Of a stretch of DNA of 64,000 nt, positions 1-64,000 are shown in pieces (the first letter of the stretch is position 1; the number at the start of each line of letters is the position of its first letter). The notes under the pieces were generated by a model. The model made no database searches. It was not told the DNA's origin and saw nothing but the letters and a program-made list of their open reading frames with translations. Both the position numbers and the translations under genes were made by a program. Source of the DNA: Quercus robur (Eukaryota; Streptophyta; Magnoliopsida; Fagales; Fagaceae). The DNA is taken from assembly GCF_932294415.1 (NCBI RefSeq), contig NC_065536.1, positions 4,226,974 to 4,290,973 on the forward strand. The letters are read 5' to 3'.

Positions 1-226
1 AATTCTAATTCCATGATAGAGTGAGAAATACACGTTTGTTTCTTTGATGCCTAAGAGATGGCACCCCACCAAGAGTGAATATCCAACTAGATGTGGATTT
101 GCTATCACTCACACTAGTAATCCAACTAGAATCTGAATAACCTTCCAACACAGTTGAAAATTCAGAATAAAAGAGTCCCAAACTTATGGTTTTCTTTAAA
201 TAACCAAGAACTCTACCAATTGCTTT

Positions 227-1200
227 CTAGTGATCCACACTTGGATTACTTGTAAATCTAGAAAGTTTGCCCACTAAAAATGATATGTCTAGTCTTGTAC
301 AATACATAGCATTCATCATGCTACCAATAGCACTAGCATACTCAAGCTGTGCTATTGCTCTTCTAGTGTTTTCACCCAACTTTATGCTTCGATCAAAAGG
401 TGTATTTGCTTCTTTTATATTAAGATGTTCAAATCTTTGAAACACTTTCTCAACATAATGAGATTGACATAGTGCAAAACCCTCACTATGTCTTTTAATT
501 TTGATTCCCAAAATAGTATCTACTTCATTTAAATCTTTCATTTGAAACATAGAAGAAAGATACTTTTTGGTTTCATATACACCTATCATATTCGTACCAA
601 ATATGAGCATATCATCCACATAAAGGCATACAATGACTCCATATTCCTTTGTGAATTTGGAATATATATATATATATATATATTTGTCAGAACTATTATG
701 CACAAAGCCATTCGAAAAATTGCTGAGTCAAACTTCTCATGCCATTGTTTTGGAGCTTGTTTCAAGCCATACAAAGACTTGACTAACTTGCAAACTTTCT
801 TTTCATTTCTAGGAAGTACAAAACCCTCAAGTTGTTCCATGTAAACTTCCTTATCAAGATCACCATTTAGGAAAGCTGTCTTAACATCCATTTGATGTAC
901 AATCAACTTATATATGGATGCAAGTGCTAACAACACACAAATAGACGTGATTCTAGCCATCGATGCATAGATATCAAAATGGTCTACTTCTTCCCTTTAT
1001 TTAAAGCCTTTTGTCATTAACCTTGCTTTAAAGGTTTGAATTGATCCATTAGTATTATATTTCTTCTAAATACCCATTTACAACCAATTGGTTTAGAACC
1101 AATAGATAGATCCACTAGGACCCAAGTATTATTGGATAATATTGAGTCCATCTCATCATTTACAACTTCTTTCCAGAAATCCAGAAAGCTGAATCTCTAG
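227..1200 (-). pseudogene. copia reverse transcriptase / start of RNase H region, disrupted
   Basis: Minus-strand frames show the copia RT in order: NNTWVLVDL and GCKWVFRRK near 1070-1150, then VHQMDVKTAFLNGDLDKEVYM and LVKSLYGLKQAPKQWHEKF near 730-905, then the catalytic box VCLYVDDMLIFGTN near 600-650, then LGIKIKR and the connection region up to about 230. A (TA)n microsatellite at 661-684 lies inside the domain just before the YVDD box and shifts the frame, so the two halves sit in different frames. The RNase H part continues beyond base 1. Confidence 0.88.
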
Positions 1201-1436
1201 AAGCCATAGCTTCCTCAAATGTTTTAAGCTCATCCTCTGTGTTAAACACTCTGGGTATTTTATTTAGAACCACTTGTCTATTACCTTCAATTAGGTACAA
1301 TTGAGCTTGATAAGAAATGAAATCTAAACCAAAGTCCTTTACTTTTTTTTAACCTTTAACTCCTTCTTTGTTCACTTGGTGAACCACTTTCAATCCTTTT
1401 AGTACCACTCAAAGTAATATTAGGATTAGAGTCACC

Positions 1437-2300
1437 TTAATATATTTGAGTAGGTATCAAAGCATCCATGGAATCTTTACTGAATTTATCCTCAATAAAC
1501 TCAACATCTCTTGATTTCGCCACTATATTAGAGCTTAAGTCTAATAATCTATATGCCTTTGAATTTTCAACATAACCTACAAACACACTTTTCATAGCTC
1601 TTAATCCTAATTTTGTTCTTTTAGGATCAATCACTCTATAAAAGGCTAAACACCCCTACACTTTGATATAATCAAGGTTTGGTTTCCTTCCATTTTATAA
1701 CTCATATGAAGATACTTTAATTTTCTTGGAAGGTACTCTATTGTGCACATGACAGCTATAAGTAATACCTCTCCCCATAAATTAAATGGGAGCTCTGCAC
1801 TTAAGATCATGGCATTTACCATGTCTACAAAAGTCCCTTTTTTTTTTTTTTTTTTTTTAGCCAAACCATTTTGTTGGGGTGTATAAGGGGCTAAACTTTA
1901 GTGTATTATACCATGTTCCTCACAAAATGTAGAAAAATAATTAGGAAAATATTCACCACCTCTATTGCTTTATAGGATCTTTATTTTCTTATCCTTTTAA
2001 TTTTCTACTTCAGTTTTATAACGTTTGAACATGTCAAAGGATTCATCTTTATTTCTCATTAAATACACATATGTAAATCTAACGAAATCATCAATGAATG
2101 TAATAAAGTACCTTTTACCTCCTCTAGTTAATACACCATTCAATTCACATACATCAAAATGTACAAGTTCAAACATAATAGAATTTCTATCTGACTTAGA
2201 AAAATGTTTCTTTGTCATCTTTGCTTGAATACAAATCTCACATTTCTTTTCACCATCATGCTTATATGAAATCATACCATGCATTGACATAAACTTCAAG
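1437..2300 (-). pseudogene. copia integrase, broken into frames
   Basis: Three minus-strand segments together resemble a copia integrase. Positions 1997-2299 carry the end of the zinc-binding region (KCEICIQAK) and the first part of the catalytic core (FDVCE, then FITFIDDFVRFTYVYLM). Positions 1646-1864 carry the later core (TFVDMVNAMILSAELPFNLWGE). Positions 1437-1634 carry the C-terminal GYV-type domain (KSVFVGYVENSKAYRLLD). The usual basic stretch before TFVDMVN has become a pure lysine tract, encoded by a run of about 22 A on the minus strand at 1838-1859. Frameshifts and stops separate the segments, so no full enzyme can be made. Confidence 0.85.
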
Positions 2301-2427
2301 TATTTGAAATTTAAATGTCCTAATCTAGCATGCTACAAATATGAAGAATCAACAATATAAGCACAACCAGAAACTTCTTTATTAATAATACTTAGTTTTT
2401 ATATGCCATCAGTAGCATATCCCTTTC

Positions 2428-3693
2428 CTACAAATTATCATTCTTGGACAAGATTAACTTGTTTGATTCAAGTACAGTTTTTACACCACTCTTACATAGC
2501 AAATTGGCAGACATAAGATTCTTCTTGATATCGGGTACATGAAAAACATTGGTCAAGATTATCATCTTGCTAGAACTCATCTTCACTTCAACGGTGCCCT
2601 TTCCAAGAACCTTTACTTTATTATGGTTGCCCATCAGTACTTGTTGTTCTATGGAAGACTCATCATAAGTTTTGTACTGCTCCTTGTTGTTGCACATATG
2701 CACTGTTGCACCCGAATCGAACCACCAATCAAAAGGATTTCCAATTACAGCCATATGAATTTCAATGATCATATCAATATGTATGCCACTTACCATAGCA
2801 ACAATGTCCTCAATGACATTCGTTTCAATGACATTGCCTTCTTCATCCTTTTTCTTGTTCTTTAAGAGTTTACATTTGCGAATGTAATCGCCTTTCTTTC
2901 CACAATGGAAACATGCTCGATTCTTCTTGTCCTTGTTGGGATTCTTGGAGTTGTTCTTCTTGAAACCACTCCCACTTTTGTTTACTTTCAAGTGCTTATT
3001 GGTCTTACTCGAACTCCCACTTTGAACATTACTCACATTCACTTTAGAATCGGTGTTAGTTACATCTCTAACCCGACTTTCCTTTTCAATTCGAAGATGC
3101 TGTCCGAATTGTTCTAAAGTGAGATCTTTCGACATATGCAGAAGCTTCTTCCTAAAATTATTCCAACTTGGTGGGAGTTTCGCAATGATTGCACCCACTT
3201 GGAATGATTCATGAATATTGATTGACAAATCACGGAGTTTATTGACCAAAATCTGTAACTCATGCACTTGATCTAAAACTGAGACATTATCAAGCATTTT
3301 ATAATCAAAATACTTTTGAATAATAAACTTATTCGTACCTACTTTCTCAGTTTTGTACTTTGCCTCCAAAGCAATCCAAATCTCCTTCGATGATTTCATT
3401 GATGTGTAGAGATCATAGAGACGATCTGAAAGAGTATTGAGAATGTGCCATTTGCATATCAATTCATCTTCCTCCTGTTTCTTTCTTTGTGCCTTAATCT
3501 CATCAGTATCTTCATTACTCGCAGTACGAAAAGGCATCAAATTCGGGTCCAAGACATAGAAATGTTTTAGTGCAGTAAGTAGGAATTTCATCTTGTCTTT
3601 CCATCGAGAGAAATAGGTTCCATCAAAACAATCTAATTTCACCAACTCATGATTCAACATCTTTAACGTTGAAACACCACTTGTTCCTTCCAT
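2428..3693 (-). CDS. copia gag with protease domain (421 aa ORF)
   Basis: The N-terminal 220 residues match the copia gag capsid-like domain, with the usual order of an LDCFDGTYFSRW-type start, a WHILNTLSDRLYDLY stretch and an EIWIALEAKY stretch. A lysine/asparagine-rich linker follows. The nucleocapsid zinc knuckle reads CFHCGKKGDYIRKC near residue 260; the histidine of the CCHC signature is replaced by aspartate, so metal binding is probably impaired. The aspartic protease active site appears as WWFDSGATVHMC near residue 325, with the DSG triad intact. The ORF ends soon after the protease, and integrase continues in other frames. The gag start at 3693 is the first ATG inside the LTR. The element acts in cytoplasmic virus-like particles of the host cell. 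Confidence 0.92.
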   Translation of the reverse strand: MEGTSGVSTLKMLNHELVKLDCFDGTYFSRWKDKMKFLLTALKHFYVLDPNLMPFRTASNEDTDEIKAQRKKQEEDELICKWHILNTLSDRLYDLYTSMKSSKEIWIALEAKYKTEKVGTNKFIIQKYFDYKMLDNVSVLDQVHELQILVNKLRDLSINIHESFQVGAIIAKLPPSWNNFRKKLLHMSKDLTLEQFGQHLRIEKESRVRDVTNTDSKVNVSNVQSGSSSKTNKHLKVNKSGSGFKKNNSKNPNKDKKNRACFHCGKKGDYIRKCKLLKNKKKDEEGNVIETNVIEDIVAMVSGIHIDMIIEIHMAVIGNPFDWWFDSGATVHMCNNKEQYKTYDESSIEQQVLMGNHNKVKVLGKGTVEVKMSSSKMIILTNVFHVPDIKKNLMSANLLCKSGVKTVLESNKLILSKNDNL

Positions 3694-3715
3694 TGTAGGA
3701 AATATTGTCTAAGAT

Positions 3716-4317
3716 TGTTGGGGATATTACACAAAGTAATAATAGAAGAACAATATTAACATAAAAGACAAACATAAAATATATAACTTAGAGACACTAT
3801 ATCGTTTTCCTTAGACAATATTTGGCCCCCCACACTTTTGTTGCTAAAGGGTTATCACAAATTTGTCTCCAGGATATAACCAAGATGTTGGGTTCTACAA
3901 ATAGCAATTTTGGAGAATGACCACAGGATTTCTTGTGTTTCTCTCAAGTGAACATAAGCCTCTATTTATACCTATAAGGTTATGTTTCATGAAAAGATAC
4001 GTATGAAGAGTTAGTTATTTTTTCAAGTGAACATAAGTCTCTATTCATACCCATAGGGTTATGTTTCATGAAAAGGCACGTATGGAGAGTTAGTTATTTT
4101 TTTATAAAATGGTTAACAAAGATTGAAACCTCTTCAACCTTTCTGAATAATCACCAGAAAATTCTGCAGAAAATTCTAGAAAATTCCAGAAAATTTAGAT
4201 TTTCGAATTTTCACTCAGAAAATTCCAGAACTTGAATTTTCAATTTATGAAACCATATTCTCCAAACTCAAATATCATTATTACAACCTATCCTTGTATA
4301 TACCTATATATACAACA
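3716..4317 (-). repeat. copia 5' LTR (602 bp) with duplicated promoter segment
   Basis: The segment starts TGTTG and ends CAACA when read on the minus strand, a 5-bp inverted terminal repeat typical of LTRs, and lies just upstream of gag. Inside it, 3944-4022 and 4023-4101 are a tandem duplication with a 79-bp period. The first copy holds a good minus-strand TATA box (TATAAATAGAGGC at 3958-3970). The second copy's box is mutated to TATGAATAGAG. Boundaries are inferred from the terminal repeat, since no second LTR is in view. Confidence 0.7.
3958..3970 (-). promoter_or_regulatory. TATA box of copia LTR
   Basis: TATAAATAGAGGC on the minus strand, about 265 bp upstream of the gag start. This is the expected layout for transcription starting inside the LTR and reading through gag. 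A degenerate second copy lies 79 bp upstream in the duplicated segment. Confidence 0.6.
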
Positions 4318-4433
4318 TTTGTTGGGTTTGAGATGGACATGTGAAACTTGTAAGCTCCAGCTAGGGTAATAATTTCATAACCAACATGCCTTTGGTCAGA
4401 TCTTGAGCATGTTCTTTTCCTTATAAAATATAG

Positions 4434-4769
4434 TAACATGTAACTAACCACCAAGCTCGGTGGTTAGTTACATATTATCCTATTTTATTGTGGTCTAGTG
4501 GTCTTGGGTGATGTACAAGATGTGCTGAGTGTGAGGTCCAAGGTTCGAGTCCAAATATGGACTCACTTGGGTTACTTCCCTCAGCCGCTCAAGGTTCATT
4601 AGTGTCCTTCGTTGGGCTGAGAAGTTATGACTCACTATAGTCCCCTGCACCCAAGCAAGGCCTTGAACCCAGCAAGTAGGGTGCTACTATGGTCACATTC
4701 AAATAGGATTGTCATGTTGTTTGCCCACCTACTTATTTTAGTTCATCAAAAAGGATAACATGTAACTAA
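4434..4769 (+). mobile_element. tRNA-derived SINE with 14-bp target-site duplication
   Basis: The pol III A box TGGTCTAGTGG (about 4491) and B box GGTTCGAGTCC (about 4543) are near consensus and correctly spaced. The 14-bp direct repeat TAACATGTAACTAA flanks the element at 4434-4447 and 4756-4769. The body of 308 bp has no homopolymer tail and ends in a short TCAAAAAGG stretch. Oddly, about 45 bp precede the A box, and this leader forms a perfect 15-bp hairpin with the 5' TSD. Known plant SINEs begin about 10 bp before the A box, so the extra leader is unusual. Confidence 0.85.
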
Positions 4770-5722
4770 TTCATAATTTTGAGTTTTGACAGCTAGTTCA
4801 TAGGTATTCAATTTTTTTGATCATTATCTATAAGATAAAGTTTAGCTACAAAAATAGTTGTAACTTAAGATTACAATCTTATTCAATATCATTAACATTA
4901 CTACATATTTTAAAAATATAACCATTGGATTGCATGTTCTTTACGCTCTTAATACACATATCAAAATTTATGCCAATTGGATATTTACTATATAATTTAT
5001 AAGATAACATTTTATGCATAATTTTAAACTACAAAAACTTGCATTTTAAATAATTTATTGATGACATAGAAATAATTTTTAATTTTTTAGAAATTTTACA
5101 AGCGTGGAAAATATAAGAAGAAAATGTAATCCAATTATAAATTTGTCAAAATGTATTACCTTCAATAAAAAGATATTGAATAATTTCGTAGTCTTAAATT
5201 ACAGCCAATTTTGTAACTAACTTTATCATTATCTATACTTGTTCAAATCCATTATTCTATCTATTTTTGTTAAAATCATTATTGAAATTAGGCACAAGAG
5301 ATGCATACACTCACTCAAGAACGGTTATTATTATTATTATTATTATTATTATCAAACTCCTTTTAGTATCAAATTATTCTCATTGGACTAATTTCCAATA
5401 TTCCATTAATCATTTTAAAGGATAGTGTATGGAATAATGGAAGCATTCATAATGAGAATAATTTCCAATCCATTCAAGATGGGTTTTACCCCCACCTTGG
5501 ATCCCAACTATTAAGTGCGAGTTTGGGCTTCTTTCCAATGAAATTTAGTCTTTTTCACAGGTGCGAGTTGGGGCCTCATTCTAATGATATTTATAATTTT
5601 ACCATCATATAAATTTATAATCTTTTTCACAATTTTTGTGTGATGATCTTGTTCATCCAAAATAATCGGAATTTGGTAGCAATGAAGCATATGCTTTGCA
5701 CGTGCCAAGTGAGTTTTGTGGC

Positions 5723-5754
<32 letters not shown>

Positions 5755-6120
5755 CATGCCTAGTGTTTCTATGACATTTTTTTTCATGAGAATATTGTAA
5801 GTTTATTAAGAAGAAGATAAATTTATACATTTTGAGCCACATAGACACAATCATATTAAGATTTTCCTCTATTCAAATTACGTAACAGTCAAATCTCTAG
5901 GCATACTGAGCCAATATATTTCATTTGTTGGTGGATTTCCTTCCCTCTTCACATGTGAAATTTGCACAAATCTAAAATCTTGCAACCTCTAGCATATCAC
6001 TGAGGTGATGTTGTAGATGGCAACTGGTGGGCTGTTTGAGCTGCTTCATCCAATGTCTTCCTCATTAGATTACAGCATTAGGCCCACCAAGTTTAGGGAC
6101 ATTAAAAAAAAAAAAAAAAA

Positions 6121-6151
<31 letters not shown>

Positions 6152-6830
6152 TTAATAATAGACAAAAAGTCACCAAATCATCCATGAGAAGTCCACCATG
6201 TTCGCTTACTTAAATTGTGATTCCAAATCCACTCAACAGATCAAAGTATACAACTGTCTATGCCTATGTTGCTTAGCAGCTTGGATAATTTAATTGGGAT
6301 GAAGCTTGAAAAATGAAAATTTTGAAACTATTATTAATTTTATTTTTAAATAAAACTTATAAATTGATGCAACAATGAATGCGATTAATAACACAAACAT
6401 CATAAAATAAATCTTTTTATTGTTATTTATTGTACTTAATTTGTTAAAAAAATCGATACATTAGTAAGTAAGATGTATGTAGTAAAATTTATAATATTTC
6501 TAGCATTACCAAAATATATATATATATATATATATATTATTTTGTTAATAAAAATTAATCACACTCATTATCATATTTGTTTGTAATATATTTGAAAGTA
6601 CAAAAAATACGAATCTTCACCATCACTGGACAGTCTGGACTGGAGATCAAGAATGATCATAAATCAATCAATTCACCTTTTCTAACATTGCAACTTTTGA
6701 CTTTCCATTGCCCTTAGTTAATGAAGGCTCTCCATTTTCCAATGGGACTATGCTATATGTATTATAGGTTGGATTCATTTGATCACTCAACTCAATGCAA
6801 ATAAATCCCACCAATTCACCTAGACTTTCT
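4770..6830. other. AT-rich intergenic DNA with an inverted dispersed repeat
   Basis: I see no coding region. Positions about 4840-5240 are an inverted, diverged copy of the repeat found at about 38520-38940 and 54420-54810, with the same series of attaching phrases in reverse complement. An (ATT)n microsatellite lies at 5328-5354, a long T tract at 5724-5749, an A tract followed by (CAA)n at 6103-6150, and (TA)n at 6512-6538. Positions 6650-6800 are the immediate upstream region of the gene at 6955; part of it is repeated downstream at 8337-8490. Confidence 0.6.
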
Positions 6831-6872
6831 TATGCAATTAATTCCTAGAGAAATGCAACCCTGGACTCCGCA

Positions 6873-6880
6873 TATAAATA
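6873..6880 (+). promoter_or_regulatory. TATA box of WRN-exonuclease-like gene copy 1
   Basis: TATAAATA, 75 bp upstream of the ATG at 6955, in a context found again at about 35275 in the relic copy (ATATAAAAATCCCC followed by the same TGCAAGTGCTTTT phrase). Two independent occurrences ahead of the same conserved leader support a real core promoter. Confidence 0.6.
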
Positions 6881-6954
6881 CCTATGACCGTGCAAGTGCT
6901 TTCGTTATGAGTTTTCTTTCTAGTGCAAGAAGCACTTGTTTGAATAAGTTCAAC

Positions 6955-7599
6955 ATGATAAACCACTTACCAGTGTCACTCCTGTCAAAAATGGGAAATT
7001 ATGAAATTAAAATACATGGTGAAAAGGTTAAGATTGGTCTAGTCGACAATACTGCTATTGTTGGTGCTAAGATAGATGAGTTAAAATCTTTGTTACAAAC
7101 TCAACAAAATCCTATTGTTGGATTGGACTTTAAGTTTGTAAAGACTAAAGAAAATTCATATAAAGGAAAGATTTTGGTACTGTGTGTTGGGACTTGTTGC
7201 TTGATAATCCAATTACACTGCTTGACCCTTTTTCCTAGAACCATTGCGCAGTTTGTGTCTGATGAGACTATTTGCTATCTGGGAACCGGAATGAGTGAGA
7301 TAGTTCAAGAGCTCTACCGCCACAAATACTATTATCTAAGCGGTACAGGAGAGGTACCTGTAAATTGTAAAACAGGAGTTGCAATCGGCTATTTGGCTGC
7401 TAAAGTTCTGAAGAAAGCCAACATCGAGAAGTCTAATTTAGTATCTTTGGCAGAAGAGGTTGGAATGGATATAAAGGAGCCAATCAGCCGATGCCCTGAT
7501 TGGAGTGCTATAGTGTTCTCAGAAGAAGAGATCAAGTATGCAGTATACAATGCCTATACTTCCTATGTTATTGGGAACAAGCTCTTGGGTATGCTCTAA
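6955..7599 (+). CDS. Werner-exonuclease-like (DEDDy fold) protein, catalytic acids lost
   Basis: The 214-aa single-exon protein matches the plant WRN-exonuclease-like family (3'-5' exonuclease domain, RNase H fold) across its whole length: NYEIKIHG at residues 15-22, NPIVGLDFKFV (Exo I) at 52-62, ILVLCVGTCCLIIQL at 73-87, YLGTGMSEIVQEL (Exo II) at 108-120, and YAVYNAYTSYVIG (Exo III) at 195-207. The family needs D-x-E, D and D. Here D58 remains, but E is K60, the Exo II D is I116 and the Exo III D is N199, so exonuclease activity is not expected. I chose the ATG at 6955, not the in-frame one at 6832, because copy 3 aligns from this ATG and because the TATA box at 6873 lies inside the longer frame. 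Two broken paralogues lie at 47305 and 58370. The gene is either a non-catalytic nucleic-acid-binding protein or drifting; expression is unknown. Confidence 0.82.
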   Translation: MINHLPVSLLSKMGNYEIKIHGEKVKIGLVDNTAIVGAKIDELKSLLQTQQNPIVGLDFKFVKTKENSYKGKILVLCVGTCCLIIQLHCLTLFPRTIAQFVSDETICYLGTGMSEIVQELYRHKYYYLSGTGEVPVNCKTGVAIGYLAAKVLKKANIEKSNLVSLAEEVGMDIKEPISRCPDWSAIVFSEEEIKYAVYNAYTSYVIGNKLLGML

Positions 7600-7800
7600 G
7601 GTCTAAGACTCTTGGGCCATCTTGTCATGTCTATGGGTTTGACAGCTTTCTATGTTTTGTTAGTATGCACATTAGAGCTATGCTACATGTGATTTGTGTA
7701 TTTCAAGCTATTTTAATGAAAATTTTCTGCTTGTGTTTGGTTTGTATTCCATGATATATAATAAATGTTTATTCTGCTTCAATCTTCTCTATTAAATCCT
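7600..7800 (+). other. 3' UTR of WRN-exonuclease-like copy 1
   Basis: The stretch after the stop is conserved with the 3' flanks of the copies at 48063 and 59041 (phrases such as CATGTGATTTGTGTA, and TTTATTCTGCTTCAATCTTCT at the end, are shared). It contains AATAAA at 7760-7765, a plausible poly(A) signal. Beyond it, 7800-8330 holds (TA)n at 8077-8106 and nothing recognisable. Confidence 0.6.
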
Positions 7801-8077
7801 TGCAGATATTTTGACTCTACATGCAACAAACTTGCCCAAGCTTCTGTATACTATAAAGAAATCAAATTATGTAGAGGCGTACAATTGAATCATTGACAGC
7901 GGCAAGAATAATCTGTAATAGCAGAATGCAAAACTTATTCCTTATTGGAATTTTTCTAATCTCATCCTCTATGATTTCTCAAATCCATCATTTCAATCTA
8001 TTTTTTTAAATCATTAATGGAATTTTTGGCACATGCATGCACATGCAGCTCTTTTTGTTTTTATCAAACTCCTTATG

Positions 8078-8109
<32 letters not shown>

Positions 8110-8336
8110 ATATAATTCCATAGTTACAATGAGAAAGGAGGGATTTGAATTATATATATTATAATTCCATATGATCATCTTATATATATATAAAAACTTT
8201 GGAACCATATTTTTTTTTATCATTTGTGTATCAAGACAACTCTAGTTCTAACTAGTGAAAAACAAGTAGTAAGTGTAATCATTAACAGTGGAGTTCTATT
8301 TAAATTTAAGTAAAAAAAAAAAAATTCTAAAGGCCA

Positions 8337-8490
8337 CAAATCAATCACCATTCTAAGTTTCTTAGAATGCATGCATGCATGCAACTTTTGGCTTTCCATT
8401 GCCCTTAGTTATTGAAGGCTCTCTATTTTTTTCCGTTGGAAAAACGTTACTGTATATATATGGTCTGGATTCATTTGATCACACAGCGCT
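8337..8490 (+). repeat. Partial second copy of the 6.66-6.79 kb upstream region
   Basis: CTTTCCATTGCCCTTAGTTA, GAAGGCTCTC and GGATTCATTTGATCAC are shared with 6700-6785, so the region upstream of copy 1 is present again downstream of that gene. No gene body follows this second copy. It marks an older tandem duplication of the locus that lost its gene. Confidence 0.7.
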
Positions 8491-9240
8491 CTAGGAAGTT
8501 AAAGACGCAGGGGAGGGAAGTGCCGCTAGAGGTGAGACTAGGCCGACGGCTACCCTTTATGCTGACGGCAGAGATGGCTATGGGGTGAAGTTGGAGCAAG
8601 TCTGCAAGTGGAAGCAAACATACCGGAGATGGTCGGGTTTCTACTTCCATTTTGTGCCCTACCAAAATAGATGATGAGAGTATAGTTGAAGCCACATATC
8701 TTCTCATTAAGAGCTTTAAGAGGCAGCTTAGATTGCAACGCTACTCCTTGTTGCAATCTAAAGGAAGAAGTCATATGAGGATGAGAATGTGGCGGTAAAA
8801 GAGTTGTTGGATATCATCACTTGCACATAGATCACTACTGGTAATTATGAACAAGTTGATCTTTATGAACGTTGTAAATATGAGTGTGGAAATTGTTGTC
8901 CCTTGAAAAAAATAATAATAAAACAAAAATTGAAACAAATTAAAGTATAAAGGACAAGGATTTCTTGCAAACATGATTATAGGAGTTATTGCATAAAATG
9001 ACAGGTGACAAAAGACTAAAGTGACACAAATCCATAAATCATATGCAAGTCACATAACTTGTTTGGGGTTTAATTCTCCATTAACTCGACTTAACGTTTC
9101 TCTCTATCCCTCTCCCCTCTATGTGTCAAACAGCTTAGGAAAAGTCAAAATCAAAATCATCCTCTTCTCTCTTCAAAATCCATTAGATATTTCTCTATCC
9201 TCCTCCTCCCCTTCTTTTCATTAGAAAGACAGAAATCCTA
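8490..9240. other. Unrecognised segment, possible decayed retroelement
   Basis: 8490-8810 is richer in GC than its surroundings and has short open stretches on the minus strand, but I recognise no family. It contains a small hairpin (AGATTGCAAC with GTTGCAATCT, about 8730-8758). 8810-9240 is AT-rich with no feature I can support. Confidence 0.3.
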
Positions 9241-9697
9241 GCCACATGAACCAGTGGCAGGGCCAGGAATATATTTTGAAGGGACCACATAAAAAATGAT
9301 TAAACAACATTTTTTTTATTTTCTGACAATCAACAATAGTCTAACAATTTTTATACAGCCACACTTTTGTTACAATTTTTTTTTTTTTTTTTTTTTGGCT
9401 ACAATTTGATGATATGTGAGACTACTTTTCATTGACCATTACTTGTACATGAATTTACAATTTTTTCTTTACCATTCACAATTATATATATCAAGATTGT
9501 GGTAAGAGTATGATACAAAAATTGTGTCTATAAACTTTTTCATAGTCTAAAGAAAAATTTTAAATACAATCCAACACTCATTTGCATTAAATAATATAAT
9601 CATATAACCAATCATATATATTTTTTTCAAATTAATAAAATATATTTTGTTCATATGTTATATAATATATATTTATCAATTTAATAAAAAGTTAAAG

Positions 9698-9840
9698 AAA
9701 AGGCACTATAATCACTAGGTCTTGTAGCCTAGTGGGACCCGAATCTCCTTGTAGCCGTTAGCTCGGGGTCCTATCCCCCGCAATAAACAATTATCTTAAA
9801 ATAATAATAATAAAAATAAAAAAAAGGGCACTATAGTTGA
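9698..9840 (+). mobile_element. Short tRNA-derived SINE with TSD
   Basis: A perfect pol III A box (TAGCCTAGTGG, about 9727) is followed by a decayed B box (GGTCCTATCCC, about 9770) and an AATAATAAT/A-rich tail. The direct repeat GGCACTATA at 9702-9710 and 9827-9835, extended by AAAA on the left, brackets a body of about 116 bp. This is the standard structure of a retroposed SINE. Confidence 0.8.
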
Positions 9841-10354
9841 GTTTTTTAACCATACACGTGTGTTGACTCTTTCGAAAGTGTAGCAAATGGTACAAGATTT
9901 TTTACTAGAAATGTGTGGTCACCGGCCTCTTGGAAAGTGGAGCAAATCGAACAATAATTTTTTATTAGAATTAAATCTGTCTTTCTGTGGAGGACCTTAC
10001 TTTAAAAACCAAGTCAACCGGACTAAGAGGGAGAGAGAAAAAAATTTTGAGAAAAATTAAGGAAAAACTCACACTGGGGAGGAGAGACAGAGTTTGAGGA
10101 AGGCCAAAGGAGTCTCATCCGTGGTATAGGTGGTCTCATTTTTCGAAGGTGAATGAGAAGCGAGCACGGACACAGGAAAGAGAGATTTTTTTTTTTTTAA
10201 ATGAGGAATGAGCTAAAATATTTTAAAACTATTTTTCTTTTGATGAAAAGATTGCTAGAAACCATCTTTCTTTTTCCTTGTATTTTATGAGAGAATTGTT
10301 AAATAAATTAACATAAATTTTAAACTGGAGGATTGGAGGGCTAGAAGTGTATAT

Positions 10355-11425
10355 GCTTAACACTGTGTATGGTTGGGGTGAATTTAGGGGGATGGAAAAC
10401 ATAGAGCGGAAAATTGGGTGGAAAACAGTGTTTTCCACTATTTGGGAAAGAAAGGAAAATAGGAAGAGAGAAAAACCCGGGAGAAAATTTTCTCTCCCGA
10501 GCCCACAAATTTCGTCCTCCCAAATCGGGAGGAAAAGCTTGAGTAGAAAATTGTCTCACAGCACTTTTACTATAATACCCTGTTCTGGAGTCAAGTAAAA
10601 AAAAAAAATAGAGACAGAGCACTGGAGAAAAAAAAAACAGAGAATGAGCATTCTCTGCGCCTGGAACGTTCTTGAAGAAAAAGAAAAGAATGAGGAAGAA
10701 AAAGAAAAGAATGATAAGGACAACGTGTGTGGAGGAGAAAAAGAAGAAAAAAAAAACAGAGATAGAGCGCTGGAGAAAAAAAAAAAAAACAGAGAATGAG
10801 CATTCTCTGCGCCTGGAACGTTCTTAAAGAGAAAGAAAGAATGAGGAAGAAAAAGAAAAGAATGATAAGAACAACGTGTGTGGAGGAGAAAAAGAAGAAA
10901 AAAAAAATGTATGGCTGAGAAAGGAGATATAACGTAATGAATAAAAAATCCTAATTTATAAATATTACCGCAATATTTTCATAATAAATTTTAAGTAATA
11001 GATTGTTATTAGTTAATATTAGTGAGTAAAAAAATAATTTCAGTGGTGGGTTCAAATTAGAATTAGTAATAACTTTCCACATAAATTTTGTTGTGAAAAT
11101 ATTGCGAAAAATGTTTTAAACGTAACACTTCTCATTGAAAAATATAATTGTTGGTAAATTTTATATTATTTAATGAGTGCAAATAAATCTATTTCCTACC
11201 TATTATGTAATAAGGGTATAATAGTCAATTAATATAAACTACATTTTCTATCCTCTCATTTTTCTTTTCAACCAAATAAAAGAGTTATTCACTCTCTCAC
11301 TTTTCCACCCCTACAACCAAAACACACACGAGAGAAAACTAAATATTTTCTATCCTCCCACTTTTCCATCCTCCCACTAATTTTTCATCCTCCAACCTTT
11401 TCACTCCTCCAACCAAATATACCCT
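10355..11425. mobile_element. MITE-like element with internal 148-bp tandem duplication
   Basis: The left end carries TATGGTTGGGGTGAATTTAG and the right end CCAACCAAATATACCCTA, which are inverted versions of one another with mismatches. CATCCTCC/GGGAGGA phrases recur inside in both orientations. Positions 10611-10758 and 10759-10906 are a tandem duplication with a 148-bp period, containing GAGAATGAGCATTCTCTGCG. No transposase is visible, so the element would be non-autonomous. Confidence 0.5.
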
Positions 11426-11561
11426 AAAAGAATTTACAATTTTTAGGATATTTCATGTATAAGTTTATATTTCAATTTTTCAAAAAAAGAAAAATGGGGG
11501 GGGGGGGGGGGAGGCCTCCTCCTCGCCCCCACCTCCGTCACTGTGTGCATTGCACGGTTAA

Positions 11562-11614
11562 ATACTAGTCTACTATGATTCTCAAAAAAAAAAAAAAAAA
11601 ATACTAGTCTACTA
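11562..11614 (+). mobile_element. Tail-only retroposon insertion (25 bp) with 14-bp TSD
   Basis: The direct repeat ATACTAGTCTACTA (11562-11575 and 11601-11614) brackets an insert of TGATTCTC followed by a run of A. The insert is essentially a poly(A) tail with a few bases of 3' end, as left by LINE-type target-primed reverse transcription that stopped at once. Confidence 0.75.
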
Positions 11615-11769
11615 CTAAGATGGTATATACATAAAAATAGAAGCTTTTCCCTACAATTAAAATGGTGCTACCATGTAGGAAAATTGCTCATTTAAAATTC
11701 TGCCACTTGTAAGTTAAAAAGCGATAAATTATGTTGTTTGGCAATGTTACAACACCGTTTAAAAGCCTC

Positions 11770-11801
<32 letters not shown>

Positions 11802-12502
11802 TATACATATAAAAGAAGAGACCTCATTTTGAAGAGTATGAGGTTGTGCCATGTGACGCATTCCTTGAAATTTTCTTTATTTAGTTTTCTACCTCAACAA
11901 AGTTTGCATCTATATTAAAGTATTAGTTCATTGAATTAGCCAATAGAGTAAATACATATATTAATTATCTATTTTTGTGCATTAATTATTTATAATAAAT
12001 GAATTTATATGATTATTTTTATAAACTCTTTATAGAAAGTAATTTTTAGTTAGAATAATAATAATAAATTTGAAATATGACATTCTTACTCATTTTTAGT
12101 TGCTTTGACAAAAATTGTCACAAAAGCTATAAAAAAAATTAAATATTTGTGAATTCACTAAAATTAATCTTAATCCTCTAAATTCTCTAACTTATTTGTG
12201 TGTGTGTGTGTGTGCGTGTGTGTGTGTATGTGTGCACACGCGTGTATGTGTGTGTATAGAACTACCATTGCAGAATGTATTCTATGTGTGCGTTTATTTT
12301 TTTCTATTAATTATTTTAAGCATAATAAAATTTTAATATCATTTTTCTAAGATTTATATGAGAAACAATTGGTTTTTTTCTGTGAGAAACAATTGATTTG
12401 AAATATGGCATTTTTACTCAAATTTAGTTGTTTTTGCAACAATTGAAACCATGTCCAACAAAAAGGGGAAAAACTTTAGTAACACAAAATCAAGAATGTA
12501 GA

Positions 12503-12538
<36 letters not shown>

Positions 12539-12890
12539 TGAAGGATATATGCATTTTTTAGTAGGCATGAAACATGCCTATCTATATTAGCTACTATATC
12601 ATGCAATTTTTTTATTTGTAAGCACATATATATAGTATGATCAAATCATTATACAACTCTTAGTGTATTTCTATTTTGTCAATATATAAAATAACTAAAG
12701 ATTACAATTTTTTACAATGAAATTTATTGAAATATCTTATTTATACATCGATAGTTAGGGGTGGAGATCTGAATCCTGTATGTTTCTATTGGAAATTAAG
12801 GTGTCAATCAATTAAGTTACAAGATTTTTGGTAAAATTTATTGAAATATTGTAGAAAACTAATAATAAATTGCACCACACATCGTGCAGG
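11615..12890. other. AT-rich intergenic DNA with microsatellites
   Basis: No gene is seen. (TTA)n lies at 11768-11802, a mixed (GT)n tract with CGTGTG interruptions at 12198-12256, and (AAT)n at 12505-12538. GAGAAACAATTG is repeated at 12360 and 12385 on either side of a short T tract, which may be another, weaker tail-only insertion. Confidence 0.5.
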
Positions 12891-12953
12891 AACTCAACTA
12901 GTAATACTATTATGGCCAAAGCTCACTGCCATAATAGTATTACTAGTTGAGTT
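12891..12953. repeat. Perfect 26-bp inverted repeat with 11-nt loop
   Basis: Arms 12891-12916 and 12928-12953 are exact reverse complements separated by CAAAGCTCACT. The structure is a strong potential cruciform or hairpin. It is not flanked by anything recognisable as transposon ends. Confidence 0.85.
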
Positions 12954-12999
12954 ATAGAGAGGAATAAGGAACCGACCCTGAAACTTTCTAAGATATTTG

Positions 13000-13369
13000 A
13001 GATGTTCATTATGCTCACTGCCCAAACAACCGCTGCTCTTATTGGTTTCCACCTAACCACCCCATCTTCCTTAAGGTTTTGTTGGTTGTTGTGTTGGTTG
13101 TTCAATTGGTGGCTTACCTTTGTGGCTTGACTAGAATGTTGCTACAACGTCGGAATCCAGGCGCTACTCAAGTTTTTGCACACATTGGATTTGCATTTAC
13201 TACCTTGGGCTACATACTGATGGTAGCCATGTTTGTGCATTGGTATCTTGTTCTGATTACCGTACTCATTTTTGGTTTTGTCTGGATTATCTTCTTTCAG
13301 CATGTTTGGTACCCACTCTTCATCAATGCACGCTTTTGGTTGGTCAACAATTGCCTGTTACCACGGTGA
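13000..13369 (+). pseudogene. Multi-membrane-segment protein remnant, family unknown
   Basis: Two plus-strand frames are strongly hydrophobic. The first (from about 13000) reads MFIMLTAQTTAALIGFHLTT. The second (13079-13369) contains VVVLVVQLVAYLCGLTRMLL, then IGFAFTTLGYILMVAMFVHW, LVLITVLIFGFVWIIFF and a C-terminal NARFWLVNNCLLPR. The two appear joined by a frameshift near 13075, giving about four predicted membrane spans in total. I do not recognise the family, and no start codon is convincing for the second part. It could be a decayed small integral membrane protein gene. Confidence 0.4.
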
Positions 13370-13900
13370 TTAACCCAAACCTATTGCTAAACATTTGTAC
13401 ATATTATTGCTTATTTTCATTTGCAAAAAAAAAAAAAAAAAAAAAAAAAACATACAAACACCGCAGTCCCCTTTCAAGCAAAAGTAGAGGCCATCAAATG
13501 GTAAATCCAATTGCTTTATTTGATTGCATTCATTGGGGCATTGGGCTTTTAATTGTATGTAGTTATTGCTGCGGAGTTGTTGAAAAGAAGAAAAAAAAAT
13601 ATGGGGCTGTGAATTTGTATTCAAATTAAAGGTGTGCGTAAACCTTAGAATGTGTTCAAAGAAAAGTTAGCTCAATTTTGAATTGTTTTTCAGTTTATAT
13701 ACAGTTTACTTAATTGGTAATTGCGTTTATAGATTTTCGCGTAAACTATATACCGAATTTCAAATTTCACATAGCAATATAGCGTAGCAGAATGTTTCTC
13801 ATGTTACCTATTTAAAATTAAAATGGTGTCTTCAGCCTAAAAAAAATTAAAATTGGTGTGGGAAATGCTTTGTGACAAGAAGGACTTTAGGAGACTTTAA
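13370..13900. other. Non-coding, with long A tract
   Basis: An A tract of about 25 bases lies at 13426-13450. The rest is AT-rich with no feature I can support. Confidence 0.5.
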
Positions 13901-13904
13901 CATT

Positions 13905-14250
13905 ATAACTCACTTCGGTCTATCTTGGTCTACTTCGGTCCATTTGGTCCATTACGGTTCAATTCAGTCCATTAAGATCCACTTCCGTCCATTCAGTACC
14001 TTATGGTATACTTTGGTCCATTATGGTTTATTCGGTCCACGTTGGTCCAATTCAATTCATTATGATCCACTTTGGTCCATTTCTCTCCACGTCGGTCCAT
14101 ATTGGTCCACTTCACTCCATTACAGTCCAACTCGGTCCATTTGGAACACTTCAATTCATTCAGTAAACTTCAGTCCACTTCGGTTCACCTTGGTCCATTC
14201 GATCCACTTTGATCTATTAGGTCTACTTCGGTTCATTTCAATCAATTGTG
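13905..14250 (+). repeat. Degenerate 10-11-bp minisatellite (TCGGTCCATT type)
   Basis: About 30 imperfect copies of a TCGGTCCAcT/aTT unit run in one orientation (TTGGTCCATT, TTCGGTCCAC, CTTGGTCCAT and so on). The array is open on the plus strand, but this follows from the unit composition, and I do not regard it as coding. Confidence 0.8.
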
Positions 14251-16160
14251 AGTTTTAAATAAAGTCAATTTTATGAGTTTCTAAATCTATGATGTGGTCA
14301 ATCTTGTCCAAAAAAAAAAACTTGTCATGTCTAGAATGAAGAGGATTATTTTTCAATTCATTACCCTTTTTTTTTGCCTACCACATAATGGAGTATAATT
14401 CAATAGTTACAATGGAGTCTTGATATTTTAAAGATATCTCAATTGAAACACCAAGAAGTATTTGTTGAGAAATAAGACTATTCGCAATGTAATCAAAATT
14501 TATCATTTTAATAAATTATAAATAAACAAAAATTGTGTATTTTTTCTTAAAAATATTAAAAGTTAATAGTACTATTAAAAAAAAGTATTATCAATTATAT
14601 TACAAAGAGCTTGTAAGAAGATCTAGTATGCAATTATTATGGGCTTAATTAAGAGAAAGAAAAATAAGTAAATGATTGGAACAAAATTATCATTTGCTTA
14701 AGAAAATGGATGGGAATGGTTGCTCACCTAACTATCGCACATATAACAGTTTGTGATTTCAATGGTTATTGATGTCTATATCTACATTTACAGAATTGAT
14801 TTATGAAGATGGAATCTGGGTATTGGTTATTTACATTCACGTATGTAAGGAGATCATGGCATGTCAGGCTTTCTGATGCTAGATATCAAATTTGTTGTGA
14901 TCGGGCTGCATTGCTCTTTGAATCTATTAGGAGATGAAAGTTCTTTACTAGTAATAGGAAAGATCATATCAAATGTTCAAAATATGCTAAAGAGTAATAT
15001 GAACTAATGTCACAAAAACATTAATAAGTTTTTATTGAATTAAAGTAATAGGAAATTAAGAGGATTTTTAAAAAAAAAAAAAAAATCTAAAGAGGATAAA
15101 GAAATAGAGCATGTCATAAAAATCAGTTGAAGTAATGAATTCATCATATAAAAAAATACTAAAATATGTTGTTATTAGGATTTGAACTCTAATGCTAACT
15201 CATTAAATGAGACAGATTCATTAAATTAAATACGTGTTTTCTTTGACTTTTTTTTTTTTTTTTTTGAGAAACATGTTTTCTTTGACTTTTGGAAACTAAG
15301 AACTGAAACCGTCTTTTGAATGTTTTCAATTTCCTTCACAAATTGAGTTTTGAGAACAGTTTTTGTTTTCTGATCATTTTGAGTTGCCAAACAAGTTTTT
15401 TAGTTTCAAAAATATAAAATTGTTTTTTAAAACAAAAAATAAGAGGAAAAAACAGTTGCCAAACATACCCTAAGTTTTTCACTTGGGCCTACAATTTTTT
15501 TTTAAACTTGAAATTGAAGAGAAAAGAGGTGAGAAAATGAGATTGTGAAGAAAAATACACAACTATCTCTATTTTTCATTTTCTACTTTTAATAATAAGG
15601 ATATAATAATAATTTACACGCATGATTTTCTCTCTACCAAGTACCAAGCACACATGATGAAAAACACACGTACTTTGATTTTCTATCATCCTAATTTTAA
15701 ATTCTCTCAGCTGTTCCTATCCTTCCACTTTTTTAACTACTTTATATTGATTTACTAGTTAGTTTGGTTTAGTAGGAGTTCCAAATGTACTAGCTGGTTC
15801 TTGCAATAAAGAAAGCAATTAACTAATGAATGGATTTTCCTCATGTGAAGGCACCAACTCATGCTTCTCCAGGAAAGCCACCCACTTATGCACCATCGTT
15901 CTCACTGATGAAAAAAGGGGGTACAAATCATATATGCCTTTCTTGTTAGAATAATGGTTATTGGTTGAATGCAACAATTCCTCTTAGTTTAAATTTTAAC
16001 AAGAAGTGATTATTTATCATAGTAAAAATAATGTATTTTAAGCTCAAATTCTATAATTTAAACTTTTGGGACAAGCAATAATTTATCATTTCCTGATTAT
16101 ACAAAAACTGAACATAATACTTTTGAGATATATATATATATATATTTCAGTGCGCGGTGT
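14250..16160. other. AT-rich intergenic DNA
   Basis: Apart from the tail-only insertion at 15235 I see no gene. An A tract at 15069-15085 and a (TA)n tract at 16128-16146 are present. Confidence 0.5.
15235..15290 (-). mobile_element. Tail-only retroposon insertion (22 bp) with 17-bp TSD
   Basis: TGTTTTCTTTGACTTTT occurs at 15235-15251 and 15274-15290. The 22 bp between them read, on the minus strand, TGTTTCTC followed only by A. The GTTTCTC-poly(A) junction is the same as in the insertions at 38980 and 47518. Confidence 0.8.
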
Positions 16161-16194
16161 TCTTCTGCTAACCATGTTTTTGTTGATTTGGTGG

Positions 16195-16345
16195 ACAGAA
16201 TGCAGGCGCATATGTAATGTGAAATGCAGCAATGTTCATGGGTACGTATAAAGAGTGCTATAATGTATGCAACGAATGTTGTTTCGCCTGCGACTGTGTT
16301 CCAGGTGCCTCAACAGGAACCTATGTTAACAGGATGGACATTGTA
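16195..16345 (+). pseudogene. GASA/snakin cysteine-rich peptide fragment, frameshifted
   Basis: A likely splice acceptor (GGTGGACAG ending at 16198) is followed by ECRRICNVKCSNVHGYV. After a one-base frame change near 16250 comes ECYNVCNECCFACDCVPG. Joined conceptually, the spacing is C-x3-C-x3-C-x8/9-C-x3-C-x2-CC-x2-C-x-C-VP, which is the GASA-domain signature of gibberellin-regulated secreted peptides. The expected last cysteines (CPCY) are missing; the sequence drifts to GTYVNRMDIV and runs into a hAT-like element at 16367. The signal-peptide exon is not seen. This is a dead gene fragment. Confidence 0.7.
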
Positions 16346-16366
16346 ATATGTACCAGTGCATCAATA

Positions 16367-16910
16367 AGAGGGTGGAGCTACATGTTAGGGTGGCCCCCCC
16401 AAAAATTTTGAATATTTTTTTTCTATATAGAAATATTTAATATTTTAATAATTAGCCCTCAAAAATGGGACTTGGCCCCCCCAACTATTTGAGTTAGTCC
16501 AATAATGTTCTTAAAAAAAATTGTCCAATTTGTCTAGTAGTTATAGAAAACGTATTGTTTCTCAAATTCATTTTTTATGGTAAAATATATTTTCGTATTT
16601 TTTAAAGTATTGGATTATTTATGTCTTTGAACACTTCATTAATTCAATTGAATTTTTTTTACTCACAACGGTAGGCAATTTGGTAACTTATATTGAAAAT
16701 GAAAATTATAAGAATTTCACTATGGAAGATGGTGAAAAATTAATTTAATTCTATGAAACATTTAATTTTAAGGATTCATTATGAAATATACTAATTTTTT
16801 GTGTGTGTATAGATACATGTGTTTGTGTATGTGTATAAAAATTTGTATAGACTAATAAATTAGCAACACAAATCGATCCCCCTAAACAAAAATTTTTGGC
16901 TCCGCCCTTG
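16367..16910. mobile_element. Non-autonomous hAT-like element (about 540 bp)
   Basis: The left end AGAGGGTGGAGCTA and the right end, reverse-complemented (CAAGGGCGGAGCCA), form imperfect terminal inverted repeats. A C run follows the left end and CCCCC precedes the right end. It contains no coding region and abuts the GASA fragment. The TSD is not clear. Confidence 0.55.
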
Positions 16911-18065
16911 AATTTATAAGACGAAAACAAAATACGACGTAATCGTATGTTGTTACACTATACCTTAAAATTAACAGCCTATTAGCCTATATCACTTGCT
17001 GGTAACATTAAAGTCTGTAATTAGGACACAATGGTGTGAAAATAATCTGAGTGTTCTATTATTTTTTTTTTTTAATACAGTAAAATTAAGCCAAGATACT
17101 AATGTGTTTCTCTCTTTAGTGTTAACGGGACAAAAGTTGATTTCATGTCTCTTATTTGACAATAATAGCCTTTAGCAATTGAGCAAGCTATAGAAATACA
17201 TTCTCAATATTCATGAATTTCCCTTTTACTCAAAACTAGTCTATAATCCGTGCATACGCACGGTACAATTAAAAAAAATTACAATTACACACGTATATAG
17301 ATTCAAATTATACTCTCTCTCTCTTTTATTTTTATATTTTAATTTCTTTTGGATATACACATGAGTTTACTCTTTTTTTTTTTCTTTTTTTATTGATTTT
17401 TTGATGATTTGTTTATATTAAACCTTTCGTCTTTTGCACCACATTAACTCATCTAGAACAAAAAAATTTAAAAAAAAAAAACTTAAATAGAACACGTGGT
17501 GCAAAATTAGACAACAATTGGATTGTTTATGAACAATTTGAGCTTGGCTTGAGAAAATATTATTTTATTTTGTTTGTTTAGTAAAGAAACCAAGTTTAGG
17601 CTTGAATTTTAAACAAGTAAAGCTTGCAAGTATTAATGTGTTCATAAATAAGCTTGTGAACAAGTAAAGCTTGTGTTCGAAAATATTATTTTATTTTGTT
17701 TGTTTAGCAAAGAAACCAAGTTTAGGCTCAAATTTCAAACAAGTAAAGCTTGCAAGTATTAATGTGTTCGTAAATAAGCTTGTGCACAAGAGACTCGATT
17801 TGAGTATATATAATATTTTATGTTTTATAGTTGTACTTGTGTAAAGAAAAAAATACTTATATAGATTTGTGATTAGTCTGTGTTTAATTTATTGATAATA
17901 TTAAATTTTTTTTTTGAGTAATATATTCGTTTTAACAATCCAAGGTTGAAGAATGTATATATTTTTTTATAAATTCATAAAAAAAAAATCATTTTATGTA
18001 ATTAACTCAAAAATATAATTTCACTTATAATTTACTAGTAATTAATTATTAGTATAAATTTGTAA
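16911..18065. other. AT-rich intergenic DNA with a 126-bp tandem duplication
   Basis: 17555-17680 and 17681-17806 are near-identical tandem copies (period 126 bp) containing AAGCTTGCAAGTATTAATGT. No gene is seen. Confidence 0.65.
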
Positions 18066-18375
18066 AAGGGGGGTCGTTCTACCATACCCACCTATTTTTT
18101 GTGTGGGTACAGTACCCACCCATTAATCTAACCATTTATTTCACTTGTTTTCATCCTGGCTGTTTATGTGATTTTAATGAATTACCAGTTACCAGTCAAG
18201 TAGGTAACATATAAAATCAAACACGAGAAGAAAAAAAAAAAAACAAACGTTTCTTTTTCCTTTTTTCTCTCTCACCTCACCGTCTCGCATGCTCTCTCTA
18301 CTGCTCTACTGCGTTCTTTTAATTTTGCTCCTCCTCATCGTTCTTGGCCGATCTTCACCTCATCTTCATACAAAT
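18066..18375 (+). repeat. Promoter-like repeat, copy 1, with 5' UTR-like exon
   Basis: GGGTCGTTCTACCATACCCA, a T tract, GTGGGTAC and GTACCCACCCATTAATCTAA are found again, diverged, at 22585-22690 in the same orientation. Both copies continue to a TATA-like ATATAAAA (18210; 22734) and then to a pyrimidine-rich leader. In this copy the leader ends at a possible splice donor, CTCAG|GTAACC near 18380. This suggests a mobile or duplicated transcription start region. Confidence 0.55.
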
Positions 18376-19878
18376 CTCAGGTAACCATTCTTCATACATT
18401 TTCCCTGAATTTATCATCAAGATTTGGGTTTTTGAATGATGGATTTAATTAATGATTTATTTCAATTGAATGTGTGAGTATGATAGGTTTTTTCTTCATC
18501 CCTTCTCCCTTTTCCCTGAATTTATCATCAAGATTTGGGCCTATTTAATTGGGTTTTTTTTTTTTTTTTTTTTCTCTCTCTCTCTCTAAGAATTTTGGAG
18601 CAGTAATGTTGTGAAATCTGAATTGAAATTTCGTAATAGGCAGATTCAAATTGCATATCAAGCCACTTGCTTCGATTTTTCCCCCAATGGAAACCCCATG
18701 TGAAAATTTCCCATTGAAGAATCCCTCAGCAAGTTTGTAATGCGAAACTTTAATTTTTACGTATTTGTTTAATATATAGAAAATTTGATTTCATGACATA
18801 AATCTTTGCACTCATTCTGGTTTTTCATTTATGATTGCTAGTGTATCTTTCTTTTTGTCAATGGCTTTGAAGTTCTAAAATGCGTAAATTAGTTAGTATG
18901 GTGCGTAGAGGTGGAGGATCCCAGTATATGTCATTCAATGATAAATTGACACACATAGCAGTTGGATCTCCTTCAGAGATGTAACAAGTCCTTGACTCTT
19001 TTAAGCAAAAAGATTATTTGTAAAAAAAATTTGGTTCTTTCTTTAAGCAATTTTTAAGATCCCTTGCTAGTATGGTGACTCATGACATTAATGTGATATT
19101 CCTTTTATTTGCATTGGCTCTCTGTTATGCTTGCTGAGTTAGGGAATATCTTCCCTTATTTGTATTAGCTTCATCTCTCACTTGCTTTTGTAATTTCTTA
19201 GTGAGAAAAAGGAGGTAAGGAGCCTTGCAGCTTTGGGTGTTATTTATGTAGTTAAACGCACATGGCGCTAGAAGATTGAGATTGCAAAAAGCAAGAGATC
19301 CATGTTCTACTGGGATACATAGCCTATGATCTACTTCTTCCAAAAGGTTTGCTTATTTCTATATTAAAAGTCCTAGTTTGTGTGTGTTTTAAATTTCACA
19401 TCCTAGTTCAAGCCGGACTTATATCGTTATGTGGGCTGTTATTATTTCTTTCATTTGTGTGTATCTAGTTAAAGTTGGCGTTATAAATTATCAAATAAGA
19501 TTCTACAGATTGGTTTGAACACTAGAAGCAATTATGGATATGTTGTAAGATTTTAGAAGAAAAAGTATTTGTTGGCTTTGAGAACTTGATTGCTCTTTTT
19601 ACACTTACTAGCGTGCATTTTTTGGGTTTTGCTAATTGTTTCTGATTCTCAATATATATTTTTTTTGGTTGAATATATTTTTTATCATGTTCTTTCATTT
19701 TTTTGGTATGTAGTAATGAATTTGAGACAGGTATTAAATATTCAAATGTGTTTAACTGTTAGCTATGATCTCTTCTCTCAGAGGGCTGAAATTGTTCAAT
19801 GGGTAATTTAAGGAGGAGGAAAGGTAGTGGATCATCCTGTGAAACAAAATATGCACTTTACATTTTCTACACATGTAG
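18376..19878 (+). other. Presumed intron/leader region before the Myb/SANT fragment
   Basis: No conserved coding sequence is seen. If the leader exon at 18240-18380 is real, this stretch would hold one or more introns ahead of the ATG at 19879. Short TC and T tracts lie at 18558-18590. Confidence 0.3.
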
Positions 19879-20016
19879 ATGGACAATGAAGCCAGTCATC
19901 AACCAAAGCTGGAAGGTTTAAGGACAAGGTGGACGCCATCCATCGACAAGATATTTGCAGACTTAGTTATTAAGTATATACAACTTTTGAAAGAGCAAAT
20001 TAGTTTTAGTTGTTGA
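19879..20016 (+). pseudogene. Myb/SANT-like domain fragment (45 aa)
   Basis: The ORF starts MDNEASHQPKLEGL and continues RTRWTPSIDKIFADLV, which resembles the start of the Myb/SANT-like domain in plant proteins related to Harbinger transposase-associated Myb factors and L10-interacting Myb-domain proteins. In the family the trihelix-like domain runs on for another 60 or more residues. Here it drifts and stops after LLKEQISFSC, so it is truncated unless an intron follows, and I see no matching downstream exon. Confidence 0.6.
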
Positions 20017-20884
20017 GAAAATGTAGCTACAGTGTATGGATTCTAATGTGATATTATAGAGTTTTTAGCCCAAACAAAGTTATTAGCAAAACTTGATTCT
20101 ATGGTGAAACTTAATTCATTCATGCTTGGACTTCATTTGTATGTTAAAAGTTAAAACTATGACATTTTTTGTTGAAATATTAACTTCAAATTTAACTATT
20201 AGCTTAAAACTATTAACTGGTATAGCAACAAATTTAACTTAGGAGTACAGTTATGTGCAAGTTCAAAGTTTTGTAACCTTAAAATGAATCATAACTTGCC
20301 CACAATGGATTCCAATGACATCTTCCACTAATTATGATGCTACAGGGAAGGGGTGGACAGGAGGAAAGAGAAGGTTTGGGCTTTTTAGATACCTAAAATA
20401 ATTTATGCATTATTTCTTGCAATGCTAGTGGTGATAGATTATTTCTTGGTAACAATGCCATACTAATGAATGAATGGTGATAACAGATAAAAAGAATCCA
20501 CTCCATTCCAAGTATATCACAAATCAAGATAAGTATGCCTAAGAAATTCTATGAAGCCCAATAGTATTTTAGAACACATCTCCTAATGTTCCATCAGTTC
20601 AAGAGAGGAGAATTCCATTGACAAAACAAACTTATCCAAATAAAAGTGGTTCTTCCATCTACAACACATCAAAAAATAAAGATTATTATAGAATTTTGTA
20701 CATTCATATACTACTTTTAGAAAATTGACCTTTTAACAGCCAATTATGTTCAAATTACACGTTCCAATATTTTATAGGAATAGATACCAAACGGCTTTAG
20801 AATGAAGAGTTTGTATATATTTTGCGAAACCCTGAGAGATAACTACTTTGTGGCACTAATAAGTTCAACAATGAAAACATTTCA
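20017..20884. other. Non-coding
   Basis: I see no gene, repeat or RNA that I can support in this stretch. Confidence 0.5.
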
Positions 20885-22495
20885 TTGCTACACAATATGA
20901 GGATGGAATCGTCAAATGTGAAAAAAAAAAGTGAGGGAACCATCCAATGTAACAAAAGAACTGTTACATGTGACAAAAATAGAGTAGATGCGATGTTGGT
21001 ACTGCTTAATATGACAATGGAACCATCAAATTTGAGAAAAAAAAAAATAAAAGAACCATTATATGTGACAAAAAAAAAAATTGTCAAATGTAATATTGGA
21101 ACTGCGCAATGCGATAATGGAACTGTCAAATGTGAAGAAAAAAAATAAGGAAACCATCAAATGTTACAAAAGAATTGTTAAATGCGATGTTGGAACTGTA
21201 CAATGTGAGGATGAAATCATCAAATGTGAGAAAAGAACTGTCACATGTGATATTGGTACTGCGTAATATAAGGATAGTACCATAAAATGTGAGAAAAAAA
21301 TAAGGGAACCATCAAATGTAACAAAAGTACAGTCACATGTGATGTTGGTACTACGCAACGTGAGGATAGTACCGTCAAATGTGAGAAAAAATAAATAAAG
21401 AAACCACCGAATATGATAAAAATGCAGTCACATGTGATCTTGGTACTACGAAATGTGAGGATGGTACCATAAAATGTGAGAAAAAAAATAAGGGAACCAT
21501 CGAATGTGACAAAAGTACAGTCACATGTGATGTTGGTATTGCGCAATATGAGGATAGTACAATCAAATGTGAGAAAAAAATAAAGAAACCACCGAATGTG
21601 ACAAAAATACAGTCACATGTGATGTTGGTACTGCACAAAGTGAGGATGATACCATCAAATGTGAGGAAAAAATAAGGGAACTACCGAATGTGACAAAAGT
21701 ACAGTTACATGTGATGTTAGTACTACACAATGTGAGAATGGTACCATAAAATGTGAGAAAAAAATAAGGGAACTACCGAATGTGACAAAAATACAGTCAC
21801 ATGTAATCTTCGTACTATGTAATGTGAGGATGGTACCATCAAATGTGAGAAAAAAAAATAAGGAAACCACTGAATGTGATAAAAGTACAGTCACATGTGA
21901 TGTTGGTACTGCATAATGTGAGGATGGTACCATCAAATGTGAGAAAAAATAATAGAATCACCGAATGTGACAAAAGTACAGTCACATGTGATGTTAGTAC
22001 TGCGCAATGTGAAGATGGTACCATCAAATGTGAGAAAAAATAAAAGAACCACCAAATGTGACAAAAATGCAGTCACATGTGATCTTGGTACTACGTAATG
22101 TGAGGATGGTACCATAAAATGTAAGAAAAAAAATAAGGGAACAACTGAATGTGAAAAAAATACAGTCACATGTGATGTTGGTACTGCACAATGTGAGAAT
22201 GGTACTATCAAATATGAAAAAAAATAAAGGAACCACTGAATGTGACAAAAGTACAGTCACATGTGATGTTGGTACTGCGCAATGTGAGGATGGTACCATC
22301 AAATGTGTGAAAAAAAAAAAAGGAAATCACCGAATATGACAAAAGTACAGTCACATGTGATGTTGGTATTGCACAATGTGAGGATGGTACAATCAAATGT
22401 GAAAAAAAATAAGTAAACTACCAAATGTGACAAAAGTACGGTTATATGTGATGTTAGTACTACACAATGTGAGAAAAGTACCATCAAATGTGATG
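20885..22495. repeat. Satellite-like tandem array, about 93-bp monomer, 17 copies
   Basis: The landmark GATGTTGGTACTGCGC and its variants recur 17 times between 20991 and 22450, mostly 89-99 bp apart (one interval is about 62). Each monomer has four sub-blocks beginning AATGTGA or ACATGTGA: one with GGATGGTACCATC, one with an A tract, one with CAAAAGTACAGTC and one with GTTGGTACTGC. This implies an older, shorter unit of about 23 bp. Indels are mostly in the A tract. Minus-strand open stretches here are by-products of the repeat. Confidence 0.93.
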
Positions 22496-22574
22496 TTTTG
22501 ATAACCTGATATACCAGGTTGTCTACTAATAGGCACCGTTACCCAAGTAAAAGGGTAAAAAATTTTAGTAATTG

Positions 22575-22900
22575 TTTTACTATGGTCATTCTGATATACC
22601 TCTTTTTTTTTTTTTTTTTTTTTTAAGTGGGTGTGGTACCCACCCAAATCTAAACCGTTAATTAATGTTATTTTAATTGTGACCGTGGATTTAAGTTTAG
22701 TGTGAAACCTGTTACCGGTAGACTAGGTTAGTATATAAAAGCCAAAAACAAAAAAAAAAAAAAAAAAAAAAGGAAAAAAACTCATATTGTTTCCTTCTCT
22801 TAAAAAAAGCTCAGATTGCTTCTTCTCCCATGTCCGTCAACTTCACTTCACCGCTGAGGGTTTTTTAAGGGATAAACTCGTTTTGATTTTGTTTAAGGTA
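22575..22900 (+). repeat. Promoter-like repeat, copy 2, with leader
   Basis: It matches 18066-18240 in the same orientation: GGTCATTCTGATATACC, a T tract, GTACCCACCCAAATCTAA. TATATAAAAG is at 22732, followed by an A tract and a leader ending near a possible donor, TTTAAG|GTAAGAA at about 22897. It lies at the end of the satellite array, so the array sits between two direct copies of this repeat. Confidence 0.5.
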
Positions 22901-24110
22901 AGAATCAAACCAAACCCTAATTTCTCTGTCATTGTTTTGAGTCCCTTTTTCTTTTTTTCTTTTTGAGAAATTTTTGGAATTTCGCTCTTAAATTTCATTT
23001 CACTGTAACGTTGACAGATTTCTGTGCTGGTGAGGTACCAATTTTGTTCTTTCATATAAATGGCACAGAAAGTGCTTGTTGAAATGCTTTTTAGGGATTC
23101 AGTTTTTCCAAAACTTGTGGCTTTTGTGTTTTGCTCATCAGGGGTGTGGGTTCTTGTTAGTGTGGTGTTGAATTTTATTTTTTAATTTTATTGGTTAGCA
23201 GAGGAAAAAGGCAACACCTATGTATAATGTATTTAAGGTGGAAGGGTTTTTATAAAGAAATAATTTTTTTCTTTTATGTCCTAGGGAGGACACGGGTATA
23301 GAGTTGCTATTTCTTTGTTTCTATTTCATTTATTTTCTATGTGGTGTACATCTAAGTTGTAATTCTGTAGCTGTTGCAGCATCTCGGAATCAAATTTTGG
23401 ATTTTGTGTTGCATTTTGGCTAGTACAGAATTGGGTTTTTTGTACTTTTGCTTGCTATTTGCATCTCAGGTTGTTTCTGGTGTTTGTGCTAATAAAATTT
23501 AAGAGATTGTAGATCAAAATAACGGAGTTTTTAGAAACATCCTGTTATTTTATATTGACATGTTGAATCAGTCAATAGCATTTTTGGATGGCTAACTAGA
23601 ATGAAACGGACTGCTACTTTTTATGTTAGTGCTCAATGGCAAGATTTATTTATTTATTTTATTTTTTTTATGACTGTCTCACTAGGTAAATTTAATTGCT
23701 CATGTCCAATTTCAAGGCACACATTACCTCTCTCCTTTTTTTTTCTTGATAAAAGAAAAAACCTCACTGCAATATAGCACTTTGAAGTGATGTGAATGTG
23801 ATTATCAACTTGAGACCAGGCCTAAGTCGATTCACTGGGACTTTTGCAGCAACTTGTCCCTAGTCACTCCAATGCATTGCCCATATGCCTGCTTGAGTCT
23901 TGATATTCTATTATTTGGGTAAATATTGGTGCAACCGGTTGTTGCACACAACTATACACACACTTCTTGCACTGAAATCATGATAGTTGTGCGCTACAAT
24001 TGGTATGAAATAAGCATTGCCCATATTATTTACTCTTCTTTTCTTCACCAGTCTATGGAAGTACCTGTTTTATAGGGTTTTGACTTAAATTAGCACAATC
24101 CTATTTACTA
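22900..24110. other. Non-coding
   Basis: No gene is seen. If the leader at 22780-22897 is transcribed, this would be intronic. Confidence 0.4.
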
Positions 24111-24119
24111 AGCAAATAG

Positions 24120-24371
24120 CACGATTTTTACACTCCATCCATTGATGAGACCGGCTGAATCAACCCAAAAAATTGGAACTTTTGCTGTTTCAATCAATCT
24201 GACCATTTCACATGCCACTGAACTGAGTTCATATATCCCCTGCATCTCAGTATCATTCTGCTGATTGAACTTCAATGCCTTAGAATCGCTGTCCTCCATA
24301 TCCTGAAATGAGTCTCTCATAATAAGCTGCAAAGAATGAATTGCATTAATTTCTGAAACCTCCCAAGGCAA
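24120..24371 (-). pseudogene. Phytochrome fragment (PHYE-like, GAF-PHY to PAS region)
   Basis: About 84 residues read [20 protein letters not shown] and later [20 protein letters not shown] then DSAGLINGW. This matches the stretch of plant phytochromes from the end of the PHY domain into the first PAS domain; the LPWE.SEI.AIHSL phrase and the short linker are closest to phytochrome E as I recall it. There is no flanking phytochrome sequence on either side, so it is an isolated gene fragment, probably carried by a transposon or left by a filler-DNA repair event. It lies antisense to the surrounding transcription-like signals. Confidence 0.85.
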
Positions 24372-24399
24372 GCAAATAGGCAAAATAGCCAACAACCCC

Positions 24400-27300
24400 A
24401 CCAACAAATTCCCTCACGCCTTAAACCATTGCACTTCTTATTCTTCTTTACTCACCAAATCCTAGGACTTTTTCTCTCCCAATTTAGACCAATAGTCTGA
24501 GAAGAGGTCAAAAGCTAAAGCTAAATCTAAAGCTATAGCTAGATAGCTCTATACTATACTTCTTTGGATTTCTATTGTGGTGCCTGCTTTGCTTGCTTTA
24601 CCTCTAATTATAACATTGCCACTCCATCCCATGTGTGTTGTTGCAGTGAAAATTTGCATAGTGTGTAAATATATGAGTTCCAAGGTCAGGCTGCTACTCG
24701 CTTGGTCTTTGAGAGACTTGGTTAAAGAGGTGGACAAAAAGACACCCATATTTCTACTCATAACTGAGATTTTAAGAAAGCTTTTGCGGGCCATATTGGC
24801 CTTTTCTTTAATTTAAAAAGCGAACACACTTTCTTAAGTGCTACTCTATTTCAAGGGAATATTTGAATCGCTTTATTAATTAACTTCCTCCTTTATTTTT
24901 TTTCTTCTTCTTTGGCCCTTATGTTCCTCCTTTGTTTAATTTGATTGAATGTTCCTATTGCTGTCCAGAACTTGAATTTTTTTTATTTTTGTTAACTCCC
25001 CCCCGGTGATGGTATGTTTCAACCATGCGTCGCATTTAGGCCAAACTCACTTGTCTGCGTGTGGAGACAAGAAAGACACTCTCTTCACAAACTCCAGTTT
25101 CTCTCTCTCTCTTTCTTTCTCTGTCATTACTATTATGCCCTGTGTTTCTATGTGTGAGACTTCTCTGCTCACACATGCAGGTAGGCTTGCCTCCTAGTAA
25201 TTCCCAATATATTATCTCAGCAAATGAGTGAAATGGAAGAAGCTTTTCAGTTTTTGACAGGTTGAACCAATAATGCCAAACCAAAAAATAAGTCCACAAG
25301 GCCACAGACTACAAGTGTTAGTGGTACATTTTGAAAAATAAGTGTTAGTGGTACATAGGTTCACCAATTACTATACCTAAAACCTTATGGGTTAAAGGGG
25401 ACATAAACTTCCCCTGAACTGTCCTATGTTGCAAATCTGGAGGGAGGATTTAGAATTTAAATGTTTTAGGTTAAGCAAGTCTAAAGTAGAGTACTTGGAG
25501 TTAAAAGGAGATTTAAAGACGGAGTGGTAAAACTTGTTGGGCAAGAAATACTTTAGAGTGAAAAAACATTTCTAGGATCTTTCAATTATGAAATTTATTT
25601 ACTTTTTAATGTATGTTATTGCTTACCTTGTTTTTATTTCATGCTATATTGAGATAGGAGTATTGGGGAGAGTGAAGAACATTGAAGAGCAAGATCTTGT
25701 TGAAGAGCAAGATGCTCTCCAAGTTAGCCCCCCGAAAAGACCACTGGGATCTTTTTAATTTATTAGTAAGATTCATGCAATTCATTATATATTCACTTGT
25801 TTTTACAGTTTTCACATAATTTGCTTAAATTGCTTCTTTATCAACAGTGTCTACTTTTTGTAGGAGAATTGGTTGGAACGTTTGCGATACAAGTTGGCAT
25901 CAAATCTAGTGCTTTCAAAAGAAAACGAACAACGTTCCAAAATAATAGAAAATGCTAGAAATATTCCACTACATGATTATTTTCAGACACTCAAATGACA
26001 GTGATTTGTATAAATTGATGACTAAATTTTTTGGAAAATACTACAATTTAGTGAATTTTCTTTTTTATTGAAAAAGAGATTGAATTTGTGTCATTCATGA
26101 ATCATGATTACAAATGTATGTGTTGTGCACACATACAATGTAGTTGACAATTAGATTTGTGATGTTGCCCGTGTGAGGTTGGCTAGGAGTGCTCAAGTTT
26201 ACTGAAAACAATTTAGTGACAAGAGATAATTTCGACCAACTTCAACAGTCCCCTCCTTGACAATTCTCATGATGTCATGCCATTGTGTCTTTTTTGTCTT
26301 GTGCTCGTTTGTGAGAATTTATTTGCATTGAATTATTGATTTGGAAAAATAAGTTTAAGCAAAAATATAGTTCTACTTAGAAAAAGTAAAAGTTTTAAGT
26401 TGTATATAACTAGAAAAGTTGAAATTTTCAGGCAAGAGACTGTAGCACTCAATTTATATATGCTAGGCTGATTTTACTAGTTAAAAAAAAAATGGCTACT
26501 TGTAATTACATTTAGCACTTGTAACTCGTAAGTACATCTTGTAGAGAATACCATTATTTAACTTACAAAAAGGGTTTTTGCCTTACTCTCCCCTGACTAA
26601 CAGAGAGTTTATTTTATTTTATTTTGAGGAGGAAGCATTGTTAAAGACAATTAAACTGTACAAAGTGAGAATTTTAAGATATGCTAAAGTGGTGGGTTTA
26701 GCAATTTTGGGTAGATACCCTGTATGTGGGCTGAATCCATGTGGGTAGATACCCCTGTATGTACATACTTTAGGTGGTTCAAAGCTTAAATCAACTCTCT
26801 GTCAAATTTTAGTAATGCACATGAGGATAGAGCTTTCTTTGTCCATTGCCACTTTTTTTACTCTGAACCTGGGATCTCTAAGTGGATCTATAAGAACATC
26901 TCACATTGCCAGCATGTGTGGTTTGTTACAATGTCATGTTTTAGAAGGGGCTTCCAATGTGTGACAATACTAATTTTATGGTACTTGTGACTACTGAAGC
27001 TTCTGTAACTTATAATTTTGTATCAATTTCATACAGAGCTCTAGTGCTGGAGAAAGCTTCTAAATCAGTTTGGGAGCTGATTTTGACAGTAATGGTCTGG
27101 GGAAGGAAATTAGTGAGATGGTTGAAAAGGTATTTTCTTGATTGAGTGGCCTAGAACCTCCATTGTTTCCCCTGCTAGACGGTGAGACTCATACTAATAA
27201 AGAAATTGAGAATGAAAAAGAAAAAGGAAAAGGAAAAGAATGAGCTAATGAAAACAAAGAAAAGGAGAATTCTCCGTCTTCATTAAAGAAAAGGAGTTTT

Positions 27301-28790
27301 AGTGAATTGAATGCAGGAGGTGCATGTGAAGCTGCAAGCATATCTGGTGATCCTCCAGCCATACTAGAAGATTCTAGTAAATCACCCAACCAAGTTTGAA
27401 GACACGAGTCACTATGTCATGCCAAGAGTCTTGTGGCTCAATGCCGTTACTGTTTTTCTCAAGAGGAGAATCTGGTTTCAAACATCACCTCCCCACTTGA
27501 AAGTTACAAAAAAGGCCACTATGCCAGTTCCCATATCATTACTTATCAACAAGAGTAACTTTGTCAAACGAGCTATTTATAACAGATGTGGGGTGGTGCA
27601 AATCTGGTTATTTAGTCTAGATTTTGATTTGTCATCAGTTTCTCAATTCATTTTAATGTAATAAAATTAACATTATTAGGCTATCTAATTCTTTGGTTGC
27701 AATTCTTTAGGCTATCTAGTGTTTCGTATTATTAATGAGGTACTTATTTGGAATAAAATCATTTACTTATAAAAACAAAAAGTGAACTTGGCAACTGATG
27801 TCTGAAACTATGTTTGCACAACCATTGTGCTGTATGATGTTAACTTGATTCATGCAGTTTATACCATAGCAAAGTATCGTGAATATTTCTATGAGGGATG
27901 GTTGTATTTGTTGCTTGAATTATTTAGTGCAGACTTTAGATGGACTTATGATATTTAAAGATTCTGATTTTTTTTTTTTTTTTTTCCTTCTAGAACTCAA
28001 CCCTGCAGGCATTGGTTGGAGAAAACTATGGAGGAAACTTGCATATGTCATTGAAGCATTAATGCTGCACTTATTGTGTGATTCTCTGCTTGATTAACCT
28101 TGTTCCAGTGTCCAAGCAGTGCACTGTGCAATTCATGAGGGATAATTACCTTTAAACCAAAATGCAAAATTTGGGGAGTGGTAAGATTTCTTGAGAAATA
28201 TACTTACCAATTTTCTTAACAATTTATATATATATATATATATGATTTTATCAATGCATTCCCTTGGTCAGTTTTCTAATCATTCTAAATGTATGTGCAT
28301 CATACATTGAAACTTGAAATTTTATGTTGCAATCATTAAGGACTGCACTTTTGTGGTGGAAATACATGCCAAGATTTACGGAGGATTATGTCCATTCTAT
28401 GTACTTGGGGTTGGCTACGCAAATTTTATGAATCTTTTTGTCTCTCCACTTTATTTCTGACTAACATTTAAATTATATTGAAATCTTCATGTCCTACCCC
28501 ATAATATTTTATTCTTTACTCATGTATGTTTTCTTTTATTTTTAAATGTAATAATTTACTTTTATTTTCAGATTCAAGTGGAGAAGCATTAAAAGAAACC
28601 AAACATGGATGTTTAGTTACATGTAACCTTTACATCATTATGTAATTGTGATTTATATTTTTATATTAAAAAATAAAAAGAATTGTGATTTTTTCCCCTA
28701 CTATGCATCAAAAATTTTCCCCCCTCTTTGTTAGATAAATCACTGAACTCATCTGTGGTAATTTGATTTTAGCCATCAAAATCTTTTTAC
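24400..28790. other. Mostly non-coding, with unassigned coding-like scraps
   Basis: Short open stretches exist but none gives a recognised family. 25680-25760 (plus) reads EEQDLVEEQDALQVSPPKRP. 27070-27400 (plus) contains GLGKEISEMVEKVF and later ELNAGGACEAASISGDPP with stops between. These have protein-like composition and may be exons of a decayed gene. 25105-25130 is (CT)n, 27968-27988 a T tract and 28226-28244 (TA)n. Confidence 0.3.
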
Positions 28791-28793
28791 TTT

Positions 28794-28939
28794 TAGCTTT
28801 AGGGATGACCAATTACAATTGCTCAACTGGCACTTCCTTCTCTCATAATAATTGGTTGGAGGGTGAGGTTATGGGTTCTAAACCCACTGAGTATGTGTAA
28901 CTTACCATTTAAAAAAAAAAAAAAATAGCTTTAGAGATG
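28794..28939 (+). mobile_element. Short tRNA-derived SINE with poly(A) tail and TSD
   Basis: An A-box-like TTGCTCAACTGG (about 28819) and a B-box-like GGTTCTAAACCC (about 28873) lead to an A tract. The direct repeats TAGCTTTAGGGATG (28794-28807) and TAGCTTTAGAGATG (28926-28939) differ at one base. The body is 118 bp. Confidence 0.85.
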
Positions 28940-30050
28940 CAAATGAGCCAAGTTGAATAGTACCAGTTGACTATTTATAATTCAGAGACCTTGAGCTAAA
29001 CTGTTGCCAACAATCAATGCTTAATTCAGTTTGTTAAAGTTTGATAAGATAGCCAGATCTGCTTGGTTTGTTAAAATCAATCACTCATAGCTTGTTTCAA
29101 TTTTTTATTACGATGTATTTAAAATTCAAAAGATCTTAGAATATAGTTGATTGTACTCTATCTTTGATGACATAACCTGTCAATTTGAAATACATGTCCT
29201 TTAGGCCTTTTTTGTTCACACACACACACAGACTTTTACCCTATTCAGGGCTTTTTGTTTCTATAAATCTTATAAAATTTTGGATGATAGAAAACCATAA
29301 ATTGGAGGCCTGTATGAAAGTGTTATGCTTGCGAGCCTATGAGCCAGACAAGACAGTTCAAGCATTGAGCTCGTTTTCGAAACAAGCTATATTAGGCCCA
29401 AGCTTCAGCTTCATTAACTTCATAACCGGGCCCAATCCAGGCATAAGAGGTTCACATTTCAACTCATGAATAAATTAAGTTTATTATATTTGTAGGTAAA
29501 ATTAGAGACCTTAATTAAATATATTTTTTTGTCCTGTTGAAGTTCCTGAGACAGAGATGGGACCTCCCTGATAAGATTCTTACACCCAGATCTTGGAAAC
29601 ATTTACAAGGTTCGTCATTAGGCTTAATTGTGAGTATTTGAGTAAAGACATGTTCTAAATTACTCAAAATGCTGGATACTACGTGATATCCAAGATCATC
29701 TCATTCATAAAGTGCATTTGAGTAAAGACATGTTTTGAATTACTTGAAATTTTTTTTGCTTACAGTTCTGTTGGTGTTGAAGTGCATGGCAGTTAAGTTA
29801 TTGGAAATACTTGATTGTAGTAACTTGTGAATTGTCGCTGCCTCTCCTGCTCCAAATCTGCACCTTGTGTTGAAATTTGAAAATCTGTGTATTTAATACA
29901 TGAAAGTCCTGTCTGAACTTGGGAGCTCTTGTTCCATTTGGTTTTGTTGGGTTTAATATTTTGTATAGTATTGCATAGGTCGTAAACTAGAGGTGAAGTT
30001 AGTTACTCATTAGTTTCCTCATATCCACTTGCTCTCCTTAATTGGGCGAT
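28940..30050. other. Non-coding
   Basis: No gene or mobile element that I can support. Confidence 0.4.
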
Positions 30051-30051
30051 T

Positions 30052-30117
30052 GCAGGCACTTCAAAATTATCAAAAAAAAAAAAAAGAAAAAAAAGAAAAA
30101 GAAAAGAGCAGGCACTT
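30052..30117 (+). mobile_element. Tail-only retroposon insertion (44 bp) with 11-bp TSD
   Basis: GCAGGCACTTC at 30052-30062 and 30107-30117 brackets an A-rich insert with G interruptions (AAAATTATC, then A and AAAAG tracts). It is the same type as the other tail-only insertions, with a different junction sequence. Confidence 0.65.
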
Positions 30118-31295
30118 CGGATTGTAGGATTGCCAATAGGGCCAAAAGGCTCTGCAGTAAAAAGGATAAATGTAGGTCTTTCCTTGCTCAATTACTTGTA
30201 AATATAATGGCATGATATGATTATTGTTGTTAGATTTTGAAATCCTATGATGTATATTACTTGTATTAGTTTGACTCAAGTGTTATGATGCATGTAAAAA
30301 TTAGATGTATCGACATAATTTGACTAAGGGATTCAGTTTTAATTGTCTCAAATTTTAACATACTTTGACATTTGTTCCATTGTGGAATGAAATAGCAGGC
30401 GTCATGTTGTTGAAATGTAGACTCTTGTTCCATTATGGATTCAGTTTCAATGGCAAAACATTGCATGCAAGTTACAACTTACAATACATGTCTTGATGAC
30501 TTTTTCGATTTTTATTTGTGTGAATACAGGTTAGTGTGGCTTTGGCCTTTGACTTTGTGCAAACATTTCTTTGTTTTTGCCCATGTGTTCATTACTTTAC
30601 ACAAATAGAAGTGTCCACGTGTTTGTGGTCATTCTACTGATAGATACCTATGATTCTCTCTCACCAAATTCTTGGCTTAAAGGTGGTGGTGACATTCTCT
30701 GGCTTAAGTTACATGATTTCAGGCAAAGATTTAGCAACTTAGATCATGGTGAGGACTGAGGAGGGTTAAATTAATACTAGCAACATTATATTTTAAAATA
30801 ATTATATTGAAAGATATTGTTTTAATTAATGAATTGAAAAGAAGAAAAAAATTGAAAGGAAAGACATAGACAAGAAATCAATACCATCAATTCAGATTTT
30901 TCTTTTTCTTTTTCTTTTTTTAATAAAATTTTTATGTTTTATACCATCAATTTTTTAACTAGGTGGACATAAATCCTATATGAAACGCAAAGTATGTCTA
31001 TGTATACTGAATTATTTGCCCCATTTTAGTGACTAGTTGGTTGTCAAAACATTAAAATGCTCATTTAAGGGTTTCACGTGTTTGACAAACCTCTTAATGT
31101 GAAAAGGAAGTTGGATATCTGAGAGTAGGTTGAGTGTTGGGCGGACCATTGGGGGCAAAGAGAAACACTTATTTGGTCATAAAAGCAGTCAGTCGGTGAA
31201 AAGGGGTACTAAAATGTATTTGTTTTTGAGAGAGAGAGAGAGAGAGATTATACATCAAAAAGTAAAGGAAATGCCGTATCCTAACAATTTTTTAG
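30118..31295. other. Non-coding, with one tail-only insertion
   Basis: ATACCATCAATT at 30881-30892 and 30941-30952 brackets 48 bp of T- and CTTTTT-rich sequence, which is a poly(A)-type tail on the minus strand. (GA)n lies at 31229-31247. No gene is seen. Confidence 0.5.
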
Positions 31296-31691
31296 CCACC
31301 AAATTTGGCGAAAATAGCAAAATATCATCTTTTTGCAAACTATGTGGCAATTTACCACTGTTTTGAAAATATGTAGAAATCTACTATTTTTTGGGTATTC
31401 GAGTTTGGCGAAATCGAGTTTTTCATGGTACTTGAGTTCATGAAACTCGAGTACTATGGAAAAATTTTGAAATTTTTTTATGATACTCGAGTTTCATGAA
31501 CTCGAGTACCATAAAAAATTTTCCGGAAAATTTGAAGTATATTTTTTCAAAGAACTCAAGGTTTTGGAACTTGAGTTTCACATACTTGAGTTTAAAAAGC
31601 GTGATTGATCCCTACATATTTTCAAAATAGTGGTAGATTGCTAATTTTTTTGCTAAATAGTGGTAGTGGGCTATTTTCTCCCACCAAATTT
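31296..31691. mobile_element. MITE with 11-bp TSD (374 bp)
   Basis: CCACCAAATTT flanks the element at 31296-31306 and 31681-31691. The ends are inverted repeats (GAAAATAGC near 31309, GCTATTTTC near 31670). Inner arms around CTACATATTTTCAAAA and TTTTGAAAATATGTAG are also inverted. The centre has repeated palindromic ACTCGAGT blocks. There is no coding capacity. Confidence 0.8.
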
Positions 31692-31929
31692 TATGCATCT
31701 TTTGTCCCACAAATTGACTTCATATCTTCCATCCTCCACATCGCTAGCCAAGCATGCATTTCAATGGTCAAACCGTGGGCTATACGTTTTCAAACTCAAA
31801 ACATCAAAGAAAAAAAAACACAACCCATCTCCATCGCTAACTATATCCTACGATAGCCAAAGTAAAAAAAAAAAACACACACACACACACCTTTTAACAA
31901 CTCACCTCACCTCTCTTTTCTCTATCACC

Positions 31930-31938
31930 TTATATATT
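31930..31938 (+). promoter_or_regulatory. TATA box of PIP-like peptide gene
   Basis: TTATATATT, 70-78 bp upstream of the ATG at 32008, followed by a pyrimidine-rich leader. This is the expected spacing for a short 5' UTR. Confidence 0.55.
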
Positions 31939-32007
31939 AGACTCTCCCTTCACTCTATAGTCTATACCACACCAAAAACATTTAAGCCTCCAAGATTACT
32001 AAAAATA

Positions 32008-32202
32008 ATGAAGGGACATTCTCATACATGGGCTTTCAATATCATTTTCATTATCATCTTCACCCTCTTGCTCTCTTATTCCATGCATATTGAGGGTTTG
32101 AGAGTTCTCAAAGATCAATCTTCTTCTTCTTCATCATCCTTGAAAAGTTTTATTATAAACCAAGCTTAGTCTGGACCCAGCAAAGGTGGAAGCAGTCACT
32201 GA
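32008..32202 (+). pseudogene. PAMP-induced secreted peptide (PIP/PIPL)-like gene with in-frame stop before the core motif
   Basis: The ORF from 32008 encodes MKGHSHTW followed by a hydrophobic core (AFNIIFIIIFTLLLSYS), a typical secretion signal, then IEGLRVLKDQ, a run of seven serines and SLKSFIINQA. A TAG stop at 32167-32169 ends it at 53 residues. Directly after it, in the same frame, comes SGPSKGGSSH and a TGA. PIP and PIPL precursors end in SGPSxxGxGH, the secreted signal that LRR receptor kinase RLK7 perceives in Arabidopsis, so the motif is unmistakable, with the GxGH glycine replaced by serine. The codon before SGPS was probably Tyr (TAT/TAC). As read, the gene cannot release the active peptide unless the stop is read through. 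A sequencing error or a null allele are alternatives. Confidence 0.78.
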
Positions 32203-32299
32203 TCACAACCATGGCCGGTTTAGCTATTTTACTTACAATATAAGGTTCAACAATATTGCAAGAAAGGAATTAGTCAACAAACATTTCCTCTCTACAAGG

Positions 32300-32550
32300 G
32301 ATCTCCTTAATGGAAAATTCTTTGTCCGGAAATCTTCCATTAGATACTGGGCTTTCTAGTCCTAATCTTGAAACTCTGTACTTGGGTGGCAACAAACTTA
32401 GTGGTCATATCCAATCGGATATTTCAAATTGTTCCAATCTCGCCCTAGTAGATTTTGCAATAAACTTACTCTTTGGACCAATACCCAGAAGTCTTGGAAA
32501 CTTGAAATACCTTCGAAGTCGTAATTTGATACTAAACATTTTGAGCATTC
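32300..32550 (+). pseudogene. LRR receptor-like kinase ectodomain fragment
   Basis: The plus strand encodes two to three leucine-rich repeats: LSSPNLETLYLGGNKLSGHI, SNCSNLALVDFAINLLFGPI and PRSLGNLKYLRSRNLILN. The LxxLxLxxNxLxGxIP pattern is that of plant extracellular LRRs of XA21/EFR-type kinases. The region upstream (32205-32300) also reads as degraded coding sequence, and no kinase follows. This is a fragment. Confidence 0.8.
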
Positions 32551-32639
32551 TGGAATGTTTATATATCTTTGAATTATTGGGGAATTTGATGATCTGGCCA
32601 TGTACACAAGTTTTCAATGACTTGTAAAACTTAAAGCTG

Positions 32640-33960
32640 TGAAGCAGTCATTAACAAAAAAATTATGCATATATAGCCATATTGCAAGCTGTCTACAATT
32701 TTGAAGACCCTACAAATAGAAAAGGAACATTTGTAGCACTTTAAAATATTCAAACTAATAAATTTGATCTTCTTGCTTTGCTAATTTGTTCTACTCCTAA
32801 GATGCACTAATTTTTTTTTTAAGGATAAAAGATAAAACTTTATTGATAAATTGAATATAAAAATGTGTAGACAATCTCATGACAGCATAGCAAGACCATG
32901 CATTTGCTGCCAAGGAATAATATGCCACCTAAACACATGAGGCACTATGCCACTCTCTCTTATAAGAAGCAACTCAAACACAAAATTCAAAACTTCAAAT
33001 AGTCTAGATATCTCTGCTTATATACTCCTGTTAGCCCCCAATTTTGATTATGCAGGTTTCTTGGAAACTGTTGAGGAGATTGTTTCCAACCACATATATC
33101 TGTGTCAAATGCATATGATAAATAACAATATTTGAACTTAAAATATCTTGAACCACAACGATAATGATAATAAATCCAATTTATCAATCCATTCCCAAAT
33201 GGCAATCACAAATATAAAAGAACTAGTATCCCCATCACTCTACTCAATCAATAATCAAATCTCAAACTTCCAAGCCTTACCACAAAATAAACAATTCAAC
33301 TTTTGTCTTCTTTCCCACACTCCTAATTTCACATAACATTATAACCAAGAAAACAATTCTACCATATGAAGTTCATTACACATAAATCAAAAGAAAATCT
33401 AAAATAAATTGATACAAATGTAAAGAAGGAAGAAAACCTCTTGCTAATTTATTGACTTTGGTCAGACCCTGCATATACTATAGCAAGAAGAATACATGTC
33501 TACTTATTAGACTTGCAAAATGGACATTGTACAAAATCAATCAAATTCTGGAAAAAAAAAAAAAAAAGTCAGGTATTTTATCAAACAATTTGCGTAACAA
33601 AATTTTTTGTTAGTTACGTCAACAACAAAATATTAAAGCAAATTATTGAGAGAGGATTTTGTAGAGATTATATACCCAACTTCTTTCGCAGGAAATACTT
33701 ATCTGATATTCATGGTAATCGAATCATGCTTTGATTGGGTTAGAGGGAGGCCCGGAAAAACAACTTTGAGAAGGAGATGGATCATTCCAAGCAGATACTA
33801 TCGATGGAAGAAGGAGGGGCAGAGTGAGAGAACCGAATTGAATTAGAATAATAGAATTGGATTTGGGAATTGGGGTTATAAGCTTTGGTTTTTCTATTCA
33901 AAGAAATATACCTATGCCAGCATATGATTCTTGTGGAGCCGGTTCAATATTCATCACAGA
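32640..33960. other. Non-coding
   Basis: A T tract at 32810-32820 followed by AAGGATAAAAGATAAAACTTTATTG looks like the reversed 3' end of a retroposed transcript, but I recognise no coding region in 32820-33500. An A tract lies at 33551-33566. Nothing else can be supported. Confidence 0.4.
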
Positions 33961-33969
33961 CACCAGCTG

Positions 33970-34600
33970 CTAATCTAGTATTCCATGAAAGAACAAAACA
34001 TTGAGGGTATGATTAAAACATTTCATGTAGCTACTGATTCTCAAGTGGCTGATATATTCACCAATGCCTTGGGGTTTTCACCTTTTACAAGACTTTCTGG
34101 AAAATTGGGTTTAAAGAACATTTTTACTCCGAGGGAATTAAAGACACAATCTTCAGTTCAAGTCTTAGAACTCAAGGTTCAGGACTTGAGCGGGAGCGTT
34201 GAAACTGACTCAGCTACACAACAACACAAGTCAAACGACAGTGAGGATAAGAAGATGAAGAGCAAAACGACATCAAGTGGTTTTGCTGAAAGGAATGAAG
34301 TTATAAAGAAAACGGCAGCATATTGCTTATTGAAGGCACGTGGACATCATGTGCGTGGATGCAGGACTAAGGCAGTTAGAGGGAAGCACAAGTGTCACTC
34401 ATCCAATGGTGCTGATAAGAGTTAGTTAGATCAATAAGTTAGTGACGATATTTTTTTATTTTCCCGCCTGTGTTGTGTATATATAGAAGAGGAAGTTAAT
34501 TATTTTGTACCTTTTGACATTTTCATTTGTAAATCAATAAGAATTCTCTCAGTTTTCAGAAACTTCACTCTTTTTCATCTCTTTCATCTATAAAATTTTC
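33970..34600 (+). mobile_element. Ty1/copia 3' end: RNase H tail and partial LTR
   Basis: The plus strand encodes AANLVFHERTKHIEGMIKTF followed by HVATDSQVADIFTNALG, which is the conserved C-terminal end of copia RNase H (ADIFTKAL motif), then GKLGLKNIFTPREL and a divergent tail to 34425. After it come a TATA-like GTATATATAGAAGAG at 34477 and AATAAGAATTCTCTC at 34537, typical of a copia LTR. The rest of the element is missing upstream, so this is a severely truncated copy. Confidence 0.82.
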
Positions 34601-34926
34601 ATTATATTGATGTAGATTTATAGAGTGGATCTGGATGACATTGGTCCATCAAATATTGGATTAGTGATTTACAAGATTTGTATGTTACCTCTAGAATGAA
34701 GACTAACAGGTTTAGGCTCGAATATAATGCAGTAAAGCCTTCAATCGGGTCTGTAAATCCATAATTCTTCTTCTTTATCTCGTTCAAATGATCAACATTG
34801 TAGAGCCTGTATAACAAATCAGATTGGAAGATTCAATTCTCTCTCTGAGATAGACTTTTTTTACATTTAGCCCACCATGTTGGCTTGCTAAACTTGTGGT
34901 ACCAAGGTACTGACCATTGAGCAATT

Positions 34927-35064
34927 AAGTATATCATTACTACAAGAGTCTTGTAGCTCAATTGGTTTGCAGTTCTTAGTATTTTCAATTGAGATATCTA
35001 GAGTTTAAATTTTTCTTGCCCCAGTTATTAATTTATCAAAACAAAAAAGAAGTATGCCACTACT
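34927..35064 (+). mobile_element. Diverged short tRNA-derived SINE
   Basis: TGTAGCTCAATTGG (about 34951) is an A-box-like sequence and GAGTTTAAATTTT (about 35000) a decayed B box. An A-rich tail ends at 35049. Imperfect direct repeats (12 of 15 bases) at 34927-34941 and 35050-35064 support an old retroposed SINE of the same class as that at 28794. Confidence 0.6.
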
Positions 35065-35264
35065 GTTGCCTATGCAGCTGTTTATATGATTGTCATCAAG
35101 TTATGCCATTAAAACTTGATTAAATGCCCGTGTTACACAAGAGAAAACTAAACTTTAGTACCACACTTGTATAACTAGATATCAAAAGTTTTGGTGTATA
35201 TATTAAAATCATGGTCTTTGGAGGTTAAGAAGAATAATCACAAATCAATGCCTTGCCTTTGCCT

Positions 35265-35460
35265 CAATATAAAAATCCCCATGCATCTATGCAAGTGCTT
35301 TTCTTACTATAACTCTTGCAATTACAACTGTACAAGAAGCATTGGTTTGAAGACGTTCAACTTCCACAAACTACGGCTCTATTTTTTAAAAATATGTATT
35401 ATCGGTGTATCTGTATTTGCAATACATGGTGCAAATTTAAAGTCAAGTTTATTCAATATT
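35265..35460 (+). pseudogene. Relic of the WRN-exonuclease-like gene (promoter and 5' end)
   Basis: TATAAAAAT, TGCAAGTGCTTTT, ACAAGAAGCATTGGTTTGAA and GTTCAACTT follow the promoter and leader of copy 1 (6873-6955). Further on, GCAATACATGGTGCAAATTT matches the EIHGANVK segment of copies 1 and 3. The rest of the gene is absent. This is a fourth, much older copy at the edge of the duplicated region. Confidence 0.6.
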
Positions 35461-35693
35461 TTTTCTGTGGTTGTTGCTAAGGTAATTAAATGAGTTGAAG
35501 TCTTCAATGCAAAACCATATACAGAGGCGAAGGATGACAATTTCGTACCACACCGACCAATACGACTGGTATTTGTTGTTTAGTAGATAGGTCAGTACAT
35601 AACACTGATGTTTCGTGCATGCCAGTTCAAATACTGGTTGTATCGGACTCATTTTGGTTGTTCCGAAGAATATATCAAATTTCGGCTAATAAA

Positions 35694-36638
35694 CTATGAA
35701 GCACGGGTGCGTTTCGAGACTCGGGTGCGGGTGCGGATACGGGTGCGGGACTCGGCAATTTTTGAAAAAGATGGGTGCGGGTGCGGCAGGACTCGGCAAT
35801 TAAAAAATTATTAAAAATATTTTTATTTATATTTTTTATTTATTTTTACTATTAAAATATTCTTAAAAAACACATTAGATTCACAAAACAAAGAAAGAAG
35901 AAAGCAAAAAACACAAAACAAAAAAGAAATGTCCTACCCTCTCACCTAATCATGCCATATCAGATCATGCACTATATCCATCTCAACCAACACATGTACA
36001 TTAAGGTAAAATGACCAAAACAGCCACATGACTTTGGGTGCATCTGGGGACCCAATAGAATACAAAGCAAAGGGCATTTTGGGGTAATCAAAGATTTTTA
36101 TATTGCAACTCTGTCACGGGCCAACAGAGGAGCATTTGTGTTTTTTTTTTTTTTTTTTTTTTTTGGAGAAGCCAGCCCGGAAGACCAGGCAGGAAAGTAG
36201 CATTTGTGTTGGGTTGCTGTGGAGATGCCGAGACGGAGAGCAGAGACAGAGAGGCAGATGAAGCTGAGCACACGCACACTGCAGAGAGCACAGAGAAGAG
36301 AGACGAGTGACAGAGTGAGAGAGAGTGTTTGAATTTCGGCCTGAATCGGCCGTTTCGGCCTGAACCGGCCATTTCGCCGATTTCGGCCGATACGGCGCGA
36401 ATCTGGTCGAGTCTCAGCCGGATCGGCGCGAATCGGGCCGAGTCTCAGCCGCATCGGCGCGATTTGGGTCGAGTCTCAGCCGCGTCGGCGCGAGTCGGCG
36501 AAAAAAAAAAGAAACCACGTGGCAGACGCGGCCCGACGCGGCACCGACGCGCGGTCAGCGGCGTCCCTCCCGCGTCGCCGCGTCGCACCGCGTCGGACGC
36601 GGGTGCGGCGCCTCTGGAGCCGCGTCCGTGCATCCCAG
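35694..36638. mobile_element. hAT-like DNA element, GC-rich right arm, 8-bp TSD
   Basis: CTAATAAA is duplicated at 35686-35693 and 36639-36646; unit B has a single copy (CCAATAAA) at the empty site near 50330. The terminal inverted repeats are CTATGAAGCACGGGTGCG and, from the right, CTGGGATGCACGGACGCG. The 945-bp element has no transposase. Its right third (36330-36638) is a CpG-dense block containing about four 32-33-bp tandem units with GTCGAGTCTCAGCCG, in sharp contrast to the AT-rich surroundings. Confidence 0.85.
36131..36210 (-). mobile_element. Short retroposon insertion (56 bp) with 12-bp TSD
   Basis: AGCATTTGTGTT at 36131-36142 and 36199-36210 brackets a T tract and 30-odd bases of unique sequence, so on the minus strand a unique stub ends in TTCTCC and a poly(A) tail. 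It lies inside the hAT-like element and therefore post-dates it. Confidence 0.75.
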
Positions 36639-37018
36639 CTAATAAATGCATACCGGCCAAAATTAGATGAACACTTTCCTTTGTATTTTTCTTACCTTGA
36701 TATCAAATTTGTCCCCCATTTTCAGGATATAATCCCTTTCTCTCCTCTTCTTCTTTTTCTTTGTTTGTTCTCTACTTTTTCAAAATTTCCAACTCTGCAT
36801 GTGTCTTCATCGTTGCACTGTTGCATGTTATCCATCTCTCTCTCATTGTCTCTTTAATGTTTTCTTTTCCTTTCTTTTATTATTTTCTTAGAGGATTCTT
36901 GTCAAAGATGCTAAAATAGCTAAAATGCATTTTAGCACCCAAAACCCACTACATTAAAGGTGCCAAAAATCAAATTCTTTTGCTTTTGCACTTTATCTTT
37001 TCTGGATGGTAAACACGC

Positions 37019-37049
<31 letters not shown>

Positions 37050-37288
37050 TAATTTATGTCACAAAAATTGAGAAAGCTTGGGGAATTATTGTTAGTGTCA
37101 CTGTGGCATATAGTGTGTATGTTACATGGACCCACTCAATATGGATGAATAGATAGGCTATCATTTCATATCCATAATCTTGATTCTTGAGGCACCAATC
37201 GGTGCTCTTAGTGTCATTTTCCTAGTGATAGGTTACAATGATTAATAAAGTAGAATTGTTAGGCTAGACATGGTTAATTCCTACTTTA

Positions 37289-38380
37289 TTCTCATAAGCT
37301 CTCTCATAAAAAATGCCATTTTGACACATTAAAAACCTATTTTATCATTTTAGCACATCATTTTATAATTCACCATTTATCCCATCTTCTATTCTACAAT
37401 TCTATATATTAAAATAATATATTCCAATATTAAGATAACATTAAAAAAACCAACAATATATAAAAATACAAAATAAAAAAAACAACCACCCCCACCACAA
37501 CCTACAGCCCACCCCCACTGCCAGCAACCATCAATGCCCCACCCACATCCCACCCACCACCGTCTCACACCAGAAATAACACAGCAGAACACCAAAACCA
37601 CCACCACAGAAAAACAAAAACAACAACAAAAAACACAACCCAACCGCATCTCACACACCCACCCATTGCCGCCGCTAACCCACCCACCCATCAACACCCC
37701 ACATCCCACCCCACCACTATCTCACACTAGAACCACCACAGCAGAACACCAAAACCACCACCACAGAAAAACAAAAACAACAACAAAAAACACAGAGATC
37801 GGCATCAGGTGGCGTGGCGAGGTTGAACGGAAGAGAAAAAAGCCACCCACTGTCGAACCCACCCAACAAATCACTGCAAAAAAAAAAAAACCCAACAGTA
37901 ACAGAGATCGGCATCAGGTGGCACGGCGAGGCTGAATGGAAGAGAGAAAAGCCACCTACTACCGAACTCATCCATCAAATCATTGTCAAAAAAAAAAAAA
38001 AAAAAAAAAACCCATAGCAGCAGAGATCAGCATTAGGTGGCGCGGCAAGGCTGAATAGAAGAGAGAAAAGCAACACAATGAGAAGAAAAAAGAGTGAAAG
38101 AAAAGATGGGTTGATAGGAATGTCTGAGGAAGAATAAGAGAGGAGAGAAAAAAAAAGGAATAAAGTGATGAGAGAGGAGTGAGAAAGATGAATAAAAAAA
38201 TAATAAACAGAAATGGCATTTTCATCCATATGCTCTCATTTTTTAGAACGTACTGTAGCATGTCTCATAATTTTGGCACATATAACACACCTGATGATGC
38301 TCTGTTTTTGGTGTTTGGTGTGCCAAATGCTAAATATTATAGCATTTAACACATTTAGCACACCTGATGATAATGCTTAG
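37289..38380. mobile_element. Repeat-rich insertion absent from unit B
   Basis: Unit B continues directly from the equivalent of 37288 to that of 38381, so these 1.09 kb are an insertion. Inside are a duplicated CCACCACAGAAAAACAAAAA block (about 37597 and 37756) and three copies of a GAGATCGGCATCAGGTGGCG block (about 37796, 37905, 38021). The right part has CACACCTGATGATGCT and CACACCTGATGATAATGCTT, and GCTAAATATTATAGCATTTA-type palindromes. I see no coding region and no certain TSD; a non-autonomous DNA element is likely. Confidence 0.6.
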
Positions 38381-39524
38381 GACATGAGTGCTCAATCCAT
38401 AGCACTAGCGGCTCCACGTTGAGTCAAAGGTGATCATGACCACCTGACTTGGAAAACAAAATAATTATTATATAAAAATTAATTTTTGTATCCTTAAAAA
38501 ATATTTGGGTTCATTCTAATTTTTTTTAGGCTCAATATAATTACACTTTGAAAAAAAATTGGCAACAAACTTGGTTGTAAATTAAGACTACAACTTCACT
38601 CAATATTATTTTTATTGGATGTGAATTTTGACAAATCCACCATTGAATTATATTTTCTTCTTATATTCTTCATACTTGCAAAATTTCAAAAAAAAATTAA
38701 ATATCAATAATTATGTCATGAATCAAATCTTCAAATTTCAAGTTTTTGTAGTTTAAAATTATACATAAAAAATAAGTTTATGGATAAAATAGTAAATAAT
38801 ATCCGATTAACATGTATTTTAAGAACATAAAGAACATGCAATTCAAAATTTAGATTTTCAAAATATATAGTAATGTTAATTTTTTTAGTGAGAGTAACCT
38901 TAGGCTACAACTTAGTCTGTAGCTAAACTTTTCCATAAATTTTGATGCGTTTAACAATATATTAGGTCCTTACAAACAAACAGTTTCTCAAAAAAAAAAA
39001 GGTCCTTACAAACAAGAGAAAAAGCCCAAGAAAATTTTTATCAAACTAAAATTTTGAAAAAGATGTAACTTAAAGTATTGATAATGAGACTATCATGCAA
39101 ATATTTCAAAATAAGAAAATTAGAAAAGGAAATTGTAAAACTTTATATATTTGTATGTGTGTGTGTGTGTGTTCTTATTTATTTTGTTTTATTTTTTTTG
39201 GGTCAATATATGAATTTTTAATTTTATGAAATTTTGTATAATTTAAGTTTTTTCATGACTACCCTAGAAAACATTCGTGAGCATGATTTCTCTCCAATGA
39301 GTGCAAGCTCTTAACTAATAAATTAATAAATACATGGACATGATATCTAGATATAAATGAAAAAAAAAGTATTTGTTATACTATATTAGAATTAATATTT
39401 CACTCATCATCTTGTGATAGACCTGAGCAGTAAAAGAAATAATAAAAAAGAATAAGTAAATGAAGTTGTAAAATAATAGAGTCCTTGATACTAAGTGTAT
39501 TATAAAGTAAGGTGTTCTCATATG
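38381..39524. other. Duplicon A non-coding block, with tail-only insertion
   Basis: Collinear with 54255-55385. The direct repeat GGTCCTTACAAACAA (38965-38979 and 39001-39015) brackets ACAGTTTCTC plus poly(A), a 21-bp tail-only insertion. Unit B has the same structure near 54855-54900, so this event came before the duplication. Part of the block (38520-38940) recurs inverted at 4840-5240. Confidence 0.75.
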
Positions 39525-39529
39525 ATAAT

Positions 39530-40294
39530 TGTAGGGACACAAAATCTTTAACGGCTCAACAACGATGTTGGGCTCGCACACGGAAAGTCCCTCACAATAA
39601 TATTTGTAGAGAGTGGGCTTGAAAGGCCAGCGTTGGATCATAGGGCGACGTTTCGGGCCGGACTATAGGTGAACCAATATGAGAAAGAGCTTTGGGCTGG
39701 ATATTCAGGCCCTTCAATCTTGTATCTAGGAGGATTTGGCTCCTCGGATCATGTCCGAGGAGCGATGGTGCTGTCTCCGGTTACCCGTCGGTGGGTTTTT
39801 AGGTGGTGTCCGGCGTATATTATCCAGGCATTCTCTTTCATCAAGTCTTTCTCAAGAAGCTAGATGGGAGACCCCCCCCCCCCCCTTTTGGTCACATAAC
39901 ATTCTCTTTTATACTAGCCTACGTTCGTTGTCCTTCGTCCACGTGTAGGGTCGATCTTTCTAGGACAGATATCTGTCCCATCAGTCTAATCCCAAAATTG
40001 CTGGAGATGATCCATAAAGCCTAAGATCCCGGCTCTGTTAGGGGAAGTGTCATGTCAGGGAAGGGTATTAAAGACAACTTCCCCAGGATATTTTATGATC
40101 TTTCTAGCTTACTCGTGTTCCATTCCTATCCATGGGGTTTTGGACCTGCCGAGGACGAAACCGTCCTCGGCTGTGTCTTCGGGCCACTTTTTATGTCTCC
40201 TAGTTTCGAGCTTGGGCCCTGGCCTCCTTCAGTTTAGGACCGGTGGGCTTCCCATAAGTGCGTGGGCCGGACCCATAAACTATTGGACCCCACA
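39530..40294 (-). repeat. LARD LTR (3' LTR in element sense)
   Basis: It is almost identical to 45009-45770. It contains a 14-C run (39872-39885), against 11 C in the other LTR, which explains the 3-bp length difference. Confidence 0.95.
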
Positions 40295-40306
40295 TTAGCC
40301 CCTCAA
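40295..40306 (-). promoter_or_regulatory. LARD polypurine tract
   Basis: On the minus strand TTTGAGGGGCTAA directly precedes the 3' LTR start TGTGGGG, as expected for the plus-strand primer of reverse transcription. Confidence 0.7.
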
Positions 40307-40648
40307 AATCCTGCTGTCCAACGTCATGGTAGGACAGGTGGATTTTGATGATGTCAAGCCCTTATTGCCGTTCACTTTCTTCGGATCTTGATCAACACTG
40401 GCGACTCTTCCCCTCCCCAAGGAACGTACCGGTCTACGAGCCGTTTTTCCTGGATTTGCGTACGTTGCCGTTATGCCGCGTGGTTATCTGTAGCGTGTCT
40501 TTAATATCTTCCCATTTACGAGACCTCCCAGATATAACGGTTATTGATGGCGTGGGAGAACGAAGCGGCGCGTGAGAACGAAGCGGCGCGTTATACTCTG
40601 GATTTCCCTGGGGATCTAAGTGCGTTACATACCCTCTTCTTCGTCCCC

Positions 40649-41380
40649 TATATAAAGAGAGAAGACAGAGGGGGACTTTTTCATATCCGAATCCCTCACG
40701 CTCTTCCCAGAATCCACTTCCTCCATCTGGTTACTCCCTATTCAATAATACCTCTCTCATAGTAATCCCTCATGAACAAATCCTTCCTTTCCTAGAAACG
40801 CCATGTCCTAACAAAACTCGAGATGGCTCGGTCGGGGCAAGGATGGCGGAGACTTAAGATTTGCCTCCCCATTCTTTTAGCCAAAATCCGAAGCAGGGAC
40901 TCGTCACACCCCAATTCTGGTGTGACTGAGTCGAAAACCTCCCTTGTCATCTCCATCTGCTCTCTCATGAGCATACCTAATATGGCTCCCCTTCTCCCTC
41001 TTTTGCTCCTTTTACTTTCTTTTCATTGCTTCCCTCTTCTTCTCCTCCTTCCTACTCATGTCCTCCATCTTCTTTTTCCCTTGCTTTCTTCAGCGACAAG
41101 AGTTTGCTGAAGTGCTTCCATGTGTTCCAATTCGTCTTCCTTCTCCTTCATTATTTTTGTATAAGGTTCTTCTCCTGATATGAGCAGTACTGAGGCATAG
41201 ATTTCAGAAAGACTTTGAAGGCGAGTTCAGAAGACACCTGATGGTTTACTTATTTGTGTTACGGATGTTGTTACTGTTTTAGCAGTTCATTTTTTGTATA
41301 GGCTTGTTTAAGCCCTTCCTTGTACGTTGTAACAATTTTTCATATTAATAAAAGTTAGTATTACTCTATTTCGTATGTCT
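40649..41380 (+). other. Antisense transcription-like module 1 inside the LARD
   Basis: A strong TATATAAAG box (40649) on the strand opposite to the element is followed by a leader, a short open stretch with KICLPILLAKIRSR (about 40855-40900) and an end with AATAAAAG near 41345. A second, diverged version lies at 42377-43010 and shares CTTTTAG.CAAAATCCGAAGCAGG (40875; 42634). Some plant gypsy lineages carry an extra antisense ORF with its own promoter near the 3' end. This could be the remains of one, but I recognise no protein family. Confidence 0.4.
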
Positions 41381-41744
41381 TGTTTATATATTCTAACAAA
41401 TGTGAAAGCGCTGCTCGGCATAATAGTATAGCATTTGAATCAATAATAACTAAGGCCAAAGTAATCGTTGATAAAAAGATGCCACGATAACTTTAACAAA
41501 ATTATTATTCAACATAACAATCCGACCAGTGAGGAATGAGACTTATCTTAAAATTAGCCGTGATGGGTGTTAAATGCTCGATAAGGTGTAAGAAGTAGTT
41601 ATCCGAGGACATGTTACCCACCGGATGAATGGCCTCCTTAGGTTGACGATCATTAGGTTATTCTGCCATCTCCATGATACGCGAGCCTTAACCTTTTCTA
41701 GTGTTTAAGCCGAGAAATTTCTTCATTCGGGCAGTTGATTTCCC

Positions 41745-42090
41745 AAGAAGCCTGAGTCCGAGGACTTTGCAAAACCTGGGTTTTGTTCAGGACTTATGCG
41801 TTTTATCTTATGTACTTGATTTTTCCCTTAGGCTTGAGTCCGAGACTTGTGTCTTTATCGGTACTTGGTTTTCCCTTTTAGCTTGAGTCCGAGGACCATG
41901 CAAGCCTTAGGTTCTGTCCAAGACCAATGTCTGCATCAGTACTTGGTTTTCCCTTTTAGCTTGAGTCCGAGGATCATGCAAGCCTTAGGTTCTGTCCAAG
42001 ACCAATGTCTGCATCAGTACTTGGTTTTCCCTTTTAGCTTGAGTCCGAGGATCATGCAAGCCTTAGGTTCTGTCCAAGACTTTGAGTTCA
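41745..42090. repeat. Tandem repeat, 78-bp unit, in LARD
   Basis: GCTTGAGTCCGAGGA recurs at about 41880, 41958 and 42036 with an exact 78-bp period, preceded by two diverged units at about 41750 and 41830. The unit is related to the 81-bp array at 43321 (shared TACTTGGTTT, GAGTCCGAGGACCATGCAAG and TTCTGTCCA). Confidence 0.85.
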
Positions 42091-42376
42091 GATTTTCCCT
42101 TTCATTGAGCATTTCCCGAGGTGCCAAACAGGGTGTCCCTGGACCTTCACGCAAAGCGGGCTTGGGCCGCGAACTCTATGAATCCGCGGATTAAGAGATA
42201 TTTCTGCAACCTCTGGCCACGCAGTACTTCTCTGACGCCCCAAGGATCGAGGCGCGCCTTTACGAGGCTCCTTGAGTCTCTTGGCTGCAGTTGACGTTGG
42301 AAGTTGAGCCAAGACTACTTTGTCTGTAGTGCTCCTTGGGACGCCGCGTGAGTTGACTGCCATTACCTTGTCTTTT

Positions 42377-43010
42377 CAAATAAATAGGAGGGAGAGAGGG
42401 TTGCTTTATATCTACACCCATCCTTTTATTTTTCTCTCACATCACGCTTCCCATATCCGGAGTTCTCCTTTCTTGGCATAACATGTTGAAAGCGAGGGTT
42501 GGGAAGAAAGAACTTTCTCCGCCGCAGAAGCGCCGTGTCCTCATGAGGCTTATAACAGTAAGGTATGGGCACAGGAAGCACAAGTTCAGGAGAGTACTCC
42601 ATCTCCTCCGAGGGGGAACGGCGTCTCTTCCTCTTTTAGTCAAAATCCGAAGCAGGCTCTGTTCATGCCGGCACTTTGGTATGTCAGAAGAAAGATTCTC
42701 CGCCATCAGCGCCTCTGCTTAGCAGCAGGCGAATATTTAGAGAAAGCCCCTCAGTTTCCCACTCCCTGCACCTTTCCTTCAACGGTGCCAGGCTCAAGTT
42801 GGGTTTCTTTGGCTGCCTGAGTTATGGGCATGTAGGAGCGCGGGGGAAGAATAAGGTCTCGGAGCTGTAGCCAACCTTTCCTCCGACATACCTCCTCGGC
42901 TTTCTCCAGCTTTCTTGTATTTTTCTTTTTCTTGCTTATGTAGTAAGCTTTGACGTATGCTGATTCCAGCTTTTCATTGTACGCTGTACTATTTCTTCGT
43001 TGTAATAAAA
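42377..43010 (+). other. Antisense transcription-like module 2 inside the LARD
   Basis: A TATA-like AAATAAATA (42378), a pyrimidine-rich leader, an open stretch from 42483 (MLKARVGKKELSPPQKRRVL, then LPLLVKIRSRLCS) and TTGTAATAAAAATGG at about 43000. It parallels module 1 at 40649, so the interior contains an old internal duplication. Confidence 0.35.
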
Positions 43011-43320
43011 ATGGAAATTGATTTACATGTTTTAAGCGTTGATCTACTGGGCAATACGACTTTGTGAACGAATGTGCTCTATGTATGTGTTGCTTTGAGA
43101 ATATTTAGAGCTAAATAGCCTGAAACGTAATCTAACTCACTCCAACTTATCCAATACTATCAGGCAATATATCGATAATTTATTGTAAATTAAATTTGGG
43201 AGACTAACCGGGATAGCAGTTGAATAATCTGCGATAGGCGCGTGAATACCGTCCAAGGCTGATAATCTCTAAATAATCCATCCGAGCAATCGACTGGGAA
43301 GTAGGGAACTCCGATGGTGC

Positions 43321-44697
43321 TTGTGTACTTGGTTTCTCCATAGGCTTGGGTCCGAGGACCATGCAATGCCTTGGTTCTGTCCATTACTTGTAAGATGTCT
43401 TCTTTGTACTTGGTTTCCCCATAGGCTTGGGTCCGAGGACCATGCAAGGCCTTGGTTCTGTCCATTACTTGTAAGATTTTTTTTTTATACTTGGTTTCCC
43501 CATAGGCTTGGGTCCGAGGACCATGCAAGGCCTTGGTTCTGTCCATTACTTGTAAGATGTCTTCTTTGTACTTGGTTTCCCCACAGGCTTGGGTCCGAGG
43601 ACCATGCAAGGCCTTGGTTCTGTCCATTACTTGTAAGATTTCTTTTTTGTACTTGGTTTCCCCATAGGCTTGGGTCCGAGGACCATGCAAGGCCTTGGTT
43701 CTGTCCATTACTTGTAAGATTTCTTCTTTGTACTTGGTTTCCCCATAGGCTTGGGTCCGAGGACCATGCAAGGCCTTGGTTCTGTCCATTACTTGTAAGA
43801 TTTCTTCTTTGTACTTGGTTTCCCCATAGGCTTGGGTCCGAGGACCATGCAAGGCCTTGGTTCTGTCCATTACTTGTAAGATTTCTTCTTTGTACTTGGT
43901 TTCCCCATAGGCTTGGGTCCGAAGACCATGCAAGGCCTTGGTTCTGTCCATTACTTGTAAGATTTCTTCTTTGTACTTGGTTTCCCCATAGGCTTGGGTC
44001 CGAGGACCATGCAAGGCCTTGGTTCTGTCCATTACTTGTAAGATTTCTTCTTTGTACTTGGTTTCCCCATAGGCTTGGGTCCGAGAACCATGCAAGGCCT
44101 TGGTTCTGTCCATTACTTGTAAGATTTCTTCTTTGTACTTGGTTTCCCCATAGGCTTGGGTCCGAGGACCATGCAAGGCCTTGGTTCTGTCCATTACTTG
44201 TAAGATTTCTTCTTTGTACTTGGTTTCCCCATAGGCTTGGGTCCGAGGACCATGCAAGGCCTTGGTTCTGTCCATTACTTGTAAGATTTCTTTTTTGTAC
44301 TTGGTTTCCCCATAGGCTTGGGTCTGAGGACCATGCAAGGCCTTGGTTCTATCCATTACTTGTAAGATTTCTTCTTTGTACTTGGTTTCCCCATAGGCTT
44401 GGGTCCGAGGACCATGCAAGGCCTTGATTCTGTCCATTACTTGTAAGATTTCTTTTTTGTACTTGGTTTCCCCATAGGCTTGGGTCCGAGGACCATGCAA
44501 GGCCTTGGTTCTGTCCATTACTTGTAAGATTTCTTCTTTGTACTTGGTTTCCCCATAGGCTTGGGTCCGAGGACCATGCAAGGCCTTGGTTCTGTCCATT
44601 ACTTGTAAGATTTCTTCTTTGTACTTGGTTTCCCCATAGGCTTGGGTCCGAGGACCATGCAAGGCCTTGGTTCTGTCCATTACTTGTAAGATGTCTT
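43321..44697. repeat. 81-bp tandem array, 17 units, open on both strands
   Basis: The landmark GGCTTGGGTCCGAGG recurs 17 times from 43343 to 44640. First to last spans exactly 16 x 81 bases, and units differ only by substitutions. As 81 is divisible by three and no stop falls in the unit, the minus strand is open for 496 codons (43190-44680, a 27-residue repeat with MDRTKALHGPRTQAYGETKY) and the plus strand for 368 codons (43321-44427, repeat with TWFPHRLGSEDHARPWFCPL). I do not regard either as proven coding. Confidence 0.95.
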
Positions 44698-44784
44698 CTT
44701 TTTTTAAAGTAGTCTTTTCTCTATACTGATTTATTTTTCGAAGGTCAGCCCCTAGGCCAGGGAGGGAGGAGTTGGCTCGAGGCC

Positions 44785-44876
44785 GTAAGCCCCTAGAGCT
44801 GTCCGCTCCGTTGGCAGTGCAAGGCGTAGCCCCTGGAGCTGTCCGCTCCGTTGGCAGTGCAAGGCGTAGCCCCTAG
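44785..44876. repeat. 44-bp direct repeat beside the LARD primer-binding site
   Basis: AGCCCCTAGAGCTGTCCGCT and AGCCCCTGGAGCTGTCCGCT begin two adjacent 44-bp units, both ending GGCAGTGCAAGGCGT. They lie in the leader between the primer-binding site and the 81-bp array. Confidence 0.75.
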
Positions 44877-44988
44877 CAGAGGCTTATGGCGGAGCAACAA
44901 CTGTACGTCGCCGGAGATGGGAAAAACTCGTGAACCTCTGCTTGCTGGAGAGCTGACTCATGCGCCACCCATGCCAACGCGCAAGCCT

Positions 44989-45006
44989 TTCCCACAGACG
45001 GCGCCA
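44989..45006 (-). promoter_or_regulatory. LARD primer-binding site
   Basis: Read on the minus strand directly after the LTR and two bases: TTGGCGCCGTCTGTGGGA. This is the common TGGCGCCGT-type tRNA primer site of plant Ty3/gypsy elements, and it fixes the element's orientation. Confidence 0.85.
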
Positions 45007-45008
45007 AT

Positions 45009-45770
45009 TGTAGGGACACAAAATCTTTAACGGCCCAACAACGATGTTGGGCTCGCACACGGAAAGTCCCTCACAATAATATTTGTAGAGAGTGGGCTTG
45101 AAAGGCCAGCGTTGGATCATAGGGCGACGTTTCGAGCCGGACTATAGGTGAACCAATATGAGAAAGAGGTTTGGGCTGGATATTCAGGCCCTTCAATCTT
45201 GTATCTAGGAGGATTTGGCTCCTCGGATCATGTCTGAGGAGCGATGGTGCTGTCTCCGGTTACCCGTCGGTGTGTTTTTAGGTGGTGTCCGGCGTATATT
45301 ATCCAGGCATTCTCTTTCATCAAGTCTTTCTCAAGAAGCTAGATGGGAGACCCCCCCCCCCTTTTGGTCACATAACATTCTCTTTTATACTAGCCTACGT
45401 TCGTTGTCCTTCGTCCACGTGTAGGGTCGATCTTTCCAGGACAGATATCTGTCCCATCAGTCTAATCCCAAAATTGCTGGAGATGATCCATAAAGCCTAA
45501 GATCCCGGCTCTGTTAGGGGCAGTGTCATGTCAGGGAAGGGTATTAAAGACAACTTCCCCAGGATATTTTATGATCTTTCTAGCTTACTCGTGTTCCATT
45601 CCTATCCATGGGGTTTTGGACCTGCCGAGGACGAAACCGTCCTCGGCTGTGTCTTCGGGCCACTTTTTATGTCTCCTAGTTTCGAGCTTGGGCCCTGGCC
45701 TCCTTCAGTTTAGGACCGGTGGGTTTCCCATAAGTGCGTGGGCCGGACCCATAAACTATTGGACCCCACA
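45009..45770 (-). repeat. LARD LTR (5' LTR in element sense)
   Basis: It adjoins the primer-binding site on its left, so it is the 5' LTR on the minus strand. TG and CA termini are present, and the flank is ATAAT. Confidence 0.95.
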
Positions 45771-46439
45771 ATAATAATAATAATAATAATAATATAAGGT
45801 GCTAAAATAGATAATGTAACTTTTTAAATTGTTAAAAGTTAAATTTTTTAGTACATTTTTTATGTTTGACATTGGTTTATAAGTTCAACTTTTAACTTTT
45901 ATGTATAATCTTTTAAAACTTCTTTTTTTTTTTCTTTGTATTTTCTTACTTATTTCAAAAAAAAATTAATACACAAGTATATTTCAGCATATTTTCAACA
46001 AAAAAAGTTTAATCAAGAAGCGAAATTAGTTGTTTGCAAAAGGGCATCCTTGTGAATGACTGATAAATGACTCTCACTTGGTGTGACTATGGACTTGAAG
46101 TAAATATTGAATAGTCTTCAATTTGATTAAGTAGTAGACAAAGACTTAAGGCTCGTTTGGTAAGAGATTTATAGTAACGTTATTTGTATTTTTTAGAAAT
46201 ATGTGTAGGCGAAAAAGTGTGTAAAAAATACATGTAATATTATTTAAATATTGAAAACTATTGTTTAAACAATGATAACAAACGGACCCTTAAAAGTTAA
46301 GACATGGGCACATGTGGAGGACAAATAAAGAGGTAAAAAAAATTATAAAATATTAAAAGATTAAACCTTCTTATTTTTTGAATTAAAAGGATAAATGGGA
46401 TTGCTTTTTTTTTTTTTTAATGGGGCCAAATATAAAGCC

Positions 46440-46620
46440 CAGTTTTTGCTTCTTCCAATTTCTTTTTCTTTTAACGTTCTCTTTACTCTGTACTCTGCAC
46501 ATCTCCCTCTTTTTATCTCTTTCTCGCTTTCCCAATAACTATATTCTATAGCCAGCCAAACACTCTTAGAGGAGCTATCGAGAAAGATAGAGAGATCTCT
46601 CTCCATTCTTATCCCAAGAA
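46440..46620 (+). other. 5' UTR exon of WRN-exonuclease-like copy 2
   Basis: A pyrimidine-rich block conserved with 57100-57278 in unit B ends at a donor (CCCAAGAA|GTGAGT, intron from 46621). The matching acceptor is TTATGTACAG at 47304. Conservation of both splice sites between the two units supports a non-coding first exon. Confidence 0.6.
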
Positions 46621-47452
46621 GTGAGTTTCTCCGTGATCTCTCTCTCTCTCTATTTTGTGTGGTATTTTAGCTTGTGAATTGTTTGAAAATAGAGCTGTAT
46701 GTTGCTCACTTTGCATATCAGTTTCATTTGAAGCATGCATTATGTAGTCAGTTAAACCTCTCTCATGGAAGGGTTTGTTACTCTTTCCAGTAAAATGTTT
46801 GATATCTGCTACAAAATTTGGTTTATAGCATGGGCACGTACTTTTATTTGATGTATACGTAATTGTTTAAAATAGCTTGTGTAAATACTAAATTTCAATC
46901 TTTCACTCTCTACAGCTAGCTTTCCAAAGAATTGAAGTAGTTTTTAGTGCTTGAAATGAAGAAAGATCAAATTTGGTTTTAGTTCTATGATTGATTGGCC
47001 TATCAAATTTGCTACTGTTGACTTGAAAAAGATATTATAATTGCCACCAATTAAAATGATTTATACTTCATGTCAACTTAATTTGCCCCATTGAATTACT
47101 ATTTTTATTGAGCCTGGTTTAGGGATTTTGTTAATTCACCATTTTAAAAAAATTGATATAAAAATGTTAAAAATTGTTAAAAGATTAGGGTTTTTTTTTT
47201 TTTTTTTTTTCCATAAAAGTTTATAAAAATATAGTTTCTAAAACGTTGGCTTAGCGCATCTGTTAAAATTTTCCTTTATTATATGAGTTTCTTTTTATGT
47301 ACAGGCAACACTGGTTTGAACTAGTTCAACATGATGAACTACCACAATCATTCCGATCAAAAATGGGTATGTACGACATTGAAATAGAAGGTGCAAACGT
47401 TAAGGTAAGCATAGTCGATGATCCTGATTTGGTTGATACTAAGATGGATGAG

Positions 47453-47502
47453 GATCTTCATTACTATCTCAAAAAAAATAAAATAAAAAAGATCTTCATT
47501 AC
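47453..47502 (+). mobile_element. Tail-only insertion (26 bp) with 12-bp TSD in pseudogene exon
   Basis: GATCTTCATTAC at 47453-47464 and 47491-47502 brackets TATCTC followed by an A-rich run with two T interruptions. Unit B (58530-58550) shows the uninterrupted sequence. Confidence 0.88.
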
Positions 47503-47503
47503 A

Positions 47504-47553
47504 AACTTCAGAAAGGCGTTTCTCAAAAAAAAAAAAAAAAACTTCAGAAAGGC
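47504..47553 (+). mobile_element. Tail-only insertion (22 bp) with 14-bp TSD in pseudogene exon
   Basis: AACTTCAGAAAGGC at 47504-47517 and 47540-47553 brackets GTTTCTC and a run of 15 A. It lies only two bases from the previous insertion's TSD. Unit B and copy 1 lack it. Confidence 0.9.
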
Positions 47554-48423
47554 AAATTGTTGGACTCGACATTAAGTTTGTCAAAACTGATGGGAATTTA
47601 AATGAAGGTAAGTTTTTGCTTCTTTGTGTTGGGAGTCATTGCTTGATGATCAAATTACCCGACTCGGAGTCCATATCTGATACCCTTGGGCAGTTTCTGT
47701 CTGATGAGACTATTTGTTTTCTGGGTACCGGAATGAGCAACAAAGTTTCAGAGCTAGGCAACTTTTATTTTTGTACACACGGAACAATGTTTGGCAAATT
47801 TAGATTAAGAGTACAACAAAGGCTGTCTGTAAATACAGGTGTTGAAGTAGGCTTTTTGGCTGCTAAAATCCTGAAGAAACCCAATGTTGAGAATTATGGA
47901 TTAGCAGAGTTGGCAGGTGAAGTTGGAATGGATATAAAGGAACCAATTGGTGAATGTCCTGACTGGAATGCTAAGGTGTTCTCACATGAAGAGGTCAAGT
48001 ATGCAGTGCACAATGCCTATACTTCTTATGTTATTGGGAATAAGCTCTTTGATATGCTCTAAGCCTCTAAGGCCATCTTGTCTATGGGTTTGACTGCTTT
48101 AATTCTGTGTTGTTATATTTGTTATATATGCTAATGTTGCATGTGATTTGTGTAATTCGAACTACTTTAATGAAATTTCTGGTTGTGCTCGGTTTGTCCT
48201 AAATCATATATAATAATTTATTCTGCTTCAATCTTCTAATAGAGAAAGGTCTCAAAATTTCTGAGTTAATAATTATTTGTCTTGGGATTTCTCCAAAATT
48301 GTGGAACAATAGAAATCCAACTCAATTGAAATCTTCAATGAGTGTATCGAATCATCATTGATTATCATTTTGACAACTTGAAATTTGAACTTTTTAAAGC
48401 TGGTTTAGCACACAGTAGATTGT

Positions 48424-49520
48424 CAATGTTTGTCTCCTAATCTCTCATATGGACATGCGCAAAACTGAAAGCTCGAAAATATGTTAAAAACACAAGAGTT
48501 GTTTAGACTCCTAAATTAAAGTTACGGTTTGATAAATTTTACACTAACTTAATACTAAATGCAGAAAAGTGTAAATGTGAGTAGATAAACAAACAAGCTA
48601 CTCTAATTCATAATCAAGACAACACAACAGTAAAATGGAATGTAAAAGAGTAGGGAAGAGAGATGTAAACACAAGATAACACGCCGATGTGTTTTCGAAG
48701 AGGAAACCGAAGAACTCGGCGAAAAACCTCTCCGCCGTCCTCCAAGCGGTAATCGATTCACTAGACAATTAGTTGGGATACATGGGTTAGCAAGAGACCC
48801 TCCAAGCCTAATCTGCCCGATATACCTAAGCCCTCCAAGTTCCTACTCTAATAAGGCTTCTCGGAACCATGTCTTGTTTAGCTCTTCGGATCCCGCAACA
48901 AGTACCATATTGCATCTGCCATCCTTGGCTTCTTCCAATACTTCCCAGCAGCACCAAAATATCACTTGACACTCTGAAAGGGTGTGGTAAGTGTTTGGGC
49001 TATCAACCTCTCAATGATATGGAAATGGAGAGGTAGGAGTTGAGGAAAATCCACAAGCAATTGTGTAGAGGGTTGTGGGTATAACAATCTCTAACTCTCA
49101 AGGTTTGTTCTCTCTGAAGTACTCCTCAACATTTGTGGGTATATATAGTATGGGTACAGAAAGTGTGTATCAGATAGCACAGTCTGGCAAAACAGAATGT
49201 TTCGCCGGTGTCTCACGGGAAGACCTTACCCGTGAGATATTGCGAAACACAACTATCTCCATCTGTACTGACTCTTCACATTCCAGTCATGTGCAGGGCA
49301 CATGCATCACTTCGCCAGATTCTAAGTCGCGAGCTACCCGCGAAAACCTCTTCAGTCTTCAACAGCTTGAGTCTTTACACTGTCTCTCTCTATCACACAA
49401 CCCTTACAATTAAATTCCACAATAATATAGGGTACAAAAGATTGAATAAAGTTATAATCAAATTTGGCACGAAATTGAAGCTAACAAAACATATAGTTGT
49501 AAATTACAACTTCACAAAAA
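48424..49520 (-). repeat. LTR-like repeat, copy 1, at the end of unit A
   Basis: Shares GAAGAGGAAACCGAAG, ACCTCTCCGCCG, CCTCCAAGCGGTAA, TTGGGATACATGG and GACCCTCCAAGCCTAATCTG-type phrases with 59409-60555, and ends with AATTTGGCACG as that copy does. It has no internal region. It looks like an old solo LTR read on the minus strand. Divergence from the second copy is much greater than that of the surrounding duplicated sequence. Confidence 0.55.
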
Positions 49521-50240
49521 CAATTTCTCTCTTTCAACATGCCTTCACCATGTACCACTTCACTCAAGGTTAATTAAATTCATTTTTTTTTTTATTATCT
49601 CTTTTTGTTATATTTTATACATAAACTATATATTTGATTCTCTGTACAAAATTAATTTTAATTTTGTTAGTACTAATTCATTGAATTATTGCGTTGAATA
49701 TGTCTTCATTTGAGCAAATTGAGACTAATAGGTGATAACCATAAAGTTGTAATGGACTAATATTACATAAGATAAATTAGATTATATTGTTGAACGCTCT
49801 AACTTTATATCATTTTTACCCCATTTTAATTTTATTTTGTAGATAATGTTTCTTTTATTTGTAAATAGTTTTTAGTTAGAAGTTTATTAAAAAATATCAA
49901 TTTGAATATGATAAATTAGGGAGGGGGGGGGGGAGTAGGAAGAGAGAGAATAGAGAAATATTTTAATATGATAAATTTGTTACTTGGAACATTAAAATAT
50001 AAGATAAAATTTATATGAAAGCTCCAAGAATTCATTAAAATAAAAAATTTAAAAAGAAATGAAAAAAAAAATCATAATGATATCCAGGCTTATGATATAA
50101 CCATTCTAAATTCTTTTTTCTAAATGCATGTCACTTACAAAATTTCACTAAACTACGAATGGAAATATCGCTAAATTACAATACTCATTATCTTTTGTGA
50201 GTTAGGAAAGTAACAATAGACCATTGACATGATAGATTAG
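49520..50240. other. AT-rich spacer between duplicons
   Basis: An 11-G run lies at 49923-49933. No gene or element that I can support. Confidence 0.4.
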
Positions 50241-50739
50241 TATATAACACTGATGTTTTGTGCCAGTTCAAATATCAGCCATATCAAACTTGTTTTGGTT
50301 GTACTGAAGATTATATCAAATTTCGGCCAATAAATGCATACCGGCCAAAATTAGACAAACACTTTCCCTTGTATTTTTTCTTACCTTGACATCAAATATG
50401 TCCCTTATTAGGATCTGACCCCTTTCTCTCCTCTTCTTCTTTTTCTTTGTTTGTTCTCTACTTTTTTCAAATTTTCGACTCTGCATGTGTCTTTGGCATT
50501 GCACCCTTGCATGTTCTCCATCTCTCTCTTACTGTAATTTTTTTTTTTTTTTTTGAGAAAGAAACATCATCAACCTTTATTAAGAAAATCCAGCTAAATC
50601 AACTTGGATGACTGAAAAACATTGTGGTGGAACATTCTCCATCCACACAACTGAGTCTGAGATATGCGCAGCATATCTAGCCAGACTGTTAGCAACCTTA
50701 TTACCTCTCTTAACATGAGAGTAACGTAATTGATTAAAA

Positions 50740-51300
50740 AAACAAGAGCATCAATGTACATCATCTAGCAGTGACCCACAAAAGGACAGCATAGTTTCAA
50801 TCTCATCCGGTGTATAAGCTTGCGAAATTAGTTGCGACAAAGAAGTGATAACCGATCCATCACTGTTGCGAACAACCACAATAACTCCCAAATAGTTCAC
50901 CCCTGAAAAAATTCTTCCATCAAAGTTTACCTTCACCAAAGTTGTCGGTGGAGGATGCCAAAGAGCTCAAGGTTGTGGACGATTGAGCTGAGGATGCTGG
51001 TTGATATTGAGGAACTATGCCAGTCGTTGTTCACACTCTTGAATCATCTGCTGCAGGTTGCAACACGGCAAATACAAGCGGGTCTGACTCCTGTTGGTCC
51101 ATATCGCCCATGCCGTGAATGCAAACAAAACTGGCTATTGGTGATTCTGCATAATCCAAGACAGCAACTCCCTGAAGTCCAGAAACTGTTTGGAAATTTG
51201 GCAAGCCCAGAAATCACTGTTTAGCCACACTGTGTAAAGCAAAGGACACAACCAAATTGCATGGAGGGAATGCTCTTTCGTTTCACAGCCTCTATTTCAG
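50740..51300 (-). pseudogene. LINE ORF2 remnant: zf-RVT linker and RNase H domain
   Basis: On the minus strand about 50751-50945 reads VKVNFDGRIFSGVNYLGVIVVVRNSDGSVI, the start of the RNase H domain (RVT_3) found at the end of plant L1 ORF2, with the first catalytic Asp in NFDG. Upstream, 51000-51300 contains WACQISKQFLDFRELLSWIM and AWAIWTNRNQTRLH-type stretches from the linker. Stops and frameshifts interrupt it. Confidence 0.8.
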
Positions 51301-51487
51301 TGAAGGTCGTCAATGATGGTCCATCGCACCAAATTCTACTTTGTCGGTAGGGATTTTCGGCAAGCAGGCCAAATAAAACTTTTTATCTTATTTAGAACTT
51401 AAGAGTGTCCAAATCCCCATCCAAAGGCTTTTGTCTTGTAGCTCAATTTCCTGCACTATGCAGTCTAGCCTTACTTCATCGGCAAGC

Positions 51488-52600
51488 AGTGGCGACTTTC
51501 AGGGTGTTTCTCAACAAGCATAAATTACACAATTTAATAAAAATGAAAAATTTGTTTCTCACCGTGGTCAAACCGTGACGATGTCATAATTAATCTAATA
51601 ATTAATTAATATGAAAATAAATAAAATAATTATGTAAATTTTAACAATCTTAACAAAAACAATATTTAAAGATATTAAAAATATATCTTGATTAAAGATC
51701 TAGAAGATATTTCTCATAATTTACTACAAAAATTAATAAATGTCCTCTAATTATTTAAGATATTCTGTTAAATTTGTAATTTACTAATATAATTAGCCAA
51801 ACTATTAATCTATTAACCAAACTACTAATATATAAGATATTCTACTCATCCCTAGCATAGAGTTGAAACTATCAATAACATTACATGTATTATATTTATA
51901 TACATTCAAAGGCCTTCAAAAAGTAATATTTATTTCATTAATATATATATATATATATATTAAAGTTTGAAATGGTAGCAGGTATTCAACTATTTTTTTT
52001 GAGAGTAGCAGATATTCAACTAGACTAAAACACATTTTTCAAAACTAAAATACATGTCAAAGTCACATGAAAACAGGTGTGTGGCATTGGAATTTTTTTG
52101 TTTTAAAAAATATAAAATATCTCATCTTTATCTCATCCCACACAATAAGAAACACAAACACGTTGATCTCTTCTGAAGCTGTCTTTCTCCCATCCTCTTT
52201 GTCTCTGTTTCTGTTTTTTTTTTGAGAATCTCACCTCTTAGTCTCTCATACAACAAGTAGATTAGAGCACACATCTCTTCCTCTATAACCTTTCTTCCTA
52301 AGCAAACTGATCTATCAATGGTAGATCTAACATCTATCTAAGGTTTGAGCTTTTGGTGAAGATGAACAAGCCCAGTCACCGGCCATTTTCAGTGAAGATT
52401 TCTGTGTGAGGAACCATGAGAACCGTGAGGTTTGAGCTTTTTTTTAGGGTGTTCTTAATTTTGATTGAGGGTGTTCCCAAATTTTTTTTTTAAGGGTAAA
52501 CAAATAAAAAAATTTTAATTATTATATATAATTTTTTTTTTTTTCAGGTCAGGGTGTTCCTAGGAACACCCTGACCTGAACGTGGCGTCGTGTCTGCAAG
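51488..52600. mobile_element. DNA element nested in the LINE, with 38-bp perfect palindrome
   Basis: It begins CAGTGGCGACTTTCAGGGTG and ends near CGTGGCGTCGTGTCTG, with inverted-repeat resemblance. LINE-like sequence lies on both sides. Positions 52545-52582 are a perfect palindrome centred on CCTAGG, with arms containing CAGGTCAGGGTGTTCC; the same GGGTGTT phrase occurs at the left end. No TSD is certain and no transposase is visible. A tail-only insertion with an 18-bp TSD lies inside at 51975-52022. Confidence 0.6.
51975..52022 (-). mobile_element. Tail-only insertion (12 bp) with 18-bp TSD
   Basis: GTAGCAGGTATTCAACTA (51975-51992) and GTAGCAGATATTCAACTA (52005-52022) differ at one base and bracket only TCTC plus eight A, read on the minus strand. 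It is the smallest of the series. Confidence 0.78.
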
Positions 52601-52816
52601 TGTTTTGGCTATAAACACTACAGAGGGATTTTTTGCTCGGATAATATTTCCAAGCTCCATCCCTGTATGTAGGATCCTAAGCTCATGACAGTTCCATACT
52701 CAAAGATTCATGATTCTTGGCAGGGCTGATTACCAGTCTCCGCCAATATAGAATGTAAGACCCCATCCTCCCTTAAAACCTGCTTTTTCTTGCGAGGTAA
52801 TTCAGAAGGACCTTCA

Positions 52817-53065
<249 letters not shown>

Positions 53066-53584
53066 TCAGACTTCAAACAAATCGGGGAAGGCAGCTGTCC
53101 CATGAATATTGGAGTTATGACTTTCCAAAAATTGTGAGCTTTCAATGGTACTATTGATTACGGAATCTTTTGGTTCCCATACGTTTTGCGTTACAATTGG
53201 AGAGTCCAAAGTAATGGTTTCATCTCTTGAATGCTTCTGCAAGACGTCTCTTGGAGTTTCTAACTTGCTCACCGCCGTTGGACAATGAACAGGAATCGGA
53301 TTCACATCATTCATCACTACTGGTTCAGCCTCAACACCAGTGTCATGATCGGTAGGTTTCGAAGACGAGCATTGTTTCAATTTGAAAAAACCTGGAATAG
53401 AGACGAAAGCCTTCTGTGAAGAAACAAAAGGCGAGGCTCGAAGAGTGGGTTCGTATTGCTTTTGATTGGCAGTTAAGCGACCTTCGCTCTCTAGCCATAG
53501 ATCACAATCCCTATCATCATGTTCAAGACAGCCACACCAGTAGCAAATATTTGGAAGGTGCTCATATTTGAAAGTTATCCACAT
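53066..53584 (-). pseudogene. LINE ORF1 fragment with CCHC zinc knuckle
   Basis: The fragment begins [20 protein letters not shown] and continues HDDRDC, which is the CX2CX4HX4C knuckle at the C-terminal side of plant L1 ORF1 RNA-binding proteins. It is followed by a low-complexity tail. The N-terminal DUF4283-type domain is missing because the element starts here. Confidence 0.88.
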
Positions 53585-53588
53585 GGTT

Positions 53589-55385
53589 TTACCATTTTCT
53601 TAGAGGATTCCCGTCAAATATGCTAAAATAGCTAATTAGCACACAAAACACGAAAAAAAAACTCACTACATGAAATTAATGGTGCCAAAAATCAAATTCT
53701 TTTCCTTTGGCACTTTATTGTTGCTTGATGGTAAACACACACAAAAAAAAAATTATTTAACTGAGAGAGAGAGAGAGAGAGAGAGATTTAATATAATTTA
53801 TGTCACATAAATAGAGAAAGTTTGGGGAATTATTGTTAGTGGCATTGTGGCATATATTTTGTATGCTACATAGACCACGCAATATGTATGAATGGATAGG
53901 CTAGAATTTCATATCCATGATCTTACCACATGAAATGTGGCTTGATGGTAGGAGTCCTTATCCCAGCACCTAGAAAGGAGTGGTTTATGCGATAGCACCA
54001 ACAAGGCCTGCATGGTATATGTGATATTACTCATTACTGTTACATGGCGTGAGATCGATGAGCCTATATTGGATAGATGTGTGTGTATCCAAGATCTTGA
54101 GGCGCCAATTAGTTCTCTCCATGTGTCACTTTCCTAGTGATATATTAACATGATTAATAATTGAAAATTTTCACTTTAACTTGAATTGTTATGCTAGACA
54201 TGGGTAAAGTATAGAATCTATTTGGACCTGGGATGGTTAATTACTACTTTAAGACAGGAGTGGTAAATCCATTACACTAGCAGCTACATGTTGAGTCTAG
54301 GTGGTGACATGACCACCGGACATGGAAAACAAAATAATTATTATATATAAGATTTATAAATTTTTATCCTTAAAAAATATTTGGGACTACCCTAAATTTT
54401 TTTAGGCTCAACATAATTACACTTTGGACAAAATTTGGCAATAAATTTGGTTGTAGACTAAGTCTATAACTCCACTCAATATTTTTTTTCATTGGATATG
54501 AATTTTGACAAATCCAATATTGGATTAATTTTTTTTCTTATATCCTTCATACTTGCAAAATTTCAAGAATATCAAATATCAATAGCTATGTTATCAGTCA
54601 AATCTTTAAATTTCGAGTTTTTATAGTCTAAAATTTTACATAAAAAATAAGTTTATAGATAAAATAGTAAATAACATCTGATTGCCATAAAATTTGACAT
54701 TTGTTCTAAAAAATAAAGAATATACAATTCAACATTTAGATTTTTAAAATATATAACACTATTAATTTGTTTAGTAAAAGTTGTAGCCTAAGGCTACAAT
54801 TTCGTATGTATCCAAACATTTCCTTAAACTTTGATCTTCTTAACAATATATTAGGTTCTTACAAACAAATAGTTTCTTAAAAAAAAGGTCCTTACAAACA
54901 AAAGAAAAATCCCAAAAAATTTTTACCAAAATAAAATTTAGAAAAAGATGTAACTTAAAGCATTGATAATGAGACTATCATGCAAATATTTCAAAGCAAG
55001 AAAATTTGAAAAGAAAATTGTAAGACTTTATGTATTTGTTTGTTTGTGTGTGTTTTTGTCAATATATAAAGTTCTAATTTTATTAAATTTTTTATAATTT
55101 AAGTTTTTTAATGATCATCCTAAAATATATTCGTGGAGCATGATTTTTCTCCAATGAGTACGAGCTCTTAACTAATAAATAAACAAATACATGGACTTGA
55201 TATCAATTTTAAAATGAAAAAAAAAAAATGCTATACAATATTACAATTAATATTTTACTCATTATCTTGTGAGAGACTTGAACAGTAAAAGAAATAATAA
55301 AAAAAGAATATTTAAATGAAGTTGTAAAATAATAGAGTATTTGATTCTCAGTATATTAATATTATAAAGTAAGGTGTTCTTATAA
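53589..55385. other. Duplicon B non-coding block
   Basis: Collinear with 36880-37288 and 38381-39520. (GA)n lies at 53763-53787. The older tail-only insertion near 54855-54900 matches the one at 38965. (TAA)n at 55386-55430 is the empty site of the LARD. No gene is present. Confidence 0.7.
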
Positions 55386-55428
<43 letters not shown>

Positions 55429-55697
55429 TAGGGTGTTAAAATAGATAAAGTTACTTTTCTAAAAGTCAAAATTTTTAGCACATTTACGTTTGATATCACT
55501 TTATAATTTCAGCTTTTAAATTTTATGTACAGCATTTTAAAACATCACATTTTCCCGTATTTTCTTACTTTTTTCAAAAATTTTCAAAATATAAAAATAT
55601 TTTAGCATATTTTCAGCAAAAAAATTAGATGAGCTATTCCCAAATGAACACATTGTGAATGATTGATAGATGACTCTCACTTAGAGTAACTACGGAT

Positions 55698-56883
55698 AGG
55701 GACGGAACTAGGATTCAAACTTTGGGGGGGCCAAAGTTCTTTATTCAAAAATTTTTAAAAATTGAAATATCAATACTAGAGGTTGACAACAATGCATTAT
55801 TAGAATTAATTTTTTAATTATTTGTATTTTTTATTTTGTAAAAAAATCACAAATGACAATTTATAATCAAGAGTTTTGTAATTCTATAACTAATAACTTC
55901 ATAATGCTATATATATAGTTAAAAGATTCTTAAAAGAAAAAAAAAATACAAAAAACTATAGTTAAAAGTTCAAATCTATGTCAAGCATTATATTAAAAAC
56001 AACTAAAATAATGGTTAGTAAATATCATACATTAATATTCAACGAAAAAAAAGAGTAAGACAATTATTGGTGTCTTGGTAAGGTTGAGATTTTTTTCCTT
56101 TGAAAAATTGCAAGTTTGAAAAGATAGTAAAAAAAAAAAAAAAAAATTAAAAGAGATCTATTAAACAATCACATGATAATGGACGGTAACTTTTAGTCTT
56201 TAACTGAATAAATTAAAGCTTTTCCAGTCATTATATTAATTTAGTTAAGTCACAAAATTTATTACGAATAGATTAATCTCATACATTCTTTGGTGGTAGT
56301 TTAGGTAAGGCACAAAAACAATAGATTGTTATTGTTTCACACATGTATTACCATTTATGCATGCATGCCAAGTATGTCCCAAAGTTAATAAAACATTAAA
56401 AAAAAAAAAAAAAAAAAAAAACTACCATTCAAAAATTAGATAAATTTTTTCCATTGGTTGAGTTAAAGATATCAATTGATCCAAGTTGTTGGTGATTAAC
56501 TGGTGTGTGGACGGAGCAATCAGTGGTATAAGAGTTGTCTCTGTGACTATGAGGTGGAGTCATTTGAGAGGGGCATAGAGCTCTCAAATGGAATGGAGAA
56601 ATTGGGTAAAAGTTATCAGGTTTTTGTGATTTGTTGTTCTAGGATTTGTAATTGATTTATTGTTATTATTTTTGCTTAGACCAGAGATTTTTCTTGTTAT
56701 CTATTTTTGAGATTTATGAGTCAGCTTGTCAATTTTTTGGGGGAGGGAGGCCAAGTATATACATTTTAGAGTTAAAAGTAAATTTTTTGTGTAAATATAT
56801 ATACTATGGGATTTTTTTTCAAAGGCTTGGGGGGGGGGGGGGGGGGGGATGGCCCCCCTCAGTCCTAAGGCAGTTCCGTCCCT
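55698..56883. mobile_element. Non-autonomous hAT-like element with 12-bp inverted ends
   Basis: It begins AGGGACGGAACTAGGATTC and ends AGTTCCGTCCCT, so the terminal 12 bases are perfect inverted repeats. Unit A has no element at this place (46094 region). Runs of 7 G near the left end and 20 G (56829-56848) near the right end flank sequences of the GGGGGGCCA type. There is no transposase. The TSD is eroded. Confidence 0.85.
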
Positions 56884-57099
56884 GACTAAAGACTAGTCTT
56901 CAATCTAATAAAGCAACAGAGAAAGACTTAAAGTTAAGACATGGGCACATGTGGAGGAGAAAAAAAGAGGTAAGAAAAAATTATAAAAAATTACGAGATT
57001 AAACCTTCTCATTTTTTGAATTAAAAAGTTAAATGGGATTGTTCCTTTTTTTGCTCTTCTTTTTAAACGGGCCCAAAGATAAGGCAACTTTATGCTTCT

Positions 57100-57278
57100 T
57101 TCAATATATTTTTCTTTTAAGGTTCTCTAGTCTGTACTCTCTACATCTCTCTCTCTCACTCTCACTCTCACTCTCTCTCTCTCTCTTTCCCTATAACAAT
57201 ACTCTATTGCTAGCCAAACGCTCTTGCAGGAGCCATCAAGAAAGATAGAGAGATCTCTCTCCATTATTGACACAAGAA
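57100..57278 (+). other. 5' UTR exon of WRN-exonuclease-like copy 3
   Basis: Equivalent to 46440-46620, with a donor ACAAGAA|GTGAGA at 57279 and an acceptor TATGTACAG ending at 58369. (CT)n tracts are at 57147-57188 and 57295-57318. Confidence 0.55.
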
Positions 57279-58369
57279 GTGAGAGTCTCTGTGATCTCTC
57301 TCTCTCTCTCTCTCTCTATTTTGTGAAGTATTTTAAGCTTGTGAATTGTTTGAAAATAGAGCTGTATGTTGCTCACTTTGCATATCCGGTTTCGTTTGAA
57401 GCATGCATTACGTAGTCAGTTGAACACCTCTCATGGAAGAATTCGTTACTCTTTCCAGTAACATGTTTGATATCTGCTACAAAATTTTGTTTATACTATA
57501 TGGGCACGTACTTTTATTATATGGGCACGTACTTTTATTTGATGTGTACGTAATAGTTTTAAAATAGCTAGTATAAACACTAAGGGCCTGTTTGTTAGAG
57601 GAGTTTGAGTAATATTGTTTGTAGTTTTTTTAAATACGTGTGAGTAAAAAAATGTGTGGAAATATGTGTAATGTTGTTTAAAAACTGAAAATGAGTTGTT
57701 TAACAACTCTACCAAATGAACCCTAAATTTCAATCTTTCACTCTCTACAGCTAGCTTGCCAAAGAATTGAAGTAGTTTTTAGTGCTTGAAATGAAGAAAG
57801 ATCAAATTTGGTTTTAGTTCTATGATTGATTGGCTTATCAAATTTGCTACTGTTGACTTGAAAAAGATATTATAGTTGCCACCAAAATGATTTATACTTC
57901 ATGTCAACTTAATTTGCCCCATTGAATTGCTATTCTTATTGAGCCTGGTTAAGAGAATTTGTTAATTGGCCATTAAAAAAAAAAAAATTGATATAAAAAT
58001 GTAAAAAATTAGTTTTTTTTTTTTTTTCCATAAAAGTTGTTAATAGTTTCTAAAACATTGCATTAGAGTATTCCCTTCCGAAATTATTAAAAAAAAAAAA
58101 ATTCTATTTTACATTTTCAAAACCTACTTTATCTATTTTACTATCTTATTTTATAATTCAACCAACATTGAATTGAACTGTTATTCTTATTAAGCTTGGT
58201 TAATAAACGTTCTTAGAATATTTGTTAATTAATTATTTTAAAAAATTGATATAAAAATATAAATAAATATTTTAAAAAAATTTCCATAAAATATTTTTAA
58301 AAATATTAGTTTCTAAAACAATGTTGCTTTAACTTATCCCTTTATTATGACTTTTCTTGTTATGTACAG

Positions 58370-59040
58370 GCAACACTGATTTGAATTAGTTCAACATGAT
58401 CAACATCATACCACTATCATTTCTGTCAAAAATGGGTTTGTATGACATTGAAATACACGGTGCAAACGTTAAGGTAAGCTTATATAGTCGAAAATCTTGC
58501 TTTGGTTGATGCTAAGATAGATGAGTTCAAATCTTCATTACAAACTTCCGAAAGGCAAGTTGTTGGACTCGACATTAAGTTTGTTAAAACTGATGGGAAT
58601 TTAAATAAAGGCAAGTTTTGCTTCTTTGTGTTGGGAGTCATTGCTTGATGATACAATTACCTGACTTGAAGGCCATAACTTATACCCTCAGGCAGTTTCT
58701 GTCTGATGAGAGTATTTGTTTTCTGGGTACCGGAATGAGCGAGAAAGTTACAGAACTAGGCTGCCTTTATTTTTTTTATTATCATGACGGAGCGCAACGT
58801 GTAAATTGTAACACAGGTGTTGAAGTAGGCTATTTGGCTGCCAAAATTCTGAAGAAACCCAATGTTGAGCAGTATGGATTAGCGGTGTTGGCTGGTGAAG
58901 TTGGAATGGATATAAAGGAACCAATTAGTGAATGTCCTGACTGGAATGCGAAGGTGTTCTCACATGAAGATGTCAAGTATGCACTGCACAATGCCTATAC
59001 TTCTTATGTTATTGGGAATAAGGTCTTGGATATGCTCTAA
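58370..59040 (+). pseudogene. WRN-exonuclease-like copy 3, frameshifted
   Basis: The ATG at 58396 opens MINIIPLSFLSKMGLYDIEI then HGANVKV, like copy 1. A four-base insertion near 58477 then shifts the frame to a stop. VGLDIKFVKTDGNLNKGK follows in the original frame series, a one-base deletion at about 58617 shifts it again, and the last 140 codons are open to 59040 (CFLGTGMSEKVTELG, VNCNTGVEVGYLAAKILKKP, YALHNAYTSYVIGNK). Exo I has D-I-K, Exo II has K and Exo III has N, as in copy 2. This is a pseudogene unless the assembly has errors. Confidence 0.88.
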
Positions 59041-59408
59041 GCCTCTAAGGCCATCCTGTCTATGGGTTTAACTGCTTTAATTCTGTCTTGTTAGTGTCCA
59101 CATTAGAGCTATATGTGCTAATGTTACATGTGATTTGTGTAATTCGAACTACTTTAATGAAATTTCTGGTTGTGTTTGGTTTGTCCTAAATCATATATAA
59201 TAATTTATTCTGCTACAATCTTCTCATAAAGAAAGGTCTCAAAATTTCTGAGTAAATAATTATTTGTCTTGGGATATCTCCAAAATTGAGGAACAATAGA
59301 AATTCCAACTCAATTGAAATCTTCAATGAGTGTATCGAGTCATCATTGATTATCATTTTGCCATCTTGAACTTTCAACTTTTGTAAGCTAGTTTAGCACA
59401 CGATAGAT

Positions 59409-60555
59409 TGTTGTTGAGAACAAATTTTTTCACACCACATGGTATTTGAAAGTTCAAATATGTGTATAAAAAACACCCTTGAACGTTTAGACCCCCAATT
59501 TACAAATTAACTAATTCAAGCTTTATGTCAAACAACTAGTATGCGGAAAATGAACATAAGCTATAATATAGAATTGGAAAAACTATCTAAGCCAAATTAA
59601 AATCACAACCCACAGCAGATAATAAAAGGCAAAGATAAAGGGAAGGAAGATGCAAACACAAAGACAACACGCGATGTGTTATCGAAGAGGAAACCGAAGC
59701 CCTCGGCGTAAAACCTCTCCGCCGCCCTCCAAGCGGTAAACAATTCACTAGAAAATGTAGTTGGGATACATGGACAGCAATAGACCCTCCAAGCCTAATC
59801 TACCCAGTGCACCTAAGCCCTCCAAGCTTCTTGCTCCAACGAGGTTGCGCCAAATCTTTTTCTTTTCTAGCTTCCCGGATTCCGCTACTAGACCGTAGCA
59901 TCAACCAATGTAGATTGGTTCCTTCCTAACTGCTTCCCAGAACACCAAACAGCCCTCTCACAGTGATGAATATGGTGAGAACAAGGTTTTGGTAAAATGC
60001 CTCTCAAGGGTTTGACAATGGAGAGGAAGAGAGTTGAGGAATTTGAAGAGATTCTAATGTATAGATTGTAGGTGAATCAATCTCGTTTTTCTTTAGGGTT
60101 TCTCTCTCAAAATTCTCTCTAGAAGCTCTCTTTCATTAGTGGGTATAAGGGGTATTTATACTGGAGTGAGAGAGGAATGTGAAACGTCAGGTTTTACAAA
60201 ATAGGGGTGGCTCGCGGCTTGGCCTCGCGACTTGACTAAGTCGTGAGATCCAGTCGCGAGATAACTGTATGGCCAGTTGTCCTGTTTTGTCCTGTAGTGC
60301 TCCAGCTAGCATGACTGTTCACCTTCTGGCATGCTTGGCACGTGTGCTGCATCTGGCGGCTTGCAGCCGCGAGCCACCCACGAGATCAAGCCGCGAGTCT
60401 CTGTTTTCTTGCACACTCTTGAGCAATCAACACTCTATCTCACTCACTACCCTTACAATAAACCCACCTAAATACAGGGTTACTAAATGCTGAAATACAA
60501 GCAAATTTGGCACGGAATAAAGCTAATAAGGTGGTTGATTAAATTCAACCTTACA
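59409..60555 (-). repeat. LTR-like repeat, copy 2, at the end of unit B
   Basis: On the minus strand it begins TGTAAGGTTGAATTTAATC and ends TTCTCAACAACA, giving TG and CA termini over 1147 bp. There is no internal region, which suggests a solo LTR, but no 5-bp TSD is visible. It is related to 48424-49520, which lies at the equivalent place in unit A. Confidence 0.6.
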
Positions 60556-62137
60556 GTATTTATTTCATTAGCAACTCGCACCACATTGACAAATTATAGA
60601 TTTTGAAAAAAAACCTCTTTTAAAGCCTAAAAGAGCCCATATTCACAAAATGACGCCGAAGCCCATGGTCCAAAACCCATGGCGATATTATCTCATCAAA
60701 ACTCATAGTTCAAGCTCATGGTACAACATCTCATTTTCAGCTCATGATCCAAGCTCATGAGTCTCATCGGGGAAATTTTGGGAGTCGTGGTTTAGAAGGC
60801 CAAGAAATATGTTCAATAAAACTCCAGTGGTTCAATGTTGATAAAGGAAAACATATTACTTGGGATGTCTTCCCCAATTCCCTGAACTCTAACGGGTCAG
60901 TGTGCAATAGGTAGCATCTAATAAGCCTCTCATATCACATAACACTTCAAATGATAAAACTCTTCATACTCTTTACATAAAAATTAATGTTCATCATATA
61001 ATATAAGTTTAAAATTGTAATTATATTATTTCATATAAATTATATTATTATTTTCATTTAAATCAATCTCGAGCATATGACTAAATCTATATTAATATCT
61101 CATATCTAGCATTAAATGCTTTCCTTACTCTCCAAGATTTGGTCAAAACACAAAGAGACCATAATTACATCTCTAAAACTTTATCAAATATCAATCAACT
61201 AGTCTATTACTTACCAAAATTATATATGGACTAAATATATAATTTTCCAAAAAAGGAAACTTAGCCAAAAATATCAATAATAGTTCCAGTGAAAACTGCC
61301 TTAACTCTAGCAGAAGCTACAACAACTCCAGCAGAAACAGCAACAACTCCAACAGAAGTTGCAGTAGCTCCAACAGCAACTACAGTAGCTCCAGCAGCAG
61401 CTTAGGCAACTGACACATGTCCAAAAGTAACATCATCAACTTATTAATGTCCAATCCCAACAGCTTGCTTCCATACCCAAAGAAGCAAGGGTCCTATAAG
61501 AGAAATCATACCATTTTAAATTAAGATCCTTAGCCTCCAACTGAAATACCAGAAATAGAAGGATCCCGTAAAGGTTATCTTACCATTTTTAGCCAAACTC
61601 ATGAATTTAATGCAAAATATTTTCTCCAGCAGAAGACCTCACACAGTTGACATCATCCAGCTGTGCTACTGCTGTAGACCTGACAACTGCAGCATCTATT
61701 GTTGTACTGCTGCAGTAGCAGCTTTAAAGTCTCAAACTTTCTTCTTTTGGCTAAAAACCAAAAATCCACTAATGAAACCACTTACTTTGTCAAAGACTTT
61801 CCTTATTTGTTAAATTTTCCTTTAACTAATTCTAATCTAATTACATACTTGGCTCTGTATAAAGAGGACCAAGCCACACACTAAGACACACTATCCATCT
61901 CTCTCTCACCCTCTTATTTTGAAACTTCATTCATTTTTCTGTCATATACACATTATCATACTTCTCCATCTCTCTCTTATAAAACCCCTCTTCTTAGATA
62001 ACACCTATTACACATACTACTACCCATCTCTCCCACACTCTAATATTATGAAACTTCATCATTTTGTTGTCCATAAACACATTTTCATCTCCTTCTTTAT
62101 TTCTCTTACAAAATCTCCCTTTGTAGAAAGCAACATT
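60556..62137. other. Intergenic, with CAGCAAC-type minisatellite and a tandem leader duplication
   Basis: 61300-61408 is a run of related 18-24-bp units (ACTCCAGCAGAA, GTAGCTCCAACAGCAACTAC), open as an Ala/Thr/Pro-rich peptide that ends in a stop. 61620-61735 has similar CAGC/CTGC content. A TATA-like CTGTATAAAGAGG lies at 61855, followed by a duplicated block of about 115 bp (CCATCTCTC, then TGAAACTTCAT, at about 61889 and 62024). I recognise no gene; it may be the promoter end of an unclassified LTR element. Confidence 0.4.
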
Positions 62138-63069
62138 GTTAGTTTTTAGGCCCCTTAAAACAATTTATTTAACCTAGGTAATTAGCCAAGTTGTTACTTA
62201 ATCCAATTAAACAAGTCTAGGTTATCACAATATCAAAGATCAAATCCTGCAAAACAGCGGAAAATAAATAACACAAGATATGATCACCCAGGAAACCAAA
62301 CCGGTAAAAACCTAGGGAGGATTTAACCTAGCTATCCTCAAGGTAAAAAGCAAATCCACTACAAAGAATCGAAGTTCATACAATAAGACTTACAAGCCCC
62401 CACGCTCGACTTCTTATTGCTACCAATCAGTAGAACTTACTGACACGACCACGTGCAAGCTCCGAATCCATGGACTCCTTCTTTCTTTGGCCTTTGCAAA
62501 ACACAAACACCCCCGTTTGTGACTTTGAGATCTCACTCAAAGGTTTAGCAACACAAACTCTCCTGTTTGTGACTCCAAGACCACCCTTGAAGGTTTAGAT
62601 CATCAACACCTTTGATGACAAGAGAAGGCACCAACTTCTACAATACCGGATCTTGAGATTCTTCAAGGAATAGCACCGGTAGAAGACATAAGAGAGCTTT
62701 TTAGGAACAAAACCCTAAATACAAAAGAGGCACACTTTTTTCTCTCTGAAAAGCCACATAAAAACGTGCTTAGAGTTTTCTTTATATACTGGGAGAAGTA
62801 GATTAGAAACCCTAATCCTAAATGGGCTTGAACTGCTGTTTGGGCTTAATTAAAATTCTACAGATACGACTTTCGATCGATCGAGCCTGTCTTTCGATCG
62901 ATCGAACCTGACAGATTATGAAATCTTCTTCTTGCAACTTGTATGTTCTTGAATCTTGACTTGAATCAGATTGAACATTGTCTAATAAAACCTATAGACT
63001 CTAAGATCTATATCTAGACAAGTTTGTGTTCACGATTTGCCAATTGTTCTAAACATTTAGAATCTAACA
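62138..63069 (-). repeat. SIRE-like copia 3' LTR (932 bp)
   Basis: Starts TGTTAG and ends CTAACA. On the minus strand it is preceded directly by a purine tract (AAAGGGGGAGTT), which makes it the 3' LTR of an element extending past the right window edge. Inside, at about 62873-62911, are two TTTCGATCGATCGA blocks. Confidence 0.85.
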
Positions 63070-63683
63070 AACTCCCCCTTTGGCAATTCGTGACAAAACT
63101 TTCATACAAAATGAAATGCTCAAATTCAAGAACAACCCAATACAATAAAATGTCCAATTATATCACAAATCCCAATCTAAGACTCCTAACCTAGAGGTTG
63201 CCAATAAGAGGTAGAAGGTCTTAATCAGAATGTACTTGTCTTTCTTGAAACACTCAACAAACACATCATCGCATGTGTGGAAAGAAAGACATATAAACAA
63301 TAATATGAAACATAATATAAAAAACAAAAGTAAATTCTAACTCTCCCCCTAAGTTAGATACATCAAAAAGTTTTTATATTCTCCCACTTTGAAAAACAAT
63401 TTTATCTCTCCCTAAACAAAACAAACAGGTCATCTATGTCTCCCCCTTTTTGTCACGTATTGACAAAGACTACCTAATTAGAAGGTAGACAAAAAACATA
63501 CGCAACAGAGTAAGAGAAAATAGAGACAACTCCCCCTATGAAGAGCAACAACTCCCCCTAAGAACCACAAAGGTTAAAAAAAATTCCTCCCCCTATAAAA
63601 ATAGGAAAAACAAAACAAGTTTTGGGAAAAACAGTTTTGAGGAAAAATAAAGGGGTTAGGGATAAATAAAAAGACACAAACCA

Positions 63684-63726
<43 letters not shown>

Positions 63727-64000
63727 TTGAGGATACACATGAAGAAAAAATATTCTCTCTTGCAATAAAATGCAAACATGGCACTATGTGACCCATAAAT
63801 AGTTGCTTGAGTAGAGAAAATATTTGCACATTGATTATCCATCATATCTCTTAAGAAAATAATTTTCTACAATTCATACATAAAAATAGCATATACTAGA
63901 AAGTACATAACTCAAAAAGTAATCAATCAATTTTTTTGATCAAGTTAAGTACCAAATGTAGTAAAGTGTATGCATGTTATATGTGAAAACAATGAGAGAT
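63070..64000 (-). mobile_element. SIRE-like copia 3' untranslated region with multiple polypurine tracts
   Basis: The motif CTCCCCCT (a polypurine tract, AGGGGGAG, on the minus strand) occurs at 63072, 63342, 63440, 63530, 63552 and 63577. Repeated polypurine tracts upstream of the 3' LTR are a known trait of the SIRE/Maximus lineage of copia. No coding region is reached before the window ends. A T tract of 38 lies at 63686-63723. Confidence 0.75.

Follow-up and report, generated by a model that had tools for sequence, protein, structure and literature searches.

Insertions of a poly(A) tail and a few adjoining bases in Quercus robur, probably produced by LINE-type retroposition

The closest described counterparts of the insertions reported here are 5'-truncated LINE copies of the L1 type, which arise by target-primed reverse transcription (TPRT) and the defining features of which are given in PMC5402677. 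Our insertions are like these copies in having a poly(A) tail, the 3' end that precedes this tail, target site duplications (TSDs) of 9-18 bp, a T-rich nick, and empty sites. They differ in length: instead of covering a broad range, the bases preceding the tail (the body) mostly number 3-12 here, with a peak at 7. SINEs, according to Ohshima 2013 (PMC3747384), are made in trans by the LINE machinery via a shared 3' end. Like the LINE/SINE pairs treated in that work, which have 3' ends in common, the LINE copies and SINE-like repeats found here carry the same TTTCTC next to the tail. They have only about six bases in common, however, and no stable 3' stem-loop was found for the LINE in our sequence, unlike for the maize and sorghum pairs of that work. 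Processed pseudogenes likewise derive from a polyadenylated template and have TSDs, but our inserts carry no transcript sequence beyond about 7 nt. In a literature search with limited reach into subscription journals, we recognised no description of such tail-only insertions.

We analyzed a stretch of 64,000 nt (the window) from contig NC_065536.1 of Q. robur, the relevant features of which are listed in Table 1. An earlier note on the same sequence had claimed nine short inserts bracketed by direct repeats, six of them with a (T)TCTC-A junction and in both orientations. All six were found with the described anatomy. The items at 30063 and 36143, which are not preceded by TCTC, also have perfect TSDs (11 bp, score 10, and 12 bp, score 9, respectively) but are weaker examples, and the one at 36143 is not tail-only in the strict sense. 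The claim could not be upheld for 30893, where a 12-bp direct repeat is present but there is no A/T run of 8; it was hence outside the scored set, is absent from the list of A-runs of at least 7 in the window, and is unsupported as a retroposon.

Table 1. Positions and anatomy of the inserts, the LINE copy, and the paralogues in the window
Feature	Position	Strand	Description
Paralogue A of exonuclease-like gene	6905..7789	+	Empty for the 47453 and 47503 inserts
Tail-only insert	11560..11614	+	16-bp TSD, TGATTCTC, A tail, TSD; TSD 16/16, score 12.5
Tail-only insert	15235..15290	-	TSD of at least 17 bp, (TG)TTTCTC, A tail, TSD; paralogue L009 empty
A-rich insert, not TCTC	30052..30118	+	11-bp TSD, AAAATTATC, A14 + G-interrupted A tail, TSD
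Insert with 34-nt body	36131..36210	-	Body ending GGCTTCTCC + A22; 12-bp TSD
Tail-only insert	38964..39015	+	16-bp TSD, ACAGTTTCTC, A tail, TSD
Tail-only insert	47453..47502	+	12-bp TSD, TATCTC, A8TA4TA6, TSD; both paralogues empty
Tail-only insert	47503..47553	+	15-bp TSD, GTTTCTC, A14, TSD; both paralogues empty
LINE copy	50538..53586	-	3' end GATGTTTCTTTCTC-A17; degraded RNase-H-like end; ORF1 zinc knuckle; outer boundary approximate
Tail-only insert	51975..52022	-	18-bp TSD (1 mismatch), TCTC, A8, TSD
Possible decayed tail-only insert	52194..52246	-	13-bp TSD (12/13), TGAGATTCTC, A10CAGAAAC, TSD
Diverged paralogous copy of the 38964 insert	54853..54901	+	ATAGTTTCTT + A7 (TTTCTT-A); TSD 15/16
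Paralogue C of exonuclease-like gene	58221..59225	+	Empty for the 47453 and 47503 inserts

The A tails of some inserts are impure (47471, 30072). The 47453 insert lies inside a coding exon of a WRN-exonuclease-like gene and, together with an adjoining 4-bp net loss, amounts to +34 bp relative to copy C; the 47503 insert directly abuts it and adds 36 bp, with the reading frame kept. Two items are additional to those of the earlier note: the copy at 54853-54901 and the possible insert at 52194-52246, the TSD score of which (4.5) is under the window threshold. The former lies in one of two paralogous blocks (38377-39529 and 54249-55391, 81.6% identical), the other of which holds the 38964 insert; because it is common to both, this insert is judged to be older than the local duplication.

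The association of TCTC-preceded A-runs with TSDs was evaluated for the 95 A-runs of at least 8 on both strands of the window, from which 18 more in tandem arrays had been excluded. A TSD score of at least 10 was reached by 6 of the 8 runs preceded by TCTC (TSDs of 12-18 bp within 10 nt, with a mismatch in one of them), compared to 2 of the 87 other runs (Fisher p = 8.7e-7), both of which represent the single 30063 event, and to 23 of 9,394 flank-swapped controls. The seventh of the eight runs is the 3' end of the LINE. TCTC precedes 8 of 113 A-runs of at least 8 in the window, as against 158 of the 16,722 A's that stand alone and 9 of the 1,403 runs of A4-7. A scan of the window for TSDs around long inserts gave only simple-repeat or unconvincing pairs, and no matches were obtained there with Rfam (gathering thresholds) or in a tRNA scan (bacterial settings).

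Across the genome (785.7 Mb), the pattern TTTCTC-A11 occurs 7,659 times and its reverse 490 times; the pattern was counted genome-wide, and TSD testing covered the window and a sample of the genome. Strong TSDs were found at 29 of 69 consecutive TTTCTC-A11 sites (flank-swapped control: 25/6,811), with bodies of 5-11 nt in 28 of these 29 events. At another 32 of the 69 sites, lowering the score to 7 still reveals no short TSD, and some of these sites are longer copies. A-runs not preceded by TTTCTC in the genome sample have a TSD in 23 of 284 cases (flank-swapped: 16/9,651), and they include tail-only inserts with other end motifs; those not ending in TCTC may derive from ordinary mRNA. The comparison with shuffled sequence proposed in the earlier note, run here with flank-swapped controls, thus gave a strong excess in the window and in the genome sample.

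Empty paralogous sites were identified for six inserts, three from the window (15252, 47465, 47518) and three from elsewhere in the same genome (L038, L025, L034). In all six, the A-tract, the body, and the second repeat copy are absent together; for the 15252 insert, the joined flanks match L009 with 89% identity over 220 nt and a 1-base gap. In the other paralogue comparisons, the insert was common to three pairs, one case was ambiguous, and one event with a body of 0 nt was false; the remaining events had no paralogue within the DNA compared. A survey of gaps in 5,113 aligned bases from paralogous blocks showed 22 gaps of at least 8 bases, 2 of which are the tail-only inserts 47465 and 47518, the former scoring poorly in the survey's repeat column because the 4-bp loss adjoins. 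Alternatively, direct repeats present by chance might have given rise to the A-tracts and duplications through microsatellite expansion or through replication slippage, to which A-tracts are prone. The body-0 event (L038:1614), which came up at the looser TSD score of 8, fits this explanation: it recurs as a direct repeat in the dispersed repeat copies L071-L076 and is false as an insertion. The earlier note had likewise allowed for slippage without a clean empty site, but the six clean empty sites indicate insertion and lead us to reject slippage for these inserts. As it also predicts neither the shared TCTC junction nor a nick-site bias, we regard slippage as a most improbable general explanation. 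The control excess together with the empty sites supports the suggestion that this genome holds many abortive LINE or SINE insertions which kept only the tail.

The insertion sites of 63 events were compared. The first TSD position is A in 50 of them (p 6e-14), the second is A in 45 (p 5e-10), with the leading A's being partly shared with the tail, and a pyrimidine precedes the TSD in 51 (p 4e-7). To judge from these biases, the nick sites resemble those of the L1 endonuclease. Several hallmarks of L1-type TPRT are found: a T-rich first-strand nick (TT/A-like) in the 63-event set, flanking TSDs, a poly(A) tail adjoining the 3' TSD copy, and, for six events, a clean empty site. Short filler can be added when breaks are repaired in plants, and the inserts could be filler DNA taken up in the non-homologous repair of staggered breaks, for which the 4-bp net loss beside the 47465 insert (relative to its paralogues) might be quoted. 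Such repair would not be expected to give 38 of 63 events (from a TTTCTC-enriched sample) the same TCTC-A junction or to yield L1-like nick contexts, and we consider it very unlikely.

We thus think it very probable, on the strength of these sequence features, that the inserts are TPRT products of an L1-type plant LINE, which copied the tail and about 7 nt of the body of a polyadenylated LINE, SINE, or other RNA. An endonuclease would nick the target at a T-rich site, and the freed DNA end would prime on the poly(A) tail of the RNA. By the time the 5' junction is sealed, the reverse transcriptase would have copied the tail and only about 7 nt of body, the outcome being TSDs of about 9-18 bp. 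Most sampled templates would end in TCTC before the tail, a 3' end common to LINE copies and SINE-like repeats, with a minority being other polyadenylated 3' ends. We infer the enzyme, the RNA source, and the cause of the short body, which could be a stop of synthesis or a trimming of the template, in either case at a constant distance from the tail.

The LINE copy in the window was considered as a source. Its 3' junction, which the earlier note had placed at 50536, is real (GTTTCTTTCTC-A17). About 1 kb of other DNA interrupts the element, and the part examined comprises its ORF1 end and its C-terminal end. The ORF1 zinc knuckle matches PF14392 (E 8.6e-12), whereas for the putative RNase-H-like C-terminal end the similarity to PF13456 (RVT_3; E 0.018) is below the cut-off, with single pieces giving no match. 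A scan of viral contigs with a piece of the LINE revealed no relative. A paralogue provides an empty site (at about 36850-36875). No TSD was found around this LINE, and target bases seem to have been lost at its insertion. There is no support for a stem-loop immediately before its tail that could halt the enzyme (z-scores of -0.29, 1.64, and 1.00 versus shuffles). The LINE has a C at position -7, whereas the five window inserts that are long enough, including the doubtful one at 52224, have a G, although that of the 15252 insert may be target DNA according to the L009 comparison. Because of this difference, we reject this copy as the direct source of the window inserts. Elsewhere in the genome, CTTTCTC bodies account for 6 of the 29 sampled events with strong TSDs.

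The same 3' end is found in L023 and L039, two further LINE copies with 69-70% identity to that in the window, and in L002, which is LINE-like by eye and has a 12-bp TSD. TTTCTC-A is likewise the end of a repeat family (from which L022, at first included in the alignment, was dropped by eye) and of a single SINE-like copy that contains a GGTTCGA box. Judged from these shared ends, the source of the inserts is wider than the LINE at 50536. Many bodies agree with the TTTCTC that ends several LINE copies but, with few bases left, are not assignable to a particular one; no intact LINE could be tied to the inserts.

Body lengths were searched up to 80 nt. Among the 22 events not preceded by TTTCTC, the body is 6-9 nt long in 13, at most 12 nt in 19, and 13-80 nt in three, while none has 0-2 nt. 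For the 19 short bodies, a fitted geometric law, which is one null only and applied to few events, is rejected (p = 3e-6 for 6-9 nt, p = 0.0009 for 0-2 nt). Body lengths thus cluster at about 7 nt, a peak not predicted by plain random 5' truncation. TPRT is known to truncate 5' ends, and there are longer copies that share the 3' end (by best TSD: L002, 238 bp; L003, 89 bp; L012, 62 bp; L041, 196 bp), so that the tail-only inserts could be the extreme of one continuous length distribution of ordinary 5'-truncated LINE or SINE copies. Given the peaked distribution and the rejected geometric law, this is possible but rather doubtful. The peak is seen across varied bodies (GATTCTC, GTTGCTC, TTTTACC, ATGGAACC) and tail lengths of 9-38. 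Such persistence would also suit a discrete short polyadenylated RNA as template, for example, a tail-protected decay or cleavage fragment, in which case synthesis would be complete rather than aborted and the 7-nt body would represent the true 5' end of the RNA. The 5' ends of the bodies are spread over 3-12 nt and do not coincide at one exact base, and we consider such a template unlikely.

Returning to TPRT by a plant LINE, we see an even chance that this machinery yields tail-only insertions as a distinct class of product and not as the short extreme of ordinary truncation, with copying or the template ending about 7 nt upstream of the tail regardless of sequence. The tail and one footprint of the body would then behave as though shielded by the enzyme or by a decay complex. 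Extrapolation from the sample would then give tens of thousands in the genome, seeding many short A-tracts and 9-18-bp duplications and occasionally adding in-frame codons to exons. Such inserts would probably escape ordinary repeat masking. Should the class be general, many short A-tracts and short direct duplications in plants would be a retroposition scar overlooked by annotation, and they would provide dense markers that seldom arise twice. Aborted and completed LINE events could be counted, giving a handle on where first-strand synthesis stops, and the sharp 7-nt body makes it testable whether the enzyme stops or the template is already short.

All sites of the earlier note were inspected, A-runs were scored for target-site duplications (TSDs), and the boundaries of the tail-only inserts (TSD, a body of few nt, A tail, TSD) were then set. 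In the window, TCTC precedes 8 of the 113 A-runs of at least 8 nt (both strands) and 0.6–0.9% of the shorter ones. After removal of 18 A-runs within tandem arrays, 95 were scored, and a TSD score of at least 10 was reached by 6 of the 8 TCTC runs, compared to 2 of the 87 other runs (both from a single event) and 23 of 9,394 flank-swapped control pairs. The (T)TCTC-A junction with a long TSD is thus recurrent, as had been proposed. The seventh TCTC run is the 3' end of the LINE at 50538; the eighth, at 52214, is below the TSD threshold and is possibly a decayed tail-only insert. Among the non-TCTC runs, 5 of 87 scored at least 8, representing the 30063 event (counted twice), 36143, 54879 (a paralogue of 38980), and 55937. 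The non-TCTC items of the earlier note are weaker: 30063 (score at least 10) and 36143 (at least 8) have a TSD, and 30893 is not supported, as its 12-bp repeat is accompanied by no A-run of sufficient length for the TSD test.

The genome (785,749,727 bases, 42 contigs) contains 7,659 TTTCTC-A11 sites, compared to 490 for the reversed pattern. With four sites per 64 kb the window, located at C3:4226974-4290973, is above the genome average (7,659 per 785.7 Mb). The first 70 consecutive sites on contig C1 were sampled, of which one was removed (locus edge). A TSD at most 60 nt from the tail was found at score 8 for 29 of 69 sites (25 of 6,811 swapped pairs) and at score 7 for 37 of 69 (70 of 6,811). 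The excess of TSDs over flank-swapped controls is large in the window and in the genome sample. Of the 29 events at score 8, all but one have bodies of 5–11 nt (28 events); the remaining body measures 26 nt.

Because the TTTCTC pattern itself requires six bases, A-runs of at least 9 nt not preceded by it were also scored, in the window and in 48 stretches from elsewhere in the genome (L001–L048). Score 9 was reached by 23 of 284 runs (22 events; one in L014 was counted twice), compared to 16 of 9,651 swapped pairs. The body is at most 12 nt in 19 of these events, 6–9 nt in 13, and 0–2 nt in none; body lengths of the 16 control matches are scattered over 7–80 nt. As an ending other than TCTC is seen in 15 of the 19 short bodies (among them GTTGCTC, TTTTACC, ATGGAACC, and TCAGCC), the class is not limited to one motif. 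From 16 events with bodies of at most 12 nt, not preceded by TTTCTC, in 218,273 bases, a genome total of about 58,000 can be extrapolated; this gives no more than the order of magnitude, the flanks being a non-random sample.

Paralogues were used to check for clean empty sites, which were found for six inserts (three in the window, three elsewhere), so that slippage, the alternative origin of the paired repeats, does not account for these. Both inserts of exonuclease-like gene copy B are missing from copies A and C (window self-comparison), with a 4-bp net loss adjoining the 5' TSD copy of the first. The 15252 insert has no counterpart in L009, a paralogue outside the window (89% identity over 220 nt, largest gap 1). 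The empty paralogue is L044 for the L025 insert, another part of its own locus (73% identity) for the L034 insert, and L047 plus two overlapping pieces on contig C6 for the L038 insert, which has a TSD score of only 4.5. The comparison at L025:3341 gave an ambiguous filled/empty state. In three pairs (38980 with 54854; L009 with L017; one common to L024 and L025) both copies carry the insert, which is thus older than the duplication. The call at L038:1614 (body 0) is false, the repeat lying within a dispersed element.

In copy B, position 47502 is the last base of the first insert's 3' TSD, and 47503 is the first base of the second insert's 5' TSD. Such exact abutment occurred in 62 of 200,000 trials of seven randomly placed events, and possibly reflects a hot spot or a linked double event. 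Relative to copies A and C, the pair is a 70-base gain that shifts the frame, whereas the second insert by itself accounts for 36 bases and is in frame.

Features of the window and its tail-only inserts discussed in the text
Feature	Coordinates	Remarks
Exonuclease-like gene, copy A	6905-7789	open for 255 aa
Exonuclease-like gene, copy B	47127-48237	frame-shifted
Exonuclease-like gene, copy C	58221-59225	frame-shifted
Large old tandem duplication	36638-49487 and 50326-60529	blocks about 78-85% identical
LTR element	39527-45773	two LTRs of ~770 bp with 98-99% identity; ATAAT apparently duplicated at the target (5 bp)
Degenerate tandem array	20888-22493	~91-bp units
Insertion in block C	57580-57722	143 bp, starts CTAAGGGCCTGTTTG
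Window LINE	50538-53586 (-)	
Insert 15252	15235-15290 (-)	
Insert 38980	38964-39015 (+)	
Insert 47465	47453-47502 (+)	first in copy B
Insert 47518	47503-47553 (+)	second in copy B

In a sequence search, copy A matched PDB chains of EXD2 (E 1e-6) and Werner exonuclease (E 0.00025). The tandem duplication blocks hold two of the three gene copies. The LTR element, missing from block C, contains a 17-copy 81-bp array through which a 496-aa frame stays open. The 143-bp insertion resembles a small DNA element. A copia gag domain and a LINE with an ORF1 zinc knuckle are also present in the window and suggest plant-like DNA.

Several 3' ends are candidate sources. L023 and L039 are LINE copies with the same 3' motif, 69–70% identical to the window LINE; L002 (238-bp body, TSD ATATGGAAGGCA) shares the motif and is LINE-like by eye. 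L003 (89-bp body, 17-bp TSD) has a GGTTCGA box, which we take to be that of tRNA-derived SINEs. A repeat family with varying 5' ends that terminates in or near GTGTGTTTGTTTCTC-A (L010, L011, L012, L041, L047, L048) is possibly a SINE; L053 and L067 resemble it by eye. According to PMC3747384, template recognition is known to be indicated by 3' ends common to LINEs and SINEs. Because base -7 differs, the window inserts probably do not derive directly from the window LINE; CTTTCTC bodies, compatible with it, occur in 6 of the 29 sampled genomic events. No TSD was found at its own insertion, which shows an apparent target loss relative to the paralogue. About 1 kb of other DNA, containing the 51993 insert and the possible one at 52214, interrupts this LINE.

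Events with a score of at least 8 were pooled (63; bodies above 14 nt excluded by selection, enriched for TTTCTC sites, shared copies counted separately, false L038:1614 call included). Body length peaks at 7 nt (22 events; 6–8 nt in 42 of 63) and TSD length at 16–17, and 38 bodies end in TCTC. The TSD has A at base 1 in 50 events and at base 2 in 45, in excess over the 0.33 background (p 6e-14 and 5e-10), the A's at the TSD start being partly common to the tail; a pyrimidine directly precedes the TSD in 51. Such a bias is expected if the opposite strand is nicked at a T-rich site; the L1 preference according to PMC5402677 is TTTT/AA.

In a literature search that covered few subscription papers, we found no publication recognisable as describing tail-only inserts, which is weak evidence. 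A stem-loop as enzyme stop, tested on the window LINE, was unsupported. Tail-only inserts are insertions with a TSD, an A tail, a nick bias, and a body-length peak. L1-type endonuclease and reverse transcriptase would act on polyadenylated RNA, and the short body would result either from an early stop of the enzyme or from a trimmed template. The peak at about 7 nt holds across varied tail lengths and body sequences, which suggests that the distance from the tail at which synthesis stops, or the template ends, is constant.
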